From the NCBI GenBank assembly GCA_944392335.1, contig CALXWJ010000017.1, forward strand, positions 44,252-108,251: 64,000 nt of DNA, in the 5' to 3' direction. The DNA comes from an uncultured Clostridia bacterium. GTDB taxonomy: Bacteria; Bacillota; Clostridia; UBA1381. The position numbers and the translations under genes are program-made. The first letter of the stretch is position 1. Each line of letters opens with the position of its first letter. Under the pieces are notes generated by a model, which was not told the origin of the DNA, did no database searches, and saw only the letters and a list, made by a program, of their open reading frames with translations. This document shows positions 1 to 64,000 of the stretch, piece after piece.

Positions 1-2
1 AA

Positions 3-476
3 GCGTTTCCGAAAAGTGAAAGAAAACCATTTTCAATCATCACTCAAAAACAAAAAGAAGGAACAGTTGACATACTTTCAATTGAGGACGAAACTAATGA
101 ATTTATCGGTGAAGCAATAGCTGCAAAATATAAAGATTTGGTTTTACTTGATTATTTTGCTGTTGATCCGGGAAAACGAAGTGCCGGATATGGCTCTTTG
201 GCATTAAATTTATTACAGGAAAAGTATGATAAAAAAAGATTTATATTGGAAATAGAACGCGATGATATTGAATGCGGCAATAAAGAACAAAGAATTAAAA
301 GAAAAAAATTTTATTTAAAGAACTCAATGCAGCTTATGGATTACAATGTTTGTCTTTTCGGAGAGGAAATGAACATACTGACATATCAATGTAATGTGTC
401 TTTTGAAGAATACTACAGCATCTATTTGAATGTATTTGGTGAAAAGGCGGCAAAAAATGTATATCTCTTAGATTAA
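3..476 (+). CDS. GNAT-family N-acetyltransferase, 5' end outside window
   Basis: The reading frame is open from position 3 to the stop at 474-476, so the gene starts upstream of the window and about 157 codons are visible. The segment DYFAVDPGKRSAGYGSLAL has the form of acetyl-CoA-binding motif A of GNAT acetyltransferases (V..x.R..G.G), preceded by a beta strand (DLVLLDYFAV) and followed by an IE/ER strand. These enzymes transfer an acetyl group from acetyl-CoA to an amine; the substrate cannot be told from sequence. An internal ATG at 138 would give a protein lacking the first strands of the fold and is not the real start. The gene converges on ldh, and a shared hairpin separates them. Confidence 0.8.
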   Translation, partial: AFPKSERKPFSIITQKQKEGTVDILSIEDETNEFIGEAIAAKYKDLVLLDYFAVDPGKRSAGYGSLALNLLQEKYDKKRFILEIERDDIECGNKEQRIKRKKFYLKNSMQLMDYNVCLFGEEMNILTYQCNVSFEEYYSIYLNVFGEKAAKNVYLLD

Positions 477-513
477 TTATATAACCGCGGACAAGATGTC
501 CGCGGTTATATAA
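477..513. terminator. Bidirectional terminator between GNAT gene and ldh
   Basis: A perfect inverted repeat has arms 477-493 and 497-513, with a GC core (CCGCGGACA / TGTCCGCGG) and a 3-nt loop. It is followed by an A/T-rich tract on both sides. It lies between two convergent genes, so it probably ends both transcripts. Confidence 0.8.
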
Positions 514-562
514 AAATATGATTTATTTGTAGTCATTTTCAAATTCTGATATACATACCAAT

Positions 563-1507
563 TTATTCGATATCCAGTTCTTTGATCAATTCCCTCAAAG
601 TATAGGCGCTGTTATTCAAACCCTTCATTTCCTCCTTTGAAAACGGCACTTCAAGGACCTTTTCGATTCCAAGCCCTCCTACCTTTGTAGGCACCGACAA
701 AGCCACATCTGATATTCCGTACTGTCCGTCAAAGACACTTGAAACGGTAAGAATGGAATTTTCATCCCCGGCAATACATTCAACAATTCTTTCCACCGCG
801 ACGGCTATCCCATAAAATGTCGCACCCTTTTTTTCTATTATTTCATATGCAGAATTTTTAACGTTTTCGTACATTTCTTTTAAATCATCCTGTGAACACT
901 TACCTGTTGCCGCGCAAAATTCCTGCATTGACATACCGCCTATATTTGTTATGCTCCAGGCGGCGACTTCACTGTCGCCATGTTCACCGATAATATAGGT
1001 ATGGCAATTTCTTGCATCGATTCCGGTTTTTCTGCTTATGAGATATTTCAAACGTGATGTGTCAAGAACCGTTCCCGAACCGAGAACCTGATTTTTCGGC
1101 AGCCCGGAAACCTTATAACTTACATAGGTCAATATATCCACCGGATTTGTTACAGTCAATAATATTACGTCATCCGGAGCGTATTTCATTATATTTTCCG
1201 TGATGCTTTTTATTATTGAAGCATTTTTCTTTAATAAATCCAGCCTGCTTTCTCCGGGAGATTGATTTACTCCCGCCGTAATCACTACGATATCCGCATT
1301 TTTACATTCTGCGTAATCACCTGCAAAAACGTTTACCGGTTTTTTTAAAGCAACACCGTGAGCAATATCCATTGCATCACCTTCCGCTTTATCTTTATTT
1401 ATATCAATGATTACAATTTCCGAAAACAATCCACCCAGCATAATCGTATATGCCGTGGTGGATCCTACAAATCCGGCTCCTACTATTACTATCTTTCCTC
1501 GAAACAT
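563..1507 (-). CDS. ldh: L-lactate dehydrogenase
   Basis: This cytoplasmic NAD-dependent enzyme interconverts pyruvate and L-lactate and regenerates NAD+ in fermentation. The 314-residue length is normal for the family. The N-terminal Rossmann motif GAGFVGSTTAY is followed by an NAD-ribose Asp (VIIDINKDKAEG). The substrate loop GVNQSPGESRLDL has Gln at the specificity position, which marks lactate rather than malate dehydrogenase, and a catalytic Arg. The motifs TNPVDILTY and GEHGDSEVAAWS (proton-relay His) follow. An AAGAAAGGCGGG ribosome binding site lies a few bases before the ATG. It is monocistronic and ends at the shared hairpin with the upstream acetyltransferase. Confidence 0.95.
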   Translation of the reverse strand: MFRGKIVIVGAGFVGSTTAYTIMLGGLFSEIVIIDINKDKAEGDAMDIAHGVALKKPVNVFAGDYAECKNADIVVITAGVNQSPGESRLDLLKKNASIIKSITENIMKYAPDDVILLTVTNPVDILTYVSYKVSGLPKNQVLGSGTVLDTSRLKYLISRKTGIDARNCHTYIIGEHGDSEVAAWSITNIGGMSMQEFCAATGKCSQDDLKEMYENVKNSAYEIIEKKGATFYGIAVAVERIVECIAGDENSILTVSSVFDGQYGISDVALSVPTKVGGLGIEKVLEVPFSKEEMKGLNNSAYTLRELIKELDIE

Positions 1508-1955
1508 TATTAGCCCGCCTTTCTTTTAAAATAATATACTTTATTTTTTCCCAAAAAAAGAAAAATATTCGATACAGTAAAGCATATTAAAATACGATCG
1601 ATAAAAATATACCCTTTAATAATTCTCATCCACAACATCAATATTAAAATAATATTTTTCATCATCAGACAATTTTATTCCATTATCTTAATATATATTA
1701 TGTTTTTATCCTATGACATCATCTGCCGAAAATATTATTTTATTGCAGTCATTAAATACGGCAATGCATAAATATACTTATACAAATATCTCTCAAAGAT
1801 AATTATTGATATAAATAACGATATGCAAATAAATTAACAATATATTTACATAAAAACTAATTTTTCATTGTTGACTAATTGAGTAAAATCACGTATAATA
1901 TATGGTGGTGAAAATTCGACATATTTTTACCATAACATAAATGGAGGTAATGTTT
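1508..1955. other. Intergenic region between ldh and activase
   Basis: This is about 450 bases of very AT-rich DNA between divergent genes. It holds the ribosome binding site of ldh at the left edge and the promoter and ribosome binding site of the dehydratase activase at the right edge. I see no credible ORF and no strong hairpin in between. Confidence 0.6.
1871..1899 (+). promoter_or_regulatory. Sigma-A promoter of activase gene
   Basis: TTGACT (1871-1876), a 17-nt spacer and TATAAT (1894-1899) form a near-consensus vegetative promoter about 57 bases before the chosen start codon of the activase. Confidence 0.8.
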
Positions 1956-4900
1956 ATGCCCGAAGTATATAAACTTGGAATAGACGTTGGTTCCACTACC
2001 GTTAAAGTGGTAGTGACCGATAAACATAATGATATAAAACACTCTGAATACATGCGTCATTATTCGGATATCAAAAGTACGGTAATGACAATTTTAACAA
2101 ACACAAAAAAAGCCATGGCAAGCTCCCAGATGCAGGTTGCCATTACGGGGTCCGGCGGATTATTGCTGTCAAAAATGCTTAACCGCAGCTTTGTTCAAGA
2201 GGTTATTGCAACAAAAAAAGCGGTTGAAGTATTCCTTCCCGGGACGGATGTGGTGATCGAGCTCGGCGGTGAAGACGCAAAAATCTTGTATCTTACACAC
2301 GGTCACGAACAAAGAATGAACGGAACATGCGCAGGCGGTACCGGTTCCTTTATAGATCAGATGGCGGTCCTTTTAAAAACCGATGCAAGCGGTTTAAATG
2401 AGCTCGCAAAAAATCACAAGACTATATACCCAATAGCGGCACGCTGCGGTGTATTTGCAAAGTCTGATGTTCAGCCTTTATTAAACGAAGGGATATCAAA
2501 AGAGGATGTTGCGGCTTCGATCTTTCAGGCCGTAGTAACACAGACCATAAGCGGTCTTGCACAAGGAAGACCTATACGCGGTAAGGTAGTATTTCTGGGA
2601 GGCCCTCTTTTCTTCCTTTCACAGCTTCGGGAACAATTTAAAATATCTCTTGAAGGAAAGGCTTCGGGCTTTGATATCCCCAATGATGCTCAATTATTTA
2701 TTGCAAAAGGCGCTTCTCTTTTTGCGGACGGAAAAATTACCACAGCAGACGAGCTTATAAACACATTGCACTCGGCCCCGCATGTTGAGGCTGAGATCAC
2801 AAGAATGCCGCCGCTTTTTGAAACGGAGGAAGAAAAGGCAGAATTCGATCTGCGCCATAATAAAGATACCGTCGCAAAAGGCAGTATATCCGATGCAACG
2901 GGTAAGCTGTACCTTGGGCTTGACGTAGGCTCGACCACCATCAAAGCGGCATTGATCGATGAAAATAATAATTTGTTATATACGCATTATTCCAAAAATC
3001 AAGGAAATCCCATTGGATGTGCAGTCAATATCTTAAAAGACATATACTCAAAAATGCCTGAAAATTGCTATATTGCAAATGCCGGTGTTACCGGATACGG
3101 CGAAAACCTTCTAAAGGCCGCCTTTAATATTCCGATAGGTGAAATAGAAACAATAGCACACTACAAAGCCGCGGAGTTTTTCTGCCCCGGAGTTGATTTT
3201 ATAATCGATATCGGAGGGCAGGATATGAAATGCATGAAAATCAAAGACGGCGTTATCGACTCGATCATGCTGAATGAAGCTTGTTCATCAGGCTGCGGAT
3301 CTTTTATCCAAACCTTTGCGGAATCTTTGGGTTATACAACTGAGGATTTTTCAAAAGAAGCTCTTCATGCAAAAAATCCCGTTGATTTAGGCACAAGATG
3401 TACCGTTTTTATGAACTCAAGAGTTAAACAAGCTCAAAAAGAAGGCGCCACAGTCGGTGATATAAGCGCCGGATTATCTTATTCTGTTGTGAGAAATGCT
3501 TTATATAAAGTAATAAAACTGCGCGATCCCGCGCTTATGGGTGAAAAAATTGTTGTTCAGGGCGGGACATTCTTAAATGACGCTATTCTTCGCGCCTTTG
3601 AACTTTTATTGGATAAGCATGTGATAAGACCAGATATTGCCGGTTTGATGGGCGCTTTCGGCTGTGCTTTGATCGCAAAAGAACGATACACGGGCGAAAA
3701 CGCGCATCTCCCCACACTTGAAGATCTTGACGTCTTTTCCTTTAAAAATTCTACCGCGCGATGCAAAGGATGTTCAAATGCCTGCCGTCTTACGATTACC
3801 GATTTCGGCAATAACAGAAAATTCATATCGGGTAACCGCTGCGAAAAAGGCGCGGGAAAAACCAAACAAAAGAACAACTATCCCGACTTGTTTGAATATA
3901 AATATAACAGGATCTTTGATTATAAACCTCTTGAAGAAAAGGATGCTCCCAACGGTGTTATCGGTATACCGAGAGTATTAAATATGTATGAAAACTATCC
4001 TTTATGGTTCACATTATTTACCGAACTCGGTTTTTCCGTAAAGCTGTCTCCTAAAAGTACTCATGAGATATATGAAAAAGGTATTGAATCCATCCCTTCC
4101 GAATCCGCGTGTTATCCTGCAAAGCTTGTGCACGGTCACATCCAGGCTCTTGTTGAAGACGGCGTTACAAGGATTTTTTATCCGTGCGTTGCCTATGAAC
4201 AAATAGAATATGAAGATGCCGGCAATCACTTTAACTGCCCTATGGTAACATCTTACCCTGAAGTTATCCACAATAATATGGATATACTGCGGAATAAAAA
4301 AATAGATTTCATGTATCCGTTTGTTAATCTTGCAGACCGGCCATCCTTTAAAAAACAAATCGGAAAAACATTAAAGCAATTTGATTTTTCCCGCTCACAA
4401 ATAGATGCCGCCTGCGATAAAGCCTTCCAAGAGCTTGCCGCCTTTAAACAGGACATACGGAAAAAAGGTGAAGAGACCCTTAAATGGCTGGACGAAAATG
4501 ATGAACGGGGAATTGTTCTTGCGGGACGTCCCTATCATATTGATCCTGAAATAAATCATGGTATACCAAGTATGATCACATCTTTGGGATTTGCGGTATT
4601 GACAGAGGATTCAATAGCTCACCTTGGTCATTTGAAGCGGGATATACGTGTCGTGGATCAGTGGGCATATCATACAAGATTGTATGAGTCGGCTGCCGAA
4701 GTTATTAAAAACAACAGGCTTGAGTTAATACAGTTAAATTCTTTCGGCTGCGGTCTTGATGCGGTTACAACCGATCAGGTCCAGGAAATCCTGCAATCTC
4801 ATCAAAAAATATACACTTCGTTAAAAATTGATGAAGTATCAAATCTGGGAACGGCAAAGATAAGGGTTCGTTCATTGAAAGCCGCCGTTGTAGAAAGGGA

Positions 4901-6266
4901 GCAAAATCATTTTAATCCGAAAAAAATTGAAGATTATACAATAAACAGAGTACCCTTTACTCCAGTTGAAAGAAAAAAACACACTCTTATATTCCCTCAG
5001 ATGAGTCCTGTCCATTTCAGATTATTTGAGGCTGTATTGAATAATCATGGCTACAATGCTATATTATTGGACAAAGCTACCCCTGAAGATATTGAAGCGG
5101 GTCTTAAAAGTGTAAACAATGACGCCTGCTATCCATCTATTATAGTCACAGGCCAATTGATCAACGCTTTTGTATCGGGTAAATGCGATCCCAACAACAC
5201 ATCGGTAATGATAACTCAGACGGGAGGCGGCTGCCGTGCAACAAACTATATTGCTTTTATCAGAAAGGCCTTAAAGGATGCAGGTTATGCCAATGTTCCG
5301 GTCGTCAGTCTTAATTTTTCCGGACTTGAGGGCAATACCGGATTTAAAATCACTCCCTCACTGTTATTCGATCTGATCAACTGCTGTATTCTCGGCGATC
5401 TGCTTATGACCTGTTATAATTGTATATTGCCGTATGAGGTCAACAAGGGAGAAACCACGAGAGTTTACCGTGACTTGCTTTCAAAAATCTATACTCTTAT
5501 AATAAATAACAGCAAAGAAATAAAAAGGGCAAAAAATCTTATTGATGAGATAGTTAATACCTTTGATTCGATACCGATCAAAAAGACAAACAAACCAAAA
5601 GTCGGCGTAGTGGGAGAAATCCTTGTTAAATTCCACCCTGACGCCAACAATAATGTTATGCAGGTTATTGTTGATGAGGGCGGAGAGGCCGTTATGCCCG
5701 GATTACTCGATTTTATGCTTTATTGTTTTTACAATACCAATTTCCGGCACAAAAATCTCGGTCTTAAATCCTCGACAATGATCATATGCAATTTGGGGAT
5801 CAAAATTCTTGAATATATGAGAAAGCATATGGCAAATGCATTATTGGCAAATGAAAAGTTTCATGACCGTGCTCCTAAGCCCATCAAGGTACTTGCAGAC
5901 GGTGCAAAGGATGTTCTTCAGCTCGGGCACTGCAGCGGTGAAGGGTGGTTTCTTACGGGTGAAATGGTCGAACTAATTGAATCCGGCGTTCCCAACATAA
6001 TTTGCGTTCAGCCTTTTGCATGCCTGCCCAATCATGTTACCGGAAAAGGTATGATCAAAGAATTGAGACGCCTACACCCTCTTGCCAATATAGTCGCGAT
6101 AGATTACGATCCCGGAGCAAGTGAAGTTAATCAATTAAACAGGATCAAGCTCATGATGGCAATTGCCTTTGAAAATCTAAACAAGGAAGCAGAAATAGAT
6201 ACATCTAAAGAGGCAGAGCATCGGATGCCGAAAACCAATTCCAAATCTGTAGGCGTCCCGGTATGA
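1956..6266 (+). CDS. 2-hydroxyacyl-CoA dehydratase activase-type protein (large, two ASKHA domains plus HgdB-like part)
   Basis: The protein has about 1436 residues. Two ASKHA ATPase domains occur in tandem, with [10 protein letters not shown] near residue 9 and [10 protein letters not shown] near 322. Each carries the Cys region that in HgdC-type activases binds a bridging [4Fe-4S] cluster ([19 protein letters not shown]). The C-terminal two-thirds matches the DUF2229/HgdB-like region with several Cys motifs ([35 protein letters not shown]). Known members hydrolyse ATP to inject an electron into radical acyl-CoA dehydratases; the role of this long fused class is not established. I chose ATG 1956 because the GGAGGT at 1943-1948 is 7 nt upstream; ATGs at 1941 and 1950 overlap or crowd that site. 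The gene stands alone, before dut. Confidence 0.85.
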
Positions 6267-6324
6267 TTTCAAGAAATGTCAGGATGTATATAAAACACTG
6301 TTCTTAAAAGAAAGGATCTAACTT

Positions 6325-6828
6325 ATGAAAAAAATTGCAAAATTTGAAAAGGTATCTCTCCGACAGTTTGAATATTCCTGGAAGGATACATTTGGTGAAG
6401 GTGAAAATGTTTACAATGAAATCAAACTCCCTCATCGTGCCACATCAGGCTCGGCAGGCTATGATTTTTATTCGCCGCTGGATTTTTCACTTGCTCCCGG
6501 TGAATCAATCAAAATTCCGACAGGCATAAGAGCCAAAATAGCTGACGGATGGGTGCTGAAAATTTATCCGAGAAGCGGACTGGGATTTAAATACAGACTT
6601 CAGCTCAATAACACCGTTGGGATAATCGACAGCGACTATTACAGCTCCGATAACGAAGGGCATATATTCATTAAAATCACAAATGATTCCAAAGAAGGTA
6701 AAACATTGGAAGTAAAAAAAGGCGATGCTTTTGCTCAGGGAATTTTTATTGAATACGGTATCACCGTCGATGATGATGCCGACGGGGTAAGAAACGGCGG
6801 TTTCGGAAGCACGTCCTCGAGCCATTAA
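6325..6828 (+). CDS. dut: dUTP diphosphatase (trimeric dUTPase family)
   Basis: It hydrolyses dUTP to dUMP and pyrophosphate, keeping uracil out of DNA and feeding dTMP synthesis. The five dUTPase motifs can be followed: SGSAGYDFYSP (I), YPRSGLGFKY (II), GIIDSDYYSS (III, with the catalytic Asp), KGDAFAQGIF (IV) and RNGGFGSTS (V, the C-terminal arm). At 167 residues it is slightly longer than the minimal enzyme because of about 25 extra N-terminal residues. Motif III has YYSS where many members have YRGE, so it is a mildly divergent member. An AAAGGATCT ribosome binding site lies before ATG 6325. It is convergent with dpaB. Confidence 0.88.
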   Translation: MKKIAKFEKVSLRQFEYSWKDTFGEGENVYNEIKLPHRATSGSAGYDFYSPLDFSLAPGESIKIPTGIRAKIADGWVLKIYPRSGLGFKYRLQLNNTVGIIDSDYYSSDNEGHIFIKITNDSKEGKTLEVKKGDAFAQGIFIEYGITVDDDADGVRNGGFGSTSSSH

Positions 6829-6853
6829 ACAAATATAACACAAAACATGAAAA

Positions 6854-6905
6854 AAGACTGTTAAACATGCGTATTTTTACATACACATCATAACAGTCTT
6901 ATTTT
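6854..6905. terminator. Bidirectional terminator between dut and dpaB
   Basis: AAGACTGTTA (6854-6863) pairs with TAACAGTCTT (6891-6900). The + strand continues with ATTTT and the - strand with a T tract. It separates the convergent dut and dpaB genes. Confidence 0.75.
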
Positions 6906-6941
6906 CATTGCAATTGCTTATCTTTGGCAAAATCTATATGA

Positions 6942-7520
6942 TCAGCACAGTACCGGCTGGAATTGTTTTCCATCCAAAGCTGCTTTTACAGTATCCTGGA
7001 TTTTTGACATGTCTGCAACAAGGGAATTTGGTTTTTTTACATAATCATCCTGCCCAAAGGGGACAAAATACAGATTTTTATAATTTAACAAGGCTCCTAT
7101 ATTCTTTGCGGCATTTCCAAGTCCGTCATTTGTCGACACGGCAATAACAAGAGGTTTCTGATTCCTCAGATGCGCCTTAGCCGCCATTGTTACCGAACTG
7201 TCCGCAATTCCCAACGCAAGTTTTGCAAGAGTATTCCCGGTACACGGAGCAATTATCAGCACATCAAGATAACCCTTTGGCCCTATCGGTTCTGATTCTT
7301 TAATCGTCTTTATTATCTCATTGCCCGTGATTTCTTTTATTTTACTGCAAAAATCATTTGCTTCTCCGAATCTTGTGTCGGTGGAGAATGCTGTTTCACT
7401 CATAATCGGATAAATGACCGCGCCGGTATGTGAAAGCTCTTCCAGCTCTTTTAAAACCTTTTTAAAGGTACAAAACGATCCGCACAATGCAAAACCTATT
7501 TTTTTATCGGTTAACTCCAA
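6942..7520 (-). CDS. dpaB: Dipicolinate synthase subunit B
   Basis: Together with DpaA this flavoprotein-like subunit makes dipicolinic acid from dihydrodipicolinate in the mother cell during sporulation. The sequence GFALCGSFCTFKKV, the segment IIAPCTGNTLAKLALGIADS and VIAVSTNDGLGNAAKNIG are typical of SpoVFB/DpaB. The 192-residue length is normal. The start is TTG at 7520-7518 behind a GAAGAGGGGGTG ribosome binding site that lies inside the end of dpaA; the dpaA stop codon is only 3 nt upstream, as in an intact dpaAB operon. In the integrated state the gene is cut off from the dpaA promoter by the 13.9-kb element. No hairpin lies between the recombinase stop and this gene, so low read-through from the element is possible. 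Confidence 0.93.
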   Translation of the reverse strand: MELTDKKIGFALCGSFCTFKKVLKELEELSHTGAVIYPIMSETAFSTDTRFGEANDFCSKIKEITGNEIIKTIKESEPIGPKGYLDVLIIAPCTGNTLAKLALGIADSSVTMAAKAHLRNQKPLVIAVSTNDGLGNAAKNIGALLNYKNLYFVPFGQDDYVKKPNSLVADMSKIQDTVKAALDGKQFQPVLC

Positions 7521-7523
7521 ATC

Positions 7524-7604
7524 CTACACCCCCTCTTCAGCAATTATGTTGACAACGGTATCTTTAATTATTTTCCCTGATGTTATCGGGGCTACTCTTC
7601 CCGG
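7524..7604 (-). pseudogene. dpaA: 3' fragment of dpaA (last 24 residues plus stop), separated from the rest by the element
   Basis: Read on the - strand from 7604, the frame gives PG then RVAPITSGKIIKDTVVNI and ends IAEEGV-stop, which is the expected C-terminus of DpaA (family proteins end with LPGKVAP.T.G.II..T..N). The codon before CCG 7604-7602 is TAA, so the fragment has no start of its own. It joins in frame to the 5' part ending at 21488 if the element is removed at the shared CCCGG. It is therefore better read as a split gene than as decay: no frameshift or stop interrupts either part. Confidence 0.92.
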
Positions 7605-7627
7605 TTAGATTGTTATAAGTTGAAAAT
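7596..7627. other. Left attachment junction of the dpaA element
   Basis: The dpaA coding sequence stops matching the family at CCCGG (7600-7604). Just inside the element lies the arm ATAAGTTGAAAA (7615-7626). Its exact inverted copy is at the right junction. The spacing from core to arm fits half of a serine-integrase attachment site. Confidence 0.85.
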
Positions 7628-7631
7628 AAAA

Positions 7632-9152
7632 TTAATAAAAAATAAAATCGGCAGTTCTGCCCTCTAATACGATTTCTTGTATAACCTCTTTTGCAATCTT
7701 CTTTTTTGTTTCAATTGTAAAGTCTTGCCAGCCGGTTAAAATATAATCAATATCAAAATTCAGCGAACTTGCTTTGTTCGCTTTTAATTCCTGTTTTGCG
7801 ATTTCCTCTAAAATTTTATTTTTTTCACTATCCAACTTTTCTATATGCTGATTCAAGTATGATACACTAATATCGGAACCTTCTGCGATACTTTCGATAA
7901 TATTATTTATTTTCTTGTCAATATTTGCAATCTGAATTTTAAGCTCATTTATTTCGGGAGTATCACGAACAACCTCAACGCTTTTTAACTCCTTTAATTC
8001 TTCAAGTCTTGATAAAATCTCTGCTTCTGCAATTTCTTCCAAGTCTTTGACCGCAAGCATGGTTTTAGGATATGGACAAGAGTTGTTTTTTCTGCCTCTG
8101 CAATATAAATATTTATATTCCTTAACACTATTTTTATTTTTGTGTTTTTTAACATAATATGTATATCCGCATTTGCATTTTACCAAGCCTTGAAGCCATG
8201 ATAAGCTCCCTGTTCCAAGATTGGAATGATTTTTCTTCTTGTTAATCAAACCTTGCACATTCAGCCATAATGAAGGTTCTATAATTCCTTCATGCAGTCC
8301 CAATGATACAAAATCATTTTTTAAATTTGTAAATTTTGAACCTTTTCTTTTTTCCGTAGTTCCGTAAACATAACAGCCATATTTTCCGATATAATCTTCA
8401 ACAGGATTTGTCATTGTTCCGCCAAGTCCTTGAAGATAATTGTATATATCTGCATTAGCTTTTACATATACAGGATTTTTGAGCATTCTTGCGATAGCGG
8501 TTTCACACCATGGTCTGTTTCTTTTTGAAATGACCTTATCATTATTAAGGCCTCTCGCAATTTCACTCATACTTTTTCCATTGATGTAGTCATTAAATAT
8601 TTTTAAAAGAATCTTGCTTTCGTCTTTGTTTTCTTCAAATGTATATGTTTTAAGACCGTTTACGGTTGTTTCAATCTTATTATATCCAAATGGAGCGGGT
8701 CCGCCTAAATAAAAGCCTTTTTCACCTCTTGCATAATAGTTATCTTTTATTCTTTGCTGTATATTCTCTCGTTCCATTTCTGCAAACATCATAAGAATAT
8801 TTAAAATCATTTTTCCCATTTGTGTAGATGTGTCAAAATCTTCGGAACAGGAAACTAATTTTACTCCGTATTTTGAAAAATCTTGCTGCATTGATAAAAA
8901 ATCAATCAGAGAACGGCTGATTCTATCAAACTTATAGATTATAATTTTAGAAACAATCCCTTTTCTGACTTCATTCATCATTTCTTGAAATTGTGGTCTG
9001 TCTGTTGATTTTCCCGAATATCCTTTATCATAAAAAATGCTGAAATTCTCAGTATCAAGCTTCTTTTTACAATCGTTGATTTGAGTTTCAATGCTGATAC
9101 TGTCTCTTTTGTCAACCGATTGCCTTGCATAAATAACTTCAATTTTGTTCAT
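7632..9152 (-). CDS. Large serine recombinase of the dpaA element
   Basis: At 506 residues it has the full large-serine-integrase layout. A resolvase catalytic domain contains the nucleophile Ser in YARQSVDKRDS and the Arg-rich active-site segment KFDRISRSL; it runs to about residue 150. It is followed by a recombinase domain (GGPAPFGYNKI; SEIARGLN), a zinc ribbon (CKCGYTYYVKKH ... CRGRKNNSCPYP) and a C-terminal coiled coil. Such enzymes recombine attP x attB with a 2-bp crossover and need a directionality factor for excision. I place the start at ATG 9152-9150, 7 nt after AGGAG; the longer frame to 9224 has no ribosome binding site. The gene abuts the left att site, the usual position. Its role is probably excision and insertion at dpaA. 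Confidence 0.93.
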   Translation of the reverse strand: MNKIEVIYARQSVDKRDSISIETQINDCKKKLDTENFSIFYDKGYSGKSTDRPQFQEMMNEVRKGIVSKIIIYKFDRISRSLIDFLSMQQDFSKYGVKLVSCSEDFDTSTQMGKMILNILMMFAEMERENIQQRIKDNYYARGEKGFYLGGPAPFGYNKIETTVNGLKTYTFEENKDESKILLKIFNDYINGKSMSEIARGLNNDKVISKRNRPWCETAIARMLKNPVYVKANADIYNYLQGLGGTMTNPVEDYIGKYGCYVYGTTEKRKGSKFTNLKNDFVSLGLHEGIIEPSLWLNVQGLINKKKNHSNLGTGSLSWLQGLVKCKCGYTYYVKKHKNKNSVKEYKYLYCRGRKNNSCPYPKTMLAVKDLEEIAEAEILSRLEELKELKSVEVVRDTPEINELKIQIANIDKKINNIIESIAEGSDISVSYLNQHIEKLDSEKNKILEEIAKQELKANKASSLNFDIDYILTGWQDFTIETKKKIAKEVIQEIVLEGRTADFIFY

Positions 9153-9170
9153 CTTCATTCTCCTATATAA

Positions 9171-9208
9171 ATAGTGCGGCAATCCAATATGACTGATTAC
9201 CGCACTAT
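9171..9208 (-). promoter_or_regulatory. Hairpin in leader of the recombinase gene
   Basis: ATAGTGCGG (9171-9179) pairs with CCGCACTAT (9200-9208), and AATC pairs with GATT inside, around a 10-nt loop. The hairpin sits between the stop of the upstream small gene and the recombinase ribosome binding site. It has no T tract, so it is more likely a translation or RNA-stability control element than a terminator. Function is inferred. Confidence 0.5.
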
Positions 9209-9213
9209 AATTC

Positions 9214-9447
9214 TTACGATACACTTTTTTGAATAACTCGTATTATACGGTCTTTAATCTCTGTGTTTCGTTTTTCTTTTTGGGTTTTATTCAGTTTTGG
9301 AATATGAATCTTGACTGTTACCCCGTTTTTTACATATTCTTTGTACAATTCATATACTTCCTGCTGCTTTGTATGTTGCTGAATCGTTTGTTTATCGCAA
9401 CTGATATATGCCTTGTCTTGTGTTTGGCATAAAGTATCAGACAGCAT
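9214..9447 (-). CDS. Small protein co-transcribed with the recombinase (possible directionality factor or regulator)
   Basis: The protein has 77 residues, starting at ATG 9447-9445 behind AAAGGAG; the ORF can be extended to 9462 but that start overlaps the ribosome binding site. It is basic and mostly helical in its middle and C-terminal part (EVYELYKEYVKNGVTVKIHI, then IKDRIIRVIQKSVS). I recognise no domain. It lies 61 bp upstream of the recombinase start in the same direction and shares its promoter, a common place for recombination directionality factors and small accessory proteins of serine-integrase elements. That role is a guess from position. Confidence 0.7.
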   Translation of the reverse strand: MLSDTLCQTQDKAYISCDKQTIQQHTKQQEVYELYKEYVKNGVTVKIHIPKLNKTQKEKRNTEIKDRIIRVIQKSVS

Positions 9448-9479
9448 TTTTACTCCTTTCATGATATTTTACAAGCCTT

Positions 9480-9530
9480 ACTTTTCAAAGCTGTGTATGC
9501 GATTATAATACACAACTTTGAAAAAGTAAA
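9480..9530 (-). promoter_or_regulatory. Recombinase-operon promoter inside a 19/20-bp dyad operator
   Basis: On the - strand TTTACT (9525-9530), a 17-nt spacer and TATAAT (9502-9507) form a good sigma-A promoter. The -10 lies in the loop of a large inverted repeat with arms 9480-9498 and 9508-9527 that differ by one base and one extra T. A dyad of this size over a promoter is typical of an operator or a self-binding site. No obvious sigma-E or sigma-K promoter was seen for this operon. Confidence 0.7.
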
Positions 9531-9577
9531 CGGCATAAATTTATTTTTTATAAATTGTATTATTATTTGTGCTTGTC

Positions 9578-10168
9578 TTATTCATTTAATTTGTTTTTCA
9601 TATTAAGCGTTTGCATTAAACCATTAAATAATGCCTCATGCCTATCCGAAACCCAATACTCATATACACAATAATAGGTATTATCTTTTCCCTTATCAAG
9701 GATTAGTCTTTCCCAGTCTTTTTTATAGTTCAATTTTTCGAGCCACCATAAAGCGTCTCCATATTGCATACGCTGTCTGAAAGTAAAACCATTTTTTCTT
9801 TTGTTGATTCGCTTTCTCATATAACCGGTTGCTCCGTTTTTTCCACTCCTAAGAATCAACGTTATTCCTTCTTGGGTTATTTCCATTATAACAATATCAT
9901 ATTTATCAATTTTAAGAATTGATTTTTCTCTGATATGTGGACAGCCTTCTCTGACGGTTATGATTTCACCATCCTGACCTTCCATTTCTATTAATTTCCC
10001 ATGTCTTTCTTTATCTGCTGTTTTTGCGTACTTAAGATTTTTTGCGAGCATTTCTTCATTTTCTCCTTTTTTCATTTCAAATAATTTGTTAATTAAATTC
10101 TTGGTTTCTGTTTTGATAACTGTGTTATTTTCATTTGTCATAATCTCTATGTTATTTTCTTTTATCAT
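9578..10168 (-). CDS. Hypothetical protein of the element
   Basis: The protein has 196 residues and I recognise no family. The first half is acidic and lysine-rich with helical character (ETKNLINKLFEMKKGENEE). The second half contains a basic stretch (YMRKRINKRKNGFTFRQRM) followed by aromatic-rich sequence (ALWWLEKLNYKKDWERL), which could bind nucleic acid. The start ATG at 10168 has GAAAGGAAAG 9-12 nt upstream. It lies between the recombinase operon and the small gene at 10224, all in the same direction, and could be part of a replication or transfer block with the Rep gene upstream. Confidence 0.7.
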   Translation of the reverse strand: MIKENNIEIMTNENNTVIKTETKNLINKLFEMKKGENEEMLAKNLKYAKTADKERHGKLIEMEGQDGEIITVREGCPHIREKSILKIDKYDIVIMEITQEGITLILRSGKNGATGYMRKRINKRKNGFTFRQRMQYGDALWWLEKLNYKKDWERLILDKGKDNTYYCVYEYWVSDRHEALFNGLMQTLNMKNKLNE

Positions 10169-10223
10169 AATTTCTACTTTCCTTTCAGTACTTGAAATTT
10201 TTAAATAAATATAATTTTTTCGT

Positions 10224-10538
10224 TTATTGTCTTTTCCATGTTTCTGTTATTGTAACAGCTAATAGCATAGGTCCTATAGAGCATTCGCCAATATCAGAAT
10301 CACAGAAAACATAATTTTTACTTTTTAAATAATCAACGGCTTCTTCATAGGAACAAGTTTTTATTTTGTTAAAATCTTCTTCTAAATAACCAAGTGTTAT
10401 ATCATGTATGGGTGCAGAACCTATGCGTAATGGTATGAATAGAATGGCAGTATCGTATTTTTTATAAATAGTTGTAACGTCTGTGGGGTTAGCGTGATAG
10501 TTATTATTAGCTTTGTTTATAATATTATTTTTTTTCAT
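10224..10538 (-). CDS. Hypothetical small protein of the element
   Basis: The protein has 104 residues from ATG 10538-10536, which has AAAAGGAG 9 nt upstream; an earlier in-frame ATG at 10562 precedes that ribosome binding site and is rejected. The sequence contains ILFIPLRIGSAPIHDITLGY and SYEEAVDYLKSKNYVFCDSD, suggesting a small mixed alpha/beta fold. No signal peptide, membrane segment or known motif is visible. The gap to the next gene downstream is short and both run in the same direction. Confidence 0.65.
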   Translation of the reverse strand: MKKNNIINKANNNYHANPTDVTTIYKKYDTAILFIPLRIGSAPIHDITLGYLEEDFNKIKTCSYEEAVDYLKSKNYVFCDSDIGECSIGPMLLAVTITETWKRQ

Positions 10539-10739
10539 TTTTAATAAATCTCCTTTTAACATTTAAATTTTTTGATTGTTTAGAAAATATTGGGTGGCTC
10601 GCCGCTTATATACAAGCGTATTAAATGCATAATAAAACACTCCTTGTTTCTATATGATTTTATATCATTATCAGCCATTTAAAACCATGCATAGGTATTA
10701 TTATATTGATAAAGGGAACGCATAAAATAACTATATTTT

Positions 10740-11528
10740 TTATGGTTTTATATACTGTTCATATGCTGTTTTCCAACAACCATAAACTTCACCGTCATTT
10801 TGATTTACGGCTACGTACTCGTTTTCAGCAGAATAAGTTTTAACCATATTATCAGGCTTACAATTCTTATATTTATCTCTGCTTTTTTTGATTTTCATAT
10901 CCTTTGAATGTCCATATATCTTTAAATACGGAGGATAATAAATAAGTCGTGATATTTTGTTTTCAAATCTTGTAATGTCAAAATAAAACGGCAATGTTGC
11001 AATATTGGATGGAGTTTTTACAGCTACTTCATGACCATGCAACCATAAATCGCAGACAGTTTCAACTGTGATATTAAACAGCTTTTCATCTAATCTCTTT
11101 ATAAGAGAATGTATATGCCATGAACCGTTTTCTTGTGGCTCTTTAACATAAAAATATCTGCACTTACAATATCTTCTTTCCAGTTTCTGCATGAACTTTT
11201 TAAAATCATATGACAGCCTATATGGATCTTCCATTTTTGAAGAATAAGTCAGCGTGATAAACTTCTCTGTAGAATCACCGTCAAAATATCCTCTAATTAA
11301 TCTTGGAACATTTTTAAAATCTCTTTTAAAGTTATCAATAGACTTGCTGTGTGAATATTTATATTCTTTTATCTCGTTAGTAGTGTTATCTACATATTGC
11401 GTCTGACTCAATTTTGTTACTTTAACTTGCTGGGTTTCTTGTCTACAGCAAATAATTTCTCTGTATTTGCCGCTATAATATACGGTTACCAATTCATCAT
11501 CCTTAATTAATTTATTATCAATTTGCAT
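10740..11528 (-). CDS. HUH-type rolling-circle replication initiator (Rep)
   Basis: The 262-residue protein shows the two metal-site motifs of HUH endonucleases: motif 1 FITLTYS near residue 90 and the HUH motif GSWHIHSLIK near residue 135. A Tyr-rich motif follows (RLIYYPPYLKIYGHSKDM), as in the ORF2/gene-II-like Rep group found on Gram-positive integrative elements and plasmids. These enzymes nick one strand at a double-strand origin and start rolling-circle replication. Its presence suggests that the excised circle can replicate at least transiently. No relaxase or transfer genes are seen in the element. The ATG is close behind AGGAGATAA. Confidence 0.8.
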   Translation of the reverse strand: MQIDNKLIKDDELVTVYYSGKYREIICCRQETQQVKVTKLSQTQYVDNTTNEIKEYKYSHSKSIDNFKRDFKNVPRLIRGYFDGDSTEKFITLTYSSKMEDPYRLSYDFKKFMQKLERRYCKCRYFYVKEPQENGSWHIHSLIKRLDEKLFNITVETVCDLWLHGHEVAVKTPSNIATLPFYFDITRFENKISRLIYYPPYLKIYGHSKDMKIKKSRDKYKNCKPDNMVKTYSAENEYVAVNQNDGEVYGCWKTAYEQYIKP

Positions 11529-11885
11529 ATTTTTTTATCTCCTACAATTATAAAATATTCTTGATGTGTCCATATTAATTAAAATATGAATATTTTAATT
11601 TGGAATACAAATGATATGTATTCACAGACAATAATTCTTTATTTTAGCTCTATTAAAGAATTATATTTGCTTTTTGTTTATCACCTCCGTTATGTATTGT
11701 CATAAAATTTCAACATTCTCCTTTCTGTATGCACCATTAATTGCGTCCATATAATCGTGCAGACTCTTTATCAGATAATTATCTTATAAATCTATTATAG
11801 CAAAAAAATATATTAAAAGATATTGCTTTTTTTCCTTTTTTTTGATAAAATAAAATAACGGAAAAATACTTTAGAGGGTGATAAT
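11529..11885. other. Intergenic region between Rep and DUF6076-like gene
   Basis: This is AT-rich DNA between divergent genes. A sequence GGAGGTGATAAAC occurs on the - strand near 11690 but no convincing start follows it within the usual distance. A TAAAAT-like -10 lies near 11843-11853 before the + strand gene. I see no RNA gene. Confidence 0.45.
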
Positions 11886-12896
11886 ATGGATAATAAATAT
11901 GGTATATCAGAAAGTGCCTGTTACTTATTCGAATATAGTTTTGATGTGGGAGTAAAAACAGAAGCGTTAAAAATAATCAATGGTGATTATATTGAGAGTG
12001 ACACTTATATTGCAAGACATTTTATTGATTATTTTTTATTTAGTTATTATCGCATAGGGAAACATTTGGGTTGTGAGCCGTTTAAAAATCCATTTCAAAA
12101 ACCGTATGATGATTTTGGGGCAGCTCCTGTATTAAAACAGCTGTTAAAAAATGCTTTGTGTGCAGATAACAGAGAAAAAACTAAAATTTATTTTGAAAAT
12201 ATAGCACTTCTTCTTAAAAATAAGGAATGTCATAACGAGAAAGCATTAAAATGTTTGTGTGAATTTATGAATGTAAAAATGCCAGAATATGAAAGCGATT
12301 TAATAAATGACATTCCAATTGAACTATATGCTAATCAAGACAACAATCATTGGTTTAACTATTTAAAAGAGAATACTAAACCGATAAAGAGAAAACATAA
12401 GCCGATTATAGCGGAAGGCAATGTAGGATTTGATAATGTTAATATAGTATATAAAATCAATTCACTTTTAGATTTATGGTTAGCGAGTTTGTATATATTG
12501 TTTAATCTTAATGGAACAATAAAAATTTGTAGGAATTGCGGTAAACCGTTTGTATTATATAACCAGAAAAATAGGGTTTACTGCTCGGACAATAATAGTA
12601 ACTGCGTACAAGAGGGCAGAAAAGCAAGGGAACGTGAGCGTTATAATAGTGTTCATATCAAATTGTATAAAAATATTCGTATGAAACTTAAATATAAGGG
12701 GGATACATGTTTAGATACTGTTTCTTCGATTAATGAATGGGAACAACTGGCAAAAAAATTTTCAGAAAAGTATAAAGATTATAAAAAAAAGAAAATATCT
12801 GATGATAAAATTATAGAATGGCTTAAATCTGTAGATATGCAGTATAAGAATCATAAAAATACTGTTTTTGAATTGCCTGATATAGAGAAAGAATGA
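11886..12896 (+). CDS. DUF6076-like protein with C-terminal zinc motif
   Basis: The protein has 336 residues. The last third carries a Cys cluster CRNCGKPFVLYNQ ... YCSDNNSNC followed by a basic helix (QEGRKARERERY), the pattern of the zinc-binding end of DUF6076-type proteins of Firmicutes mobile elements. The N-terminal 200 residues are helical with no motif I know. The GAGGGTGATAAT sequence before ATG 11886 is a good ribosome binding site. It is transcribed away from the Rep gene. Function is unknown; the zinc end plus basic helix suggests DNA or RNA binding. Confidence 0.75.
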   Translation: MDNKYGISESACYLFEYSFDVGVKTEALKIINGDYIESDTYIARHFIDYFLFSYYRIGKHLGCEPFKNPFQKPYDDFGAAPVLKQLLKNALCADNREKTKIYFENIALLLKNKECHNEKALKCLCEFMNVKMPEYESDLINDIPIELYANQDNNHWFNYLKENTKPIKRKHKPIIAEGNVGFDNVNIVYKINSLLDLWLASLYILFNLNGTIKICRNCGKPFVLYNQKNRVYCSDNNSNCVQEGRKARERERYNSVHIKLYKNIRMKLKYKGDTCLDTVSSINEWEQLAKKFSEKYKDYKKKKISDDKIIEWLKSVDMQYKNHKNTVFELPDIEKE

Positions 12897-13118
12897 GTGC
12901 ATCCAAATAAAATATAAATATAAAAAATTTTGAGGCAAGCTGCTTATGGTAAAATAGTTAAAGCATTACAACATAATCTACTCCTGATAATTCCTAACCG
13001 TGCTGAGATGTCATATTTTGACTTAGGTTTATTCTTTTTAACAAACCTATATAATCTTAATATTTGGTATAAAAAGTTTCTTAGAATTACAATCTGTAAT
13101 GAAAAGAGGTAATACCCT

Positions 13119-13310
13119 ATGAATGAAACAAGCTGTAATGAAAAATCTTTTGCTACTGATGTTATATTTGCAAAAGATGTAATAAAAGATATGATAGACT
13201 CCATACATGATTATTGTCCGAGTGATTACCATATGCTTTTACCCACGCTTCATAAAGCATATGATTGCATGACACTAATACAATTTTATTTAAGAGATAT
13301 TGCACAGTAA
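13119..13310 (+). CDS. Small hypothetical protein
   Basis: The protein has 63 residues with a predicted helical hairpin character (FAKDVIKDMIDSIHDYC, then MLLPTLHKAYDCMTLIQFYL). AAAGAGGT lies 9 nt before the ATG, which supports translation. I recognise no family. Its upstream region (12897-13118) has no other likely gene. Confidence 0.5.
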   Translation: MNETSCNEKSFATDVIFAKDVIKDMIDSIHDYCPSDYHMLLPTLHKAYDCMTLIQFYLRDIAQ

Positions 13311-13658
13311 CCATTACCAGAGTGTCTGAGCAACCTTAGAATAAACTTTTTTTTATTCTATAATATAAATTAATAACTTAAAAATATTACATAAGATGAG
13401 GGATTTTTCTATGCTTTGAAAAAGAGAAAATCCCCTGTTTTATGTAAATCTCATTTTGGATTATATAATATAATATTATATCAAAATCCGTATTCATGTA
13501 AAGGCTAAAATGCATGATAAAATCCACCTTGACAGAAATACGGATTGTTGATTTTTTTTGTATTTACATAACATGTGTTTTAATTCTTACATAAAAGTGG
13601 AATAGTTCCATCATAAGATGAAATTGCTTTATTTTATGTAGTAATATAAATACATCAT
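13311..13658. repeat. Palindrome-rich non-coding region (possible origin or structured RNA)
   Basis: This gene-free stretch is built from nested inverted repeats. TTACATAA (13387-13394) pairs with TTATGTAA (13440-13447) and encloses GGGATTTT (13400-13407) pairing with AAAATCCC (13427-13434). AATCCGTATT (13485-13494) pairs with AATACGGATT (13537-13546), which is followed by T8 at 13552-13559. The TTACATAA word recurs near 13564 and 13588 and inverted near 13635. Such density on an element with an HUH Rep fits a replication origin or a structured RNA. Neither is shown. Confidence 0.5.
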
Positions 13659-13841
13659 TTATGGTTTTGGCTTTACAGAATTACTGCTACCACAAGACGG
13701 ACAAACATTACTGTTTGCTTTTGTTTTATCCAAGTGAGGATATTTCCCTGCTTTTAAACAGTAATTACACCACGAAGCACCGCATTTTTCACAATAGAAC
13801 ATATTTGCTCCCGATGTTTTACATAATTGACAGTATGCCAT
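13659..13841 (-). CDS. Small double zinc-ribbon protein
   Basis: The 60-residue protein is dominated by four CxxC pairs: CQLC, CEKC, CNYC and CPSC. This indicates two small zinc-binding knuckles and little else. AAGGAG lies 9 nt before ATG 13841. It is the last gene of the SPFH-TIR operon, 47 bp after the TIR gene, and shares the zinc-ribbon theme with three of the other members, so it probably works in the same complex or pathway. Confidence 0.75.
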   Translation of the reverse strand: MAYCQLCKTSGANMFYCEKCGASWCNYCLKAGKYPHLDKTKANSNVCPSCGSSNSVKPKP

Positions 13842-13888
13842 AATTTCAACTCCTTAAAATTTATCATTATATTTTGTATTTTTATTTA

Positions 13889-16057
13889 TTATGGTTTCAT
13901 TATAAAGGCATAATCATAACCATCGTATGTATCATCAATAGAGGTATTAAGTTCTCTTATATATGCGTTACATCCATTTATTTTGAAAATCAGATAGCCG
14001 TCTCCATATTCTTTTCTTTCAAAATTACCAAGTTTATTCTTCAAGTCAGTTTCAGTCCTAGGTCCATTATAATCTATTGTCATAGAGTTAAATATATCGG
14101 CTAATTTCATAGCACAGCCAATCACATTATTTTGCTTGTCAAATAAGATAAGTGTATAGCTTTCATCTAAAACCCGTCCACATTTTTCGAACTTCAAATA
14201 ACCAGATATATCATAGATATCTCGATTATTTGAGATATATCCCGCACCTACATTATCCATACTGAAAAGGTTTTTTGAATCGGATTTGATTTTTTCCACT
14301 GATGGATTGTTTTTAAGCATAGTAGTTATATAATCAACAGAACTAAATCTGGCTTTAACCGTACTAATCTTTGAAATTGTATTCCCTGAAACCATACTTA
14401 AAATTATTGCTATGGTAACACCAATGGCAGTAACCATCTTGGACTTTTTCTTTGATTTTTCTACTTTTTTATTTAATTCAATTTCAAATTCTTTTTCGTT
14501 ATCAAGCGTTGTTTTTATGTATGCTTTAAAATTAGGTGTTGAGAACAAAAGCATCGGAACAATTATCACAGCAGTTAAAGCAAGTAAAAATATGCTAAAA
14601 AATCCGACATCAAACGTACTGTCTCCATAATTAAGGACTTTGGCACCTATAATTATAGCAACTATAGCAAATACAAAGAATATTGCAAATTGGATACATA
14701 AAAACTTTTTATATTCTGTTTTATTAGCTTTAACAACATTTATAATATAGTTTTGAAATGCTTGTTTTTTTTCGTTTTTTTCACGCAGCTCTTTTTCCAT
14801 TTGTTTGAACTTGTTTAACGAAGATGTATTATATTCTTCCAATCTTTGTTTTAATTCATTATCAGCAAATCGTAATGCTTTTTTATAGTTTGAGGAATTA
14901 CTGAAATCAATAGCCCGATTAGCAAGATTTTGTTCTCGGTTCACACTAACCTCAATCATTAATTTTCCTATATAAGCTTTTACATTTTCAGGTTCAATAT
15001 TTAACACTTTTTCCAACAAATCATTAGCTTTTGTCCATTCAGCTTCTTCCAAAAACATAAAAGCACGTTTTAGCATGGATTCTGATTCTGCCTTATAATC
15101 CCGAACTGATTGAATAGGCTGAAAAACTGTTGTTTTTGGGGGTTCGTTTTTGTTGTTAAGTATTTTTTTAATACCACGAATTAAATCCTGTAAAAAGCCG
15201 ATTTTGTTCATATCTTGACTTTGAAACATAGATAATTCATCGGGTAAATCATAAGCGTCCATATCCTTATAGCAGGGAATGATAACTTTATTTTTATCTT
15301 TTCTTGAAAGTGCTAAAAATCTTGACCACTCATTCTTTACCCATACCGCATTAAAATTATCTTTTTTAGTACCGACAACAAGCATAACTTTTGAAGAATT
15401 AAGAGCAGAAAAGATATAAGGCTCATATTCTTGTCCTAACTTATCTTCAAGCGTTATTCTTGAAAAGAATACTTTATACCCCTCGTTTACCAACTGCGAA
15501 TAAATATCCTGTGCAAGCACACTATCCATCGTACGCTTACCGCTGTTGTCTGTTTCCTTATAGCATATAAAAATATCATATGCTTCTTCGCTATCAGCAA
15601 CCGAAAGTATATTTTTTTGTATCTCTGCTATTTTTTCAGCTTCATTTGTATATAATTTTTCAGCGTCATAATCTAAAGCATATTTAAGAGCCGATTTATA
15701 ATCTAAATCTGATAATATTGATTCATGCTGTAATCTATGACAAGTCGGAATCCGTTTATGTGTCTTAGGGTCTTCTACATATTCTATACCATACTTAGAT
15801 AATACAAGTCCCCAATATGCTTCTGCATTCTCATTGTCTTCCTCTAATATACTTTCATATGTAGCAATGGCCTTATCAAACTCATTTTGTTGTCTGTAGT
15901 GCGTTGCTCTATTGAATAAATTGAGAACACGCTCGTCATTCGCTTTAGGTAATGTCATTGTACTGCCGCATGAATCACAAGTACCTATATTTTGCCCTTC
16001 TACGGCTTCAAGATTACCACCGCACATCTTACATTTAAATACTGCCAAACTAGTCAC
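13889..16057 (-). CDS. Zinc-ribbon TIR-domain protein with TPR and membrane segments
   Basis: The 722 residues divide as follows: zinc ribbon at 9-30 (CKMC ... CDSC), a TPR-like helical part at 45-95, a TIR domain at about 158-300 (YDIFICYKETD at 160-170; GQEYEPYIFSAL at 208-219, holding the candidate catalytic Glu), a second helical/TPR part at about 330-420, hydrophobic membrane segments near 450-560, and a C-terminal extracellular or cytosolic domain. Bacterial TIR domains often cleave NAD+ or make cyclic nucleotides in anti-phage defence, but not all are enzymes. Operon position with an SPFH protein suggests it acts at the membrane. It begins with ATG 16057 behind AAGGGGTGA. Confidence 0.85.
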   Translation of the reverse strand: MTSLAVFKCKMCGGNLEAVEGQNIGTCDSCGSTMTLPKANDERVLNLFNRATHYRQQNEFDKAIATYESILEEDNENAEAYWGLVLSKYGIEYVEDPKTHKRIPTCHRLQHESILSDLDYKSALKYALDYDAEKLYTNEAEKIAEIQKNILSVADSEEAYDIFICYKETDNSGKRTMDSVLAQDIYSQLVNEGYKVFFSRITLEDKLGQEYEPYIFSALNSSKVMLVVGTKKDNFNAVWVKNEWSRFLALSRKDKNKVIIPCYKDMDAYDLPDELSMFQSQDMNKIGFLQDLIRGIKKILNNKNEPPKTTVFQPIQSVRDYKAESESMLKRAFMFLEEAEWTKANDLLEKVLNIEPENVKAYIGKLMIEVSVNREQNLANRAIDFSNSSNYKKALRFADNELKQRLEEYNTSSLNKFKQMEKELREKNEKKQAFQNYIINVVKANKTEYKKFLCIQFAIFFVFAIVAIIIGAKVLNYGDSTFDVGFFSIFLLALTAVIIVPMLLFSTPNFKAYIKTTLDNEKEFEIELNKKVEKSKKKSKMVTAIGVTIAIILSMVSGNTISKISTVKARFSSVDYITTMLKNNPSVEKIKSDSKNLFSMDNVGAGYISNNRDIYDISGYLKFEKCGRVLDESYTLILFDKQNNVIGCAMKLADIFNSMTIDYNGPRTETDLKNKLGNFERKEYGDGYLIFKINGCNAYIRELNTSIDDTYDGYDYAFIMKP

Positions 16058-16113
16058 CCCTTATGAATTCTTATTTGGTATTTCTGCGATAACGTTTAAA
16101 ATTTCCATATTCT

Positions 16114-16497
16114 TTATGATTCTTTTGCTTTTTTATAAATAACAGTATTCTCTAACATAATTTCATTTAGCTTGTCGCAAACAACATATACTTGCATATG
16201 TTCCATGGCAGATTTTATATTCTTCATTGACTTATATTCAAAGATTTCATATATCTTGTGTTCTTTGCCGTTGTCGAAAATAAGTATATCATCTAAGGTA
16301 AGCTGGGTTTGAGTTTCTCCGACTAACATACTCTTATCCGTTTTTCCTATTTGAGAATTGTTAGATGAACCTGTAATGCGTAATGCGGGTTCTAAAACTT
16401 CATCTCTTCTCAAGGCTTTTCCGCATTTCTCACATATAAATATTTTGCCGTCTTTTTTTAGGTTTCCTATACAAAAATTGCATTTTAATGTTGTCAT
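16114..16497 (-). CDS. Zinc-ribbon protein of the SPFH-TIR operon
   Basis: The 127-residue protein has an N-terminal zinc ribbon (CNFC at 6-9, CEKCGK at 23-28), a low-complexity polar linker and a C-terminal alpha/beta part (YEIFEYKSMKNIKSAMEHM). The zinc ribbon is like those of its two large operon neighbours. AAGGAGTAAC lies before the ATG. It sits 17 bp after the membrane-protein gene and 56 bp before the TIR gene. Function is unknown; an adaptor role is inferred from context. Confidence 0.75.
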   Translation of the reverse strand: MTTLKCNFCIGNLKKDGKIFICEKCGKALRRDEVLEPALRITGSSNNSQIGKTDKSMLVGETQTQLTLDDILIFDNGKEHKIYEIFEYKSMKNIKSAMEHMQVYVVCDKLNEIMLENTVIYKKAKES

Positions 16498-16514
16498 AAC
16501 AGTTACTCCTTATT

Positions 16515-16958
16515 TTAATTCCAATATGTAGATTTTTCTTTTTCAAATTCTCTGTGTTTTTCTTCTGCTTTTGTATCAATTTTTTCTATATATTCATTCC
16601 CTGCATTTAAAGCTATAGCACGAATAACAAATACCGCTAAAATTGCTATATGTACTACTACGGTTATCAAAACAGGAAAATGCTTATAATAGACTATAAT
16701 ACATGCTATAACCGAAACAACTGTACTTACTACTGCGTATGTTACAGCAGTATAAATATAAGCAAATGCTTGCGGTGCCTTATTATTACCCTTTCCATAC
16801 ACGTAAAGACTTAAAGCTATACTGCCTATTGCTATAAGTGAAAAAATATGTGATACCACAAATGTGGCTGTTATCGGTACTACTAAATACAATAATGACA
16901 CTACAACAGCCGCAATCACAGAGCATAAAATAATTCTTATATTATTATTCATTTTCAT
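16515..16958 (-). CDS. Four-helix integral membrane protein of the SPFH-TIR operon
   Basis: The protein has about 147 residues with four hydrophobic segments: IILCSVIAAVVVSLLYLVV, IFSLIAIGSIALSLYVYG, AVVSTVVSVIACIIVYY and ITVVVHIAILAVFVIRAIAL. A charged cytosolic tail ends in Glu/Lys-rich sequence. The start overlaps the end of the SPFH gene by 14 bp; GTG 16961 or ATG 16958 are both possible and ATG is chosen. The overlap indicates translational coupling. I recognise no family. Confidence 0.7.
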   Translation of the reverse strand: MKMNNNIRIILCSVIAAVVVSLLYLVVPITATFVVSHIFSLIAIGSIALSLYVYGKGNNKAPQAFAYIYTAVTYAVVSTVVSVIACIIVYYKHFPVLITVVVHIAILAVFVIRAIALNAGNEYIEKIDTKAEEKHREFEKEKSTYWN

Positions 16959-18204
16959 CACCGCCTAACTTATATCCACATTCAAGACAAAATTTTGCAC
17001 CATGTGGAATTTCATTACCGCATTTAGGGCAAGTAAGTTGTAATTTGTTTCCACACTCCATGCAGAATTTGCCTTTAGGTGTTTTCTTTCCACAATGCGG
17101 GCAAATCATTTCATTATCAGATAATAATTCTATTTTTGTACCACACTCTAAACAGAACTTTGCATTTTGGGGTACAGTGTTACCACATTTAGGACAGGTA
17201 ACATTTTTATTATTTATCTGCTGTGAATTTACAGCGTTTCCTATACTATCATTAACAAGACCACCGACAGTACCGCCAACACCTGCCATAACACCAAGTC
17301 CTATACCGAGATTAGACATATTTCCGCTTCCCTCATTACCTGCAACAGTTTGTGCAACATCAAATCCACGTTCCTGTTGATAGGTATAGCCTTCTATATT
17401 TCGTTTCTGTGCCAACCCCTCTGCTTCAAGTATCATTTTTTGCTTTTCTGTTTCTTGCTCAATAATGCTGACACTTTGCTGTAGTCTCGCTTCTGCAATA
17501 TCAGCATATTGTCTGAAGTGAATTTCTTTAAATCTCTTATAGATTCTATCTTCTTCGGGTTTAACTATTGTTGTTACAAAAAAGTGTACAAGAGATACTC
17601 CGTATTCATCAAAGTCGGGAATAAGCATATCTTGTAAATCATTTGAAATTTCTGTTAAATATTCATCTATCTGAAAAATGTTGATTTTATTTGTTCTGAT
17701 ATAGGTTGACAGATAGGTTTTGAACTTAGTCATTAAAAATGCTCTAAATTTTTGTGTTAAACCAATCTGTGTCAATCCGTTTTCAGTACCTATAACTTTT
17801 ACAAGCAGTTTCTTACCGTCTTTAACTCTTAAAGTCATTTCACCGCTTGCACCAATCTGAATAGGAAAGTTATATGTAGGCTCTACATATTCAACCTTAC
17901 TGTCTGTACCCCATTTAACAGCCATTTGCTCTGTTTTATTGACAAAATATACTTCACAATGAAAAGGCGTTTTATCATTAAATGACTTGTTGTAGAATTT
18001 ATTGATTAATGGTATATTTTGTGTTTCTAATGTATGTCTGCCTGCTTCAAATACGTCTAAAATCTGACCGTTCATATAGAATACAGCTTGTTGTGACTCG
18101 TGCACTATAAGCTGTGTTTGAGTATTAAAATCTTCAATAGGTGACTTCCATATAAATGTTGTATTGTCACCCTCATACTTGATAATTTGTGCTATATCAG
18201 CCAT
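16945..18204 (-). CDS. SPFH/band-7 domain protein with three C-terminal zinc ribbons
   Basis: The 419-residue protein has an SPFH domain over about residues 10-250 (the 'virion core protein-like' bacterial group), then a helical segment rich in Glu/Gln (QQSVSIIEQETEKQKMIL), a Gly-rich linker, and three double-cysteine zinc ribbons (CPKCGN ... CLECG; CPHCGK ... CMECG; CPKCGN ... CLECG) in the last 85 residues. SPFH proteins oligomerise at membranes. It is first in a five-gene operon with a membrane protein, two further zinc-ribbon proteins and a TIR protein, and is divergent from an RHH regulator. GGTGG lies before the ATG. Confidence 0.88.
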   Translation of the reverse strand: MADIAQIIKYEGDNTTFIWKSPIEDFNTQTQLIVHESQQAVFYMNGQILDVFEAGRHTLETQNIPLINKFYNKSFNDKTPFHCEVYFVNKTEQMAVKWGTDSKVEYVEPTYNFPIQIGASGEMTLRVKDGKKLLVKVIGTENGLTQIGLTQKFRAFLMTKFKTYLSTYIRTNKINIFQIDEYLTEISNDLQDMLIPDFDEYGVSLVHFFVTTIVKPEEDRIYKRFKEIHFRQYADIAEARLQQSVSIIEQETEKQKMILEAEGLAQKRNIEGYTYQQERGFDVAQTVAGNEGSGNMSNLGIGLGVMAGVGGTVGGLVNDSIGNAVNSQQINNKNVTCPKCGNTVPQNAKFCLECGTKIELLSDNEMICPHCGKKTPKGKFCMECGNKLQLTCPKCGNEIPHGAKFCLECGYKLGGDENE

Positions 18205-18240
18205 ATTTTCACCACCTTTTATATTTTTTTGTTTTTTTAC

Positions 18241-18269
18241 ATTTTATCACATATAAACACATTTGTCAA
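18241..18269 (-). promoter_or_regulatory. Promoter of the SPFH-TIR operon
   Basis: TTGACA (18264-18269), a 17-nt spacer and TAAAAT (18241-18246) on the - strand form a strong sigma-A promoter 36 bp before the SPFH start codon. The word CAATTTGC occurs twice nearby (about 18272 and 18320) in the divergent region and could be an operator for the adjacent RHH protein. Confidence 0.7.
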
Positions 18270-18359
18270 CTGCAATTTGCACGCAATGTTAAGTTACATA
18301 AAATATGTATATGATTTTACACAATTTGCATATATAATATAGTTGAAGGAGTTGATTAC

Positions 18360-18548
18360 ATGTTTAAAGTACGTCATACGGAAGAAACAACAAACAGGAC
18401 ATTTCGATTTCCAAAATCATTACTTGATAAAATGTCTGTTATTGCTCAAAGAGAAAACGTATCATTAAACAGCTTTGTTGTTCAATGCTGTGAATATGCT
18501 ATGAGTAACTTTCAAGAGTCAGATAACGAAAAAGAAACAGACAACTAA
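18360..18548 (+). CDS. Ribbon-helix-helix DNA-binding protein
   Basis: The 62-residue protein has the RHH pattern of Arc/CopG/HicB-like repressors: a beta strand (NRTFRFPKSLLDKM) followed by two helices (VIAQRENVSLNSFVVQCCEY). AAGGAG lies 9 nt before ATG 18360. It is divergent from the SPFH-TIR operon with about 155 bp between, so it may repress that operon and itself. An antitoxin role is less likely because no toxin gene follows in the same direction. Confidence 0.75.
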   Translation: MFKVRHTEETTNRTFRFPKSLLDKMSVIAQRENVSLNSFVVQCCEYAMSNFQESDNEKETDN

Positions 18549-18576
18549 GGTCTGTTTCGGTTTCTAAAGAGCCTGA

Positions 18577-19344
18577 CTAACTTCTTCTATATATCTCTTT
18601 TGACAATGGAATAGTCTTTTCAATACACTCATATTGATTTTTTGCTGTGATTTTAAATTCAACGGAAATTTCATCATAGTTGTTTTCAATGATTGTATTT
18701 CCAAAGGAATCTATAATACCAATGCCGTTTTCGCTTTCAGCAATATTGCAGATATTACGCTGATTTATTACTATGGATTCATTTATAGGATATTGATAAT
18801 ATGTATATCCGTTTTTCTCAGGATAAAGAAACATACTGTATCTTGCGTCATAGAACACAGCACCCTTATCTGTATCACCGTAATAAACATAACAAGATTC
18901 ATTATATGTATTATATTTTCTTTTGTAAATGATTTCTCCTGTTTCTTCATAAATAATATATTGATATTCTTTATCATAACAATACATATAAGGCATATCA
19001 ACTGTTATTTCATCAAAATCCATTATTTTACCCGTTACTGAATTATAATACCTTGTTCCGCAGTCATTACTAAAAAACAAATTGTGGTTAATATTATCAA
19101 CAATATCATATTCACATCTGCAAAGTATGTCTGCATGATTTTCTTCTACTTTGCACATGCCTATTTTACCGTTTTTGTATAAAATAAATGTGTTAATGCC
19201 ATACAGAAAAATGTTGTCATATTCTTCATTGATAATATGAGTATTATCATTACTGTTTATAATCCCGTATTTCTCATTATGTACTATTTTTAAATTATCT
19301 GATGTATTGTTGCCAAAAACTCTGTTTCTTACCGTATAAAGCAT
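18577..19344 (-). CDS. WG-repeat-like beta protein
   Basis: The 255-residue protein contains repeated units resembling WG repeats, with KYGIINSNDNTHIINEEYD near the N-terminus, NGKIGMCKVE in the middle and GIGIIDSFGNTIIENNYDEI near the C-terminus. The units are degenerate but spacing and the I/V-G-I-I-x-x-x-G-x-x-I pattern are clear at both ends. No signal peptide is visible. It lies 16 bp after the tyrosine recombinase gene and is probably co-transcribed. Function is unknown. Confidence 0.65.
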   Translation of the reverse strand: MLYTVRNRVFGNNTSDNLKIVHNEKYGIINSNDNTHIINEEYDNIFLYGINTFILYKNGKIGMCKVEENHADILCRCEYDIVDNINHNLFFSNDCGTRYYNSVTGKIMDFDEITVDMPYMYCYDKEYQYIIYEETGEIIYKRKYNTYNESCYVYYGDTDKGAVFYDARYSMFLYPEKNGYTYYQYPINESIVINQRNICNIAESENGIGIIDSFGNTIIENNYDEISVEFKITAKNQYECIEKTIPLSKEIYRRS

Positions 19345-19360
19345 ATTAATTCTTCTTTCT

Positions 19361-19930
19361 TTATAAATTTACTGCATTATAGCAATCTGTAATGACTTCT
19401 TTTGTGATACCGATATATCGTAGTGTTATTGCACTTGATGAGTGATTTAACATTTTTTGCAATGTCTCAATGGGTACATTATTTTGGTATCTGTGAAAAG
19501 CCATTGTTTTTCTTAACGAATGAGTACCGTAATTACCCTTTATCCCTAAATCTCTTAATGTAGTTTTGATAATATGATGAAGCGGTCTTACTCCAAGGTG
19601 TGTACCTTTTCTGCTCTTAAATAAATAATCGTTCAAATCTATACTTGAAGATGTGCTTAAATATAGCTTAATAGCTTCTTTGGCACTTTTATTTAAATTA
19701 AAGGTTTTCTTCTTATCTGTTTTTTGCTCCTTGATAGTAACTTCATCAAATATTGTTCTTCCGTCTGTAACATCACTTACTCTAAGAGATAATAAGTCCC
19801 CAGCCCTAAGCCCTACATTTATTCCCACAACAAAGATACAATAATCTCTTTTATTGTTCTTTCCTAAAAGATACTGCTTGATTTTGTTAATATCCTTTAT
19901 CTTGCGTATAGGCTCAACCTCATGTATCAT
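19361..19930 (-). CDS. Compact tyrosine recombinase (catalytic domain only)
   Basis: The 189-residue protein has the catalytic residues of the tyrosine recombinase family: Arg in GLRAGDLLSL, the HxLR pair in THSLRKTMAFH, His in MLNHSSS and the nucleophile Tyr in ITLRYIGI. It lacks the N-terminal core-binding (SAM-like) domain, so it is shorter than XerC/D or phage integrases. Start ATG 19930 follows AGAGG; the ORF extends to 19948 without a better site. It may act on the nearby palindromes or invert a promoter rather than integrate the element. It could also be a remnant integrase. Confidence 0.8.
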   Translation of the reverse strand: MIHEVEPIRKIKDINKIKQYLLGKNNKRDYCIFVVGINVGLRAGDLLSLRVSDVTDGRTIFDEVTIKEQKTDKKKTFNLNKSAKEAIKLYLSTSSSIDLNDYLFKSRKGTHLGVRPLHHIIKTTLRDLGIKGNYGTHSLRKTMAFHRYQNNVPIETLQKMLNHSSSAITLRYIGITKEVITDCYNAVNL

Positions 19931-20033
19931 TCCGATTCCTCTTTTCACTTTATAATTATATATTATCTGAGTTTAATTGTATAACAAACTTCATTAAATG
20001 TAAACGGGCACAGATAAATTTTTTGCTGAAAAA

Positions 20034-20073
20034 AATGTTACCTTTTGTTTTGGTAATATCAAAAGGTAACATT
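20034..20073. repeat. Perfect 14-bp inverted repeat, copy 1
   Basis: AATGTTACCTTTTG (20034-20047) and CAAAAGGTAACATT (20060-20073) flank a 12-nt loop. The core word TTACCTTTTGTT is shared with the palindrome at 20151. Both lie just upstream of the tyrosine recombinase gene. Confidence 0.8.
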
Positions 20074-20150
20074 CAGAATAGAATTTTTTATCTGATTTTT
20101 TATAAAAATGCTTAGAATGGTTGCGGTTCTTGGGTTTATGGGATTTTTAT

Positions 20151-20181
20151 AAATATTACCTTTTGTTAAAAGGTAATATTT
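20151..20181. repeat. Perfect 14-bp inverted repeat, copy 2
   Basis: AAATATTACCTTTT (20151-20164) pairs exactly with 20168-20181 around a 3-nt loop, followed by TTTTCTT on the + strand. The low GC content makes it a weak terminator at best. The shared TTACCTTTTGTT core with copy 1 suggests a protein-binding or recombination site. Confidence 0.75.
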
Positions 20182-20233
20182 TTTCTTAATTTATATAAAA
20201 TATAAAAATGAGATAAAATATACTAAAATATGA

Positions 20234-20277
20234 TTGACTTTTTTAAGATTTTATGATATAATACGAACATACGTTCG
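20234..20277 (+). promoter_or_regulatory. Promoter with LexA-type SOS box for the toxin-antitoxin operon
   Basis: TTGACT (20234-20239), a 17-nt spacer and TATAAT (20257-20262) form a strong promoter. CGAACATACGTTCG (20264-20277) follows at the start of transcription and matches the Gram-positive LexA consensus CGAAC-N4-GTTCG in both half sites. LexA bound there would block initiation, so DNA damage should raise transcription. Confidence 0.85.
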
Positions 20278-20406
20278 ATAAAAACAAAAAACTTATGAGT
20301 AAAACTATACAAAAATACAAAAAACTCATATAAATGTATTGCAATTTAGAAAGGAAGATGGTAATATATGAATAGTATTGGAAAAATGATGAAGGAGGTC
20401 TTGTAT

Positions 20407-20865
20407 ATGCATACAGTATATGATGTTGCAAATTGGTTTTTGGCAAATATTGAAAGTGTAACAAATAAAAAGTTGCAGAAGTTAGTTTACTATGCTTATG
20501 CATGGTTTTTAGTATTTAATAATGAAACTGCCGAAGATATAGAGTTGAAATTTTTTGATGCTCGTTTTGAAGCTTGGGTACATGGTGCTGTATGTCCAGA
20601 GTTATATGATAAATACAAAGAGTACGGTTCATCAAACATACAAAAATATGTCGGAGAATTAGCTGATTTTTCAGCAGATGAATTAGATGTGTTAAATCAA
20701 GTTTGTGATGTATATGGAAAATATAATGGAAATGAATTAGAATATATATGCCATAAGGAAGATCCATGGAAAAACGCACGTAAAAATTTGAGTGCATATG
20801 AACCCTCAACCAATAAAATACAAGATAAAGAGATATTTAGGTATTATTCAAGTAGGTTATCATGA
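20407..20865 (+). CDS. Panacea (DUF4065/SocA-like) domain antitoxin
   Basis: The protein has 152 residues from ATG 20407, which follows AGGAGGT by 7 nt; an ATG at 20368 is weaker. The sequence YDVANWFLANIESVTNKKLQKLVYYAYAW and FEAWVHGAVCPELYDKYK is the signature of the Panacea/DUF4065 fold (GepA, SocA), used as the antitoxin of many two-gene toxin-antitoxin pairs. The stop overlaps the next start by 4 nt (ATGA), so the two are translationally coupled. The first-gene position also fits an antitoxin. Confidence 0.88.
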   Translation: MHTVYDVANWFLANIESVTNKKLQKLVYYAYAWFLVFNNETAEDIELKFFDARFEAWVHGAVCPELYDKYKEYGSSNIQKYVGELADFSADELDVLNQVCDVYGKYNGNELEYICHKEDPWKNARKNLSAYEPSTNKIQDKEIFRYYSSRLS

Positions 20866-21422
20866 CAAAAAAACGAAAAGCAAAGATATCAAATGATATA
20901 CCGCCTCAAAAGCTTATTGCCGGTGTTAAAGAAGAAACTATAAATTCAGAAATATATAAACAATGGGATATTACTTTTGACCTGTCTTTTAGAGGGTGTT
21001 TTTACTCTATTGACGAAAAAGAATTTAATAATTGTTTCAAAAATACAGAAGAATTTGTTCAAATGTATAAAAATTGTATGATAACATTGCATAAATTATC
21101 CGGACATACAATTTATGAACTTCTTTCAAATAAAAGTTTTAGGCATTGTCACGAAGTGAAAAAAGAAGATGAAAAAAAGGCATATAAAATAATAAAAAAA
21201 CTTTGTGAAAAAGTTGAATTAAGTGAAAGTTATTTTGAACAAAATGTAGGCTCTGAAAAAATATATCAAATAGGATTTGAAGATTCGGTAAGGATTTTTG
21301 GAACAATTAGAGCGAATATATTCAGAGTATTCTTTATTGATTATTTTCATCATTTTTATTTTGATGAAGGAAAAAACGAAAGAAATATTAAGAATTACAA
21401 TTTTTGCCCTATGTCAAATTGA
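20862..21422 (+). CDS. Putative toxin of the Panacea toxin-antitoxin pair
   Basis: The 186-residue protein has no family that I recognise. The N-terminus is basic and Pro-containing (MTKKRKAKISNDIPPQKLI), and the C-terminal part contains VRIFGTIRANIFRVFFIDYFHHFYFDEG, an R-rich and aromatic-rich end that is followed by a short tail. The start overlaps the antitoxin stop. Toxins paired with Panacea proteins are diverse, so the target cannot be named. The gene ends 47 bp before the right edge of the element. Confidence 0.7.
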   Translation: MTKKRKAKISNDIPPQKLIAGVKEETINSEIYKQWDITFDLSFRGCFYSIDEKEFNNCFKNTEEFVQMYKNCMITLHKLSGHTIYELLSNKSFRHCHEVKKEDEKKAYKIIKKLCEKVELSESYFEQNVGSEKIYQIGFEDSVRIFGTIRANIFRVFFIDYFHHFYFDEGKNERNIKNYNFCPMSN

Positions 21423-21432
21423 AGTATATTAG

Positions 21433-21469
21433 ACTGTAGTATAAAAAATATTGTGCTACAGTTTTTTTT
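21433..21469 (+). terminator. Terminator of the toxin-antitoxin operon, at the right att site
   Basis: ACTGTAG (21433-21439) pairs with CTACAGT (21456-21462), followed by T8 (21462-21469). The T tract is shared with the element's right arm, so transcription from the element stops just before dpaA. Confidence 0.75.
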
Positions 21470-21493
21470 CAACTTATCACCTTCCCCGGAAGA
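21466..21493. other. Right attachment junction of the dpaA element
   Basis: The arm TTTTCAACTTAT (21466-21477) is the exact inverse of 7615-7626. CCCGG (21485-21489) marks where dpaA family similarity resumes. When the ends are joined, the arms are 22 nt apart around the core, a symmetrical attP-like site. Confidence 0.85.
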
Positions 21494-22269
21494 CTCAATG
21501 CCCATATTACTTTTAATCCGAGCTCTCTTGCCCTTTCGAAGTCTACCCCTCCCGGTTTTGATGCAAGATCAATAATAACACAGTCAGGATCTACTCTTTT
21601 TAATATCTCTTCGCTCAATATCAATGCAGGGACAGTATTAAATATAATATCAAATTGATCAACGGCATAAATTATATCATTGTTATGTACGGCATTATAA
21701 CCGTTTACATCGATCCACGCAAGATCCGAATATTTCCTTGCCGACACTGTAACGTTTGCACCTAAATCATCAAGCATTTTTGATAATATCTTACCGATTC
21801 TTCCGTATCCCACTACAAGACACTTGCTTTTATTTATGGTGACAGGAAGCTCGCCCATTGCTATCTCAATGGCCCCTTCAGCAGTAGGCACTGCGTTTTT
21901 TACGATCAGTTCCTCTCTTTTATAATAATCAATACATTTTGCCCCGGGAAACATTTCATATATTTCGTTACCCATCCTTCCTCCCAAAACCAGTTTAGCC
22001 CCATCGGAATATTTTGCAGCATCCTTGAGCGGAATCTCTTTATCATTCAATGGGGCATTAATATTTATCATATCAAGAGAAGCAGGCATAGGCAAAATGA
22101 TAATTTCACTGTTTTTTATTTCAGATAATTCATCCAATACCTTATACTTATCCGATACCGAATCTTTTCCGAATCCGAATATACTTACATCATTCCCATC
22201 GCTGCTCAGCAGCTCAGCTAAAGTAAGCTGTCTCAAATCTCCGCCTATTACCGCAATTGTTTTACACAT
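21469..22269 (-). CDS. dpaA: Dipicolinate synthase subunit A, interrupted (5' part, 262 native codons plus 4 from element)
   Basis: DpaA is the NAD(P)-binding subunit that with DpaB converts dihydrodipicolinate to dipicolinic acid in the mother cell. The N-terminal part (IAVIGGDLRQLTLAELL) and the Rossmann motif VVGYGRIGKILSKMLDDLGANV are typical. The visible frame ends ...ALSLPG then KVIS and a stop supplied by the element, so the protein lacks its C-terminal 24 residues. The missing end is at 7524-7604. After excision the length would be 286 residues, close to the family norm of about 300. A sigma-K-like promoter lies upstream. The SleB-like gene is divergent. Without excision both DpaA and dpaB transcription would be impaired. 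Confidence 0.93.
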   Translation of the reverse strand: MCKTIAVIGGDLRQLTLAELLSSDGNDVSIFGFGKDSVSDKYKVLDELSEIKNSEIIILPMPASLDMININAPLNDKEIPLKDAAKYSDGAKLVLGGRMGNEIYEMFPGAKCIDYYKREELIVKNAVPTAEGAIEIAMGELPVTINKSKCLVVGYGRIGKILSKMLDDLGANVTVSARKYSDLAWIDVNGYNAVHNNDIIYAVDQFDIIFNTVPALILSEEILKRVDPDCVIIDLASKPGGVDFERARELGLKVIWALSLPGKVIS

Positions 22270-22309
22270 ACATTAATTCATTCCTTTCATAACAATACCG
22301 TCCTTTGTA

Positions 22310-22337
22310 TATATTATGCCGGATATTATAATTTGGT
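22310..22337 (-). promoter_or_regulatory. Sigma-K-like promoter of dpaA
   Basis: On the - strand AC (22336-22337), a 17-nt spacer and CATAATATA (22310-22318) match the mother-cell sigma-K pattern AC-N16/17-CATANNNTA at every fixed position. It lies about 41 bases before the dpaA start. spoVF is sigma-K dependent in Bacillus subtilis, so the match is biologically sensible. Confidence 0.65.
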
Positions 22338-22364
22338 CACTTTTGTTAATCCAATATTTATACA

Positions 22365-22393
22365 TTGAAAGCAGTATTAAATTATGGTATAAT
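22365..22393 (+). promoter_or_regulatory. Sigma-A promoter of the SleB-like gene
   Basis: TTGAAA (22365-22370), a 17-nt spacer and TATAAT (22388-22393) lie 52 bp before ATG 22446. Confidence 0.75.
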
Positions 22394-22445
22394 AATATTG
22401 CATATTGATTGATTTATGCAAAAAATTAAAAGTGAGGTGTAATTT

Positions 22446-23270
22446 ATGAAACCAACAGGACTGCTTTTATCATTAGCTTTCCTTTCTGTTTTTGCCGTAA
22501 ACGCAAAAGCAGATATTCCTCTTGATATTGCCGTAAACGGAAGCTATATAAAATCAGCCGCTCAAGGCTTCATAGAGGAAGGTACTACAATGGTTCCGGT
22601 AAGAATAATTTCTGAAATTCTCGGATGTGATAACATTACCTGGGACGGCAGTACAAAAAAAGTCAGTATAGAAAATGAAGATACCAAAATCGAATTGACA
22701 ATAGGTCATAAAAAAGCTTTATTAAACAATTCGGAAGTAGTAATGCCCGTCCAAGCTATGCTTGTAAATGATACAAGTTATGTCGGAGTTAAATTTTTAT
22801 CAGAGGCATTGGGCGCAAACGTCAGCTGGGACGAAAAAAGACATACCGTCAACATAACAAAAGACGGTATTGAATTAAATAAGGATTTGATCGACAATTC
22901 TTATACTTTGGATGATATGGATTGGCTTGCAAAAATTGTTCATGCGGAAGCTCAGGGAGAACCCGACGACGGAAAAATCGCGGTTGCAAACGTGGTCTTA
23001 AACAGGATTGAGAGCAGCGATTTCCCGAACAATATATACGATGTTATTTTTGACAGAAAATATGGAGTTCAGTTTACTCCGGTAGCAAATGGAACAATAT
23101 ACAACAATCCCTCTATTGCATGTTACCATGCCGCAAAAAAAGCCTTAAACGGTCATAATGTTATAGGTAAGAGTTTGTATTTTTGCAATCCTTCAATATC
23201 AACAAACTTCTGGATAATAAACAATCGTCCTTTCTATACAAGCATCGGAAATCATGATTTTTATCTGTAA
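22446..23270 (+). CDS. Secreted cell-wall hydrolase with copper-amine-oxidase-N and SleB (Hydrolase_2) domains
   Basis: The 274 residues consist of a signal peptide (about 1-22, ending NAKA), a Cu_amine_oxidN1-type domain at about 25-140 (DIAVNGSYIKSA, TMVPVRIISEILG, VSWDEKRHTVNI) and a C-terminal SleB catalytic domain at about 160-274 (WLAKIVHAEAQGEPDDGKIAVANVVLNR). The SleB domain cleaves cortex or vegetative peptidoglycan glycan; the Glu of HAEAQGE is the catalytic candidate. Position beside dpaA suggests a spore-related role, but the promoter is vegetative, so it may act in vegetative wall turnover. GAGGTG lies before the ATG. Confidence 0.88.
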   Translation: MKPTGLLLSLAFLSVFAVNAKADIPLDIAVNGSYIKSAAQGFIEEGTTMVPVRIISEILGCDNITWDGSTKKVSIENEDTKIELTIGHKKALLNNSEVVMPVQAMLVNDTSYVGVKFLSEALGANVSWDEKRHTVNITKDGIELNKDLIDNSYTLDDMDWLAKIVHAEAQGEPDDGKIAVANVVLNRIESSDFPNNIYDVIFDRKYGVQFTPVANGTIYNNPSIACYHAAKKALNGHNVIGKSLYFCNPSISTNFWIINNRPFYTSIGNHDFYL

Positions 23271-23313
23271 TAAAATTATTAAATAAAATATTTTGTGTAT
23301 GTAATATTTTTCA

Positions 23314-23440
23314 ATAAGGGCTTGTCCCGTCATTTAACGAGGATAAGAGCAAAGCATAGCTATTGCTGTGATCGGTTAGGGAGCATGCTCTCCCACCGAT
23401 TACAGAGATGTCCCCCGTCACCTGCGGTGTCGGGGGACAT
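23314..23440. repeat. Dispersed repeat family A, copy 1
   Basis: The unit starts ATAAGGGCTTGTCCCGTCAT and ends in CGGGGGACA. The two ends are inverted (TGTCCC / GGGGACA). It ends in a GC-rich hairpin, TGTCCCCCG (23409-23417) with CGGGGGACA (23431-23439). Related starts occur at 46520 and 52078. It resembles a small non-autonomous palindromic element between genes. Confidence 0.6.
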
Positions 23441-23446
23441 ATTATT

Positions 23447-24316
23447 TTACGCCGTTATAAAAAAATCGCCCGGACACGGAGCGGTGAATTTGCATATTTT
23501 TCCACTGTTCGGATGAATAAATTCCATCGACTCGCAATGTAATCTCATTCTTTCACCAGGTATTTCTTTTCCGTAAATAAAATCGGAATAAAGCGGATGG
23601 TTTATATATGCCATATGTACCCTTATTTGATGAGTCCTTCCCGTAATCGGATATAATCTTACGAGAGAATATCCGTCTTTATATTTAATAACGGTATACT
23701 CCGTTTTTGCATATTTTCCATCGGGCGAAACGATTCTTTTTATTACGCTTTCTTTTTCTCTTGCAATAGGCTCCTCAATCACTCCGGAATTATTTATAAA
23801 TTTTCCCGTACACAACGCAAGATATTGTTTTTTTAAGCGTTTTTCACATATTTGACGGCAAAGCAAATTTGCGGAATAACTGTTTTTTGCTATAAGCACA
23901 AGACCTGTTGTATCACGGTCAAGTCTGTTCACCGCCCTGAACATGAAGCCGGTATCTTTATAACGGTACATGACTCCGTTTGCAAGAGTATTTTCAAAAT
24001 GTCCCACAGAGGGATGTGTAGGCATTGAATGAGGTTTATTGATCAGCAATATATCCTCATCCTCATATATGATATCCAAATCCATTTTTGTAGGGACAAT
24101 ATTTTCTGACTGCTCATCAGGTATATTTATTTCAAGAATATCTCCTTCGGATACTGCTTGTCTGACCGTAACACGTTTACCGTTTAACATAATTCCGTTT
24201 TCAGCCGCTTTGAGCTTTGTAATAAGACGTGATGACAGTTTTAAGGTATTGATAAGAATAGACTTTATTTCTTTATTTGATAATTCATCATTGATTTTAG
24301 TCCTCAGTGTTCTCAT
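23447..24316 (-). CDS. RluA-family 23S/tRNA pseudouridine synthase
   Basis: It isomerises uridine to pseudouridine in structured RNA. An S4-like RNA-binding region covers residues about 10-80 (TLKLSSRLITKLKAAENGIMLNG), followed by the catalytic domain with the Asp-containing motif NRLDRDTTGLVL and the closing motif YPITGRTHQIRVHMAY. I chose ATG 24316, which follows GGAG by 8 nt; the frame stays open to 24436 but that extension lies in a dispersed repeat. The resulting 289 residues are normal for the family. The exact RNA target cannot be named. Confidence 0.9.
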   Translation of the reverse strand: MRTLRTKINDELSNKEIKSILINTLKLSSRLITKLKAAENGIMLNGKRVTVRQAVSEGDILEINIPDEQSENIVPTKMDLDIIYEDEDILLINKPHSMPTHPSVGHFENTLANGVMYRYKDTGFMFRAVNRLDRDTTGLVLIAKNSYSANLLCRQICEKRLKKQYLALCTGKFINNSGVIEEPIAREKESVIKRIVSPDGKYAKTEYTVIKYKDGYSLVRLYPITGRTHQIRVHMAYINHPLYSDFIYGKEIPGERMRLHCESMEFIHPNSGKICKFTAPCPGDFFITA

Positions 24317-24370
24317 TTTTTTACTCCATAAATCAAGCGGCAGAAAATCCTGCCGCTCTGTAGCATAATT

Positions 24371-24537
24371 TTTAAATCGGAACAACACTCCATCAAGCTT
24401 GTTTAAAATTGAGCTTGCAAACATTGCAACCGGCAATAGGAGCGTTAGCTCCTCATCGTTTCAGTATCATATTATACTCTCACTGAAACGCTGAATGGAA
24501 CCCGCCGATTACGGCGGGGACATTTTTGCTTAGGTTT
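24371..24537. repeat. Dispersed repeat family B, copy 1
   Basis: The unit starts TTTAAATCGGAACAACACTCC and contains GGAGCGTTAGCTCCTC, ACTGAAACGCTGAATGGA and a strong hairpin CCCGCCG (24501-24507) / CGGCGGG (24512-24518). The same blocks in the same order recur at 51784-51956. It lies between rluA and thrC and the hairpin may serve as their transcription boundary. Confidence 0.7.
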
Positions 24538-26035
24538 ATATATTTAAGAAATCACTTACGACCTGCTGCATTTGTTCTTTATCGCAAACAAGATCAAATA
24601 TCCGATTCTTATTTTTCAGTTCAGCCAATGAATATGGTATCGGCATACCGCTTTTCTCGGACAATATGTCAAGAAGAGCAAATTCATCCTTTCCCGCTAC
24701 CGTTTCACATCCTCCCAAAGCGATCAATACACTTTGATTAAACTTGAACGGGCTCGCTGTAGAAGCAATGACAGTTTTTGTAATATCACCTGTTTTGCTT
24801 ATATATTCGTCATGAACGACCTTTGCAACAGCAGTATGAGGGTCTATAACATACCCGAATTCTTCTTTACATGCCTTGATCGCTTTTCGCGTCTTATCAT
24901 CATCGCAGTATCCGGCATAGAACAGATCCGCAATCTTTGCTTTCATTGTGCTGTTCACCTCATAGCTGCCTTTTTCATTCAGCTGCTTCATCAGTGATTC
25001 GATCAAAGTATCGTCTCTGTCTGAAATATCATAAAGAAATCTTTCAAGATTGCTTGATATGAGAATGTCCATTGAAGGAGATATTGTGGTATAAAATTTT
25101 CTGTTTTTGTTATAAACGCCTGTATTGATAAAATCCGTCAAAACATTATTGCTGTTCGACGCGCAAATTAATTTTGCAACGGGTAATCCCATTTTTTTTG
25201 CGTAATATGCAGCCAAAATATTGCCAAAGTTGCCGGTCGGTACAACAACGTTTATTTTATCTCCTGTTTTTATTTCATTTCCCTTTACCATGTCGGCATA
25301 TGCAGAAAAATAATATACTATCTGAGGAACAAGTCTGCCCCAGTTTATGGAATTGGCACTTGACAATTTAAAATTATTATTTTCCAGAACGGAATTATAA
25401 GATACATCGGTAAAGATTTTTTTGACGCCGTTTTGGGCATCATCAAAATTTCCGTTTACCGCGGCAACACCCACATTTGACCCTTCCTGTGTTATCATTT
25501 GAAGCTTTTGTATCTCGCTGACGCCGTCCGAAGGATAAAATACCATAATTCTCGTCCCGGCGACATCCTTAAAGCCTTCCAATGCAGCTTTTCCGGTATC
25601 ACCGGATGTAGCTACAAGAATGATCAATTCATCCGTTTCATTTGTTTTTTTCATAGCCGTAGTAAGCAGATGCGGTAATATTTGCAATGCCATGTCTTTA
25701 AATGCACAAGTAGGTCCGTGCCATAATTCCAAAAAGTATTGCGAACCATTCAATTTATAAACGGGCGCAATGTTTGCCGTTTCAAACTTCTCTTTTGTGT
25801 ATGCGTTGCTGATACAATTCAAAAGCTCTTCTTCCGAGTAATCCGTAAGGAATCTTTTTAAAATTGCATACGCCCTTTCATTATAAGACATTGACGTCAT
25901 AGCATCTATTTCCGCTGTTGAAACAGACGGTATGCTCTCGGGGACAAACAATCCTCCTTCAGCAGATAATCCTGTTTTTATTGCCTGTGCCGATGATACT
26001 GACAATTTCTTATTTCTTGTACTCTGATACTGCAT
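24536..26035 (-). CDS. thrC: Threonine synthase
   Basis: This PLP enzyme converts O-phospho-L-homoserine to L-threonine. The 499-residue length and the layout match the long (yeast-like/class I) form. The PLP lysine is in the motif WHGPTCAFKDMALQ near residue 113. ATSGDTGKAALEGF is the conserved SGDTG segment and PTGNFGNILAAYYAKKMG the phosphate-binding loop. GGAAAGGAAA precedes the ATG. It is downstream of pgi and the small P-loop gene in the same direction. No other threonine-pathway gene is in the window. Confidence 0.95.
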   Translation of the reverse strand: MQYQSTRNKKLSVSSAQAIKTGLSAEGGLFVPESIPSVSTAEIDAMTSMSYNERAYAILKRFLTDYSEEELLNCISNAYTKEKFETANIAPVYKLNGSQYFLELWHGPTCAFKDMALQILPHLLTTAMKKTNETDELIILVATSGDTGKAALEGFKDVAGTRIMVFYPSDGVSEIQKLQMITQEGSNVGVAAVNGNFDDAQNGVKKIFTDVSYNSVLENNNFKLSSANSINWGRLVPQIVYYFSAYADMVKGNEIKTGDKINVVVPTGNFGNILAAYYAKKMGLPVAKLICASNSNNVLTDFINTGVYNKNRKFYTTISPSMDILISSNLERFLYDISDRDDTLIESLMKQLNEKGSYEVNSTMKAKIADLFYAGYCDDDKTRKAIKACKEEFGYVIDPHTAVAKVVHDEYISKTGDITKTVIASTASPFKFNQSVLIALGGCETVAGKDEFALLDILSEKSGMPIPYSLAELKNKNRIFDLVCDKEQMQQVVSDFLNI

Positions 26036-26122
26036 TTATGATTTTCCTTTCCGGGTATGTATTACCTTTGCTTTACGCAAAGGTACCGGGGTATTTCCCT
26101 TTATTTTTTTAACATGACCGGT

Positions 26123-26536
26123 CTACTTTTGATATTTCTTTAAGTAATCCGGAGCTTCATTGATATCCATGCTGACCGAGATCATGGTTTCAAAATTAAA
26201 TTTCTTTCCAAGTTCGTCAACATTTTTTAAAAATTTTTCAAAACCTTCCATCGTATCCTTGACAATTTTTAGGATACCATCGATATAAATATTGGTAATA
26301 TCAAAATTGCTGCTTATTATTCCGCATATAAATCCAAAAAATTCATCCCAGCTTGATATCTCAAATTCCGATGTATCAGCCATCCTTACTTTTGAACTTA
26401 TATCATACATATTTCTTCCGGTGTTATTATTGATAAACACAACATTGCCGTTTGCTGTTGTGCAGGCATTATTAACGCTGTCAATCAGCACCTTCGTTTT
26501 TCCCGTACCCTTTTTCCCGATTAAAAGTTCCACCAT
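26123..26536 (-). CDS. Small P-loop ATPase-like protein of unknown function
   Basis: The 137-residue protein starts with a clear Walker A motif, LLIGKKGTGKTKVL, and contains a hydrophobic strand ending in Asp (NIYIDGIL) that could be a Walker B. It is too short to be a full motor ATPase. Homologues in Clostridia are sometimes labelled as twitching motility PilT, which is not supported by the sequence. GGAGG lies before the ATG. It is 39 bp after pgi and probably co-transcribed with it. Confidence 0.8.
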   Translation of the reverse strand: MVELLIGKKGTGKTKVLIDSVNNACTTANGNVVFINNNTGRNMYDISSKVRMADTSEFEISSWDEFFGFICGIISSNFDITNIYIDGILKIVKDTMEGFEKFLKNVDELGKKFNFETMISVSMDINEAPDYLKKYQK

Positions 26537-26575
26537 AATAATTTCCTCCTTGTTTTATAAATTTATTGTTAAAGG

Positions 26576-27922
26576 TTACTTATTAAGCCTCTTTTCAAGC
26601 TCTTCCTTTTGAGCTTCATATCCTGGCTTTCCCAGCAATGCAAACATATTTGATTTATACGCCTCTACTCCGGGCTGGTCAAACGGATTTACTCCCAATA
26701 AATACCCCGAAATTCCGCAGGCTTTTTCAAAAAAGTAAACCAGTTTACCGAAATTGTATGCATCAAGCTTAGATACTTTTACACAAAGATTCGGAACTCC
26801 GCCGTCAGTATGCGCCAATGCAACGCCTTCCGATGCTTTTTTATTCACAAAATCCATGCTTTTTCCCGCAAGGAAATTCAATTTGTCAATATTGTCCTCA
26901 GTTTCTTCGATAACTATATCCTTTTGGGGTTCTTCAACAAGAATAGCAGTTTCAAACAAAACTCTCATGCCTTGCTGTATATATTGCCCCATTGAATGCA
27001 GATCGGTGGAAAAATCGGCAGCTGCCGGAAATATTCCCTTATTATCCTTTCCTTCGCTCTCTCCGAACAACTGTTTCCACCATTCGCCGAAATAATGGAG
27101 ACAAGGTTCAAAATTTACCATCATTTCAACATTTTTGCCCTTTCTCAAAAGAAGGTTTCTTGCAACCGCATATTGATAACACATATTTTTATCAAGATCC
27201 CGTTCATTGTACTCTACTCTTGCATCCTGTGCGCCTTTCATCATGGAATCAATATCAATGCCCGCAGCCGCTATGGGTAATAGTCCGACCGCTGTCAAAA
27301 CAGAATATCTCCCCCCCACATCATCAGGGATTACAAAGGTTTCATAACCTTCTTCGTCAGCCAGTGTTTTTAATGCGCCCTTGGCTTTGTCTGTAGTTGC
27401 GTAAATTCTCTTTTTAGCTTCTTCTTTCCCGTATTTCTTCTCCAAAAGATCCTTAAAAATTCTGAAAGCGATTGCAGGTTCGGTTGTTGTTCCCGATTTT
27501 GATATAACATTCACCGAAATATCCTTTCCTTCAACAGCTTCCAGCAGATCTGCCAGATATGTTGAGCTTATGCTGTTTCCGGCATAGAAAATAGCCGGTC
27601 CGTTTCTTTTTTCTGTATAATTATAAAAAGAATTTGAAAGCATCTCAATGGCAGCTCTTGCTCCAAGATAAGAACCTCCGATTCCGATAACGACCAAAAC
27701 ATCGCTGTCAGAACGAATTTTTTCAGCAGCCTTTTTGATTCTTGCAAATTCTTCTTTATCATAATTAACGGGTAAATCAACCCAGCCCAAAAAATCATTT
27801 CCCAAACCGGTCTTGTTTTCGATCATATTATGTGCGGCTTTAACAAAATCCTTCATTGCATCGAATTCTTCTTTGCTAAAGAAAGATAATGCCTTTGAAT
27901 AATCAAATATCAAATTATTCAT
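26576..27922 (-). CDS. pgi: Glucose-6-phosphate isomerase
   Basis: It interconverts glucose-6-phosphate and fructose-6-phosphate in glycolysis. The 448-residue length is typical of the Firmicutes form. Conserved segments include [36 protein letters not shown] (sugar-phosphate loop) and [18 protein letters not shown]. The motif [15 protein letters not shown] near the C-terminus carries the catalytic Gln and Lys region. It precedes the P-loop and thrC genes in the same direction. The region upstream (27923-28320) is divergent from smpB. Confidence 0.95.
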
Positions 27923-28320
27923 TTATATCACTCCAACCTATATATTTATGTAATATATATTTTAATACATTTCACATATAAAATCAAGTATTATTTTAAT
28001 TTTTTAACACTTTCTTCTAGGATTTACAAAATATTAATAAATAATACTGCAGTTTTGCCAATATTGACCGCATCTTGTATTTATCGATACGTTTTTGTGC
28101 ATACTTTAATTACACCTTTATATGATTATTACCCTCTTTTCATCGCCTTCAAACATAAAGTTAAAATTTAATTCATGAAATTACCGTTTTTTAACTCCGG
28201 TATATTACTTAAATATTTTATACATTTACACTTGTATTTGCTTGACAAATATACACTGATTTGTTATTATACTTTTAACAATTATTTTTTATAATAACAA
28301 AATGCTACGGAGGAGCTGCC
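27923..28320. other. Intergenic region between pgi and smpB
   Basis: About 400 bases of AT-rich DNA between divergent genes. It contains the smpB promoter at its right end. I see no RNA gene; in particular no tmRNA is recognisable here or just after smpB. Confidence 0.5.
28242..28270 (+). promoter_or_regulatory. Sigma-A promoter of smpB
   Basis: TTGACA (28242-28247), a 17-nt spacer and TATTAT (28265-28270) lie 50 bp before the smpB start. Confidence 0.75.
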
Positions 28321-28791
28321 ATGCCGGGAGAAAATATCAAAATAATATCGCAGAACAAAAAAGCGCGTCACGACTATTTTATTATGGAAACAATTGAAGC
28401 AGGTATAGAATTATCAGGTACTGAGGTCAAATCCGTGCGCGGGGGTAAGGTGAACATTTCCGATTCTTATGCTTCAATAACAAATTCAGAAGTATTTTTA
28501 AAAGGGATGAACATCAGTCCTTACGAGCACGGCAATATTTTTAACCGCGACCCTCTGCGGGACAGAAAGCTTCTCCTGCATAAAAATCAAATAAGAAAAC
28601 TTATCGGGCAGCTTCAGCAGCAGGGATATTCTCTTGTACCTCTGAGCGTTTATCTGAAGGGCTCACTTGTTAAGATCTCATTGGGCGTCGCAAAGGGTAA
28701 AAAATTATACGATAAGCGCAATGACATAGCCAAAAGAGATTCTCAGCGTCATATCGAGAGGGTTATGAAAGACAAACGAAACAATTTTTAA
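28321..28791 (+). CDS. smpB: SsrA-binding protein
   Basis: It binds tmRNA and brings it to stalled ribosomes for trans-translation. The 156-residue length and motifs are standard: [11 protein letters not shown], the segment [39 protein letters not shown] and a basic tail ([20 protein letters not shown]) that enters the A site. ACGGAGGAG lies 7 nt before the ATG. Confidence 0.96.
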
Positions 28792-28938
28792 AAATTTGAG
28801 ATTACAAAATAATTGTATTATCTTAATATTTTTCATTATTTTTTACGATTATCTTTGTTTTAATATGTTATCTTTGTATAGAAACCGGCTCAATTTTTAC
28901 AATTATATTACAAAATTATAAATATTTGCCATATTTCT

Positions 28939-28967
28939 TTGACAATTTTGTAATAATTTGTTATAAT
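28939..28967 (+). promoter_or_regulatory. Sigma-A promoter of the CHAP gene
   Basis: TTGACA (28939-28944), a 17-nt spacer and TATAAT (28962-28967) form a consensus promoter about 40 bp before ATG 29008. Confidence 0.8.
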
Positions 28968-29007
28968 AAGCAATGTCGTATATTTTAACTTAAAAAAGAG
29001 GTAACAT

Positions 29008-30000
29008 ATGAAAAAGGTTGTAAAAAAGTTTATTTGCGGGTTTTCAGCTGCCGTTCTGGCATTTTCCATGTCACTAAACAGCTTTGCATTCAGTCCGAGA
29101 ACAACACTTACGGAATCCGATTGCGAGCTGGAATATTGGACATATTCCGCTTCGGGTAATCCGTTCCTCCGTAACTGGGATATGGCGGGAGGAAACTGCA
29201 CCTGGTATGCATACGGAAGAGCATGGGAGCTGCTTGGTTCCAAGCCGTCCTTATCCTTAAACGGCGCTCACAAATGGTATACATACAATGACGGTTATGA
29301 AAGAGGAAGCGAGCCACGGCTCGGTGCAATAGCATGTTGGTCCGATTCTGAAAATACAGTGGGTCACGTTGCCGTTGTGGAAGCAATCAACGGGGATGAA
29401 ATAACATTATCCGAATCGGGATGGAGCTATAAAAACACATATTTCCAGACAACCACCAAAAATAAATATAATCTTGATTTCAGCGTTGGAGGGGTTACAA
29501 GACATTTCCAGGGATATATATATCTTCCCGTAAATTTTGATGAAGGTCAATATACACAGCCCGAACAGGAAGAAAATTCCATACCGGTAATGCCCATCGT
29601 AAATATTGCTTCTCTTAGATCCATATATACATATACAAGCAAAAGCGGTATTCAGATTTTCTTAAACGGTATGTATCTTCCTTTATCTGACTACGCTGTG
29701 AATGTAAACGATACCGTACTGGTTCCTGCACGTGATCTTATTGAATCAATAGGCGGGAATATCTACTGGAGTGAGCCGGAAAAGAAACTCACCGCCAATA
29801 TAAGAAATTCTATTTTTGAAGCAACAGCAGATTCAAATATTATGTATATAAACAATTCTGCACTTGAAGCCGATGCAAATGTTGTGATAAGTGAGGACGG
29901 AAAACTTCTTATCCCGTTACGCGCTGCCATTACCATGCTCGGAGGCAAAATTGAAAGTGTTGATTGCTATATGAATATTTATGTATCATACCAAAATTAA
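29008..30000 (+). CDS. Secreted CHAP-domain peptidoglycan hydrolase with copper-amine-oxidase-N domain
   Basis: The 330 residues consist of a signal peptide (to about residue 27), a CHAP amidase/endopeptidase domain at about 50-175 with the catalytic Cys in GGNCTWYAYGRA and His in VGHVAVVEAI, and a Cu_amine_oxidN1-type domain from about 210 (IQIFLNGMYLPLSDYAV, VPARDLIESIGG). The second domain is the same type as in the SleB-like protein at 22446 and probably serves attachment or spacing at the cell surface. GAGGTAAC lies before the ATG. It ends at a strong terminator. Confidence 0.88.
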   Translation: MKKVVKKFICGFSAAVLAFSMSLNSFAFSPRTTLTESDCELEYWTYSASGNPFLRNWDMAGGNCTWYAYGRAWELLGSKPSLSLNGAHKWYTYNDGYERGSEPRLGAIACWSDSENTVGHVAVVEAINGDEITLSESGWSYKNTYFQTTTKNKYNLDFSVGGVTRHFQGYIYLPVNFDEGQYTQPEQEENSIPVMPIVNIASLRSIYTYTSKSGIQIFLNGMYLPLSDYAVNVNDTVLVPARDLIESIGGNIYWSEPEKKLTANIRNSIFEATADSNIMYINNSALEADANVVISEDGKLLIPLRAAITMLGGKIESVDCYMNIYVSYQN

Positions 30001-30004
30001 AATC

Positions 30005-30046
30005 AAAACAGCACCCACGCTCTGATAGAGTATAGGTGCTGTTTTT
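30005..30046 (+). terminator. Terminator after the CHAP gene
   Basis: AAAACAGCACC (30005-30015) pairs with GGTGCTGTTTT (30035-30045), followed by further T residues. It also faces the end of the convergent LacI-type gene. Confidence 0.85.
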
Positions 30047-30058
30047 ATGCCTGCAAAA

Positions 30059-30970
30059 TTATTGGTTTTTTACGATTTTATAATCAACATAACAGTCTTT
30101 TCTTATATCGTTGATCACATTGTGCAAGGCCGTTTTTGTCACTTCCACGCTGTTTGCATCCACACTGTTTAATTTTCTGCCGAATAATTTCATTATATTT
30201 ATATTATCAAAGCCCATTACTTCGGTATTCGGATAATTCATTAAAACCTCAATCGCATAATAATCCGTAGAACAAAGTACAGCACTGTCTTTTTCATCAA
30301 GCAACAACTTTTGCAGTTCATTTTTATCCTTTACTATAATATAATCCAAGCTTTTTTCATCGGCAGCTTTCTCAAATCCTTTTTTCCGTTCAATCTGTGC
30401 ATAATTATTTCCCGACGCTTTTAATGCGGGAGAATAATATATTATTTTTTTATGAGTCTGCGCCAGAAAAATACATGCATCATACATCGCTCTAAAATTA
30501 TCAATTCCAACATAACTTATTCCGTCTAATTTATTTCCTATTGTTGCAATTGGTATCTTTAAAGAATACAGGTAATTTACATATTCCGTTCCTTCGCCTA
30601 CGGGACACAGTATGATCCCGTCCGCTCCCATGCAGTAGAGCTGTTTTAAGCATTTTTGTTCTTTTTCAAAGCTTTTGTCGGTAAACATAACAACAAGAGA
30701 ATAACCTATTTTCTGACATTCCCTTTCAAGACACATAACAAGCTCTGAAAAATATTCATTATACAAATCAAATATAACTATTCCGATAATATGAAATTTG
30801 TTTTTATCTGTATCCAAATATCCATACTTCCTTGCGGCAGACAATATCTTTTCTTTTGTTTCGGTGCTTATTCCTTTTCTGTTATTTAATGCCCTGTCCA
30901 CCGTTCCCTGCGAAACATTGCATATTTGGGCAAGCTTATGCGTAGTTATGCTGAAATTATTATTCTTCAT
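30059..30970 (-). CDS. LacI-family transcriptional regulator
   Basis: The 303-residue protein has an N-terminal LacI helix-turn-helix (THKLAQICNVSQGTVDRALN, then ARKYGYLDTDKN as hinge) and a periplasmic-binding-protein-like effector domain (HIIGIVIFDLYNEYFSELV; GADGIILCPVG; SYVGIDNFRAMYDA). ATG 30970 follows GGGAG by 7 nt; the ORF runs to 30991 without a better site. It lies directly downstream of the GH116 gene in the same direction and probably controls it in response to a sugar. The effector is unknown. Confidence 0.88.
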   Translation of the reverse strand: MKNNNFSITTHKLAQICNVSQGTVDRALNNRKGISTETKEKILSAARKYGYLDTDKNKFHIIGIVIFDLYNEYFSELVMCLERECQKIGYSLVVMFTDKSFEKEQKCLKQLYCMGADGIILCPVGEGTEYVNYLYSLKIPIATIGNKLDGISYVGIDNFRAMYDACIFLAQTHKKIIYYSPALKASGNNYAQIERKKGFEKAADEKSLDYIIVKDKNELQKLLLDEKDSAVLCSTDYYAIEVLMNYPNTEVMGFDNINIMKLFGRKLNSVDANSVEVTKTALHNVINDIRKDCYVDYKIVKNQ

Positions 30971-31069
30971 ATTGGTCTCCCATCCCATCATATCGGAATT
31001 TCGCAGATAACAGGGAATATATGGACTGTATGTTTGGATTCAATGATGAAGCAAAACCCCGTCATTTTA

Positions 31070-31105
31070 TATTTTCTGCAGGAGATCATACTCCTGCAGA
31101 AAATA
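31070..31105. repeat. Perfect 15-bp palindrome between GH116 and LacI genes
   Basis: The arms 31070-31084 and 31091-31105 (TATTTTCTGCAGGAG and its complement) flank 6 nt. No T tract follows on either strand, so it is not a standard terminator. It could be a regulator-binding site upstream of the LacI gene or an RNA-stability hairpin. Confidence 0.6.
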
Positions 31106-31172
31106 AGAGTCCGCCCATAAAGACACGGTATATATTCATTTTTTTAAAGCCATATAATTTAACGGATCATCT

Positions 31173-33680
31173 TTAAAGCTTTAACACAATATCTTTACAA
31201 ATGTTTACACAGTCAAAATGCAAAATATCATTCTCATAGCCGAACTCTGTTTTAACGCCGTCAATTATAAGCTCCTTAATATCTGCCTTTACAAAAAACT
31301 TATCGAGTTTTAAATTTCCCTCTTTAATTATAACAGAAATTTCATTGTTTGTCCACTCAAAAGTTCCCCATGCTGTGCCGACACTGAACATACATTTAAA
31401 GTTGTCCTTATGAATGGGATCAAATCCGATCATATTATTAGGCAGATCGAAAACAAAGCCGCTGTATATAGGCAAAAGCGCAAAGCTTGCCATTGCTCTT
31501 GCATAATTACTTCCACATTCTATTTCATTCCAAGGGTTTCTCTTTTTCCCGTCATACCTGTCGCGTATTGCATTAACGATCGTAAGACCCTTTTCCTCCA
31601 TGCCCTCGCTTATCATAAGTCCCGCAAGAGCATATTCAAAACCTGTCATTGTTTCTCTGTGATAAGGTATCGGGATAACGGGTCTTTTAACATTGTCCGG
31701 ATACTCGCATATAATTGCTCCGCCCTCATCATTGAGTGAAAAGACTCTCCATGTGTTTATATTATCCCGCATGGATTCCTTAAAATTATATTTATATAAA
31801 CTGTCCAGCGCCGTCTTTATCTGATCCTTTTCAAACATATACCCAAGACCGCAAATACTTGCATGCCACTGACCGCACAGCTGATTGATTTCACATCCGT
31901 CCGCGATCTGATATTTCAGTTCTTTCTTTTCATTATACCAATAATAATCACTGCAATTGAAAGCATCGGTCACTGATTTGTCACTAAGGTCTATTTTTTG
32001 AATAAAATACTCTCCGTTAAATAAATTATCCCTTGTCCATTTATATCCCTTTTCAAATAAGTCCGCATATTCCTTTGCAAGGTCCTTTTCGCCAAAAAAT
32101 TCTGCCATTTCCTCTGCTGCTTTCAATGCGCACATATAAAATCCCTGCAGCCAGGCATTGGGGCCGAAAAGTTCAACATCCAATGTATGATGCTGTCTTC
32201 CTTCCAAAATACCGTCTTTGTCAATGTCCCATCTGTCGGCATTATCTTCGCTCCATGCATAAGAGAGAATTTTTTTCACGGTGGGCCACACACTTTTCAG
32301 CCACTCACTGTCTCCGCTTATCTTCCATTCACGATAAGTTTTTATTATCGTTCCCATCTGTCCGTCGACGCAAGCACGAAAATCATTTCTTACACCGTCG
32401 CGGGGCAGCGGCATTCTGAAAACTGTTCTGCCGGTTTCCGCCGTACAGTATGTAAATTCATTATTGCGCAAAGAACGTTCCAGCTCCGGAAACAAAAAAC
32501 ATAACGCATATGCATAATTCCATACATGCTGACAGGTTCCCTCGCATGATCCCGCATTTTCGTGTACGCCTTCCCAGCCATAGAAGGACCCGTCTTCGAG
32601 CCTTAAAACCGTAGGAGATTTAAGCACCGACATTGTTGCCGAAATCGCTTCAATTACAGTGTTGTTGATGCTTGAATCAAACAAAGCATTTTTAAAATCC
32701 ATTGTTCTTTCAAATAATTCCTCAAAATGATCAATGCAATACTTTGCGCTTTCAACCGATGAGTCAAATACCGTCGCGTAATAATTTTTCCACTTCTTCC
32801 CTTTGTTGTTTTCATCCCAGTAGTTGTAATTGTTCGGGACATTCCAGGATAAAACAAACCTGATGTTTCCACTGTTCTTCGCTTTGATTCTTGTATGTGC
32901 CGCAACAGATCCCACATCACCGTTTCCTTTTTCGGTATAAGCTCTGTTTTTTAATCTGTCATTGTTTAAAAGTTCACTTATAAATACATCCAAATTATCA
33001 TTCCATGTTCCGCGGTACCAATACTGTTGTATATCGGTATCGCATGAATCGGTTGCCACTGTAATATCACCGTACGAGATATCTTCCTTGTCAATATCTG
33101 TTGATAATTTTAACATTGTATACCGTTCATTGTCTATTTGTGTATTTATTGTATTTTCAAATGGGTTTTTCATTGAAAACACTGCCGTATATTCTATATC
33201 CTCATCAGTCGTATTCAAAAACTCAATGTTGAAAAATCCTGCCGGGATACTTGAATTTTTTGAATCAAGCGGTATAAACGGATTAAATACCGTAAGCACG
33301 ACCTCCGCGGGAAAGTCCTTGTCGGAAAAACTGATTTTTGCGATCGGAAATTCTCCGTCAAATGAAAAATTTTTAAAATGCGGTATTGCACACATAGTGC
33401 CTGTTTCCGGGCCGTATCCGAATCCTCTGTATATTGTTTTTGAATACCTGCCTGTTAAATCCTTTGTTTCGTCCCCGTTTAAAACCTTTACAACTGTACT
33501 TGCGTCCGCCCTTTTTGCCTTTACGGCAATATGTGAAAAATCCAAAATACTGCCTTTTGCCGGCTTATTGAAAATTTCCCAATCTATAAATCGGCCGTTT
33601 CCCGCAATGCCGAAGCAGCCCGTACCGATACCTCCGATGGGAAATGAAATTTCCCTTGTGTAATCTCCTTTATATATCAT
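31173..33680 (-). CDS. GH116-like glycoside hydrolase (GBA2/beta-glucosidase type)
   Basis: The 835-residue protein has the N-terminal GBA2_N/DUF608-type beta domain (REISFPIGGIGTGCFGIAG; FIDWEIFNKP) and the C-terminal alpha/alpha barrel (SCEGTCQHVWNYAYALCF; DGQMGTIIKTYREWKISGD; NQLCGQWHASICGLGY). GH116 enzymes cleave beta-glucosides or beta-xylosides or glucosylceramide. The normally conserved ADQ before the LCGQW motif is here DGCEIN, so the acid/base region is somewhat different. No signal peptide, so it acts in the cytoplasm on imported substrate. It is followed by a LacI regulator. A GGAGGA ribosome binding site precedes the ATG. Confidence 0.82.
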   Translation of the reverse strand: MIYKGDYTREISFPIGGIGTGCFGIAGNGRFIDWEIFNKPAKGSILDFSHIAVKAKRADASTVVKVLNGDETKDLTGRYSKTIYRGFGYGPETGTMCAIPHFKNFSFDGEFPIAKISFSDKDFPAEVVLTVFNPFIPLDSKNSSIPAGFFNIEFLNTTDEDIEYTAVFSMKNPFENTINTQIDNERYTMLKLSTDIDKEDISYGDITVATDSCDTDIQQYWYRGTWNDNLDVFISELLNNDRLKNRAYTEKGNGDVGSVAAHTRIKAKNSGNIRFVLSWNVPNNYNYWDENNKGKKWKNYYATVFDSSVESAKYCIDHFEELFERTMDFKNALFDSSINNTVIEAISATMSVLKSPTVLRLEDGSFYGWEGVHENAGSCEGTCQHVWNYAYALCFLFPELERSLRNNEFTYCTAETGRTVFRMPLPRDGVRNDFRACVDGQMGTIIKTYREWKISGDSEWLKSVWPTVKKILSYAWSEDNADRWDIDKDGILEGRQHHTLDVELFGPNAWLQGFYMCALKAAEEMAEFFGEKDLAKEYADLFEKGYKWTRDNLFNGEYFIQKIDLSDKSVTDAFNCSDYYWYNEKKELKYQIADGCEINQLCGQWHASICGLGYMFEKDQIKTALDSLYKYNFKESMRDNINTWRVFSLNDEGGAIICEYPDNVKRPVIPIPYHRETMTGFEYALAGLMISEGMEEKGLTIVNAIRDRYDGKKRNPWNEIECGSNYARAMASFALLPIYSGFVFDLPNNMIGFDPIHKDNFKCMFSVGTAWGTFEWTNNEISVIIKEGNLKLDKFFVKADIKELIIDGVKTEFGYENDILHFDCVNICKDIVLKL

Positions 33681-33799
33681 TTCTGAATCCTCCTTATATG
33701 GTTTTTCTTACAATTATTTTACAATAAATTTGCTGCGTGTCAATATGCACGCAGCAAATTTATAAATATTATTGAACGTATGCTCTGTTTGTTTATAGC

Positions 33800-34666
33800 T
33801 TACATTTGTTCCATTGCACATAAAATTATTTTTGAATTTTCTTCATATATGATATTGAGCATATCATCAGGCAAAGGATTTTTTCCATGTCCGATCTCAA
33901 CCGTGAATCCCGCTTTACCGAATTCCTTTATAAACCAATCCTTGCATCCTCCGTACGCAGCGGTCCCTTCCGCTACCGTTGCCCTGTATCCGCTTACATC
34001 AGACATACAGTTTGCGATCCTTATGGAATCCTTCGACATTTTGCCGTCAAAATCATAATATATCTCTCCGCCTTGACTGTGAAAAGCTATAAGCATATCA
34101 AAGTTTTCCTTTTTGACCAGTTCTATTACAGCTTTTGTTTCCGGCTCACTTTCCGAATACGGGCCGGCATAACCTGTGGGCGAAGGGTATTCTTTTACGA
34201 CTCTCCATCCCGCGTCATAATTATGATTAATATCCACACCGTTTGCATTTGCCTGCCACACCTTATTAAAGCTATGTATCCCGACCATACTGATCAGCTT
34301 CCTGTGATAAGGATTTGTTATATCGATCCCGTTGACCGCTATGTCAACTCCGTCAGGATTTACCATCGGCACAGCATAAATCGTGACTTTATTATATAGC
34401 TTTAAAACATCATAATCAAAAAATTCGCTTTTATTGTTATATGCACCTGCATAATCTCCCAAAAATTTTAAAATAAATGCCGATGTCAGATACTCCAGTC
34501 CATGATGCGCGCCGTTAATAAACAGTTTTTTGTCTCCGTTTCCTATTTTGATACATTCTATCTTCTTTTCCATCACACTCTCGCCGATACAAAACAAATC
34601 GACAAAACAAAATTTTTTTGCCAGAGAATCGCAGTCCTTCAGCATCATATTATAATCATATCCCAT
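33800..34666 (-). CDS. M14-family zinc carboxypeptidase
   Basis: The 288-residue protein has the M14 zinc site: GAHHGLEYLT (HxxE ligands), a His in MLIAFHSQGG, and the catalytic Glu in TVEIGHGKNPL. The NPDGVD segment and the R-containing INHNYDAGWR match the substrate-binding region. It is close to gamma-D-glutamyl-meso-diaminopimelate peptidase I, which cleaves peptidoglycan peptides; no signal peptide is seen, so it may recycle cell-wall peptides. ATG 34666 follows AGGTGG; the longer GTG start at 34675 is inside that site. Confidence 0.85.
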   Translation of the reverse strand: MGYDYNMMLKDCDSLAKKFCFVDLFCIGESVMEKKIECIKIGNGDKKLFINGAHHGLEYLTSAFILKFLGDYAGAYNNKSEFFDYDVLKLYNKVTIYAVPMVNPDGVDIAVNGIDITNPYHRKLISMVGIHSFNKVWQANANGVDINHNYDAGWRVVKEYPSPTGYAGPYSESEPETKAVIELVKKENFDMLIAFHSQGGEIYYDFDGKMSKDSIRIANCMSDVSGYRATVAEGTAAYGGCKDWFIKEFGKAGFTVEIGHGKNPLPDDMLNIIYEENSKIILCAMEQM

Positions 34667-34903
34667 AAAAACCACCTATCTGTTTGTATAAATTTCAGTA
34701 ATATATTATATGATATGATATAATAATTTATGATTTTTTATTATGCTTATTTACGGTATTCATAAATAAAAACCTTCAGCAATTTACACAGCATTATCAG
34801 CGGTTTATAACATTACCGATAATAATTTGCATTATCCGGTTGCAAATTTACGTTATTTATTGTATAATATATAAAACTGCTAAAGAAGAAAGGCTGTGAG
34901 CTT

Positions 34904-36439
34904 GTGAGCTTATCTAAAATAAATTCTGCCGGTCTTATCGGCATTGACGGATATACTGTTGACGTTCAGACCGACATCGCAAACGGAATGCCTGCATTTG
35001 AAATAGTCGGACTGCCCGACGCCGCCGTAAAGGAAGCCAAGGAACGCATACGTTCGTCGATCCGCAATATAGGCGCGGCATTTCCGTCAAAGCGAATAAT
35101 AATTAATCTTGCTCCCGCTTCTTATAAAAAAGAAGGATCAGTATATGACCTGCCAATGGCTGTATCCATTCTTACGGCAACAGGTCAAATACGTATTGAA
35201 GATCCTGCCCGGTATGCTTTTATGGGCGAGCTTTCTCTCGATGGAAACGTAAATCCCATAACGGGAGTATTACCCATGGTGATCTCATTGTATAAAAACG
35301 GAATAACACAAATATTCGTTCCCAAAGCCAATGCTTCGGAGGCAGCAGTTATAGAAGACTGCACAATTTATCCTGTTGAAAATCTTACTGATATCATAAA
35401 GCATTTTACCGGTATCAAAAAAATTGCCGGACATAAGATAAACATAGAACAAATTTTATCTTCAAGAAATGACGGAGTCCTTGACTTTTGTGATGTAAAA
35501 GGGCAGGAAAGCGTTAAACGCGCAATTGAAGTCGCGGCGGCGGGAAATCATAATATCTTATTGATCGGCTCACCCGGAACAGGTAAAACGATGCTTGCAC
35601 AGAGAATAGGAACCATTCTCCCAGACTTATCATTTGATGAGGCTCTTGAAGTAACAAAGATACATTCAATAGCAGGCACTCTCCCTGCGGGAGTACCGTT
35701 AATAACAAACAGACCTTTCAGAAATCCTCATCATACCATTTCCGCAGCCGGTCTTTCGGGAGGCGGCACCGTTCCAAAGCCGGGGGAATTGTCTCTTGCA
35801 CATAACGGCGTTCTGTTTTTGGATGAGCTCCCGGAATTTAAACGCGATGTATTGGAGGTCATGCGTCAACCGCTGGAGGACGGCAATGTGACAATTTCAA
35901 GAGTTAACGCGACTCTTTCTTATCCGTGTAATTTGATGTTAGTCGCCTCAATGAATCCATGTAAGTGCGGATATTACGGCGACGCTCATCGCAATTGTAC
36001 CTGCTCTGAAAGCGATATAAACAGATACAGAAGCAGAATTTCCGGTCCACTGCTTGACAGGATCGATATTCAGGTTGAAGTTGAAAATGTAAATTACGAA
36101 GATTTAAGCACATCAAAAAAAAGCGAATCGAGCAGTTCAATAAAAAAACGCGTAAACGAAGCAAGAAAGATTCAGCTTGAACGGTATAAAAATTACCATA
36201 TATATTCCAATTCACAGTTAGATGCCGGATTGATACAGGAATTTTGTCCTTTGGGAGAGAAGGAAAATCAGCTGTTAAAAGGGGCATTTGATAACCTCGG
36301 CTTAAGTGCAAGAGCCCATTCGAGAATATTAAAGGTAGCAAGAACGATTGCGGATCTTGAATCCAGCAAGGATATAACAACAAAACATCTTGCCGAAGCA
36401 ATACAATACAGAAGTCTCGACAGAAAATTTTTTAAATAA
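34904..36439 (+). CDS. comM: YifB/ComM-family Mg-chelatase-like AAA+ ATPase
   Basis: The 511-residue protein has an N-terminal Lon-like fold (GIDGYTVDVQTDIANGMPAF; GLPDAAVKEAKERIRSSI), an AAA+ module with Walker A GSPGTGKTMLAQRI and Walker B VLFLDELPEF, a Cys cluster CKCGYYGDAHRNCTC that can bind zinc, and a C-terminal helical lid. In other bacteria ComM is a helicase that drives branch migration in natural transformation, though the family is also in non-competent species. The start is GTG 34904. It stands alone, before a two-component system. Confidence 0.9.
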   Translation: MSLSKINSAGLIGIDGYTVDVQTDIANGMPAFEIVGLPDAAVKEAKERIRSSIRNIGAAFPSKRIIINLAPASYKKEGSVYDLPMAVSILTATGQIRIEDPARYAFMGELSLDGNVNPITGVLPMVISLYKNGITQIFVPKANASEAAVIEDCTIYPVENLTDIIKHFTGIKKIAGHKINIEQILSSRNDGVLDFCDVKGQESVKRAIEVAAAGNHNILLIGSPGTGKTMLAQRIGTILPDLSFDEALEVTKIHSIAGTLPAGVPLITNRPFRNPHHTISAAGLSGGGTVPKPGELSLAHNGVLFLDELPEFKRDVLEVMRQPLEDGNVTISRVNATLSYPCNLMLVASMNPCKCGYYGDAHRNCTCSESDINRYRSRISGPLLDRIDIQVEVENVNYEDLSTSKKSESSSSIKKRVNEARKIQLERYKNYHIYSNSQLDAGLIQEFCPLGEKENQLLKGAFDNLGLSARAHSRILKVARTIADLESSKDITTKHLAEAIQYRSLDRKFFK

Positions 36440-36526
36440 ACATTTTTAATTTTATTTTAATATAAAAATATTATAATTGTCATTACATATTCTGTTTGAG
36501 CTGCGAAAGGAGTTAACAATAGTAAT

Positions 36527-37216
36527 ATGAAAAGAAAAGTATTGATAGTTGAAGATGATGATTTGATGAGAGAGGTTTTGACCGATTATTTTTCCGATGC
36601 GAATTATGAAGTTGATGAAGCAACCGACGGATTGACAGCAATTGATAAAATTGAATACAAGGATTATGATCTGATCATATTGGATGTTATGCTGCCGGAG
36701 CTCGATGGTTTTTCAATATGCCGCCGTATCAGAAAAACAAAGGATACACCGATCATCATGACCACCGCGAGAAGCGACGAGGACGATAAACTTATCGGTT
36801 ATGAGCTGGGCGCTGATGATTATGTCACAAAGCCTTTCAGTCCGAGGGTTCTTTTGGCAAAAGCAAACTCACTTATTAACCGTTCTCACGGGACAGTGAT
36901 AGGCAATAATAATGAAGTGTCCTGTTCCGGAATAACGATCAACCAGGATTCCCATACCGTGTCTGTTGATAACGAATACATAGATTTAACTCCAAAAGAA
37001 TATGATCTGTTGATGTTTCTTATGATCAACAAGGGAAAGGTATTATCGAGAGACACACTTTTATCAAAGGTATGGGGATATGATTATTTCGGTGATCTGA
37101 GAACGGTAGATACCCATATAAAAAAACTCAGGGCAAAGCTCGGCAACAAAGCCGTACATATAAAAACCCTTATTAAAGCAGGCTATAAATTTGATGAAAA
37201 CGTAACCGAAGAATAG
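36527..37216 (+). CDS. OmpR/PhoB-family response regulator
   Basis: The 229-residue protein has a receiver domain at about 1-118 (acidic pocket EDDD, phospho-Asp in LIILDVMLPELDGF near residue 53, Thr in MTTARS, Lys in DDYVTKPF) and a winged-helix DNA-binding domain at about 130-225 (LTPKEYDLLMFLM; TVDTHIKKLRAKLG). It pairs with the histidine kinase 33 bp downstream. The regulon is unknown. GAAAGGAG lies before the ATG. Confidence 0.94.
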   Translation: MKRKVLIVEDDDLMREVLTDYFSDANYEVDEATDGLTAIDKIEYKDYDLIILDVMLPELDGFSICRRIRKTKDTPIIMTTARSDEDDKLIGYELGADDYVTKPFSPRVLLAKANSLINRSHGTVIGNNNEVSCSGITINQDSHTVSVDNEYIDLTPKEYDLLMFLMINKGKVLSRDTLLSKVWGYDYFGDLRTVDTHIKKLRAKLGNKAVHIKTLIKAGYKFDENVTEE

Positions 37217-37249
37217 TATATAAAATATACATAAGGACGCAAAACTGTT

Positions 37250-39061
37250 ATGAAAAAAATATTTTCCAAATTTTCTATAACAAAAAAAATCTTTTTAATA
37301 TTTTTCTTTATATTCCTCTTATTTCTTTTTATATGGATGATAGGACAATTTTTCCTTTTCGGGGAGTTTTATGCGTATACAAAAGCAAAGGATGTGTCTG
37401 AGTATATCGATCAATTTTCAGAAGAATATACCAAGCTTGAAAATGCCGATGATATAAATTATGCAATAGTAAATTATTCCAATTCAAGTGATGCGTATTA
37501 TGCCGTTATATCTGAAAACGGCGAGATGCTTTATATGGTATCGTATGAATTGATCATCGCACCCGATAACGGCGGTGAAAACCTGAAATTTTCATTGGAT
37601 AATGCGGTTCATAATGAGGACTTTATGAATAACAAATTGAGTGTAAACGACACTGTGACCGTTACATACTCGTCGATCGGCGACGATCAGCAGCGGGCAA
37701 ATATTTATATGCCTATATCCATTAAGCATGACGGATATGTTTGGGAAACCGATTATAAATTCCACTCTCCCAGATTTGTCCCTCAGCCCGGACAAGAACC
37801 GGATTTTGATACAAATAACGGCAGAAGTACATTCAATACTTTATCCGTCTCCGGTACAATTGTTTCAATAACGCTTCCTAGTCCGCAGGCGTCAAAACTG
37901 ACTGTTCAGAGAAATGATGCGGCAATGGTTATTATGGACTGGTCGGAAAAGCTGTATAACGGTGTAACGGTTGATTTAAACGATAAGTACAGCTATACCG
38001 TTTATCCTCCGGACAGAGACGATCAATACAGCGTTACCGTAAAGAAAATAGAAAAATCCGGGAATATTGAATATATATGCGCAATTCTTCCAATGAGAAA
38101 TATTTCCGAAGCAATCGACGCCGTTAAAGACTTTTCATTATTTGTATTTGCCGTCATGTTTGTTTTAATGGCAATTATCGCCTTAATATTTTCGCGTGCC
38201 ATAACTCATCCTATCATTGAAATAAACAGTATTACGGAAAAAATGAAACAGCTTGATTTTTCAAAAAAATGCCGGGTAAAATCCTCCGATGAACTCGGAA
38301 TGTTATCCGAAAACGTAAATGAAATGTCCCAACGGCTGGATCTGACCATAAAGGAGCTCATAGACGCCAATGATAAACTGATAAAAGATATTGAACATGA
38401 AAGACTTCTCGAAAAGCAAAGAAAGGAATTTGTCGCGGCGGTATCTCACGAGCTAAAAACTCCCCTTGCTATAATACGCGCTTATTCGGAAGGCTTGCTT
38501 GACGGTGTTTCGCAGTCAAAACAGGAAAGATATCTGAACATTATAGTCGACGAAACAAAAAACATGGATCATCTTATCCTTGACATGCTTGAAAATTCAC
38601 GTCTTGAAAGCGGTGCTATGGAACTGAATAAAAAACAATATGACATGCGGATACTTGTAAATAAAATAGCAGACAGATTTAAAACTCCCTGCAAAGCCGA
38701 AGGTATCGAGCTTATTTGTGCTGTCTGTGATACACCGGTAATAAAATCTTTCGATGCTGAACTTATTGAACAGGTCATAAACAACTTTATGTCAAACGCG
38801 ATGAAAAATACTCAAAACGGGAAAATAATTATTTCCCTTACGGAAAAAGAGCTTTCGGTGGAAAATGAAGGCAAGCATATTCCGGAAGAAGACCTTGATA
38901 AAATCTGGGATAGATTCTATAAAATCGATAAATCAAGAAAACGTAACGGAAGCACCGGTTTGGGGCTGTCAATCTCAAAAAATATACTTATTCTTCATAA
39001 TGCGGATTATTACGTAAAAAATACGGATCCGGGCGTAAAATTCGGTTTTTCACTTCCCTGA
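37250..39061 (+). CDS. Sensor histidine kinase
   Basis: The 603-residue membrane protein has an N-terminal membrane helix at about 13-35, an extracellular sensor region of about 250 residues, a second membrane helix near 293-315, a HAMP domain (FSRAITHPIIEINSITEKMK), a HisKA domain with the phospho-His in VSHELKTPLAII, and the ATP-binding domain (NNFMSNAMKNT; GSTGLGLSISKN). It phosphorylates the response regulator encoded just upstream. The sensor region has no fold I recognise. Confidence 0.93.
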   Translation: MKKIFSKFSITKKIFLIFFFIFLLFLFIWMIGQFFLFGEFYAYTKAKDVSEYIDQFSEEYTKLENADDINYAIVNYSNSSDAYYAVISENGEMLYMVSYELIIAPDNGGENLKFSLDNAVHNEDFMNNKLSVNDTVTVTYSSIGDDQQRANIYMPISIKHDGYVWETDYKFHSPRFVPQPGQEPDFDTNNGRSTFNTLSVSGTIVSITLPSPQASKLTVQRNDAAMVIMDWSEKLYNGVTVDLNDKYSYTVYPPDRDDQYSVTVKKIEKSGNIEYICAILPMRNISEAIDAVKDFSLFVFAVMFVLMAIIALIFSRAITHPIIEINSITEKMKQLDFSKKCRVKSSDELGMLSENVNEMSQRLDLTIKELIDANDKLIKDIEHERLLEKQRKEFVAAVSHELKTPLAIIRAYSEGLLDGVSQSKQERYLNIIVDETKNMDHLILDMLENSRLESGAMELNKKQYDMRILVNKIADRFKTPCKAEGIELICAVCDTPVIKSFDAELIEQVINNFMSNAMKNTQNGKIIISLTEKELSVENEGKHIPEEDLDKIWDRFYKIDKSRKRNGSTGLGLSISKNILILHNADYYVKNTDPGVKFGFSLP

Positions 39062-39072
39062 TGATAAATATT

Positions 39073-39130
39073 AAATACGGCCTTAACATACATTTTTCTA
39101 TACTCTTTGATATGTTAAAGCCGTATTTTT
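39073..39130. terminator. Bidirectional terminator between the kinase and comEC
   Basis: AAATACGGC (39073-39081) with TTAACATA (39083-39090) pairs with TATGTTAA and GCCGTATTT (39111-39128), then T residues. It lies between two convergent genes. Confidence 0.8.
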
Positions 39131-39131
39131 A

Positions 39132-41459
39132 TTATCTGATTTCACTGTAGAACGAATTAATTGAAATTCTCCCTGTTTTTGATACCGAGACCCTTATATC
39201 TCCCAAAAGGTCCGTTCTGAAAATTTTACTTCCCGCATTTTCCAAACATTCGATCACTATATCGTCAGGATGCAAAAAGGTATTATTTTCTCCGACGCTT
39301 ATAATACTGTATTCAGGCCTTATTACATCGATAAACTCCCGGGAAGTAGAAGAGTCCGAACCGTGATGCGCGACTTTTAACAGATCTACCTGTTCAAAAT
39401 TACCGATATTTCCATACTCGATATTTTTTGTTGCATCTCCTGTAAAAAGTGCCTTAAAATTATTGCATTTTAATTCAAAAACAATTGAAGTATCATTTTC
39501 TTCCTCAAAATTTTCTCTTGTATCCGGAGAGATAATATCTATCTGTGCACCCGATTCAAAGGTTATTCTGTCTCCCTTTTCAAGATAAACTGTTTCGATG
39601 CCCTTTTCCTTTGCTATGCTTTCTATTTCCGTTCTGTATTTGTTGTCCTTCATTACATCAGGCATTGCTACGGTATGTACGTTTAGATTTTTCATTGCCG
39701 CTATCGTTCCGAGACAGTGATCCTTATGATAATGAGTTACAATAGCAAGATCGATCCTGAAAATCCCTTCATTTTTAAGATAAGGCAGAAAAATTTCTTC
39801 TCCCGCGTCATAATCGGAATATTCCTCTCCTCCTCCGCCGTCCACAATCAAGGTTTCGCCCTTCGGTAATTCTATTATTGCACCATCACCCTGACCGACA
39901 TTTACAAACGTAAGCTTTAACATATTCATATTCGTTATTGCAACAATGACAATCGAAACCAATCCACCGGCGACAACACAAGTCAAAATCTGCGTCCTCA
40001 CCCGTTTCATCCCCGTATTGTATACATCCTTTATAAGTACCATACATGCATAAAACAATATAATAAAAAGAATGTTGGGACGCGGCAGGGAAATATTGGA
40101 AAACGGCAGCTTTTCGATCAGGAAAGGAACATTGTAAAGAACAAACACCCCAAAGGTCAACGCGTATTTTATGATAAAAGATCCTTTAAATATCAGCATT
40201 TCCAATATGAAAACCGGAAAACAGAAAATTATCATTGTTATGATCGGAAAATATATAAAATTAAGCAGCAGTGAATATATGTTGACCGCGTTAAAATAGT
40301 ATGCCGCCAACGGCATAGCACCTATATTGCACACTACCCATAAAACAAGAAAATTTCTTATCTTTCTGTTTTTGATAAAGGACAGCAGCTTTGCAACCGG
40401 CTCTCTCACCATAAACAATGTCCAGCCTATGGCAAGTGACATCACCATTCCGGAATTGAATATCAACAGCGGGTCAAATAATAGGATTATCATCATGACG
40501 CCCGAAACAACATCCGGATAATGCATTGTCCCGTATTTTTGCACCACAAATACAATCGCAGCCATAATCGCGGCATTTTTCAGCGAAACGGGCGCCTCGC
40601 TGTTTATCATTGCATATAGTAACAGCGCGGCAATAATCGCATAATCCCTATGCTTCTTTTTAAATACAATCATTATCAATTCAATTACAAACATTATCAA
40701 AAATATATGTAAATATGCCGGGAATAACATTCGTTTCGTACCGGTCTGAAGCAAAAGATCATCATAGCTTTCCGAAAATGCTTTTTTATAACCCAATATG
40801 ACAGCTTTCAGCAGTGCAGCATAATCTTCATCAAGATAATTGTCGATTATCCTGATCATATAAAATTTTGCCTGCTTGATCAATAAAAACGGATTTAAAG
40901 TTTTACGGATCGTATTATCGGCATTAACTTCATAATCGGTAATATAATAATATATACCTTTGCTTTTATAATATCTTGCATAATCGAAATCGGAGTAATT
41001 CATCTTTTCACCGAATCTTTTTAAAAATCCCCTGATCTCGACATTCTGCATAAACGTAAGCTTTTGGTCGGTATTGAGTCTTATGATCTCTCTTGCATTA
41101 TATGTTTTATCCTTATATTTCGCCATATCTGTTTTAATTAAATATGTATAATCATCTTCATTTTCCTGCGGGATATCATACACGTACCCTCTTATTGTTA
41201 TAAATTTATCATCGACCGGGAATAAACCGTTTGTCTCATAGCTCTGGGCATATTGCGAAATACAAATCCCCACAAAAAATGCAATCGCAATAACGCTTCT
41301 GTATCCTTTTTTATTTTTAAATATGAGCTGAGCGGTTGTATTTGCAATAATAACTCCGGCAGTAAAGGCTATCGATGTTAATAAATCTATTCTATCCGCT
41401 ATTCCGATCCCCAGGATCAGCGCGGCAAGCAATTTAAAATAAATATTGATCACTTCCAA
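39132..41459 (-). CDS. comEC: ComEC/Rec2-type DNA uptake channel with metallo-beta-lactamase domain
   Basis: The 775-residue protein has several membrane helices at the start, an extracellular DUF4131-like region, a multi-helix Competence domain at about 220-480 and a C-terminal metallo-beta-lactamase domain at about 515-775 (VNVGQGDGAIIELPKG; VTHYHKDHCLGTI; KVAHHGSDSSTS). In transformable bacteria it carries single-stranded DNA across the membrane. No other late competence gene is in the window, apart from comM. It ends at the hairpin shared with the kinase gene. Confidence 0.9.
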   Translation of the reverse strand: MEVINIYFKLLAALILGIGIADRIDLLTSIAFTAGVIIANTTAQLIFKNKKGYRSVIAIAFFVGICISQYAQSYETNGLFPVDDKFITIRGYVYDIPQENEDDYTYLIKTDMAKYKDKTYNAREIIRLNTDQKLTFMQNVEIRGFLKRFGEKMNYSDFDYARYYKSKGIYYYITDYEVNADNTIRKTLNPFLLIKQAKFYMIRIIDNYLDEDYAALLKAVILGYKKAFSESYDDLLLQTGTKRMLFPAYLHIFLIMFVIELIMIVFKKKHRDYAIIAALLLYAMINSEAPVSLKNAAIMAAIVFVVQKYGTMHYPDVVSGVMMIILLFDPLLIFNSGMVMSLAIGWTLFMVREPVAKLLSFIKNRKIRNFLVLWVVCNIGAMPLAAYYFNAVNIYSLLLNFIYFPIITMIIFCFPVFILEMLIFKGSFIIKYALTFGVFVLYNVPFLIEKLPFSNISLPRPNILFIILFYACMVLIKDVYNTGMKRVRTQILTCVVAGGLVSIVIVAITNMNMLKLTFVNVGQGDGAIIELPKGETLIVDGGGGEEYSDYDAGEEIFLPYLKNEGIFRIDLAIVTHYHKDHCLGTIAAMKNLNVHTVAMPDVMKDNKYRTEIESIAKEKGIETVYLEKGDRITFESGAQIDIISPDTRENFEEENDTSIVFELKCNNFKALFTGDATKNIEYGNIGNFEQVDLLKVAHHGSDSSTSREFIDVIRPEYSIISVGENNTFLHPDDIVIECLENAGSKIFRTDLLGDIRVSVSKTGRISINSFYSEIR

Positions 41460-41863
41460 AATTATTATATTTTTCCATAATAAACATATTATTACAGTTT
41501 AAGCGTATTAATTATATAACAGTCATACGACAAAGTCAACATTTTTAATATATTATACAAAAAAGAACAGTTTGTAAATTATTTTTTAAAAGCCTTTTCA
41601 TATTAATAACTTTGTGATATAATAAGCACGATTAATATAATAGGGTTAATATGATATCTTTTAAAGTAAAAAGTTTGAACAAAACAGTTCATAACCGCTT
41701 TTGTTTATTTATAGACTAATATATACAACCCTTTAGGATAGAATAATTAACATGAAAAATAAGCTGCGTATTTCAACTGCTTTCAGGGCCGAAGTATACA
41801 CACCTGCTGATTTTTTATGTTGCGGATTTGTGCCGCTGTGAGGCGGCGGAATGGGGGATTATT
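41460..41863. other. Intergenic region between comEC and clpE-like gene
   Basis: About 400 bases between divergent genes. A TATAAT near 41614-41620 with a weak upstream TTTTCA could be a promoter for the Clp gene. A 29-codon ORF (41752-41841) precedes the Clp start but lacks a ribosome binding site. No CtsR operator was recognised. Confidence 0.4.
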
Positions 41864-44188
41864 ATGGGAATAACTTTATGCTCAAGGTGCGGCAAAAACC
41901 CGGCTGTTATTTTTGTCACCAAGCTTGAGGGGAACAAAACCACCAATGAGGGTATCTGCCTTTCGTGTGCAAAAAGTCTGGGAATAGCACCTATCAATCA
42001 GATGATTGATAATTTAGGGATAAAAGATGAAGATATAGATAATCTTAACGAGGAAATGTCTGAATTTATGAACAACATCGGGGATATATCTTCTCAGGAA
42101 GATATGCAGAATATGATTGAAAATTTAGGTAATCAGAAAGACATTGAAGGCGGCGCGCCAACCGCCCCTTTCGGATTTTTATCAAATATCTTTTCTTCGC
42201 AGAACAGCGAAAACAATCAAGACTCTCAGAGTGAAAGAACACGTGAGAAAAATAATAACAGACGTGCTTCAAAGAAAAAAAACATGCTCGATACCTACGG
42301 TACAAATCTTACCGCAAAAGCCGCTATGGGAAAGGTTGACCGTGTTATAAACAGAAATGAAGAAATTGACAGGGTTATACAAATTTTAAACAGGCGTTCT
42401 AAAAACAACCCTGTTATCTTAGGTGAACCGGGTGTCGGTAAAACAGCAATAGCGGAAGGTCTTGCGTGCAGGATTTTTGAAAAAAACGTACCTCCGAAGC
42501 TTTTCGGTTATCAGCTTTATCTTATTGATTTTACCGCGCTTGTTGCAGGCACTCAGTTTAGAGGTCAGTTTGAAGCACGATTAAAAAGTCTTTTAAATGA
42601 AGCCGAAGAAATGGGCAACGTCATTCTGGTAATTGATGAAATTCATAATATTGTAGCTGCAGGAGATGCAGAAGGCGCAATGAGTGCCGCAAATATTTTA
42701 AAGCCCGCTCTTGCAAGGGGTGAGATACAAATAATCGGTGCAACGACTCTTACCGAGTACAGAAAACACATAGAAAAAGACAGTGCCTTAGAAAGAAGAT
42801 TTCAGCCGGTACTTGTTGATGAACCGTCAATTGCCGAAAGCATAGAAATATTAAACGGCATAAAAGATTATTACGAACAGTATCATAATGTAAAGATATC
42901 ACAAAAGGTTATTGAGGATGCTGTACGTCTTTCCGAGCGATATATAACAGACAGATTCCTGCCTGACAAAGCAATAGATGTTATTGATGAGGCAGGCGCC
43001 CGTGTTAATCTTAAAAACAAGGCGCTCTATGATTTAAAGGTATTTAACGAGCGCAAGGCTCTTAACGCACGTCAATCGGAGGAAGCGGCTGAAAATCAGG
43101 ATTATGAAAAGGTTGCAGAGCTTCGTGCGGAAGCGCTACAGCTTGAAGAATCAATAAAAGCGGCAAAAGAAGAGGCAGACAAAGCAGAAATAACCTATGA
43201 TGATATAGCCGCAGTTATTGAAGGCTGGACAAAAATTCCCGTTCATAAATTAACTGAGGACGAATCATCGAAATTATTGAATCTGGAAAACAGAATTCAT
43301 GAAAGAGTTGTAGGTCAAGAGGATGCGGTAAACGCAGTTTCAAGAGCAATAAGACGCGGCAGGGCAGATATATCCATTAAAAAACGCCCCGTTTCCTTTA
43401 TCTTTGCAGGTCCTACCGGTGTAGGTAAAACAGAACTTGTAAAAACAATTGCAGAGGTAATGTTCGGAACGGAAGACGCATTGATCAGAATAGATATGTC
43501 GGAATATATGGAAAAACATTCGGTATCCAAACTGATCGGTTCTCCTCCGGGATATGTAGGATATGATGATGCGGGGCAGCTTACCGAAAGAGTTCGCAGA
43601 AAGCCGTATTCCGTAATACTTTTGGATGAAATAGAAAAAGCCCATCCCGAAGTGTTCAATCTGTTTTTACAAATTCTTGATGACGGAAGAGTTGCCGACA
43701 GCCACGGTAAAATAATTAATTTTGAAAACACTATTATTATTATGACAACAAATGCCGGTTCTGAATACAAATCATCTGCATTGGGTTTCGGCGCAAGTGA
43801 AGAAATCACGCTTGCAGATAATGTGGATAAAAGCCTCAAACAATTCTTCAGACCTGAATTTTTAAACAGGATCGATGAAATCGTAACATTCAAACCCCTT
43901 ACAAAAAATGAGCTTTCGCAAATATGCGATCTGCTGCTTGCGGATATCAAGAAAAAACTAGCCGAAAAAAATGCACGGCTTGAGATAACCGACAATGCAA
44001 AAGAGATTATTTTAAAACAAGGCTATGATATAAAATACGGTGCGAGACCGCTTAAACGCGCTATTCAAAAGCTGCTTGAGGATAAACTGGCAAAGCTTTC
44101 TTTAACCGGGAATATCAAAGAAAATTCAAAAATTATTGCGGATGCACAAGATGATGATGAACTCAATTTGACCGTGATCAACACCTGA
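41864..44188 (+). CDS. clpE: Clp ATPase with N-terminal zinc finger (ClpE-like)
   Basis: The protein has 774 residues. It starts with a zinc finger (CSRC at 6-9, CLSC at 32-35), then a low-complexity linker, AAA+ domain 1 with Walker [10 protein letters not shown], a middle domain with a UVR-like coiled coil ([19 protein letters not shown]) and AAA+ domain 2 with Walker [10 protein letters not shown]. The zinc finger plus two AAA+ domains is the ClpE layout; the double Clp-N repeat of ClpC is absent. It unfolds proteins for the ClpP protease. ATG 41864 follows GGGGG by 8 nt; the ORF extends upstream to 41828 without a good start. Confidence 0.9.
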
Positions 44189-44408
44189 TCGGAGCTTTTG
44201 AAATAAATTGAGTATGAACCATCGGCAAAAACAAATTTTTAACTACAGCCGCCGGACGATTTTGAAATCGGGTAATTACTTTGTGTATGTTTTGTGTGCT
44301 GACTTAATTATACAGGAAAAACAACAGGGCAACCCTTTTTCGGGTTTCCCTGTTATTTTTTTGTCTATAATGCCGCAATCCGATTTTTAAAAAAATTTTA
44401 AAAAAGTA

Positions 44409-44464
44409 TTGACAAATCAAAAAAGATATAGTATTATTGTATTAGTTGTTTAATACAATAATAC
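44409..44464 (+). promoter_or_regulatory. Promoter and 14-bp palindromic operator of the GntR/ABC operon
   Basis: TTGACA (44409-44414), 17 nt and TATTAT (44432-44437) form the promoter. A perfect inverted repeat with arms GTATTATTGTATTA (44431-44444) and 44451-44464 covers the -10 and the start of transcription. This is where a YtrA-type GntR repressor would bind to control its own operon. Confidence 0.85.
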
Positions 44465-44481
44465 AAATTGGAGGTGACAAT

Positions 44482-44847
44482 ATGCAATGGGAATTTAACA
44501 GCGACCGGGCAATATACGCCCAAATAATAGAACAGATGAAGCTTTTTATAGTTTCGGGAGAGCTTAAGCCCGGGAACAAAGTGCCGTCGGTGCGGGAGCT
44601 TGCATCCGATGCCGGGGTGAATCCGAACACAATGCAAAAGGCTTTGTCGGAGCTTGAACGCTCAGGGCTTTTGTTTTCGAACAGAACCAGCGGAAGATTT
44701 ATTACGGAGGACGATTCTATGATACAAGATATCAAAAAGGAACTTGCAAATGAAAATATCGAAAATTTTTTAAAAAACATGGAAAAAATCGGCTTTGACA
44801 AAAAACAAACCGCCGAGCTTATCTTGAATTTTGAAAAAAGGGGTTGA
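44482..44847 (+). CDS. GntR-family regulator, YtrA subfamily
   Basis: The 121-residue protein has a winged helix-turn-helix (AIYAQIIEQMKLFIVSG; VPSVRELASDAGVNPNTMQK) and only a short C-terminal helix pair, the YtrA type. These repressors sit in front of ABC transporter genes and respond to cell-wall stress or antibiotics. ATG 44482 follows GGAGGTGA; the ORF runs back to 44446 in the operator. The stop is just before the ABC ATPase start. Confidence 0.92.
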   Translation: MQWEFNSDRAIYAQIIEQMKLFIVSGELKPGNKVPSVRELASDAGVNPNTMQKALSELERSGLLFSNRTSGRFITEDDSMIQDIKKELANENIENFLKNMEKIGFDKKQTAELILNFEKRG

Positions 44848-44852
44848 CTTTA

Positions 44853-45554
44853 ATGAATGAAATTATTATGCAATGCAACGATTTATGCAAAAATTACACA
44901 GGCAAGCAGGCATTGAAAAATCTGAACTTTTCAATAAAACGCGGAAGGATCATAGGTCTTTTGGGGCCTAACGGAAGCGGGAAAACAACGCTTATCAAAA
45001 TTGCCAACGCACTTTTGACGCCCAGCTCAGGCCGGATACTGATAAATGACAAAGCTCCCGGGATCGAGAGCAAAAGAGCCGTAGCATATCTTTCCGACTG
45101 TGTATGCCTGCCCGACTGGATGAGAGTGGGAGAGCTTGTGGAGCTTTTCGCTTCCTTTTACGACAACTTCATAACTCAAAAGGCATATGAGATGATCAAA
45201 AATCTCGGCATAGACACAAATGCCAGGCTGAAAACCCTTTCAAAGGGGAACAAGGAAAAGGTCCAGCTCATACTCGTCATGAGCCGTGACGCGGATTTAT
45301 ATCTCTTAGACGAGCCTATGGGCGGCGTAGACCCGGCCACACGCGACTATATTTTAAACACCATCATATCCAACTACAGAGAGAACTCCAGCGTCGTTAT
45401 CTCTACCCATCTGATAGCTGATGTGGAAAATATTCTCGATGAGGTCATCTTTATAAACAACGGCGAGATCGTCCTACAGGACATGGTGGACAATATCAGG
45501 GAAAAGCAAGGAAAAAGCGTGGATTTGTTATTCAGGGAGGTATTCAGATGTTAG
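44853..45554 (+). CDS. ABC transporter ATP-binding protein
   Basis: The 233-residue protein has Walker A LLGPNGSGKTTLIKI, the signature TLSKGNKEKVQ (a variant of LSGGQ) and Walker B LYLLDEPMGGVD, with an H-loop at ISTHLI. It pairs with the permease 6 bp overlapping downstream and the YtrA-type repressor upstream. Together they form an export or lipid/peptide-stress system. ATG 44853 follows AGGGG by 9 nt; a TTG at 44844 overlapping the regulator stop is possible but less likely. Confidence 0.92.
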   Translation: MNEIIMQCNDLCKNYTGKQALKNLNFSIKRGRIIGLLGPNGSGKTTLIKIANALLTPSSGRILINDKAPGIESKRAVAYLSDCVCLPDWMRVGELVELFASFYDNFITQKAYEMIKNLGIDTNARLKTLSKGNKEKVQLILVMSRDADLYLLDEPMGGVDPATRDYILNTIISNYRENSSVVISTHLIADVENILDEVIFINNGEIVLQDMVDNIREKQGKSVDLLFREVFRC

Positions 45555-46360
45555 GAAAATTGATAAAATACGAATTTAGAGCTTCGGGAAGGCTGCTCCT
45601 TCCCATTTACGGAGCTGTTGTGATAATGGGGCTGATCTCCTCAATATTTATAAGGTTGCGTCCGGATTTTTCGTTCGGCGGCAAATTACTCACGGTCGCT
45701 TCCGCCATTTCGATGATACTCTTTTTTGTTCTGATAGTCGCGGCGATAATAGCAAGCTATATATTCGCTATCTACAGATATAAGAAAAATCTTCTTGACA
45801 GCGAGGGGTATCTTATGAACACACTCCCGGTATCGGTTTGGCAGAATATTTCGGCAAAGCTCATACCGGCGGTAATCTATCAGCTGCTCAGCATCGTAGT
45901 TGCGTTTATCGCGGGTCTGTTGTTCTTTATCATCGGCAGCAATGTTACCGCGACCGATCTCTTCGGGGCAGCAGAGCGCTTCTTTGAAGAGCTGGCAAGG
46001 GTTTCAAACGTACATCTTTGGCTGGTGCTGGCTGAAATCACGATTCTGCTTCTGATTTCGCTTGCCACATCAAATCTGATGGTTTACGCCGCATTGAGCG
46101 CAGGTCACTCATATACGAACCACAAGATGTTGATCTCTGTGGGCGTTTATGTGATATTCTATATCGCAAGCCAGTTTATAAATACTTTCCTGCTCATCGC
46201 GGCGGGCACTTTCCTTGACAATATCCTGACCGGCGTTGAACTTACCGACGCGCTGCCGCATATGCTCATGGGTGGGATTATCCTGCTGGAGACAGCGTAC
46301 GGCGCAATATATTTCTTTATTTCCGGCTACTTTATGAAAAACAAGCTTAATCTTCAATAA
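45548..46360 (+). CDS. ABC transporter permease of the YtrA operon
   Basis: The 270-residue membrane protein has about six hydrophobic segments (LLLPIYGAVVIMGLISSIFI; AISMILFFVLIVAAIIASYI; IYQLLSIVVAFIAGLLFFII; LVLAEITILLLISLAT; MLISVGVYVIFYIASQFI; GGIILLETAYGAIYFFISGY). It has no ATPase or extracellular domain. It overlaps the ATPase gene by 7 bp and makes the transport channel. Substrate is unknown. Confidence 0.85.
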   Translation: MLGKLIKYEFRASGRLLLPIYGAVVIMGLISSIFIRLRPDFSFGGKLLTVASAISMILFFVLIVAAIIASYIFAIYRYKKNLLDSEGYLMNTLPVSVWQNISAKLIPAVIYQLLSIVVAFIAGLLFFIIGSNVTATDLFGAAERFFEELARVSNVHLWLVLAEITILLLISLATSNLMVYAALSAGHSYTNHKMLISVGVYVIFYIASQFINTFLLIAAGTFLDNILTGVELTDALPHMLMGGIILLETAYGAIYFFISGYFMKNKLNLQ

Positions 46361-46432
46361 AAACAGATATGAGAGCCGTCCGATTTTGGAGCATACGGTT
46401 TTATGGCTTTAAATAAGCTTGAAAATGCAGAC

Positions 46433-46475
46433 AAAACGCACCGCTCGTACACAAAGTGTACCGGCGAGTGCGTTT
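46433..46475 (+). terminator. Terminator after the ABC operon
   Basis: AAAACGCA...CTCG pairs with CGAGTGCGTTTT at 46464-46475, with TACAC/GTGTA closing the loop. A T-rich tract follows. Confidence 0.75.
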
Positions 46476-46519
46476 TCACTTTTTGCATTTAAAATCCGTC
46501 AGCCCCTTTATCGGTTTTA

Positions 46520-46550
46520 ATAAGGACTTGTCCCGTCATTCAACTATGAC
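46520..46550. repeat. Dispersed repeat family A, copy 2 (partial)
   Basis: ATAAGGACTTGTCCCGTCAT followed by TCAAC matches the left end of the repeat at 23314, then diverges. It is a shortened or decayed copy between the ABC operon and pfkA. Confidence 0.5.
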
Positions 46551-46578
46551 AAGAACATAGCTCATATTGTTTTATCAC

Positions 46579-46625
46579 AAAAAAGACTGCCGTAATACTT
46601 TATTGATCCACGCATTACAGCAGTC
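46579..46625 (-). terminator. Terminator of pfkA
   Basis: On the - strand GACTGCTGTAAT pairs with ATTACGGCAGTC (arms at 46614-46625 and 46585-46596) with one mismatch, followed by T6 (46579-46584). Confidence 0.85.
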
Positions 46626-46680
46626 CGTTTATATTCTGAAAGACTCGTTATAAAAGTAATTATTTTCAGATTTTTTTACA

Positions 46681-47760
46681 TTAAACTCCAAAGCTTATAC
46701 CCATATCTTTCAATCCTTGTATCAGTTCCCCGTCAACAGGCACTTGTTTCAGCTTACCTGCTACTTCCTTTAACGGAACAGGCACAAAGTTTCCATTGTG
46801 CACTCCTACCATATTCCCGTAATTCTCTTCTTTTATGAGCTTAACTGCGGCCATACCCAATTGTGTACACAATATTCTGTCAAAGGAACAAGGGCTTCCC
46901 CCGCGTTGAAAATGTCCTAAAACTACAGGCCGTGTTTCACATTGAGTTATTTTTCCTAATTCATCGCTGAGTCTGAATGCCACCGACGGATTTTTTAATG
47001 AGGCAAGATATGCTTTATATTCCTTTTTGCTCATTTTCGATTCAGCTTCGGATTTTATTCCCTCTGCTGCCGCAATAATTGTAAACCTTTTTCCGTTTTT
47101 AATACGTTTGTCTATAACTTCGGCTATCTTATCTATGTTATAAGGTATTTCAGGTATTAATATAACATCAGCGCCTCCGGCTATTCCCGCGTACAAATTT
47201 AACCAGCCCACCTTATGTCCCATAACTTCAATAATAAATACGCGTTTATGTGAATATGCCGTTGAATGAATACGGTCGATAACATCTGTTGCAATATCAC
47301 ATGCACTTTGAAAGCCAAAGGTTATATCCGTACCGTAAATATCATTATCAATGGTTTTCGGAAGGGTTATAATATTGAGTCCCTCTTCACTTAATAAATT
47401 AGCTGTTTTATGTGTCCCGTTTCCGCCCAAAATAATCAGGCAATCTAATTTCAGCTTATTATACGTATCCTTCATAGCCTTGACTTTGTCAATGCCATCC
47501 TCTTCAATTACCCGCATAAGCTTATAAGGTCTTCGCGATGTTCCTAAAATTGTTCCGCCCAAGGTAAGTATTCCGGAAAAATCATCCGGCTTCATTTTTT
47601 TATATTCACCGTTTATTAATCCCGAATAACCGTCCAATATACCATAGATCTCAACATCATTGCCATATTCCTCATACAAAGCTTTGGCAACTGCTCTTAT
47701 TGCAGCGTTCAGACCCTGGCAATCTCCTCCGCTTGTTAAAATTCCGATTTTTTTACTCAT
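46681..47760 (-). CDS. pfkA: 6-phosphofructokinase
   Basis: It phosphorylates fructose-6-phosphate in glycolysis. The 359-residue protein has GILTSGGDCQGLNAAIR, the phosphoryl-donor loop LILGGNGTHKTA, the catalytic motif LPKTIDNDIYGT and the substrate motif EVMGHKVGWL. Gly in GGNGT (position 104 in the E. coli numbering) points to ATP, while Lys in PKTIDND (position 124) is the state in pyrophosphate enzymes and in some ATP enzymes of actinobacteria. I favour ATP as donor. The ATG has AGGGGAATC before it. Confidence 0.9.
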   Translation of the reverse strand: MSKKIGILTSGGDCQGLNAAIRAVAKALYEEYGNDVEIYGILDGYSGLINGEYKKMKPDDFSGILTLGGTILGTSRRPYKLMRVIEEDGIDKVKAMKDTYNKLKLDCLIILGGNGTHKTANLLSEEGLNIITLPKTIDNDIYGTDITFGFQSACDIATDVIDRIHSTAYSHKRVFIIEVMGHKVGWLNLYAGIAGGADVILIPEIPYNIDKIAEVIDKRIKNGKRFTIIAAAEGIKSEAESKMSKKEYKAYLASLKNPSVAFRLSDELGKITQCETRPVVLGHFQRGGSPCSFDRILCTQLGMAAVKLIKEENYGNMVGVHNGNFVPVPLKEVAGKLKQVPVDGELIQGLKDMGISFGV

Positions 47761-47837
47761 TATATGATTCCCCTCAACTTATAATGTTTTTTTATATTCT
47801 TAATATATCCCGTAGATAAAAAATAATTCTTTTTGCT

Positions 47838-49934
47838 TTATTTAAACGGGTTGAATGTATTAAATATTGATGTGTTTGCTCTTTTTGCTTTTCTGTACGC
47901 TTCTTCGTAAAAATATTCCTGTGAATTTACGATAGTATCCCCTGCATTTATTTTTTTCTTACGATAGCTTCCGTCAGGCATTTGAACTCTTGCTTTTACA
48001 TTATCGCTTAATATTGTATTAAACATATCGCATATTCTCGTTTTTATCGCAGGATCATAGATCGGCGCGGCAATTTCCACACGTCTTTCCATGTTTCGTG
48101 TCATAAAATCCGCTGATGAGATATATATTTTCTCACGTTCACCGCACCCGAATATATATATTCTTGAATGTTCCAAGAACCTTCCCACAATACTGATAAC
48201 ATGAATGTTATCAGTTTTATCCTTTATTCCCGATTGTAAACAATTGATACCTCTGATGACCATGTCGATTCTTATTCCCGCCTTTGATGCTTCAATAAGT
48301 TTATCAATTATCTTTTTATCGGTAAGTGAATTGATTTTTATTCCTATATATGCTTCCTTGCCTTCTTTTTTTGCAATAATTTCTTCCTCGATCATGTCTA
48401 TGATCTTATTCTTCATACAATTCGGCGCCGCAAGCATATGCTGTGTTTTATCTACCGTCTCTCCAATGGCAAGCGAATTAAATATGTTTAATGCTTCCCT
48501 GCCCATATCCGGATTTGACGTCATAAGAGACAGATCGGTATAAATACAAGAGGTTTTTTCGTTATAATTCCCCGTCCCTATTTGTGTAATATACTCTATA
48601 TGATCATTATTTTTTATTGTTATAAGACATAATTTTGAATGGACCTTTAATCCGTCAATGCCGTATATAACATGACACCCCGCCTCTTCCAGAAGCCTTG
48701 ACCATTCAATATTATTTTCCTCATCAAATCTTGCTTTCAGCTCTACAAGAACAACGACCTCTTTACCGTTATCGGCTGCTTCTGCCAACGCCTCAACGAC
48801 CTTGCTGTGCTTCGCAAGCCGATACAATGTCATTTTTATTGAAACTACATCGGGATCTGATGCCGCTTCATGCAGCATTCTTAAAAATGAGTTCATACTT
48901 TCAAAAGGATATGACAGCAAAATATCTTTCTTCCGAACCGTTTCCATAACAGAATCTCCCTTTTTTATTTCAGGGCTGTTTTGAGGGATACGCCTCGGAT
49001 AAAATAGATTTAGCTTTTTTCGTAATAAATCCTGTATTTTATACAAGAAAGACAGATCCATGGGAGATGCGGTCAAAAATACCTGCTTTTTTTGAATTCC
49101 CAGTACATCGCACAGCTGATTTATTATAAGATTGTCAAGCTCTCGTGTCATTTCCAGCCTTATCGGGCAAAGCTTTTTTCTTTGCTTTATTACTTCGATC
49201 ATATGTTCACGATAATTTAAATCCTCGTCATATACATTATCCGCATCAATATCGGCATTTCGTGTAATTCTTATCAATGATTTCGAATTTATTTTATATT
49301 TGTTAAACAGCTTAGGGATAAAGTGCAGAATAAGCTCTTCACTCAACATGTAATATCCCGGTCTCATAGGTATGGCGATAAGCCTTTCAAACACACCGTT
49401 CGTACATGGGATTATTGCAAGCTTTTCCTTTTCATTTTTTGTTTCCAAGGAAGCGACCGCATATATGTTTTTATTTTTTAAAAAAGGGAACGGCTGTTTT
49501 TTCCCTACCACAAACGCCGACAATAGCGGTCGTATCTCACTTTCAAAATAATTTTCAAGATACTGTGCTTCATTTTCTTTTAAAAGTGAGAAGTTAATGA
49601 TTTTAACATTTTGCTCCGACAGCTTGCTTGCTAATTTAAAATACTCTTTATCTTTTCTTTCATACAATATTCGTATTTCATTCAGCAACGCATCGATCTG
49701 CTCGCCTGCCGTCATATTTGTCTTGTTTTCTCGTTCATCTTTATTCAATAGCATCATATCATAAAGCGAACCGATCCTCACCATAAAAAATTCATCCAAA
49801 TTACTTTCAAATATAGATAAAAAATTTAATCTTTCACATAACGGATTATTTTCATCTTCAGCTTCTTCCAAAACACGCTCATTAAATTTTAACCAAGATA
49901 ACTCTCTGTTTCTGTAACACTCAATATCTTTCAT
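47838..49934 (-). CDS. ppk1: Polyphosphate kinase 1
   Basis: It makes inorganic polyphosphate from ATP. The 698-residue length is standard. Conserved features include the N-terminal RELSWLKFNERVLEEA, the catalytic His in IDGLKVHSKLCLI, IGTGNYNEKTSCIYTDLSL, and SSADFMTRNMERRVEIAAPI. The neighbouring corA-like gene 11 bp upstream is in the same direction; polyphosphate binds Mg2+, so joint control is plausible. Confidence 0.94.
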   Translation of the reverse strand: MKDIECYRNRELSWLKFNERVLEEAEDENNPLCERLNFLSIFESNLDEFFMVRIGSLYDMMLLNKDERENKTNMTAGEQIDALLNEIRILYERKDKEYFKLASKLSEQNVKIINFSLLKENEAQYLENYFESEIRPLLSAFVVGKKQPFPFLKNKNIYAVASLETKNEKEKLAIIPCTNGVFERLIAIPMRPGYYMLSEELILHFIPKLFNKYKINSKSLIRITRNADIDADNVYDEDLNYREHMIEVIKQRKKLCPIRLEMTRELDNLIINQLCDVLGIQKKQVFLTASPMDLSFLYKIQDLLRKKLNLFYPRRIPQNSPEIKKGDSVMETVRKKDILLSYPFESMNSFLRMLHEAASDPDVVSIKMTLYRLAKHSKVVEALAEAADNGKEVVVLVELKARFDEENNIEWSRLLEEAGCHVIYGIDGLKVHSKLCLITIKNNDHIEYITQIGTGNYNEKTSCIYTDLSLMTSNPDMGREALNIFNSLAIGETVDKTQHMLAAPNCMKNKIIDMIEEEIIAKKEGKEAYIGIKINSLTDKKIIDKLIEASKAGIRIDMVIRGINCLQSGIKDKTDNIHVISIVGRFLEHSRIYIFGCGEREKIYISSADFMTRNMERRVEIAAPIYDPAIKTRICDMFNTILSDNVKARVQMPDGSYRKKKINAGDTIVNSQEYFYEEAYRKAKRANTSIFNTFNPFK

Positions 49935-49945
49935 TTTGTTGCCCC

Positions 49946-50863
49946 CTATAAGATTTTTTTCCTTTTAAAAATAATTATGCATATTATAACTACAATAATT
50001 GCTGCAATAATAACAAAAGGGTATCCGTCAGCAAGCTCCGGCATATTTTCAAAATTCATACCGTACCAACCTGTAATCAATGTAAGAGGAAAAAATATTG
50101 TTGATATCATAGTTAAAAACTGCATATTGGCATTTTGCTTTGAATCGATTTTGAGTTGATGCAGATCTATGACCTGCTTTGCGTATTCTAATAAATAATC
50201 GGCTCTGTCTCGTAATCTTTCTGTTTTATCCGCGATATTTCTAAAATACTTTAATTGTTTTTTTGCAAAATAATGATTTTCATTTTCCGCCAGATCAATT
50301 ACCATATCGGTTATCTGTCCGTAATACGAACGTAATATAAGCAATTGCTTGCGTAAAGGCTGCAGCTTGATCCGCGCCTCATCGCTTTTGTCCATTAAAA
50401 TTATATCCTCGGCATTTATCAATTCACGTTCAAAGGATTCTAACAATTCATTGTCCCCTGAAATAAATTCCGATATAAAATTAGATATAAACCGTTCTTT
50501 TGTGTCTCCTTGATTATTTTTTTTACGCTGTATCCGTCTGATTATCCTTAATGTAAAATCATCATTTTCAATAAATATCAATGTTTTTGCGGTTATAATA
50601 TATGCAATCTTATATCTGCTGCCGATAACATCAAGTAAGCGGGGTATAGAGATCGTCCCATATAAACAATCCTGCTGTATATCTAACTTACAAAAATATA
50701 TTTCCGAAAGCTTGATTTCATTTTCAGATTTAATATTTAACTCTGATATCAATTGTGCGCTTTCGGCTTCATTCACTATACAAATCGTGAAATTTTCATT
50801 ATTTTTTACTTCTTTATAACTAATTTCATTAAGTTCAGTTCCTATATTATAAAATTTCCCCAT
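49946..50863 (-). CDS. corA: CorA-family magnesium transporter
   Basis: The 305-residue protein has a cytosolic alpha/beta and long-helix domain and two C-terminal membrane helices. The selectivity motif YGMNFENMPEL comes after the first (FLTMISTIFFPLTLITGW), followed by FVIIAAIIVVIICIIIF. The CorA motif is GMN. It transports Mg2+ or related divalent ions. It is just upstream of ppk1. Confidence 0.92.
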   Translation of the reverse strand: MGKFYNIGTELNEISYKEVKNNENFTICIVNEAESAQLISELNIKSENEIKLSEIYFCKLDIQQDCLYGTISIPRLLDVIGSRYKIAYIITAKTLIFIENDDFTLRIIRRIQRKKNNQGDTKERFISNFISEFISGDNELLESFERELINAEDIILMDKSDEARIKLQPLRKQLLILRSYYGQITDMVIDLAENENHYFAKKQLKYFRNIADKTERLRDRADYLLEYAKQVIDLHQLKIDSKQNANMQFLTMISTIFFPLTLITGWYGMNFENMPELADGYPFVIIAAIIVVIICIIIFKRKKIL

Positions 50864-51239
50864 TTTATATCCATCTACATTAAAAAGGGATCAATCTTAT
50901 TATTTATTACAGCTAAACACAACAAGATCATCCCAAACTTTGTTTTCTCCTATTAATTATACCATTCAAATTCCAAAAGCTGTGAGACATTTGTTTTTTC
51001 ACCATGTAATACATCAGTTATTTTTACTGTATTCCTGATTTTCTTAATAAATGCTGAAAAGTACTTTTTATTAAATTGTCTCAATGATTATTATGATCAA
51101 ATGTATAAAAACCTCATATATATCATTATTGTAACATTTTTATGTAAATTCTGATACCAATAGTATGTAAAACCTATGTAAACTTATATTCAGACAAAAA
51201 ATGACAGTTCGGTATATGAACTGCCACAATATTATTTTT
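50864..51239. other. Intergenic region before corA
   Basis: About 375 AT-rich bases. It holds the terminator of the upstream helical-protein gene (51195-51225) and presumably the corA promoter. I do not recognise a magnesium riboswitch by eye and see no gene. Confidence 0.45.
51195..51225 (-). terminator. Terminator of the helical-protein gene
   Basis: On the - strand GGCAGTTC (51218-51225) pairs with GAACTGTC (51203-51210), including one G-U pair, and is followed by ATTTTTTG. Confidence 0.8.
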
Positions 51240-51674
51240 TTATAAAAATTCTCTTATGTCGATTGTTAATTTTTCTTCTAAATTTATAAGTCTTTTTGTT
51301 ATATCCTTGACCTTTTCCTCGGCAGCCTCATACTGATTCAAATATTTATTTAAAGACTTTACCCCCATATTGCACCCATCGGTAATAAGATCGGCGACTG
51401 TACTGTCCTCGGGATCCATTGCGATCATGACATTTGTTTTTATCCATGACATACCCTTTGCCATTGGATTGGGCTCTTTTCCCGAATCATCATAATCATT
51501 TAATATTTTCTTTGTTTCGGTTTCGAGCTTTTTATGCTCTTCTCTGCATTTTGCCAGCAATTCTCTAAAGGCATCGTCATGTGTATGATCCAACACATCA
51601 TCAATTGCACCAATGCCCATTTTTATTCCGGCATTGCACTCTTTTAATAATTCAATAGTATCATCATTTACCAT
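51240..51674 (-). CDS. Conserved helical protein of unknown function (four-helix-bundle type)
   Basis: The 144-residue protein is almost entirely helical, with charged heptad-like segments (DDTIELLKECNAGIKMGIGA; LLAKCREEHKKLETETKKI; AEEKVKDITKRLINLEEKL). His residues in DDVLDHTHDD and Glu in CREEHKK recall ferritin-like bundles (DUF2383-like), but I cannot confirm metal ligands. ATG 51674 follows CGGAGAG; the ORF extends to 51719 without a site. It is followed by a terminator. Confidence 0.75.
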   Translation of the reverse strand: MVNDDTIELLKECNAGIKMGIGAIDDVLDHTHDDAFRELLAKCREEHKKLETETKKILNDYDDSGKEPNPMAKGMSWIKTNVMIAMDPEDSTVADLITDGCNMGVKSLNKYLNQYEAAEEKVKDITKRLINLEEKLTIDIREFL

Positions 51675-51783
51675 AATATCTCTCCGTTCTTTTAATTTAT
51701 CTTTATTCTTCCTCATCAATTGATTTTTTATTCAAGCTATCAGGTCAAAATCGAATACAGAACAAACATATATTCCAAAGTAT

Positions 51784-51956
51784 TTTTAAATCGGAGCAAC
51801 GCTCCTGCTTTGCCTGCAGGGAGCAGAGATTGCGACGGATTGCAGCCTGTGCAAAAAGCGTTAGCTCCTCAGGGTTTGGGTGGGAGATTATAACTCCCAC
51901 TGAAATTCTGAAATGGACCCCGCCGCCGATAACGGCGGGGGACGTCTGCACTTAGG
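51784..51956. repeat. Dispersed repeat family B, copy 2
   Basis: It begins TTTTTAAATCGGAGCAACGCTC and contains AAAGCGTTAGCTCCTC, CACTGAAATTCTGAAATGGA and the hairpin CCCCGCCG ... CGGCGGGGGAC, ending CTTAGGTTATA. The blocks match the copy at 24371-24537 in order and spacing. Confidence 0.7.
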
Positions 51957-52221
51957 TTATATTGCAGAAAATTTACCGTTTTGATACATTATTTTTAAAT
52001 AAATTAAAACTTTATTAGCAGCCCGGTACGCACTTGACTTTTAGAGTGGAATGGAATATAATATAAATTGGAATTATATAAGTGTTTGTCCCGTTATTCG
52101 ACGAGAATAAGGGCGCAGACTGTGCCAGCGCCGTAAACAGTAAGAGATCATAAGCGGGGGACAGCATGTACACAAGTTATATAAAAAAATTTTTTAAAAG
52201 TCACATATAGGAGTTAAAAAA
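51957..52221. other. Intergenic region before iorA
   Basis: It contains repeat A copy 3 (52078-52163) and the ribosome binding site TAGGAG of iorA near 52208. No gene is visible. Confidence 0.5.
52078..52163. repeat. Dispersed repeat family A, copy 3
   Basis: It begins ATAAGTGTTTGTCCCGTTAT and ends GCGGGGGACA, like the copy at 23314. The middle, GGGCGCAGACTGTGCCAGCGCC, differs in length and sequence but is also a palindrome. Confidence 0.55.
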
Positions 52222-54009
52222 GTGAGTAAAATTGAATTTTTAATGGGAAATGAGGCTATTGCTCTGGGTGCGTTGCATGCCGGTGTAAATGTTGTATGCG
52301 GATATCCGGGAACACCCTCTACCGAAATTCTTGAGACGGTCGCGAAAATGCGTGATGACAGCGTATATGTCGAATGGTCGGTAAATGAGAAAGCGGCACT
52401 TGAAGTGGCTGCCGGTGCGTCTTATTCCGGAGCAAGAACCCTTGTAACAATGAAACAGGTAGGGCTAAATGTTGCATCTGATCCGGTGATGAGTCTTGCA
52501 TATGTTGGTGTAAAAGGTGGAATGGTAATAGTATCAGCTGACGATCCGGGGCCCATATCTTCACAAACAGAACAGGACACAAGGCATTTTTCAAGATTTT
52601 CCAAACTTCCTTGCTTTGATCCATCTTCCCCGGAAGAGGCTTATGAAATGGTTTTTGAAGCATTTGAAATAAGCGAAAAATATAATACTCCTGTTATACT
52701 TCGCCCCACTACAAGAGTTTGTCATGCCTGTGCCTCGGTTAAGGTTAAGGATAATAAAATAATACATATCCCCGACGGCTTTGTAAAGGATACAATGCGT
52801 TGGGTTATATTCCCCAAAACTTCTTATATGAATCATATAAGAATTGAAAAAAGATACGATGAATTATCAAAGCAATTTTGTGAAAGTAAATTTAATTTTA
52901 TAAACGGTACAGGCAAAATCGGAATTGCCTGCGGCGGAATAAGCTATGCTTATGTTTGCGAAGCAGTGGAAACGCTTAATGCATGGGATAAAGTAAAAAT
53001 ATTTAAAGTGGGTACTCCTCATCCGTTTCCCGAAAAGCTTGCTGTTGATTTTATACGTTCTGCCGACAAAATCCTCGTTTGTGAAGAGCTTGACCCGGTT
53101 ATTGAAAGAGAACTTATTTTCCTGTGCGGCAAATATAATCTCCAATGTAATATATTCGGCAAATATACTGATAACAGTCCTGTTGCCGGAGAAAATACGG
53201 TTGAAAGTATAATGGGATATATTGCGGATTTTCTGGGCATTGATTACAGTGAAAAAATTTATAAACCCGATGTTAATCTGCCGGTACGACCTCCGGTTTT
53301 ATGTGCAGGATGCCCGCACAGAGCTTCTTTTTATGCAGTTAAAAAAGCAATGAAGGGCAAAAAAGCAGTCTTTTCCGGAGATATAGGCTGTTATACCTTA
53401 GGAAATGCAATGCCCCTTGATATGGTTGATACCTGTCTTTGCATGGGGGCGGATGTGACAATTGCACAGGGAATACACCGCATTGATTCCGATACAGTAA
53501 ACTTTTCCTTTATAGGCGACTCAACATTTTTTGCTTCCGGTATAACAGGAGTTATTAATGCAGTATACAACAACACTGAAATTGTGCTTATAGTCCTCGA
53601 TAACTCCACAACAGCTATGACCGGTCAACAGCCCCATCCCGGAACAGGAGTCACAATGATGGGTGATATAGTAAATAAAATAAGCATTGAAAAAATACTG
53701 GAAGGTATAGGTTTAGAATATATTAAAACGGTAAATCCTTTTAATCTTGAAGAATCGGTCAACGCAGTAAAGGAAGCCGCAGCTTTGCCCGGAGTAAAAG
53801 CTATTATATTCAAAGCTCCGTGTATTGCAGTTTCAAAACCCCAAAAATATTTGACAGTTAATAATAAATGTATAAAATGTAAAAAATGTATAAATGAAAT
53901 AGGATGTCCTGCATTGGTTTATACCGATAAAGGTGTTATTATTGAAAAAGGCTTATGTACAGGCTGCGGATTATGTATGCAGATATGCCCTGTAAATGCC
54001 ATAGAATAA
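52222..54009 (+). CDS. iorA: Indolepyruvate:ferredoxin oxidoreductase, alpha subunit
   Basis: With IorB it oxidatively decarboxylates arylpyruvates to aryl-CoA, reducing ferredoxin, during amino-acid fermentation. The 595-residue protein has the N-terminal pyrimidine-binding region (GYPGTPSTEILETVAKM; EWSVNEKAALEVAAGAS), the thiamine-diphosphate region (CAGCPHRASFYAVKKA; SFIGDSTFFASG; LDNSTTAMTGQQPHPGTG) and two C-terminal [4Fe-4S] ferredoxin motifs (CIKCKKCINEIGCP; CTGCGLCMQICP). The start is GTG 52222 behind AGGAG. iorB follows 145 bp downstream. Confidence 0.95.
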   Translation: MSKIEFLMGNEAIALGALHAGVNVVCGYPGTPSTEILETVAKMRDDSVYVEWSVNEKAALEVAAGASYSGARTLVTMKQVGLNVASDPVMSLAYVGVKGGMVIVSADDPGPISSQTEQDTRHFSRFSKLPCFDPSSPEEAYEMVFEAFEISEKYNTPVILRPTTRVCHACASVKVKDNKIIHIPDGFVKDTMRWVIFPKTSYMNHIRIEKRYDELSKQFCESKFNFINGTGKIGIACGGISYAYVCEAVETLNAWDKVKIFKVGTPHPFPEKLAVDFIRSADKILVCEELDPVIERELIFLCGKYNLQCNIFGKYTDNSPVAGENTVESIMGYIADFLGIDYSEKIYKPDVNLPVRPPVLCAGCPHRASFYAVKKAMKGKKAVFSGDIGCYTLGNAMPLDMVDTCLCMGADVTIAQGIHRIDSDTVNFSFIGDSTFFASGITGVINAVYNNTEIVLIVLDNSTTAMTGQQPHPGTGVTMMGDIVNKISIEKILEGIGLEYIKTVNPFNLEESVNAVKEAAALPGVKAIIFKAPCIAVSKPQKYLTVNNKCIKCKKCINEIGCPALVYTDKGVIIEKGLCTGCGLCMQICPVNAIE

Positions 54010-54154
54010 AAATGTTGTTTTCAAGGTATTGTTTTTGAATTATATTACATCAGTTTAAACCAAACTAAATATTATGACTATATTATATTAAACATACTAA
54101 ACAGTTATAATATTAATAATCCTATTGTAATTAATGAAAGGAATAGGTTAATAT

Positions 54155-54739
54155 ATGAACACATATAATTGTTTACTCTGCGGCGTCGGCGGTCAGGGGA
54201 CCGTGCTTGCATCTAAACTAATTGCATATGCTGCAATGCAGAAAAACATGAATGTCAGAACAAGCGAAACGATAGGTATGGCACAACGAGGCGGAAGTGT
54301 TGTAAGCCATGTAAGGTGCGGAGATAATATAAATTCTCCCATTATTGCAAAACATACCGCACAGGTTTTAATAGCCTTTGAGCCCGGCGAAGCCGTACGT
54401 TGTCTTGACTATCTTTCTCCCGACGGTGTTGTAATTGTAAATAATAAAGCGGTTATGCCCACTACCGCAAATTTCGGTGCACAGTATGATGAAAATGAAA
54501 TGTTTGACTATTTGAAAAAAAATGTCAAAAATCTTATTATTGTTGACGGGAACGACATATGCAATAAATGTAATTCAAATAAAGTTTTAAATATTGCACT
54601 TCTTGCAGTTGCGGCAAAAACAAATAAACTGTCAATCGGCATTGATGAATTAAAAAAAGCCATTAAGTTTAAGATTCCCGAAAAATTTCATGATATAAAT
54701 ATTGCGGCTGTTGATTATGCCGTACAGAGATACATATAA
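54155..54739 (+). CDS. iorB: Indolepyruvate:ferredoxin oxidoreductase, beta subunit
   Basis: The 194-residue gamma-domain-type subunit has CGVGGQGTVLASKLIAYAAM, TSETIGMAQRGGSVVSHVR and the segment IAFEPGEAVRCLDYL, all typical of IorB. It completes the enzyme with IorA. The 145-bp gap from iorA has no hairpin, so the two are probably co-transcribed. GAAAGGAAT lies before the ATG. Confidence 0.94.
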   Translation: MNTYNCLLCGVGGQGTVLASKLIAYAAMQKNMNVRTSETIGMAQRGGSVVSHVRCGDNINSPIIAKHTAQVLIAFEPGEAVRCLDYLSPDGVVIVNNKAVMPTTANFGAQYDENEMFDYLKKNVKNLIIVDGNDICNKCNSNKVLNIALLAVAAKTNKLSIGIDELKKAIKFKIPEKFHDINIAAVDYAVQRYI

Positions 54740-54774
54740 AATATTTATTACTATTTTGAAAGGTTTGTGAGATA

Positions 54775-55419
54775 ATGAGATCATTTCTTGTTATAGGCAT
54801 GGGAGATACCGGCAAAAAGCTTGCTTACGGATTACTAAGTAAAAAAAATGATGTTATGATTGTTGACGAAAATCCTGAATTAATAGACCCTATTGCACAG
54901 GATTTTACCGATGCACAAATAGGAGACTGTCGGAATGAATATGTTTTAAAATCTCTTGGGGTAAACAATTTTGATGTATGTTTTGTAACTATTGGTGAAA
55001 ATTTTCAATCATCTCTTGAAATTACATCACTTTTAAAAGAAACAGGGGCAAAAAGGGTTATTTCAAAAGCAAGCAGCGATATACAGGAAAAATTTCTTCT
55101 CCGAAACGGTGCCGATGCTGTATTCTATCCGGAACGTGATGCGGTTCAAAAGCTAACTGTTCTTTACAATACGGAAAATGTATTTAATTTTATTGAACTA
55201 TCTAATGACTATTCCATTTATGAAATACAGGTACTAAAAGAATGGATAGGTCACAGCATTGTAAAACTTGATATCAGAAAAAAATACAATATAAATATTG
55301 TTGCTGTTAAACATGCAGATGGTTCGGTATCTGCCGCACACGCTGACTATTTATTTGATGAAAATGATCATGTTTTTATAATCGGTAAAACAGTCGATAT
55401 AAACAGGCTCGTAAAATAG
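54775..55419 (+). CDS. ktrA: KtrA/TrkA-type potassium channel regulatory protein
   Basis: The 214-residue protein has an RCK N-terminal Rossmann domain (FLVIGMGDTGKKLAYGL; MIVDENPELIDPIAQDF; GDCRNEYVLKSLGVNNFDV) and an RCK C-terminal domain (HSIVKLDIRKKYNINIVAV). It normally gates a KtrB channel by nucleotide binding. No channel gene is in the window. It lies 35 bp after iorB and 64 bp before the CarB-like gene, in the same direction. Confidence 0.88.
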   Translation: MRSFLVIGMGDTGKKLAYGLLSKKNDVMIVDENPELIDPIAQDFTDAQIGDCRNEYVLKSLGVNNFDVCFVTIGENFQSSLEITSLLKETGAKRVISKASSDIQEKFLLRNGADAVFYPERDAVQKLTVLYNTENVFNFIELSNDYSIYEIQVLKEWIGHSIVKLDIRKKYNINIVAVKHADGSVSAAHADYLFDENDHVFIIGKTVDINRLVK

Positions 55420-55483
55420 AGTACAGCCTAAATATATAAACAAATGAAATTAACGCTGTAAATCAGCAGAACGGAGAATTTAT

Positions 55484-58400
55484 ATGAAAAGAAACGATAT
55501 AAACAAAATTCTTATTATAGGAGCCGGTGCTGTTAATGTGGGTAATTCCGGAGAGCTGGATTTTTTCTGCCGTAATGTATGCAAAACTCTTGATTGTGAA
55601 GGATACAAAACAATTATGGTAAATCCAAATCCTTCATCGGAAGCAAACGAAAGTAATTTTACCCATGTATCATATATAGAATCCTTAAATACGCAAAGTC
55701 TTACCGATATTATAAAAAAGGAAACACCAGATGCCATAATGCCGGCTTTCGGTGCTAACGCTTCTCTTACCCTGTGTCATGAACTTGAAATTAAGGGTAT
55801 TCTTGATGAATTTTCCGTCAAACTGTTGGGCACTCCGTATTATGCAATAGAATGCAGCGAAAGTATGATTAAATTTAAAAACATTATGGAGTCAATTGGC
55901 ATAAAAACTCATAAATTTAAAAATGTCCAAACAATAGACCAGGCATTTATTGCAGCAGACGAATTGGGATATCCCGTATTAATTCACCCTGAATTCGGTT
56001 TTTCCGGCAATGAGGACAGCATTGCATATAATTCAAATGAATTGCGTGAATTTGTAACCGAAAGATTGCAGGCAAGCACTACAGGAAATCTTTTAATAAG
56101 CAAAGCTCATCCCGACTGGTATAATTACGAACTTGAAGTAATCAGAGATTCAAAAAACAACAAAATTATTACTTCTACAATCGAAAATATAAATACGCTT
56201 GGTGTACATAGCGGAGATTCTATTTCCGTTTCTCCAATCCTGACACTTAATTCCAATGAGGTAGAAGAATTAAAAGAATATGCTCAAAGAATAGCTGAGG
56301 CAATGCAGATAATAGGATTTGCAGACATACGCTTTGCACAGAATCCCGAGACAGGGGAATTTTCCGTTGTCAGTGTAAAGCCAACAATCAGTTGTACCAC
56401 TTCTGTTTCAACTCTTGTTTCCGGAATACCTACTGCAGAGGTATGCGCAAAACTATGTATCGGAATGACTCTTGATGAAATTGAATTTGAAGGAAAACCT
56501 TTATCGGAATACTGCTTTGCATATGATGAGGTTTTTGTAAAACTGCCCAGATGGCCCTTTGATGTATACAAAACCGCTTACAATAATCTTAATACAACAA
56601 TGAAAGCGGCGGGATATGTTGCAGGGGTTGCAAGAACATTTAATGAAGCGCTTCAAAAAGCCGTCAGGTCATTACAGACAAATCAATACGGTTTGGGTAT
56701 GTATAAAAACCTATCCTCTCTTACAAAAAACGATATTATGCAAAGATTGGCTGTTCCGACTTCTGATATGCTGTTTTTGATATATGAAGCTCTGCGAAAG
56801 GGAATTTTACCTCAGGAAATTTCTTTACATACACACATCAAATTATATTTTATTGAACAGCTGAAAGAATTATGTGAAACGGAGCACAGATTATTAAGAT
56901 TTAAAAATAAAATGCCTATTGAGCCTGTTTTGATAACCGCAAAAAAACAAGGCTTTTCGGATAGATACATAAGTCAACTGCTTAATGTTCCCGAAAAGGA
57001 AATACGTCAGGAGAGAATTGATATAGGTATGGTAAAGGGTTGGGAAGCAATTGGTGTAAATCAACGTTTCTCCACCTATTCTCATAATAAAACCCGAGAA
57101 ATTTCAGATTGCAAAAAAATCATAGTTATAGGCAGCGGCGCAAACAAAATCGGGCAGGGCATGGAATACGACTATTGCAGCGTAAAGGCGTATGAAGAAC
57201 TCAAAAAGCTTGGTTACGAAGCAATAACAATAAACTGCAATCCCACTGCCTCTTCTGCATCTGTTGGAATATATGATAAGGTATATTTTGAACCGCTTAC
57301 AACCGAAGACATTTTAAGTGTATGCGAAATAGAAAAACCCGATGGTGTAATTATGCAGTTTAACGGTGATAAAGCTACCGATCTTATCGGTGAACTGGAA
57401 GACAGCGGAATAAACATTCTCGGTTATGGTTCAGAAGTTATAAAAAAAGCCTGCGACAAAGAAGCTTTTGTTTCTGATATGGAAGAACCGGGCATACTTA
57501 TCCCTCAGTCGCAGACCTCTGACGATATGGAAGAGGCTATTGCGATAGCTCAGCAGATAGGCTATCCGGTCATGGTAAAACCTTTAAATAACGAAAGGGC
57601 GGGTTATCAGACTATATATTCTTCGGGAGTATTTCTTGATTACATAGAAACAATAAACATTTCAAAAAATAATCCTATTATTATTGAAAGCTTTCTGAAA
57701 CATTCAATTGAATGTGAAGCTGATGTTATAACAGACTCCGAAAATATATTTATACCCGGTATTATTGAGCATATCGAATCTGCCGGAATTAATGCAGGAG
57801 ATTCTGCTTTTATAATGCCGTCGCAGAATATTTCTTCGGAACACATATCTCTTATACACAAAGCCGCCGAAAAAGCAGCCCGCAGACTGAAAATAAAAGG
57901 TCTTTTCAATATTCGCTTTGCGATTGACAAGGATAAAATATATTTACTTGACGTGGTTTGCGGTTCTTCAAGAGCAATTCCTGTAGAAAAGAAAATTTTC
58001 GGAATAGATATGATTGCACATGCTGTTGATATTATTGTACTTAATAAAAAACTCCAACAAATAGAATGCAATGATCCTGATTTATGCGGAGTTGTAGAGG
58101 TTGTGTTCCCGTGGAAAACATATTCCGAATGTGATCCTCTTTTAGGTCGCGATATGCATTCAACGGGTATGGTACTTGGTATCAGCAAAGATCCCGGAGA
58201 AGCCTTCCTTAAAGCACAGGAAGCAACAGGCACTCCTTTACCCACACATGGGAATGTATTTATCAGTGTAAATGACAGCGATAAGGGCGGTCTTGCAGAA
58301 ATAGCAAAAATGTTCTATGATGCGGGATTTAATATTATTGCAACACGCGGTTGCGCCAAACTTATAAAAGACGCAGGTATTCCTGTTGAAACAATCAAAA

Positions 58401-58615
58401 AATTATATGAAGGCAGACCGAATGTATTGGACGCTATGATAAATCAGAAAATACAGATTGTTATAAATACACCTACAGATACTGAAAGTATTCTTGATGA
58501 CAGCTTTATCAGAAAAGCCTCTGTAAAACTATCAATTGCATATATGACAACAATGTCGGCAGCAAAAGCCGCAGCCAGTGGACTTAAAAAGAAAAACATA
58601 AGCGTTAAAAAGTAA
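55484..58615 (+). CDS. Divergent carbamoyl-phosphate synthase large-subunit-like protein
   Basis: The 1043-residue protein keeps the two-half CarB layout: N-terminal pre-ATP-grasp domain (IIGAGAVNVGNSGELDFFC), ATP-grasp half 1 (YELEVIRDSKNNKIITS; GVHSGDSISVSPILTL), oligomerisation region, second half (IGSGANKIGQGMEYDYCSV) and an MGS-like C-terminal domain (GNVFISVNDSDKGGL; ATRGCAKLIKDAGIPVE). But the catalytic stretches differ: where CarB has E-x-N-P-R-x-S-R, half 1 has VSVKPTISC and half 2 has LDVVCGSSRA; the glycine loops are also lost, and HSGDS in half 2 is NAGDS. It is probably not a working carbamoyl-phosphate synthase. No carA is adjacent. It follows ktrA and iorAB. Confidence 0.85.
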   Translation: MKRNDINKILIIGAGAVNVGNSGELDFFCRNVCKTLDCEGYKTIMVNPNPSSEANESNFTHVSYIESLNTQSLTDIIKKETPDAIMPAFGANASLTLCHELEIKGILDEFSVKLLGTPYYAIECSESMIKFKNIMESIGIKTHKFKNVQTIDQAFIAADELGYPVLIHPEFGFSGNEDSIAYNSNELREFVTERLQASTTGNLLISKAHPDWYNYELEVIRDSKNNKIITSTIENINTLGVHSGDSISVSPILTLNSNEVEELKEYAQRIAEAMQIIGFADIRFAQNPETGEFSVVSVKPTISCTTSVSTLVSGIPTAEVCAKLCIGMTLDEIEFEGKPLSEYCFAYDEVFVKLPRWPFDVYKTAYNNLNTTMKAAGYVAGVARTFNEALQKAVRSLQTNQYGLGMYKNLSSLTKNDIMQRLAVPTSDMLFLIYEALRKGILPQEISLHTHIKLYFIEQLKELCETEHRLLRFKNKMPIEPVLITAKKQGFSDRYISQLLNVPEKEIRQERIDIGMVKGWEAIGVNQRFSTYSHNKTREISDCKKIIVIGSGANKIGQGMEYDYCSVKAYEELKKLGYEAITINCNPTASSASVGIYDKVYFEPLTTEDILSVCEIEKPDGVIMQFNGDKATDLIGELEDSGINILGYGSEVIKKACDKEAFVSDMEEPGILIPQSQTSDDMEEAIAIAQQIGYPVMVKPLNNERAGYQTIYSSGVFLDYIETINISKNNPIIIESFLKHSIECEADVITDSENIFIPGIIEHIESAGINAGDSAFIMPSQNISSEHISLIHKAAEKAARRLKIKGLFNIRFAIDKDKIYLLDVVCGSSRAIPVEKKIFGIDMIAHAVDIIVLNKKLQQIECNDPDLCGVVEVVFPWKTYSECDPLLGRDMHSTGMVLGISKDPGEAFLKAQEATGTPLPTHGNVFISVNDSDKGGLAEIAKMFYDAGFNIIATRGCAKLIKDAGIPVETIKKLYEGRPNVLDAMINQKIQIVINTPTDTESILDDSFIRKASVKLSIAYMTTMSAAKAAASGLKKKNISVKK

Positions 58616-58668
58616 CCGTAAATATTGTATTTTGTGTTACTTTCGGGCAAAGAACAGGAGGAAATGAC

Positions 58669-59784
58669 ATGAAAAAACTAATTATATTTTTACTTACAGC
58701 ATTATTTATTTTACAAAGTGTAGTTATTGCACAAGAAAATACAGAATTTAATGTGTACACATCAAGAACAAAAAGAGTTATATCCAAAATAGAAGCAGAT
58801 ATTGACGGTGAATGTGTTGCCGCAATCTATCTTAAAGAAAATAATATGCTTTATACCGTATCACCAGTTACTATGGAAAATGGTACGGCGGATGTGGAAA
58901 TCCCATATCCGCAGGCAGGATATATCTTCAGATTATATTATGATATAGGAAGTGATAAATACTTTTCTGTAAGCGGAGATGAGGTTAAATATCTGCCGAA
59001 TACAGACGACGAAACAAATAATGATGAAAGCATTGATGAAGATAACAATGATAATACACCAGGCGGAGAAGAAGATACAAATAATGACAATCAGGACAAT
59101 TCATATGCTTATCCCGGTGTATATGAATCAGAAGCAGTTGCAAACGGTGCCTTTGCCGTTGTAAAAGAGTCGGAAAAGGTTGTAAATGCAGATGATGAGA
59201 TAGTAAATAAACTGTTGCTTTATTATATGGGTACTGAAATGTATGTTGAAATTAATGAGGATACTCCTCTTGTCAATGAATGGTCATATGCAGAGGTAAA
59301 TGATATTTCAGAGCTTGTTGAAGGTGATGTTGTAAAGCTTTCCGCAAATCTTACCGGAAAGATATTGAGAGTTACATTGCTGTTCAGAAATTTTGATTAT
59401 GACCTTGCGGCAGATGAGGAAGGACGCGAGCTTTTAGATGAGGCAAAGGACAGCATTTATGACGGTTCTATGATTTTTGGTGTTATTACAAACAAGCTTA
59501 ACAACAATGTTTTGGTAATAAGTGACGGAACAGGTCTTGATGACAATGCACAATATCTTGCCCTACATCCCGAAACCGTAGTTTACTACTATGACAATTC
59601 TTTAAGAAATAACAAGCTTTCAATAAGTACTGTGGGAGAAATACACAAGTCCGAAATTGCTTCAGCCGATAAAGATGCCGACGGAAATATTACCGCTTGG
59701 CATGATGATGACCTTCATCATTACGCCGTTGCAAGAGTTCATGACGGACTGATATGCGATATTATAGTTTATGCAAATTACTGA
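58669..59784 (+). CDS. Secreted acidic protein of unknown function
   Basis: The 371-residue protein starts with a signal peptide (about 1-21, ...VVIAQE). After a beta-rich domain of about 80 residues comes an Asn/Asp/Glu-rich linker (TDDETNNDESIDEDNNDN, then repeated) and a C-terminal beta-rich domain of about 230 residues. No known domain is recognised. GGAGG lies before the ATG. It ends at a strong terminator. Confidence 0.8.
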   Translation: MKKLIIFLLTALFILQSVVIAQENTEFNVYTSRTKRVISKIEADIDGECVAAIYLKENNMLYTVSPVTMENGTADVEIPYPQAGYIFRLYYDIGSDKYFSVSGDEVKYLPNTDDETNNDESIDEDNNDNTPGGEEDTNNDNQDNSYAYPGVYESEAVANGAFAVVKESEKVVNADDEIVNKLLLYYMGTEMYVEINEDTPLVNEWSYAEVNDISELVEGDVVKLSANLTGKILRVTLLFRNFDYDLAADEEGRELLDEAKDSIYDGSMIFGVITNKLNNNVLVISDGTGLDDNAQYLALHPETVVYYYDNSLRNNKLSISTVGEIHKSEIASADKDADGNITAWHDDDLHHYAVARVHDGLICDIIVYANY

Positions 59785-59795
59785 TATAGCAAAGC

Positions 59796-59837
59796 GGCTG
59801 TTGCAAACTCGCTGAGTTTTGCAACAGCCCTTTTCTT
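59796..59837 (+). terminator. Terminator after the secreted acidic protein
   Basis: GGCTGTTGCAAA (59796-59807) pairs with TTTGCAACAGCC (59818-59829), followed by CTTTTCTTTT. Confidence 0.85.
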
Positions 59838-59949
59838 TTACTGAAAAATAAAGGAGAATTTTATACCATAAAAATATTTGTTTGGTATTTCTGTTTATCT
59901 TTTATTAATAAATGTTTTAGGTATTATATCTTTTAGTTGAATTGTTTAA

Positions 59950-60618
59950 TTATTCAAAATAAGCATCCAAAAAATCATCAAAGTCCTCAAATTCATATAT
60001 ATCGAATTCTTTAACCTGACTCTGTGTCAATACCCCTGTTTTGCCGAGCCTCGCCGCAAGAACTTCACCGTCGGCAGTCATGGTTTTTAAGCTTCTGTAT
60101 GCGATATATACCATTTCATTTCTTAAAAATTCTTCGCTTTCTTCAAGCTGTGTTGAAAACTGTGTTCCGAAAAGTCCGATTTTGTTTGCCGTCAGAAATG
60201 CATTTTCAGGCTCTGTGTCGGTATAGCCTAATGCCCTTAGCAATAAGGTGACAAACTGTTCGGCAGTTATTGTATCATCAGGAGAGAACATATCCTCGCT
60301 TGTTCCCTTTGTAATGTCATTTTCATAACAATACATTATGTAATGGAAGTGCCATTTATCACTTGTAACATCGGAAAATTTTTCGGTATACTGAGCTGTT
60401 GAGGCAGTGATTTCACCGCCTAACAAACGCACAAGCATTGCTGCGCTTTCTGCTCTTGTAAGCGTTTTGTCAAGCTCATAGCCGACGTCTGTTCCTCTGA
60501 ATAAGCCGAGTCTTTTCAGTTCGTCAGCATAGTGGGTATAATCTTCTGCAAATGCCTGAACACTGAATAAACAAATAACACAGATTACAGCCGAAACTAA
60601 TTTTAATAATTTTTTCAT
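59950..60618 (-). CDS. SLH-domain secreted protein
   Basis: The 222-residue protein has a signal peptide (to about residue 24, QAFA-ED) and SLH-like repeats: YADELKRLGLFRGTDVGYEL with TLTRAESAAMLVRLLGG, then KFSDVTSDKWHFHYIMYC with DDTITAEQFVTLLLRALGY, and a degenerate third. SLH domains anchor proteins to secondary wall polymer. It starts 36 bp after the stop of the large secreted protein upstream, probably in one operon. The C-terminal tail is acidic and aromatic. Confidence 0.87.
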   Translation of the reverse strand: MKKLLKLVSAVICVICLFSVQAFAEDYTHYADELKRLGLFRGTDVGYELDKTLTRAESAAMLVRLLGGEITASTAQYTEKFSDVTSDKWHFHYIMYCYENDITKGTSEDMFSPDDTITAEQFVTLLLRALGYTDTEPENAFLTANKIGLFGTQFSTQLEESEEFLRNEMVYIAYRSLKTMTADGEVLAARLGKTGVLTQSQVKEFDIYEFEDFDDFLDAYFE

Positions 60619-60654
60619 TTTGTCAACCCCCTAATAATGATAAATAATTTCCTA

Positions 60655-62667
60655 TTACATAATGAACATATAATCGTCAACAGTTTCCCAGTATTTATCA
60701 TCAACAATTCTCAAATTTTCGATCAGGTCATCATGATACAGATTATCTGTGCCGAATATATTAAAATCGTCAGGGGTCAAATTAACAGTTTCCTCTCCGA
60801 TTGTCAGTGCAAAATTATCAAGATACTTATCAGTAAATGTCATTACACCTGAAAGCGTTTCACAGTTGCTGCTACTTCCCACAGCATTTTTCCCGTCAAA
60901 GGAAATTAGCGAATTCCACTCAAATTCATAACTTACGTCTTGATATCCCCTCATACTGCCCCATTCAAACCAAAGAGTTCCGTTATCACCCTGGAATCTA
61001 AGCATCGGCATACAATCACGGCTGCTGGGCTTTTCTTTGGCAATTCCATACAAAATAAGGCTGACATTATCACCTAAATTTTTGTACCATGCAGGAGCAT
61101 ATGTTTTATCAATATCTATTTCTGCTTTAGCCATTGATAAGACCTTATTAGTTCCGACAATAATTCCGGCATCTTTTCTTTTTTGTTCTGCTTCCTTAAA
61201 TAATTTGTTCTTTTCTTCAAGATACTCATCTTTATTTGTTGTCCACAAGCGGTATAGATTTTGGTTTCTTTCCCATTCTTCTTCATCAAGATAAGAAGTA
61301 TACTTTACATTTTTACCCTCAACACTATAGGTTATCCCGGCATCTTTCTCATAAACAGGATAATAAAAGAAATTACATTTGACTCCCGTTATATTCCTGT
61401 CTGAACCTGAACCAACAAAACTAACAGACCATTTTTCTTTATTATTACTTGATGTATAAAGTATATTATCTTTTATACATCTGCCCGGAGATAAGCTGAT
61501 TACAGTACTGTCATAAAAACCGTTTAATGGTATATAAGAATAACCTTCAACCTCGCCCTTACTGCCCGACATTGTAATAATATTCATATGATCCGGAGAG
61601 TAACCCGGATTTTCTTCTCTGTATGGCTCAATATGCTTGATTGTAACCTTAACAGTTTCTCCGATATTGGAGATTGTTTGAAAAACTGAGTGATACAGTT
61701 CTTTTGTAACATCTATTTCAAGCTCCAGCTCATCAATCAATTTTATTGAGTCTTCTTTATCTATATTATTATTCCAATATGTATTATTATCCCAATCGAT
61801 AACTCCTTTGTCTTTTCTTACATTAAGATTATCATCATTAGTATCAATACTTTCTAATTTTGCATAATAATCAAAAATTTCCTGTGGATTGTTAAGCTTG
61901 TAATATATATTAGCAATTTCATCATTTTCAATAGAATCAAATGACATACTTACATACTCATTCTTTAGCATAATTTCATATTTGTTTTCTAATCCGTCAA
62001 AAACATACAGATTTGCATATTGTTCAAATTCAGGTGTTATTATATCACCGTTTTCTCCTATTACTTCACCATAATCACCTATTATATTGGTGCCTTCAAC
62101 ATATTTTAAATCACCGTTATCAAGAGTTATTAAATAACTGGTATTATCATATGTTTTATCACCTTTATTTAAGGCGTCTTCAACACCTGAAATATATTCA
62201 TCCTGTGATATTTCAACACCGTTGTCAACAATTGTTTTATATAACTTTTTAGACTGTTCAAAAATCCATGAGCAAATTTCATCTACACGCAAGGATGTGA
62301 CACGCATACCGTGCATAACGGTTTTATGTTCTGATTTTGCAAACCATTTAATATCACGTGTTTTCCTTTCTGCTGTTTCTGAATCGGTAGGGTTTTGTTT
62401 CTCATAAAGCGTATCTTCCATATATTGAAATATTAATTGCTCTTTTTCTTCATCTGTAAGTTCCTTTTGAGAGATTTGGTCTGTATCTGTATCAACATCA
62501 TCAATGCTTTCTTCGGCATTTTTGCTGTTTTCGTTTTCTTCTGCAAGAACGGCACTTTCATTTGAAGCTGTTTCATCAACAGCCTGTTCTTCTGCCAAAA
62601 CCGGTAAGAAATTGCATACTGACAAAATAAATGTCAATATTAAAATAAATGTAATTATCTTTTTCAC
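60655..62667 (-). CDS. Large secreted protein of unknown function
   Basis: The 670-residue protein begins with a signal peptide (FILILTFILSVCNFLPVLAE) and an acidic low-complexity stretch (NENSKNAEESIDDVDTDTDQ). The rest is a beta-rich mixture without a motif that I know. The start is GTG at 62667, behind AAGGGGG. Its upstream region contains a proximal promoter and, further up, a copy of a promoter cassette shared with the small gene at 63232. The SLH gene follows. Confidence 0.8.
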   Translation of the reverse strand: MKKIITFILILTFILSVCNFLPVLAEEQAVDETASNESAVLAEENENSKNAEESIDDVDTDTDQISQKELTDEEKEQLIFQYMEDTLYEKQNPTDSETAERKTRDIKWFAKSEHKTVMHGMRVTSLRVDEICSWIFEQSKKLYKTIVDNGVEISQDEYISGVEDALNKGDKTYDNTSYLITLDNGDLKYVEGTNIIGDYGEVIGENGDIITPEFEQYANLYVFDGLENKYEIMLKNEYVSMSFDSIENDEIANIYYKLNNPQEIFDYYAKLESIDTNDDNLNVRKDKGVIDWDNNTYWNNNIDKEDSIKLIDELELEIDVTKELYHSVFQTISNIGETVKVTIKHIEPYREENPGYSPDHMNIITMSGSKGEVEGYSYIPLNGFYDSTVISLSPGRCIKDNILYTSSNNKEKWSVSFVGSGSDRNITGVKCNFFYYPVYEKDAGITYSVEGKNVKYTSYLDEEEWERNQNLYRLWTTNKDEYLEEKNKLFKEAEQKRKDAGIIVGTNKVLSMAKAEIDIDKTYAPAWYKNLGDNVSLILYGIAKEKPSSRDCMPMLRFQGDNGTLWFEWGSMRGYQDVSYEFEWNSLISFDGKNAVGSSSNCETLSGVMTFTDKYLDNFALTIGEETVNLTPDDFNIFGTDNLYHDDLIENLRIVDDKYWETVDDYMFIM

Positions 62668-62735
62668 AATAAAACCCCCTTAAATAATTGTCAGTGCAAG
62701 ATGTTTTTACATATTTTAACACTATTTACCTTGAT

Positions 62736-62753
62736 TTACAATAATTTTCTCAT
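62736..62753 (-). CDS. Minimal five-residue leader ORF
   Basis: On the - strand AAAGGAGG is followed 7 nt later by ATG AGA AAA TTA TTG TAA (MRKLL). The ribosome binding site is stronger than that of the main gene downstream, which begins about 70 bp later. It could control translation or RNA stability, but a chance match cannot be excluded. Confidence 0.3.
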   Translation of the reverse strand: MRKLL

Positions 62754-62823
62754 TATTAAGCCTCCTTTATTGTTACAAAATTATTAAATAAATAAACCCG
62801 CTCATTTGTTCTCTTTTAACAAT

Positions 62824-62852
62824 ATTATACGCTGTATCATTTTATTTTTCAA
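62824..62852 (-). promoter_or_regulatory. Proximal promoter of the large secreted protein gene
   Basis: TTGAAA (62847-62852), a 17-nt spacer and TATAAT (62824-62829) on the - strand. Confidence 0.75.
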
Positions 62853-62940
62853 TAAAATATACAATATTTTCATATTATCGTAAAACAGTTTTAATATATG
62901 TAATAACTATGTTAATTTAAAAATTTCAGTATGATAACCT

Positions 62941-62991
62941 GATTATATCACTAATATTTTGAATTTCAAGTACCCTGTGACACTTTACACA
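62941..62991 (-). repeat. 51-bp promoter repeat, copy 1
   Basis: This block is identical over 51 bp to 63690-63740. On the - strand it contains TTGAAA (62964-62969), a 16-nt spacer and TATAAT (62942-62947), so it is a portable promoter. Confidence 0.9.
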
Positions 62992-63090
62992 ATTTTATAT
63001 AAAATCAAAAATATTTTCTTTTATCTTCCATTCAATTTTCAATTCAAGTGATTTCATATTTCCTTTTCGCCTTTTTCTATATTTTATTTC

Positions 63091-63157
63091 ATTATAACAT
63101 ATAAAGTAAAAATTTCTACCCTTTTTGCATAACTTGTCGATTTATATGCATAATTGG
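63091..63157 (-). promoter_or_regulatory. LytTR-like direct repeats with promoter, copy 1
   Basis: On the - strand CCAATTATG (63149-63157) and CAAGTTATG (63128-63136) are direct repeats 12 nt apart, followed 31 nt later by TATAAT (63091-63096). Nine-base repeats with a 12-nt gap just upstream of a promoter are the arrangement used by LytTR response regulators. The match to published LytTR sites is partial. Confidence 0.5.
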
Positions 63158-63172
63158 TAAAAATAAAGTGCT

Positions 63173-63207
63173 TTGCAAATGAGCAACTAAAAAATGCTCA
63201 TTTGCAA
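63173..63207. terminator. Palindrome after the small anchored-protein gene
   Basis: TTGCAAATGAGCA (63173-63185) pairs perfectly with 63195-63207. It probably ends the transcript of the gene at 63232, though the T tract is several bases away. Confidence 0.55.
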
Positions 63208-63231
63208 CAGCCTCTTTCTTTGATATGCATT

Positions 63232-63618
63232 TTATATTTTTAAATATCTGTATTTATCAACAAAATAGATTTTACAATCGTCAAACGGTGTAATAGTATG
63301 AACTTCTATTTGTTTTTTATCCTCTGTTTCAAAAATATATGTATTGTTGGTTTCACCAATTTTTGTTGTATCACCCAAAACACGTTCTTCTATTTCGTTA
63401 CTCACCAAAAATTCTTTAGAAACTTCATATCTGTCATTTCTCCATGGTGAGTGCCCTTCATTATACTGTGATAATACATTTTCAAAATAGCCGTTTTCGT
63501 ATTCAACCGTAATCCAGTTGTTATTATAAGATGGTTTATTTGTTTTCAATAAGTTTGTAACTATTAATATTAATGCAACAGCACAAACCAATCCAACATA
63601 CGCATATATCTTTTTCAT
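63232..63618 (-). CDS. Small membrane-anchored protein of unknown function
   Basis: The 128-residue protein has an N-terminal hydrophobic helix (YVGLVCAVALILIVTNLL) that serves as an anchor or signal and an outer domain with beta character (WITVEYENGYFENVL; YIFETEDKKQIEVHTITPF). No domain is known to me. ATG 63618 follows AGAGGTG by 7 nt and overlaps the stop of a 15-residue ORF (ATGA), implying coupled translation. Its promoter region is a copy of the cassette upstream of the large secreted protein. Confidence 0.72.
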   Translation of the reverse strand: MKKIYAYVGLVCAVALILIVTNLLKTNKPSYNNNWITVEYENGYFENVLSQYNEGHSPWRNDRYEVSKEFLVSNEIEERVLGDTTKIGETNNTYIFETEDKKQIEVHTITPFDDCKIYFVDKYRYLKI

Positions 63619-63662
63619 TTTTTGCACCTCTTAGAATAATTTGTAATAGCTTTTGCTAACAT
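63615..63662 (-). CDS. 15-residue peptide ORF coupled to the anchored protein gene
   Basis: On the - strand AAAAGGAGG is followed by ATG at 63662 and the peptide MLAKAITNYSKRCKK, whose stop overlaps the next start by 4 nt. The strong ribosome binding site and tight coupling suggest that it is translated. It could be a leader peptide that sets translation of the next gene or a small cationic peptide. Confidence 0.4.
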   Translation of the reverse strand: MLAKAITNYSKRCKK

Positions 63663-63689
63663 ATTTATTTTCCCTCCTTTTGTTAGATT

Positions 63690-63740
63690 GATTATATCAC
63701 TAATATTTTGAATTTCAAGTACCCTGTGACACTTTACACA
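63690..63740 (-). repeat. 51-bp promoter repeat, copy 2
   Basis: It is identical to 62941-62991 and carries the same promoter: TTGAAA 63713-63718, 16-nt spacer, TATAAT 63691-63696 on the - strand. The promoter ends only about 10 bp before the AAAAGGAGG of the peptide ORF. Confidence 0.9.
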
Positions 63741-63762
63741 TTTTTACAATTTTTACAGTTTT

Positions 63763-63829
63763 ATTATATCATATAAATAATAAATTTCTACCTTTTCTGC
63801 ATAACTTGTCGGTTTGCGTGCATAATTGG
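63763..63829 (-). promoter_or_regulatory. LytTR-like direct repeats with promoter, copy 2
   Basis: CCAATTATG (63821-63829) and CAAGTTATG (63800-63808), 12 nt apart, followed 31 nt later by TATAAT (63763-63768), in the same geometry as copy 1 while the bases between differ. Conservation of boxes and spacing but not of the sequence between supports function. Confidence 0.5.
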
Positions 63830-63922
63830 TAAAATAAAGAGCATGAAAATTATTTTCAAGCTCTCTATACACACCAAGTTACCTGTTATTTGTAAAAAAT
63901 ATAAATTAATTTCTTAATCCCA

Positions 63923-63956
63923 TATAAAGGGCATCTAAAATTTGATGCCCTTTATA
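63923..63956. terminator. Terminator hairpin near the window end
   Basis: TATAAAGGGCATC (63923-63935) pairs with GATGCCCTTTATA (63944-63956) around an 8-nt loop. It probably ends a transcript arriving from outside the window. Confidence 0.7.
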
Positions 63957-64000
63957 TATATTATATTTTAGCTATTTAATTCAACTATTCTTATTGATTA

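Follow-up and report, generated by a model that had tools for sequence, protein, structure and literature searches.

A putative 13.9-kb intervening element splits the sporulation gene dpaA in an uncultured Clostridia bacterium

According to the available sections of the papers cited here, several sporulation genes are interrupted by elements with serine recombinases. In Bacillus weihenstephanensis KBAB4, the element vfbin lies in spoVFB (dpaB) and is reported to be excised during sporulation, with a sporulation-expressed serine recombinase (as cited in PMC10747680, PMC4191935, PMC5595907, PMC6957869 and PMC5025042). The skin elements of Bacillus subtilis and Clostridioides difficile interrupt sigK, encode a serine recombinase inside the element and allow in-frame rejoining; in C. 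difficile, the recombinase is expressed constitutively and a small directionality factor is involved (PMC5025042, PMC4191935). The gin element in gerE of Bacillus cereus ATCC10987 measures 28.6 kb and has three serine recombinases for one target (PMC5595907). Finally, yin is a prophage in yabG of one strain, Clostridium botulinum V73, for which both the restored gene and the circle were detected in culture (PMC10747680).

Here, we analysed a window of 64,000 nucleotides (the whole stretch of DNA under study) from an uncultured Clostridia bacterium, in which dpaA is split by a 13.9-kb element. Like vfbin, this element is located within the dipicolinate synthase operon; however, vfbin affects the B subunit and has phage-related genes, whereas here dpaA is interrupted, in a distant lineage and at three recurrent sites. 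It resembles skin in the recombinase encoded within the element and in the in-frame rejoining, which for dpaA is a prediction, but the target is a biosynthetic gene instead of that of a sigma factor, and skin is prophage-like. As in the case of gin, a mother-cell sporulation gene is split by an element without phage-related genes, although at each dpaA site the elements have a single clade of matched recombinases. A serine recombinase at the edge is shared with yin; the dpaA elements, unlike that single-strain prophage, are widespread in an order. The earlier note on this DNA regarded an element in dpaA as undescribed. This agrees with the literature listings searched, which gave no description of one; the kind of element, however, is already known, since the partner gene spoVFB/dpaB is the published target of vfbin.

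The reverse-strand frame that begins at 22269 matches DpaA (NF006162, 265.3 bits). Against TIGR02853 it aligns over positions 2-268 of 287 and scores under the cut-off, as the intact relatives also do. This frame terminates in LPGKVIS with a stop supplied by foreign sequence, and the missing C-terminal tail, RVAPITSGKIIKDTVVNIIAEEGV, is found at 7598-7524, just upstream of dpaB, both as first noticed in the earlier note. The motif CCGGG (CCCGG on the forward strand) is common to the two junctions (21489-21485 and 7604-7600). Joining the flanks at this motif removes 13,885 bp and yields a single open frame, a dpaA of 286 codons adjacent to dpaB, which bears out the proposed in-frame restoration of the gene. 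The coordinates of all features are collected in Table 1. The sigK gene of the same genome is near full length (positions 5-227 of 227; 295.0 bits, just below the cut-off of 298.65). A search of contigs with dpaA returned one distant locus of 38% identity.

Table 1. Features of the interrupted dpaA locus (positions in the window)
Feature	Position	Strand	Basis
dpaB, immediately 3' of the dpaA tail	6942..7520	-	TIGR02852, 269.5 bits
dpaA C-terminal segment with stop; last residues RVAPITSGKIIKDTVVNIIAEEGV	7524..7604	-	sequence; same tail in G002
C-side attachment site, core CC at 7604-7603	7578..7629	.	palindrome analysis
Intervening element, 13,885 bp	7604..21488	.	in-frame join at CCGGG
Large serine recombinase; actual start probably at about 9152	7632..9224	-	PF00239, PF07508, PF13408; clade specific to own dpaA site
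Short ORF (82 aa) preceding the recombinase, putative directionality factor or accessory protein	9214..9462	-	homologues at the same place in G034, G008
Rolling-circle Rep-like protein	10740..11528	-	PF23343, phrog_3419
TPR-TIR membrane protein, cargo	13889..16057	-	PF13676, E 7.3e-11
SPFH/Band 7 protein with zinc ribbons, cargo	16945..18204	-	PF13421; homologue in G034 element 79.5% identical
Tyrosine recombinase	19361..19948	-	PF00589; homologue in G034 element 86% identical
SocA/Panacea-type protein, cargo	20368..20865	+	PF13274
N-side attachment site, core CC at 21489-21488	21463..21514	.	palindrome analysis
dpaA N-terminal segment, 262 codons to the junction	21488..22269	-	NF006162/TIGR02853
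Sigma-K-like motif (GACC, 16 nt, CATAATATA) upstream of dpaA	22310..22335	-	pattern match alone, no sign of function

The earlier reading would have been contradicted by relatives whose dpaA always ends at KVIS together with a second intact copy elsewhere. No second dpaA was matched in the genome itself (99.5% complete, 99 contigs), and intact relatives exist. The congener G002 has an uninterrupted dpaA with exactly the predicted junction and C-terminus; its tail differs at 10 of 75 nt and at 0 of 24 residues. Two further cases come from the protein database, where interrupted and intact DpaA (P0123/P0124 and P0173/P0171, respectively) are identical over residues 1-262, thus the breakpoint is exact. 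These protein pairs could represent strain differences instead of excision. For the species itself, only the 266-aa DpaA, and no excised form, occurs among the matches listed in the protein database.

Within the order, dpaA is present in 76 of 95 genomes and broken in 25 of the 76. The breaks fall at three sites, NAVPTA, KPGGVDF and LSLPG, the last being that of the window, and six genomes have breaks at two sites. These counts concern the order only; a class-wide search gave dpaA matches in 320 of 393 genomes, itemised down to E of about 8e-59, and two of its 17 re-examined low-scoring genomes (G145 and G169) look split. In another relative, G225, it is an asparagine synthetase gene that is split. 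Each site has one clade of serine recombinases, with identities of 45-92, 52-69 and 56-59% within the clades and 22-33% between them. A recombinase of the site-matching clade lies nearby in 19 of the 25 broken genomes, and none was found in the DNA fetched for the remaining 6. In 14 genomes, an element has both ends on one contig and a site-matched recombinase, and all 14 elements rejoin in frame; those of G000 (the genome of the window), G027, G034 and G048 were joined by the core, as the automatic repeat search gave chance repeats there. We also considered that the tail-less 266-aa DpaA works alone. As a general solution this is unattractive, because breaks at the first two sites hit the conserved NAVPTA and KPGGVDF motifs.

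The element ends combine the short direct repeat CCGGG with inverted repeats, i.e., an attachment-site architecture. In the predicted attP, 18 of 26 inverted-repeat positions match around C^C, a value matched at none of the element's 13,824 other centres; the predicted circle junction reads TAAC directly followed by CGGGGAAGG, with the join between them. The serine recombinase, correctly placed at the element edge by the earlier note, stops roughly 27 bp short of the core on the C side. Its closest homologues are 506 aa long, and the true start is therefore probably some 24 codons past the listed GTG. The cargo is low in G+C. No phage structural genes appeared in a PHROGs scan (10 of 20 ORFs listed for the element), only integrases, a rolling-circle initiator and unknowns, and neither the recombinase nor the predicted attP junction gave a match in viral contigs. 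A PADLOC scan of nine element proteins returned no match, so this library does not back a role of the TIR/SPFH cargo in defence. The flanks of 3 of 13 further serine recombinase matches in the genome (L053, L054 and L056) had no sporulation gene among their matches.

With a sporulation gene split, its frame restored on removal and a site-specific recombinase beside the junction, the locus points to an element that intervenes in a sporulation gene as skin and vfbin do and that would be excised in the mother cell, rejoining dpaA next to dpaB. We give this reading a probability of about 0.8. The recombinase would pair the two CC-centred sites and release a circle. Late in the mother cell, it may be switched on by a directionality factor, perhaps the product of the small ORF in front of its gene; this factor is a guess. 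Excision there would restore the dpaA frame and bring the gene back beside dpaB, while the forespore would retain the element, which would thus be inherited. Scans of three elements for sigma-E and sigma-K sites were near the shuffled expectation, save for 2-mismatch sigma-E sites in the element of the window (6 versus 2.3 expected, with no listed ORF starting 5-90 bp downstream of any of them) and, in G008, a single site with 1 mismatch. By eye, a sigma-A-like promoter is seen at the recombinase operon in G000 and G034; sporulation timing would therefore need another factor. The element has opposite orientations in G000 and G034, which speaks against this reading, as the non-palindromic CC core leaves the orientation unexplained.

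A different view is that an ordinary mobile island targets a conserved site and disables dpaA, the host tolerates the loss of dipicolinate or spores, and the two pieces of the gene are degenerating. The integrase-like genes, the Rep-like protein, the low-G+C cargo, the coexistence of interrupted and intact alleles and the lack of above-chance sporulation promoters would all fit. However, both dpaA pieces are open and conserved, the tail having kept every residue despite its nucleotide changes, and three unrelated recombinase clades have settled in one gene. Moreover, dpaA segments of five genomes with a shared resident element show omega of 0.015-0.097. Decay is thus unlikely. In these five genomes, the detached segment between the first two sites is under strong purifying selection (omega 0.015-0.087), and the recombinase dS (0.22-0.61) tracks that of the segment (0.24-0.82; r 0.81, 10 non-independent pairs). 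Because recombinase and dpaA diverged in step and the detached segment is constrained, dpaA seems to be used despite being split, and selection on dpaA genes that are split in other members of the order implies that rejoining is needed in some cells. Alternatively, dpaA and the element may have been exchanged together among the five genomes.

Rejoining could also arise by random excision and reintegration, as phase variation or ordinary mobility, with a dpaA-proficient minority making the spores and no developmental control. The same protein is known in both forms and the recombinase promoter looks sigma-A-like, as this would have it, but growing cells could hardly lose an element holding their only detected glmS or nadE, although drafts may hide second copies; we consider it improbable. 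The sole glmS over the cut-off (G014) or the sole nadE (G037, G048) lies inside an element in these draft genomes; in the same searches, G048 had no glmS and G047 no nadE over the cut-off. An assembly artefact or chimera is hardly credible. The genomes are drafts, and the pieces of several broken dpaA genes are spread over more than one contig; yet both junctions of the window are on a single 108-kb contig, the protein database lists the truncated 266-aa DpaA from 6 contigs, and the 14 elements described above are each contained in one contig.

Beyond the intervening-element reading of this locus, we tentatively suggest, at somewhat less than even odds, that dpaA is a recurrent docking gene of germline-soma DNA elimination. 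Three unrelated clades would each own a site, up to two elements per gene would both need removal, and essential glmS or nadE would be held hostage in some. Where the only detected copy is inside the element, loss would be lethal in the next-generation line; only the mother cell, being about to die, could afford it.

DNA removal in the course of bacterial development is known from isolated examples; in the order studied here, dpaA alone provides 25 natural cases, spread over three sites. With near-identical genes available in interrupted and intact form, the origin, persistence and timing of such elements can be addressed, as can the reason why the synthesis of dipicolinate so frequently serves as the gate. 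Annotators should take care: when a draft genome shows dpaA in two pieces, the gene may still be alive and the species may still sporulate. Housekeeping genes present solely within certain elements point to a way in which a cell could end up unable to dispense with an intervening element.

When the 13,885-bp element that splits dpaA is excised in silico, a single dpaA frame of 286 codons is obtained, and CCGGG is common to both junctions. The restoration of the frame which the earlier note had claimed was thus reproduced, and the DpaA C-terminus was indeed found displaced to a position just before dpaB. A large serine recombinase gene ends approximately 27 bp from the C-side core, which agrees with the recombinase noticed at the element edge, and the proposed TIR and SPFH cargo is also present: the element encodes Rep-like, TPR-TIR, SPFH (with zinc ribbons), tyrosine recombinase and SocA/Panacea-type proteins. 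No phage structural genes were found among the 10 of 20 element ORFs scanned with PHROGs.

Parts of the split dpaA gene in the window
Feature	Position	Strand	Basis or remark
dpaA N-terminal part, 262 DpaA codons followed by foreign DNA	start 22269	-	frame reading
dpaA last 24 codons and stop	7598-7524	-	directly before dpaB

The same note had named a second intact dpaA as an argument against its reading; no other dpaA match was found in this genome (99.5% complete, 99 contigs), where the sigK match is near full length (positions 5-227 of 227) and, at 295.0 bits, just below the curated cut-off of 298.65 bits. It had also proposed a search for relatives with an element-free gene carrying the predicted junction. 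Such a relative is G002, a genome of the same genus, whose uninterrupted dpaA ends in LSLPGRVAPITSGKIIKDTVVNIIAEEGV, exactly the product predicted by rejoining. The tail with its stop differs between the two genomes at 10 of 75 nucleotides and at no residue, while the N part shows dN of 0.10 and dS of 1.09. Of the 120 best database matches listed, 7 are truncated, each stopping no more than 7 residues after the same LP, and the other 113 are complete. Truncated P0123 and complete P0124 are identical across residues 1-262, as are P0173 and P0171, and P0167 and P0163 share 98.3% identity across 240 residues. Interrupted and intact alleles, seemingly from the same species, thus exist at the exact breakpoint. 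In the species of the window, truncated DpaA occurs on 6 contigs and is the only form among the matches listed.

In the 95 genomes of the order, with dpaA states tallied by hand from search rows, the gene is full-length in 51 (one of them, G090, also has a partial copy) and broken or partial in 25; 6 have paralogue matches only and 13 no match. The breaks in these 25 genomes all fall at NAVPTA (site 1, n = 8), KPGGVDF (site 2, n = 7) or LSLPG (site 3, n = 4), or at two of these (sites 1 and 2, n = 5; sites 2 and 3, n = 1, G025). In five genomes just one side of dpaA was recovered (C side in G007 and G022, N side in G083 and G041, G025 without tail). Both ends lie on a single contig for 14 elements, and all 14 rejoin in frame, as far as the next element where two are present. 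Their recombinases form three clades, one per site, with identities of 45-92% (site 1), 52-69% (site 2) and 56-59% (site 3) within clades and 22-33% between them. A recombinase of the matching clade was located near a dpaA piece in 19 of the 25 broken genomes, counting G018 (fragment only) and G070 (site 1 only); none was seen in the fetched DNA of G083, G041, G016, G021, G022 and G024, several of these cases being at contig ends. Outside the order (loci among L109-L112), G145 and G169 have dpaA pieces. The break in G145 is close to site 2, and one of the two contigs carries a recombinase resembling those of site 2; in G169 it lies around residue 191, which may be a fourth site.

The attP predicted here forms an imperfect palindrome around C^C: 18 of 26 positions match, and the 13,824 other centres within the element all score below 18. 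Around the same CC, symmetry is 16/26 and 19/26 in two other site-3 elements, those of G034 (11,950 bp) and G008 (3,254 bp, the smallest), whose recombinases are 57 and 59% identical to ours. The G034 element (L067) shares a backbone with ours, including the Rep-like, SPFH, tyrosine-recombinase and other genes, but is inverted relative to it at the same site; this opposite orientation is unexplained by the non-palindromic CC core. A small ORF (57-82 aa) lies upstream of the recombinase in all three of these elements, which makes its product the strongest candidate directionality factor; it has 8 homologues in the protein search and no NCBIfam match. By analogy with skin and gin, as described in PMC5025042 and PMC5595907, the recombinase would synapse both sites and free a circle once a directionality factor is produced. 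Upstream of dpaA there is a sigma-K-like motif. Because the recombinase operon has a sigma-A-like promoter in our genome and G034 (judged by eye) and scanning for sporulation promoters gave results mostly at chance level, the directionality factor would set the timing, if excision is sporulation-specific. This would resemble C. difficile skin, for which such timing is reported.

Selection on the split gene was assessed in five genomes of one genus (G070, G071, G073, G074 and G075; L073-L077, L121; 10 pairs). Recombinase dS (0.22-0.61) correlates with that of the dpaA segment of 120 codons which follows site 1 (0.24-0.82; r = 0.81, the pairs not being independent), and the two rising together is expected if the element already resided in the common ancestor. 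Joint transfer of dpaA with the element may also produce this pattern; dS of the N segment is 0.08-0.24 in the same genomes, lower than in the segment beyond site 1. For the latter, omega is 0.015-0.087, compared with 0.033-0.097 for the N segment and 0.125-0.201 for the recombinase; in four genomes both pieces are on one contig, and there it is separated from the start codon by 8-14 kb. A dead gene would not be expected to be preserved as the split dpaA appears to be.

Elements in dpaA of other genomes carry chromosomal-type genes. Those of G014 (L060), G037 (L065) and G048 (L066) hold glmS, nadE and nadE, respectively, and in each case no second gene in the draft genome (98, 97 and 91% complete) exceeded the family cut-off. 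Such an element could not be lost from a growing line, provided that no second copy exists; drafts do miss genes, as the same searches found no glmS in G048 and no nadE in G047 over the cut-off. In G071 the element encodes a two-component system as well as an ABC transporter of amino-acid type. Besides the recombinase gene, the only sizeable gene of the G008 element, transcribed in the direction of dpaAB, encodes a calcium/sodium antiporter (TIGR00367; L068:1014-2009). As dipicolinate is kept in spores together with calcium, a functional link is possible.

The nearest recombinases followed outside the order (41-44% identity; G287, G151, G326 and G225, with G443 left out; L129-L136) adjoin a split gene for asparagine synthetase, its two parts flanking the element, and a small ORF precedes the recombinase here too. 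In G287, the only one of the four for which an in-frame join was obtained, the element is 4,251 bp long and an 11-bp repeat joins the parts into 610 aa. This gene is a likely second target of intervening elements, and the genus concerned includes members grown in culture. An asparagine synthetase linked to sporulation (asnO) is present in B. subtilis.

The suggestion that an element in dpaA is undescribed holds against our literature search, whose ranked listings contained no paper on one in dpaA/spoVFA. The nearest published target (PMC10747680, PMC4191935, PMC6957869 and PMC5025042) is spoVFB, interrupted by vfbin, whereas our element interrupts dpaA. We call this a known kind of process, and what we call new is the dpaA target, the convergence of three recombinase clades on a single gene and the housekeeping cargo that, in some genomes, was found only inside the element.
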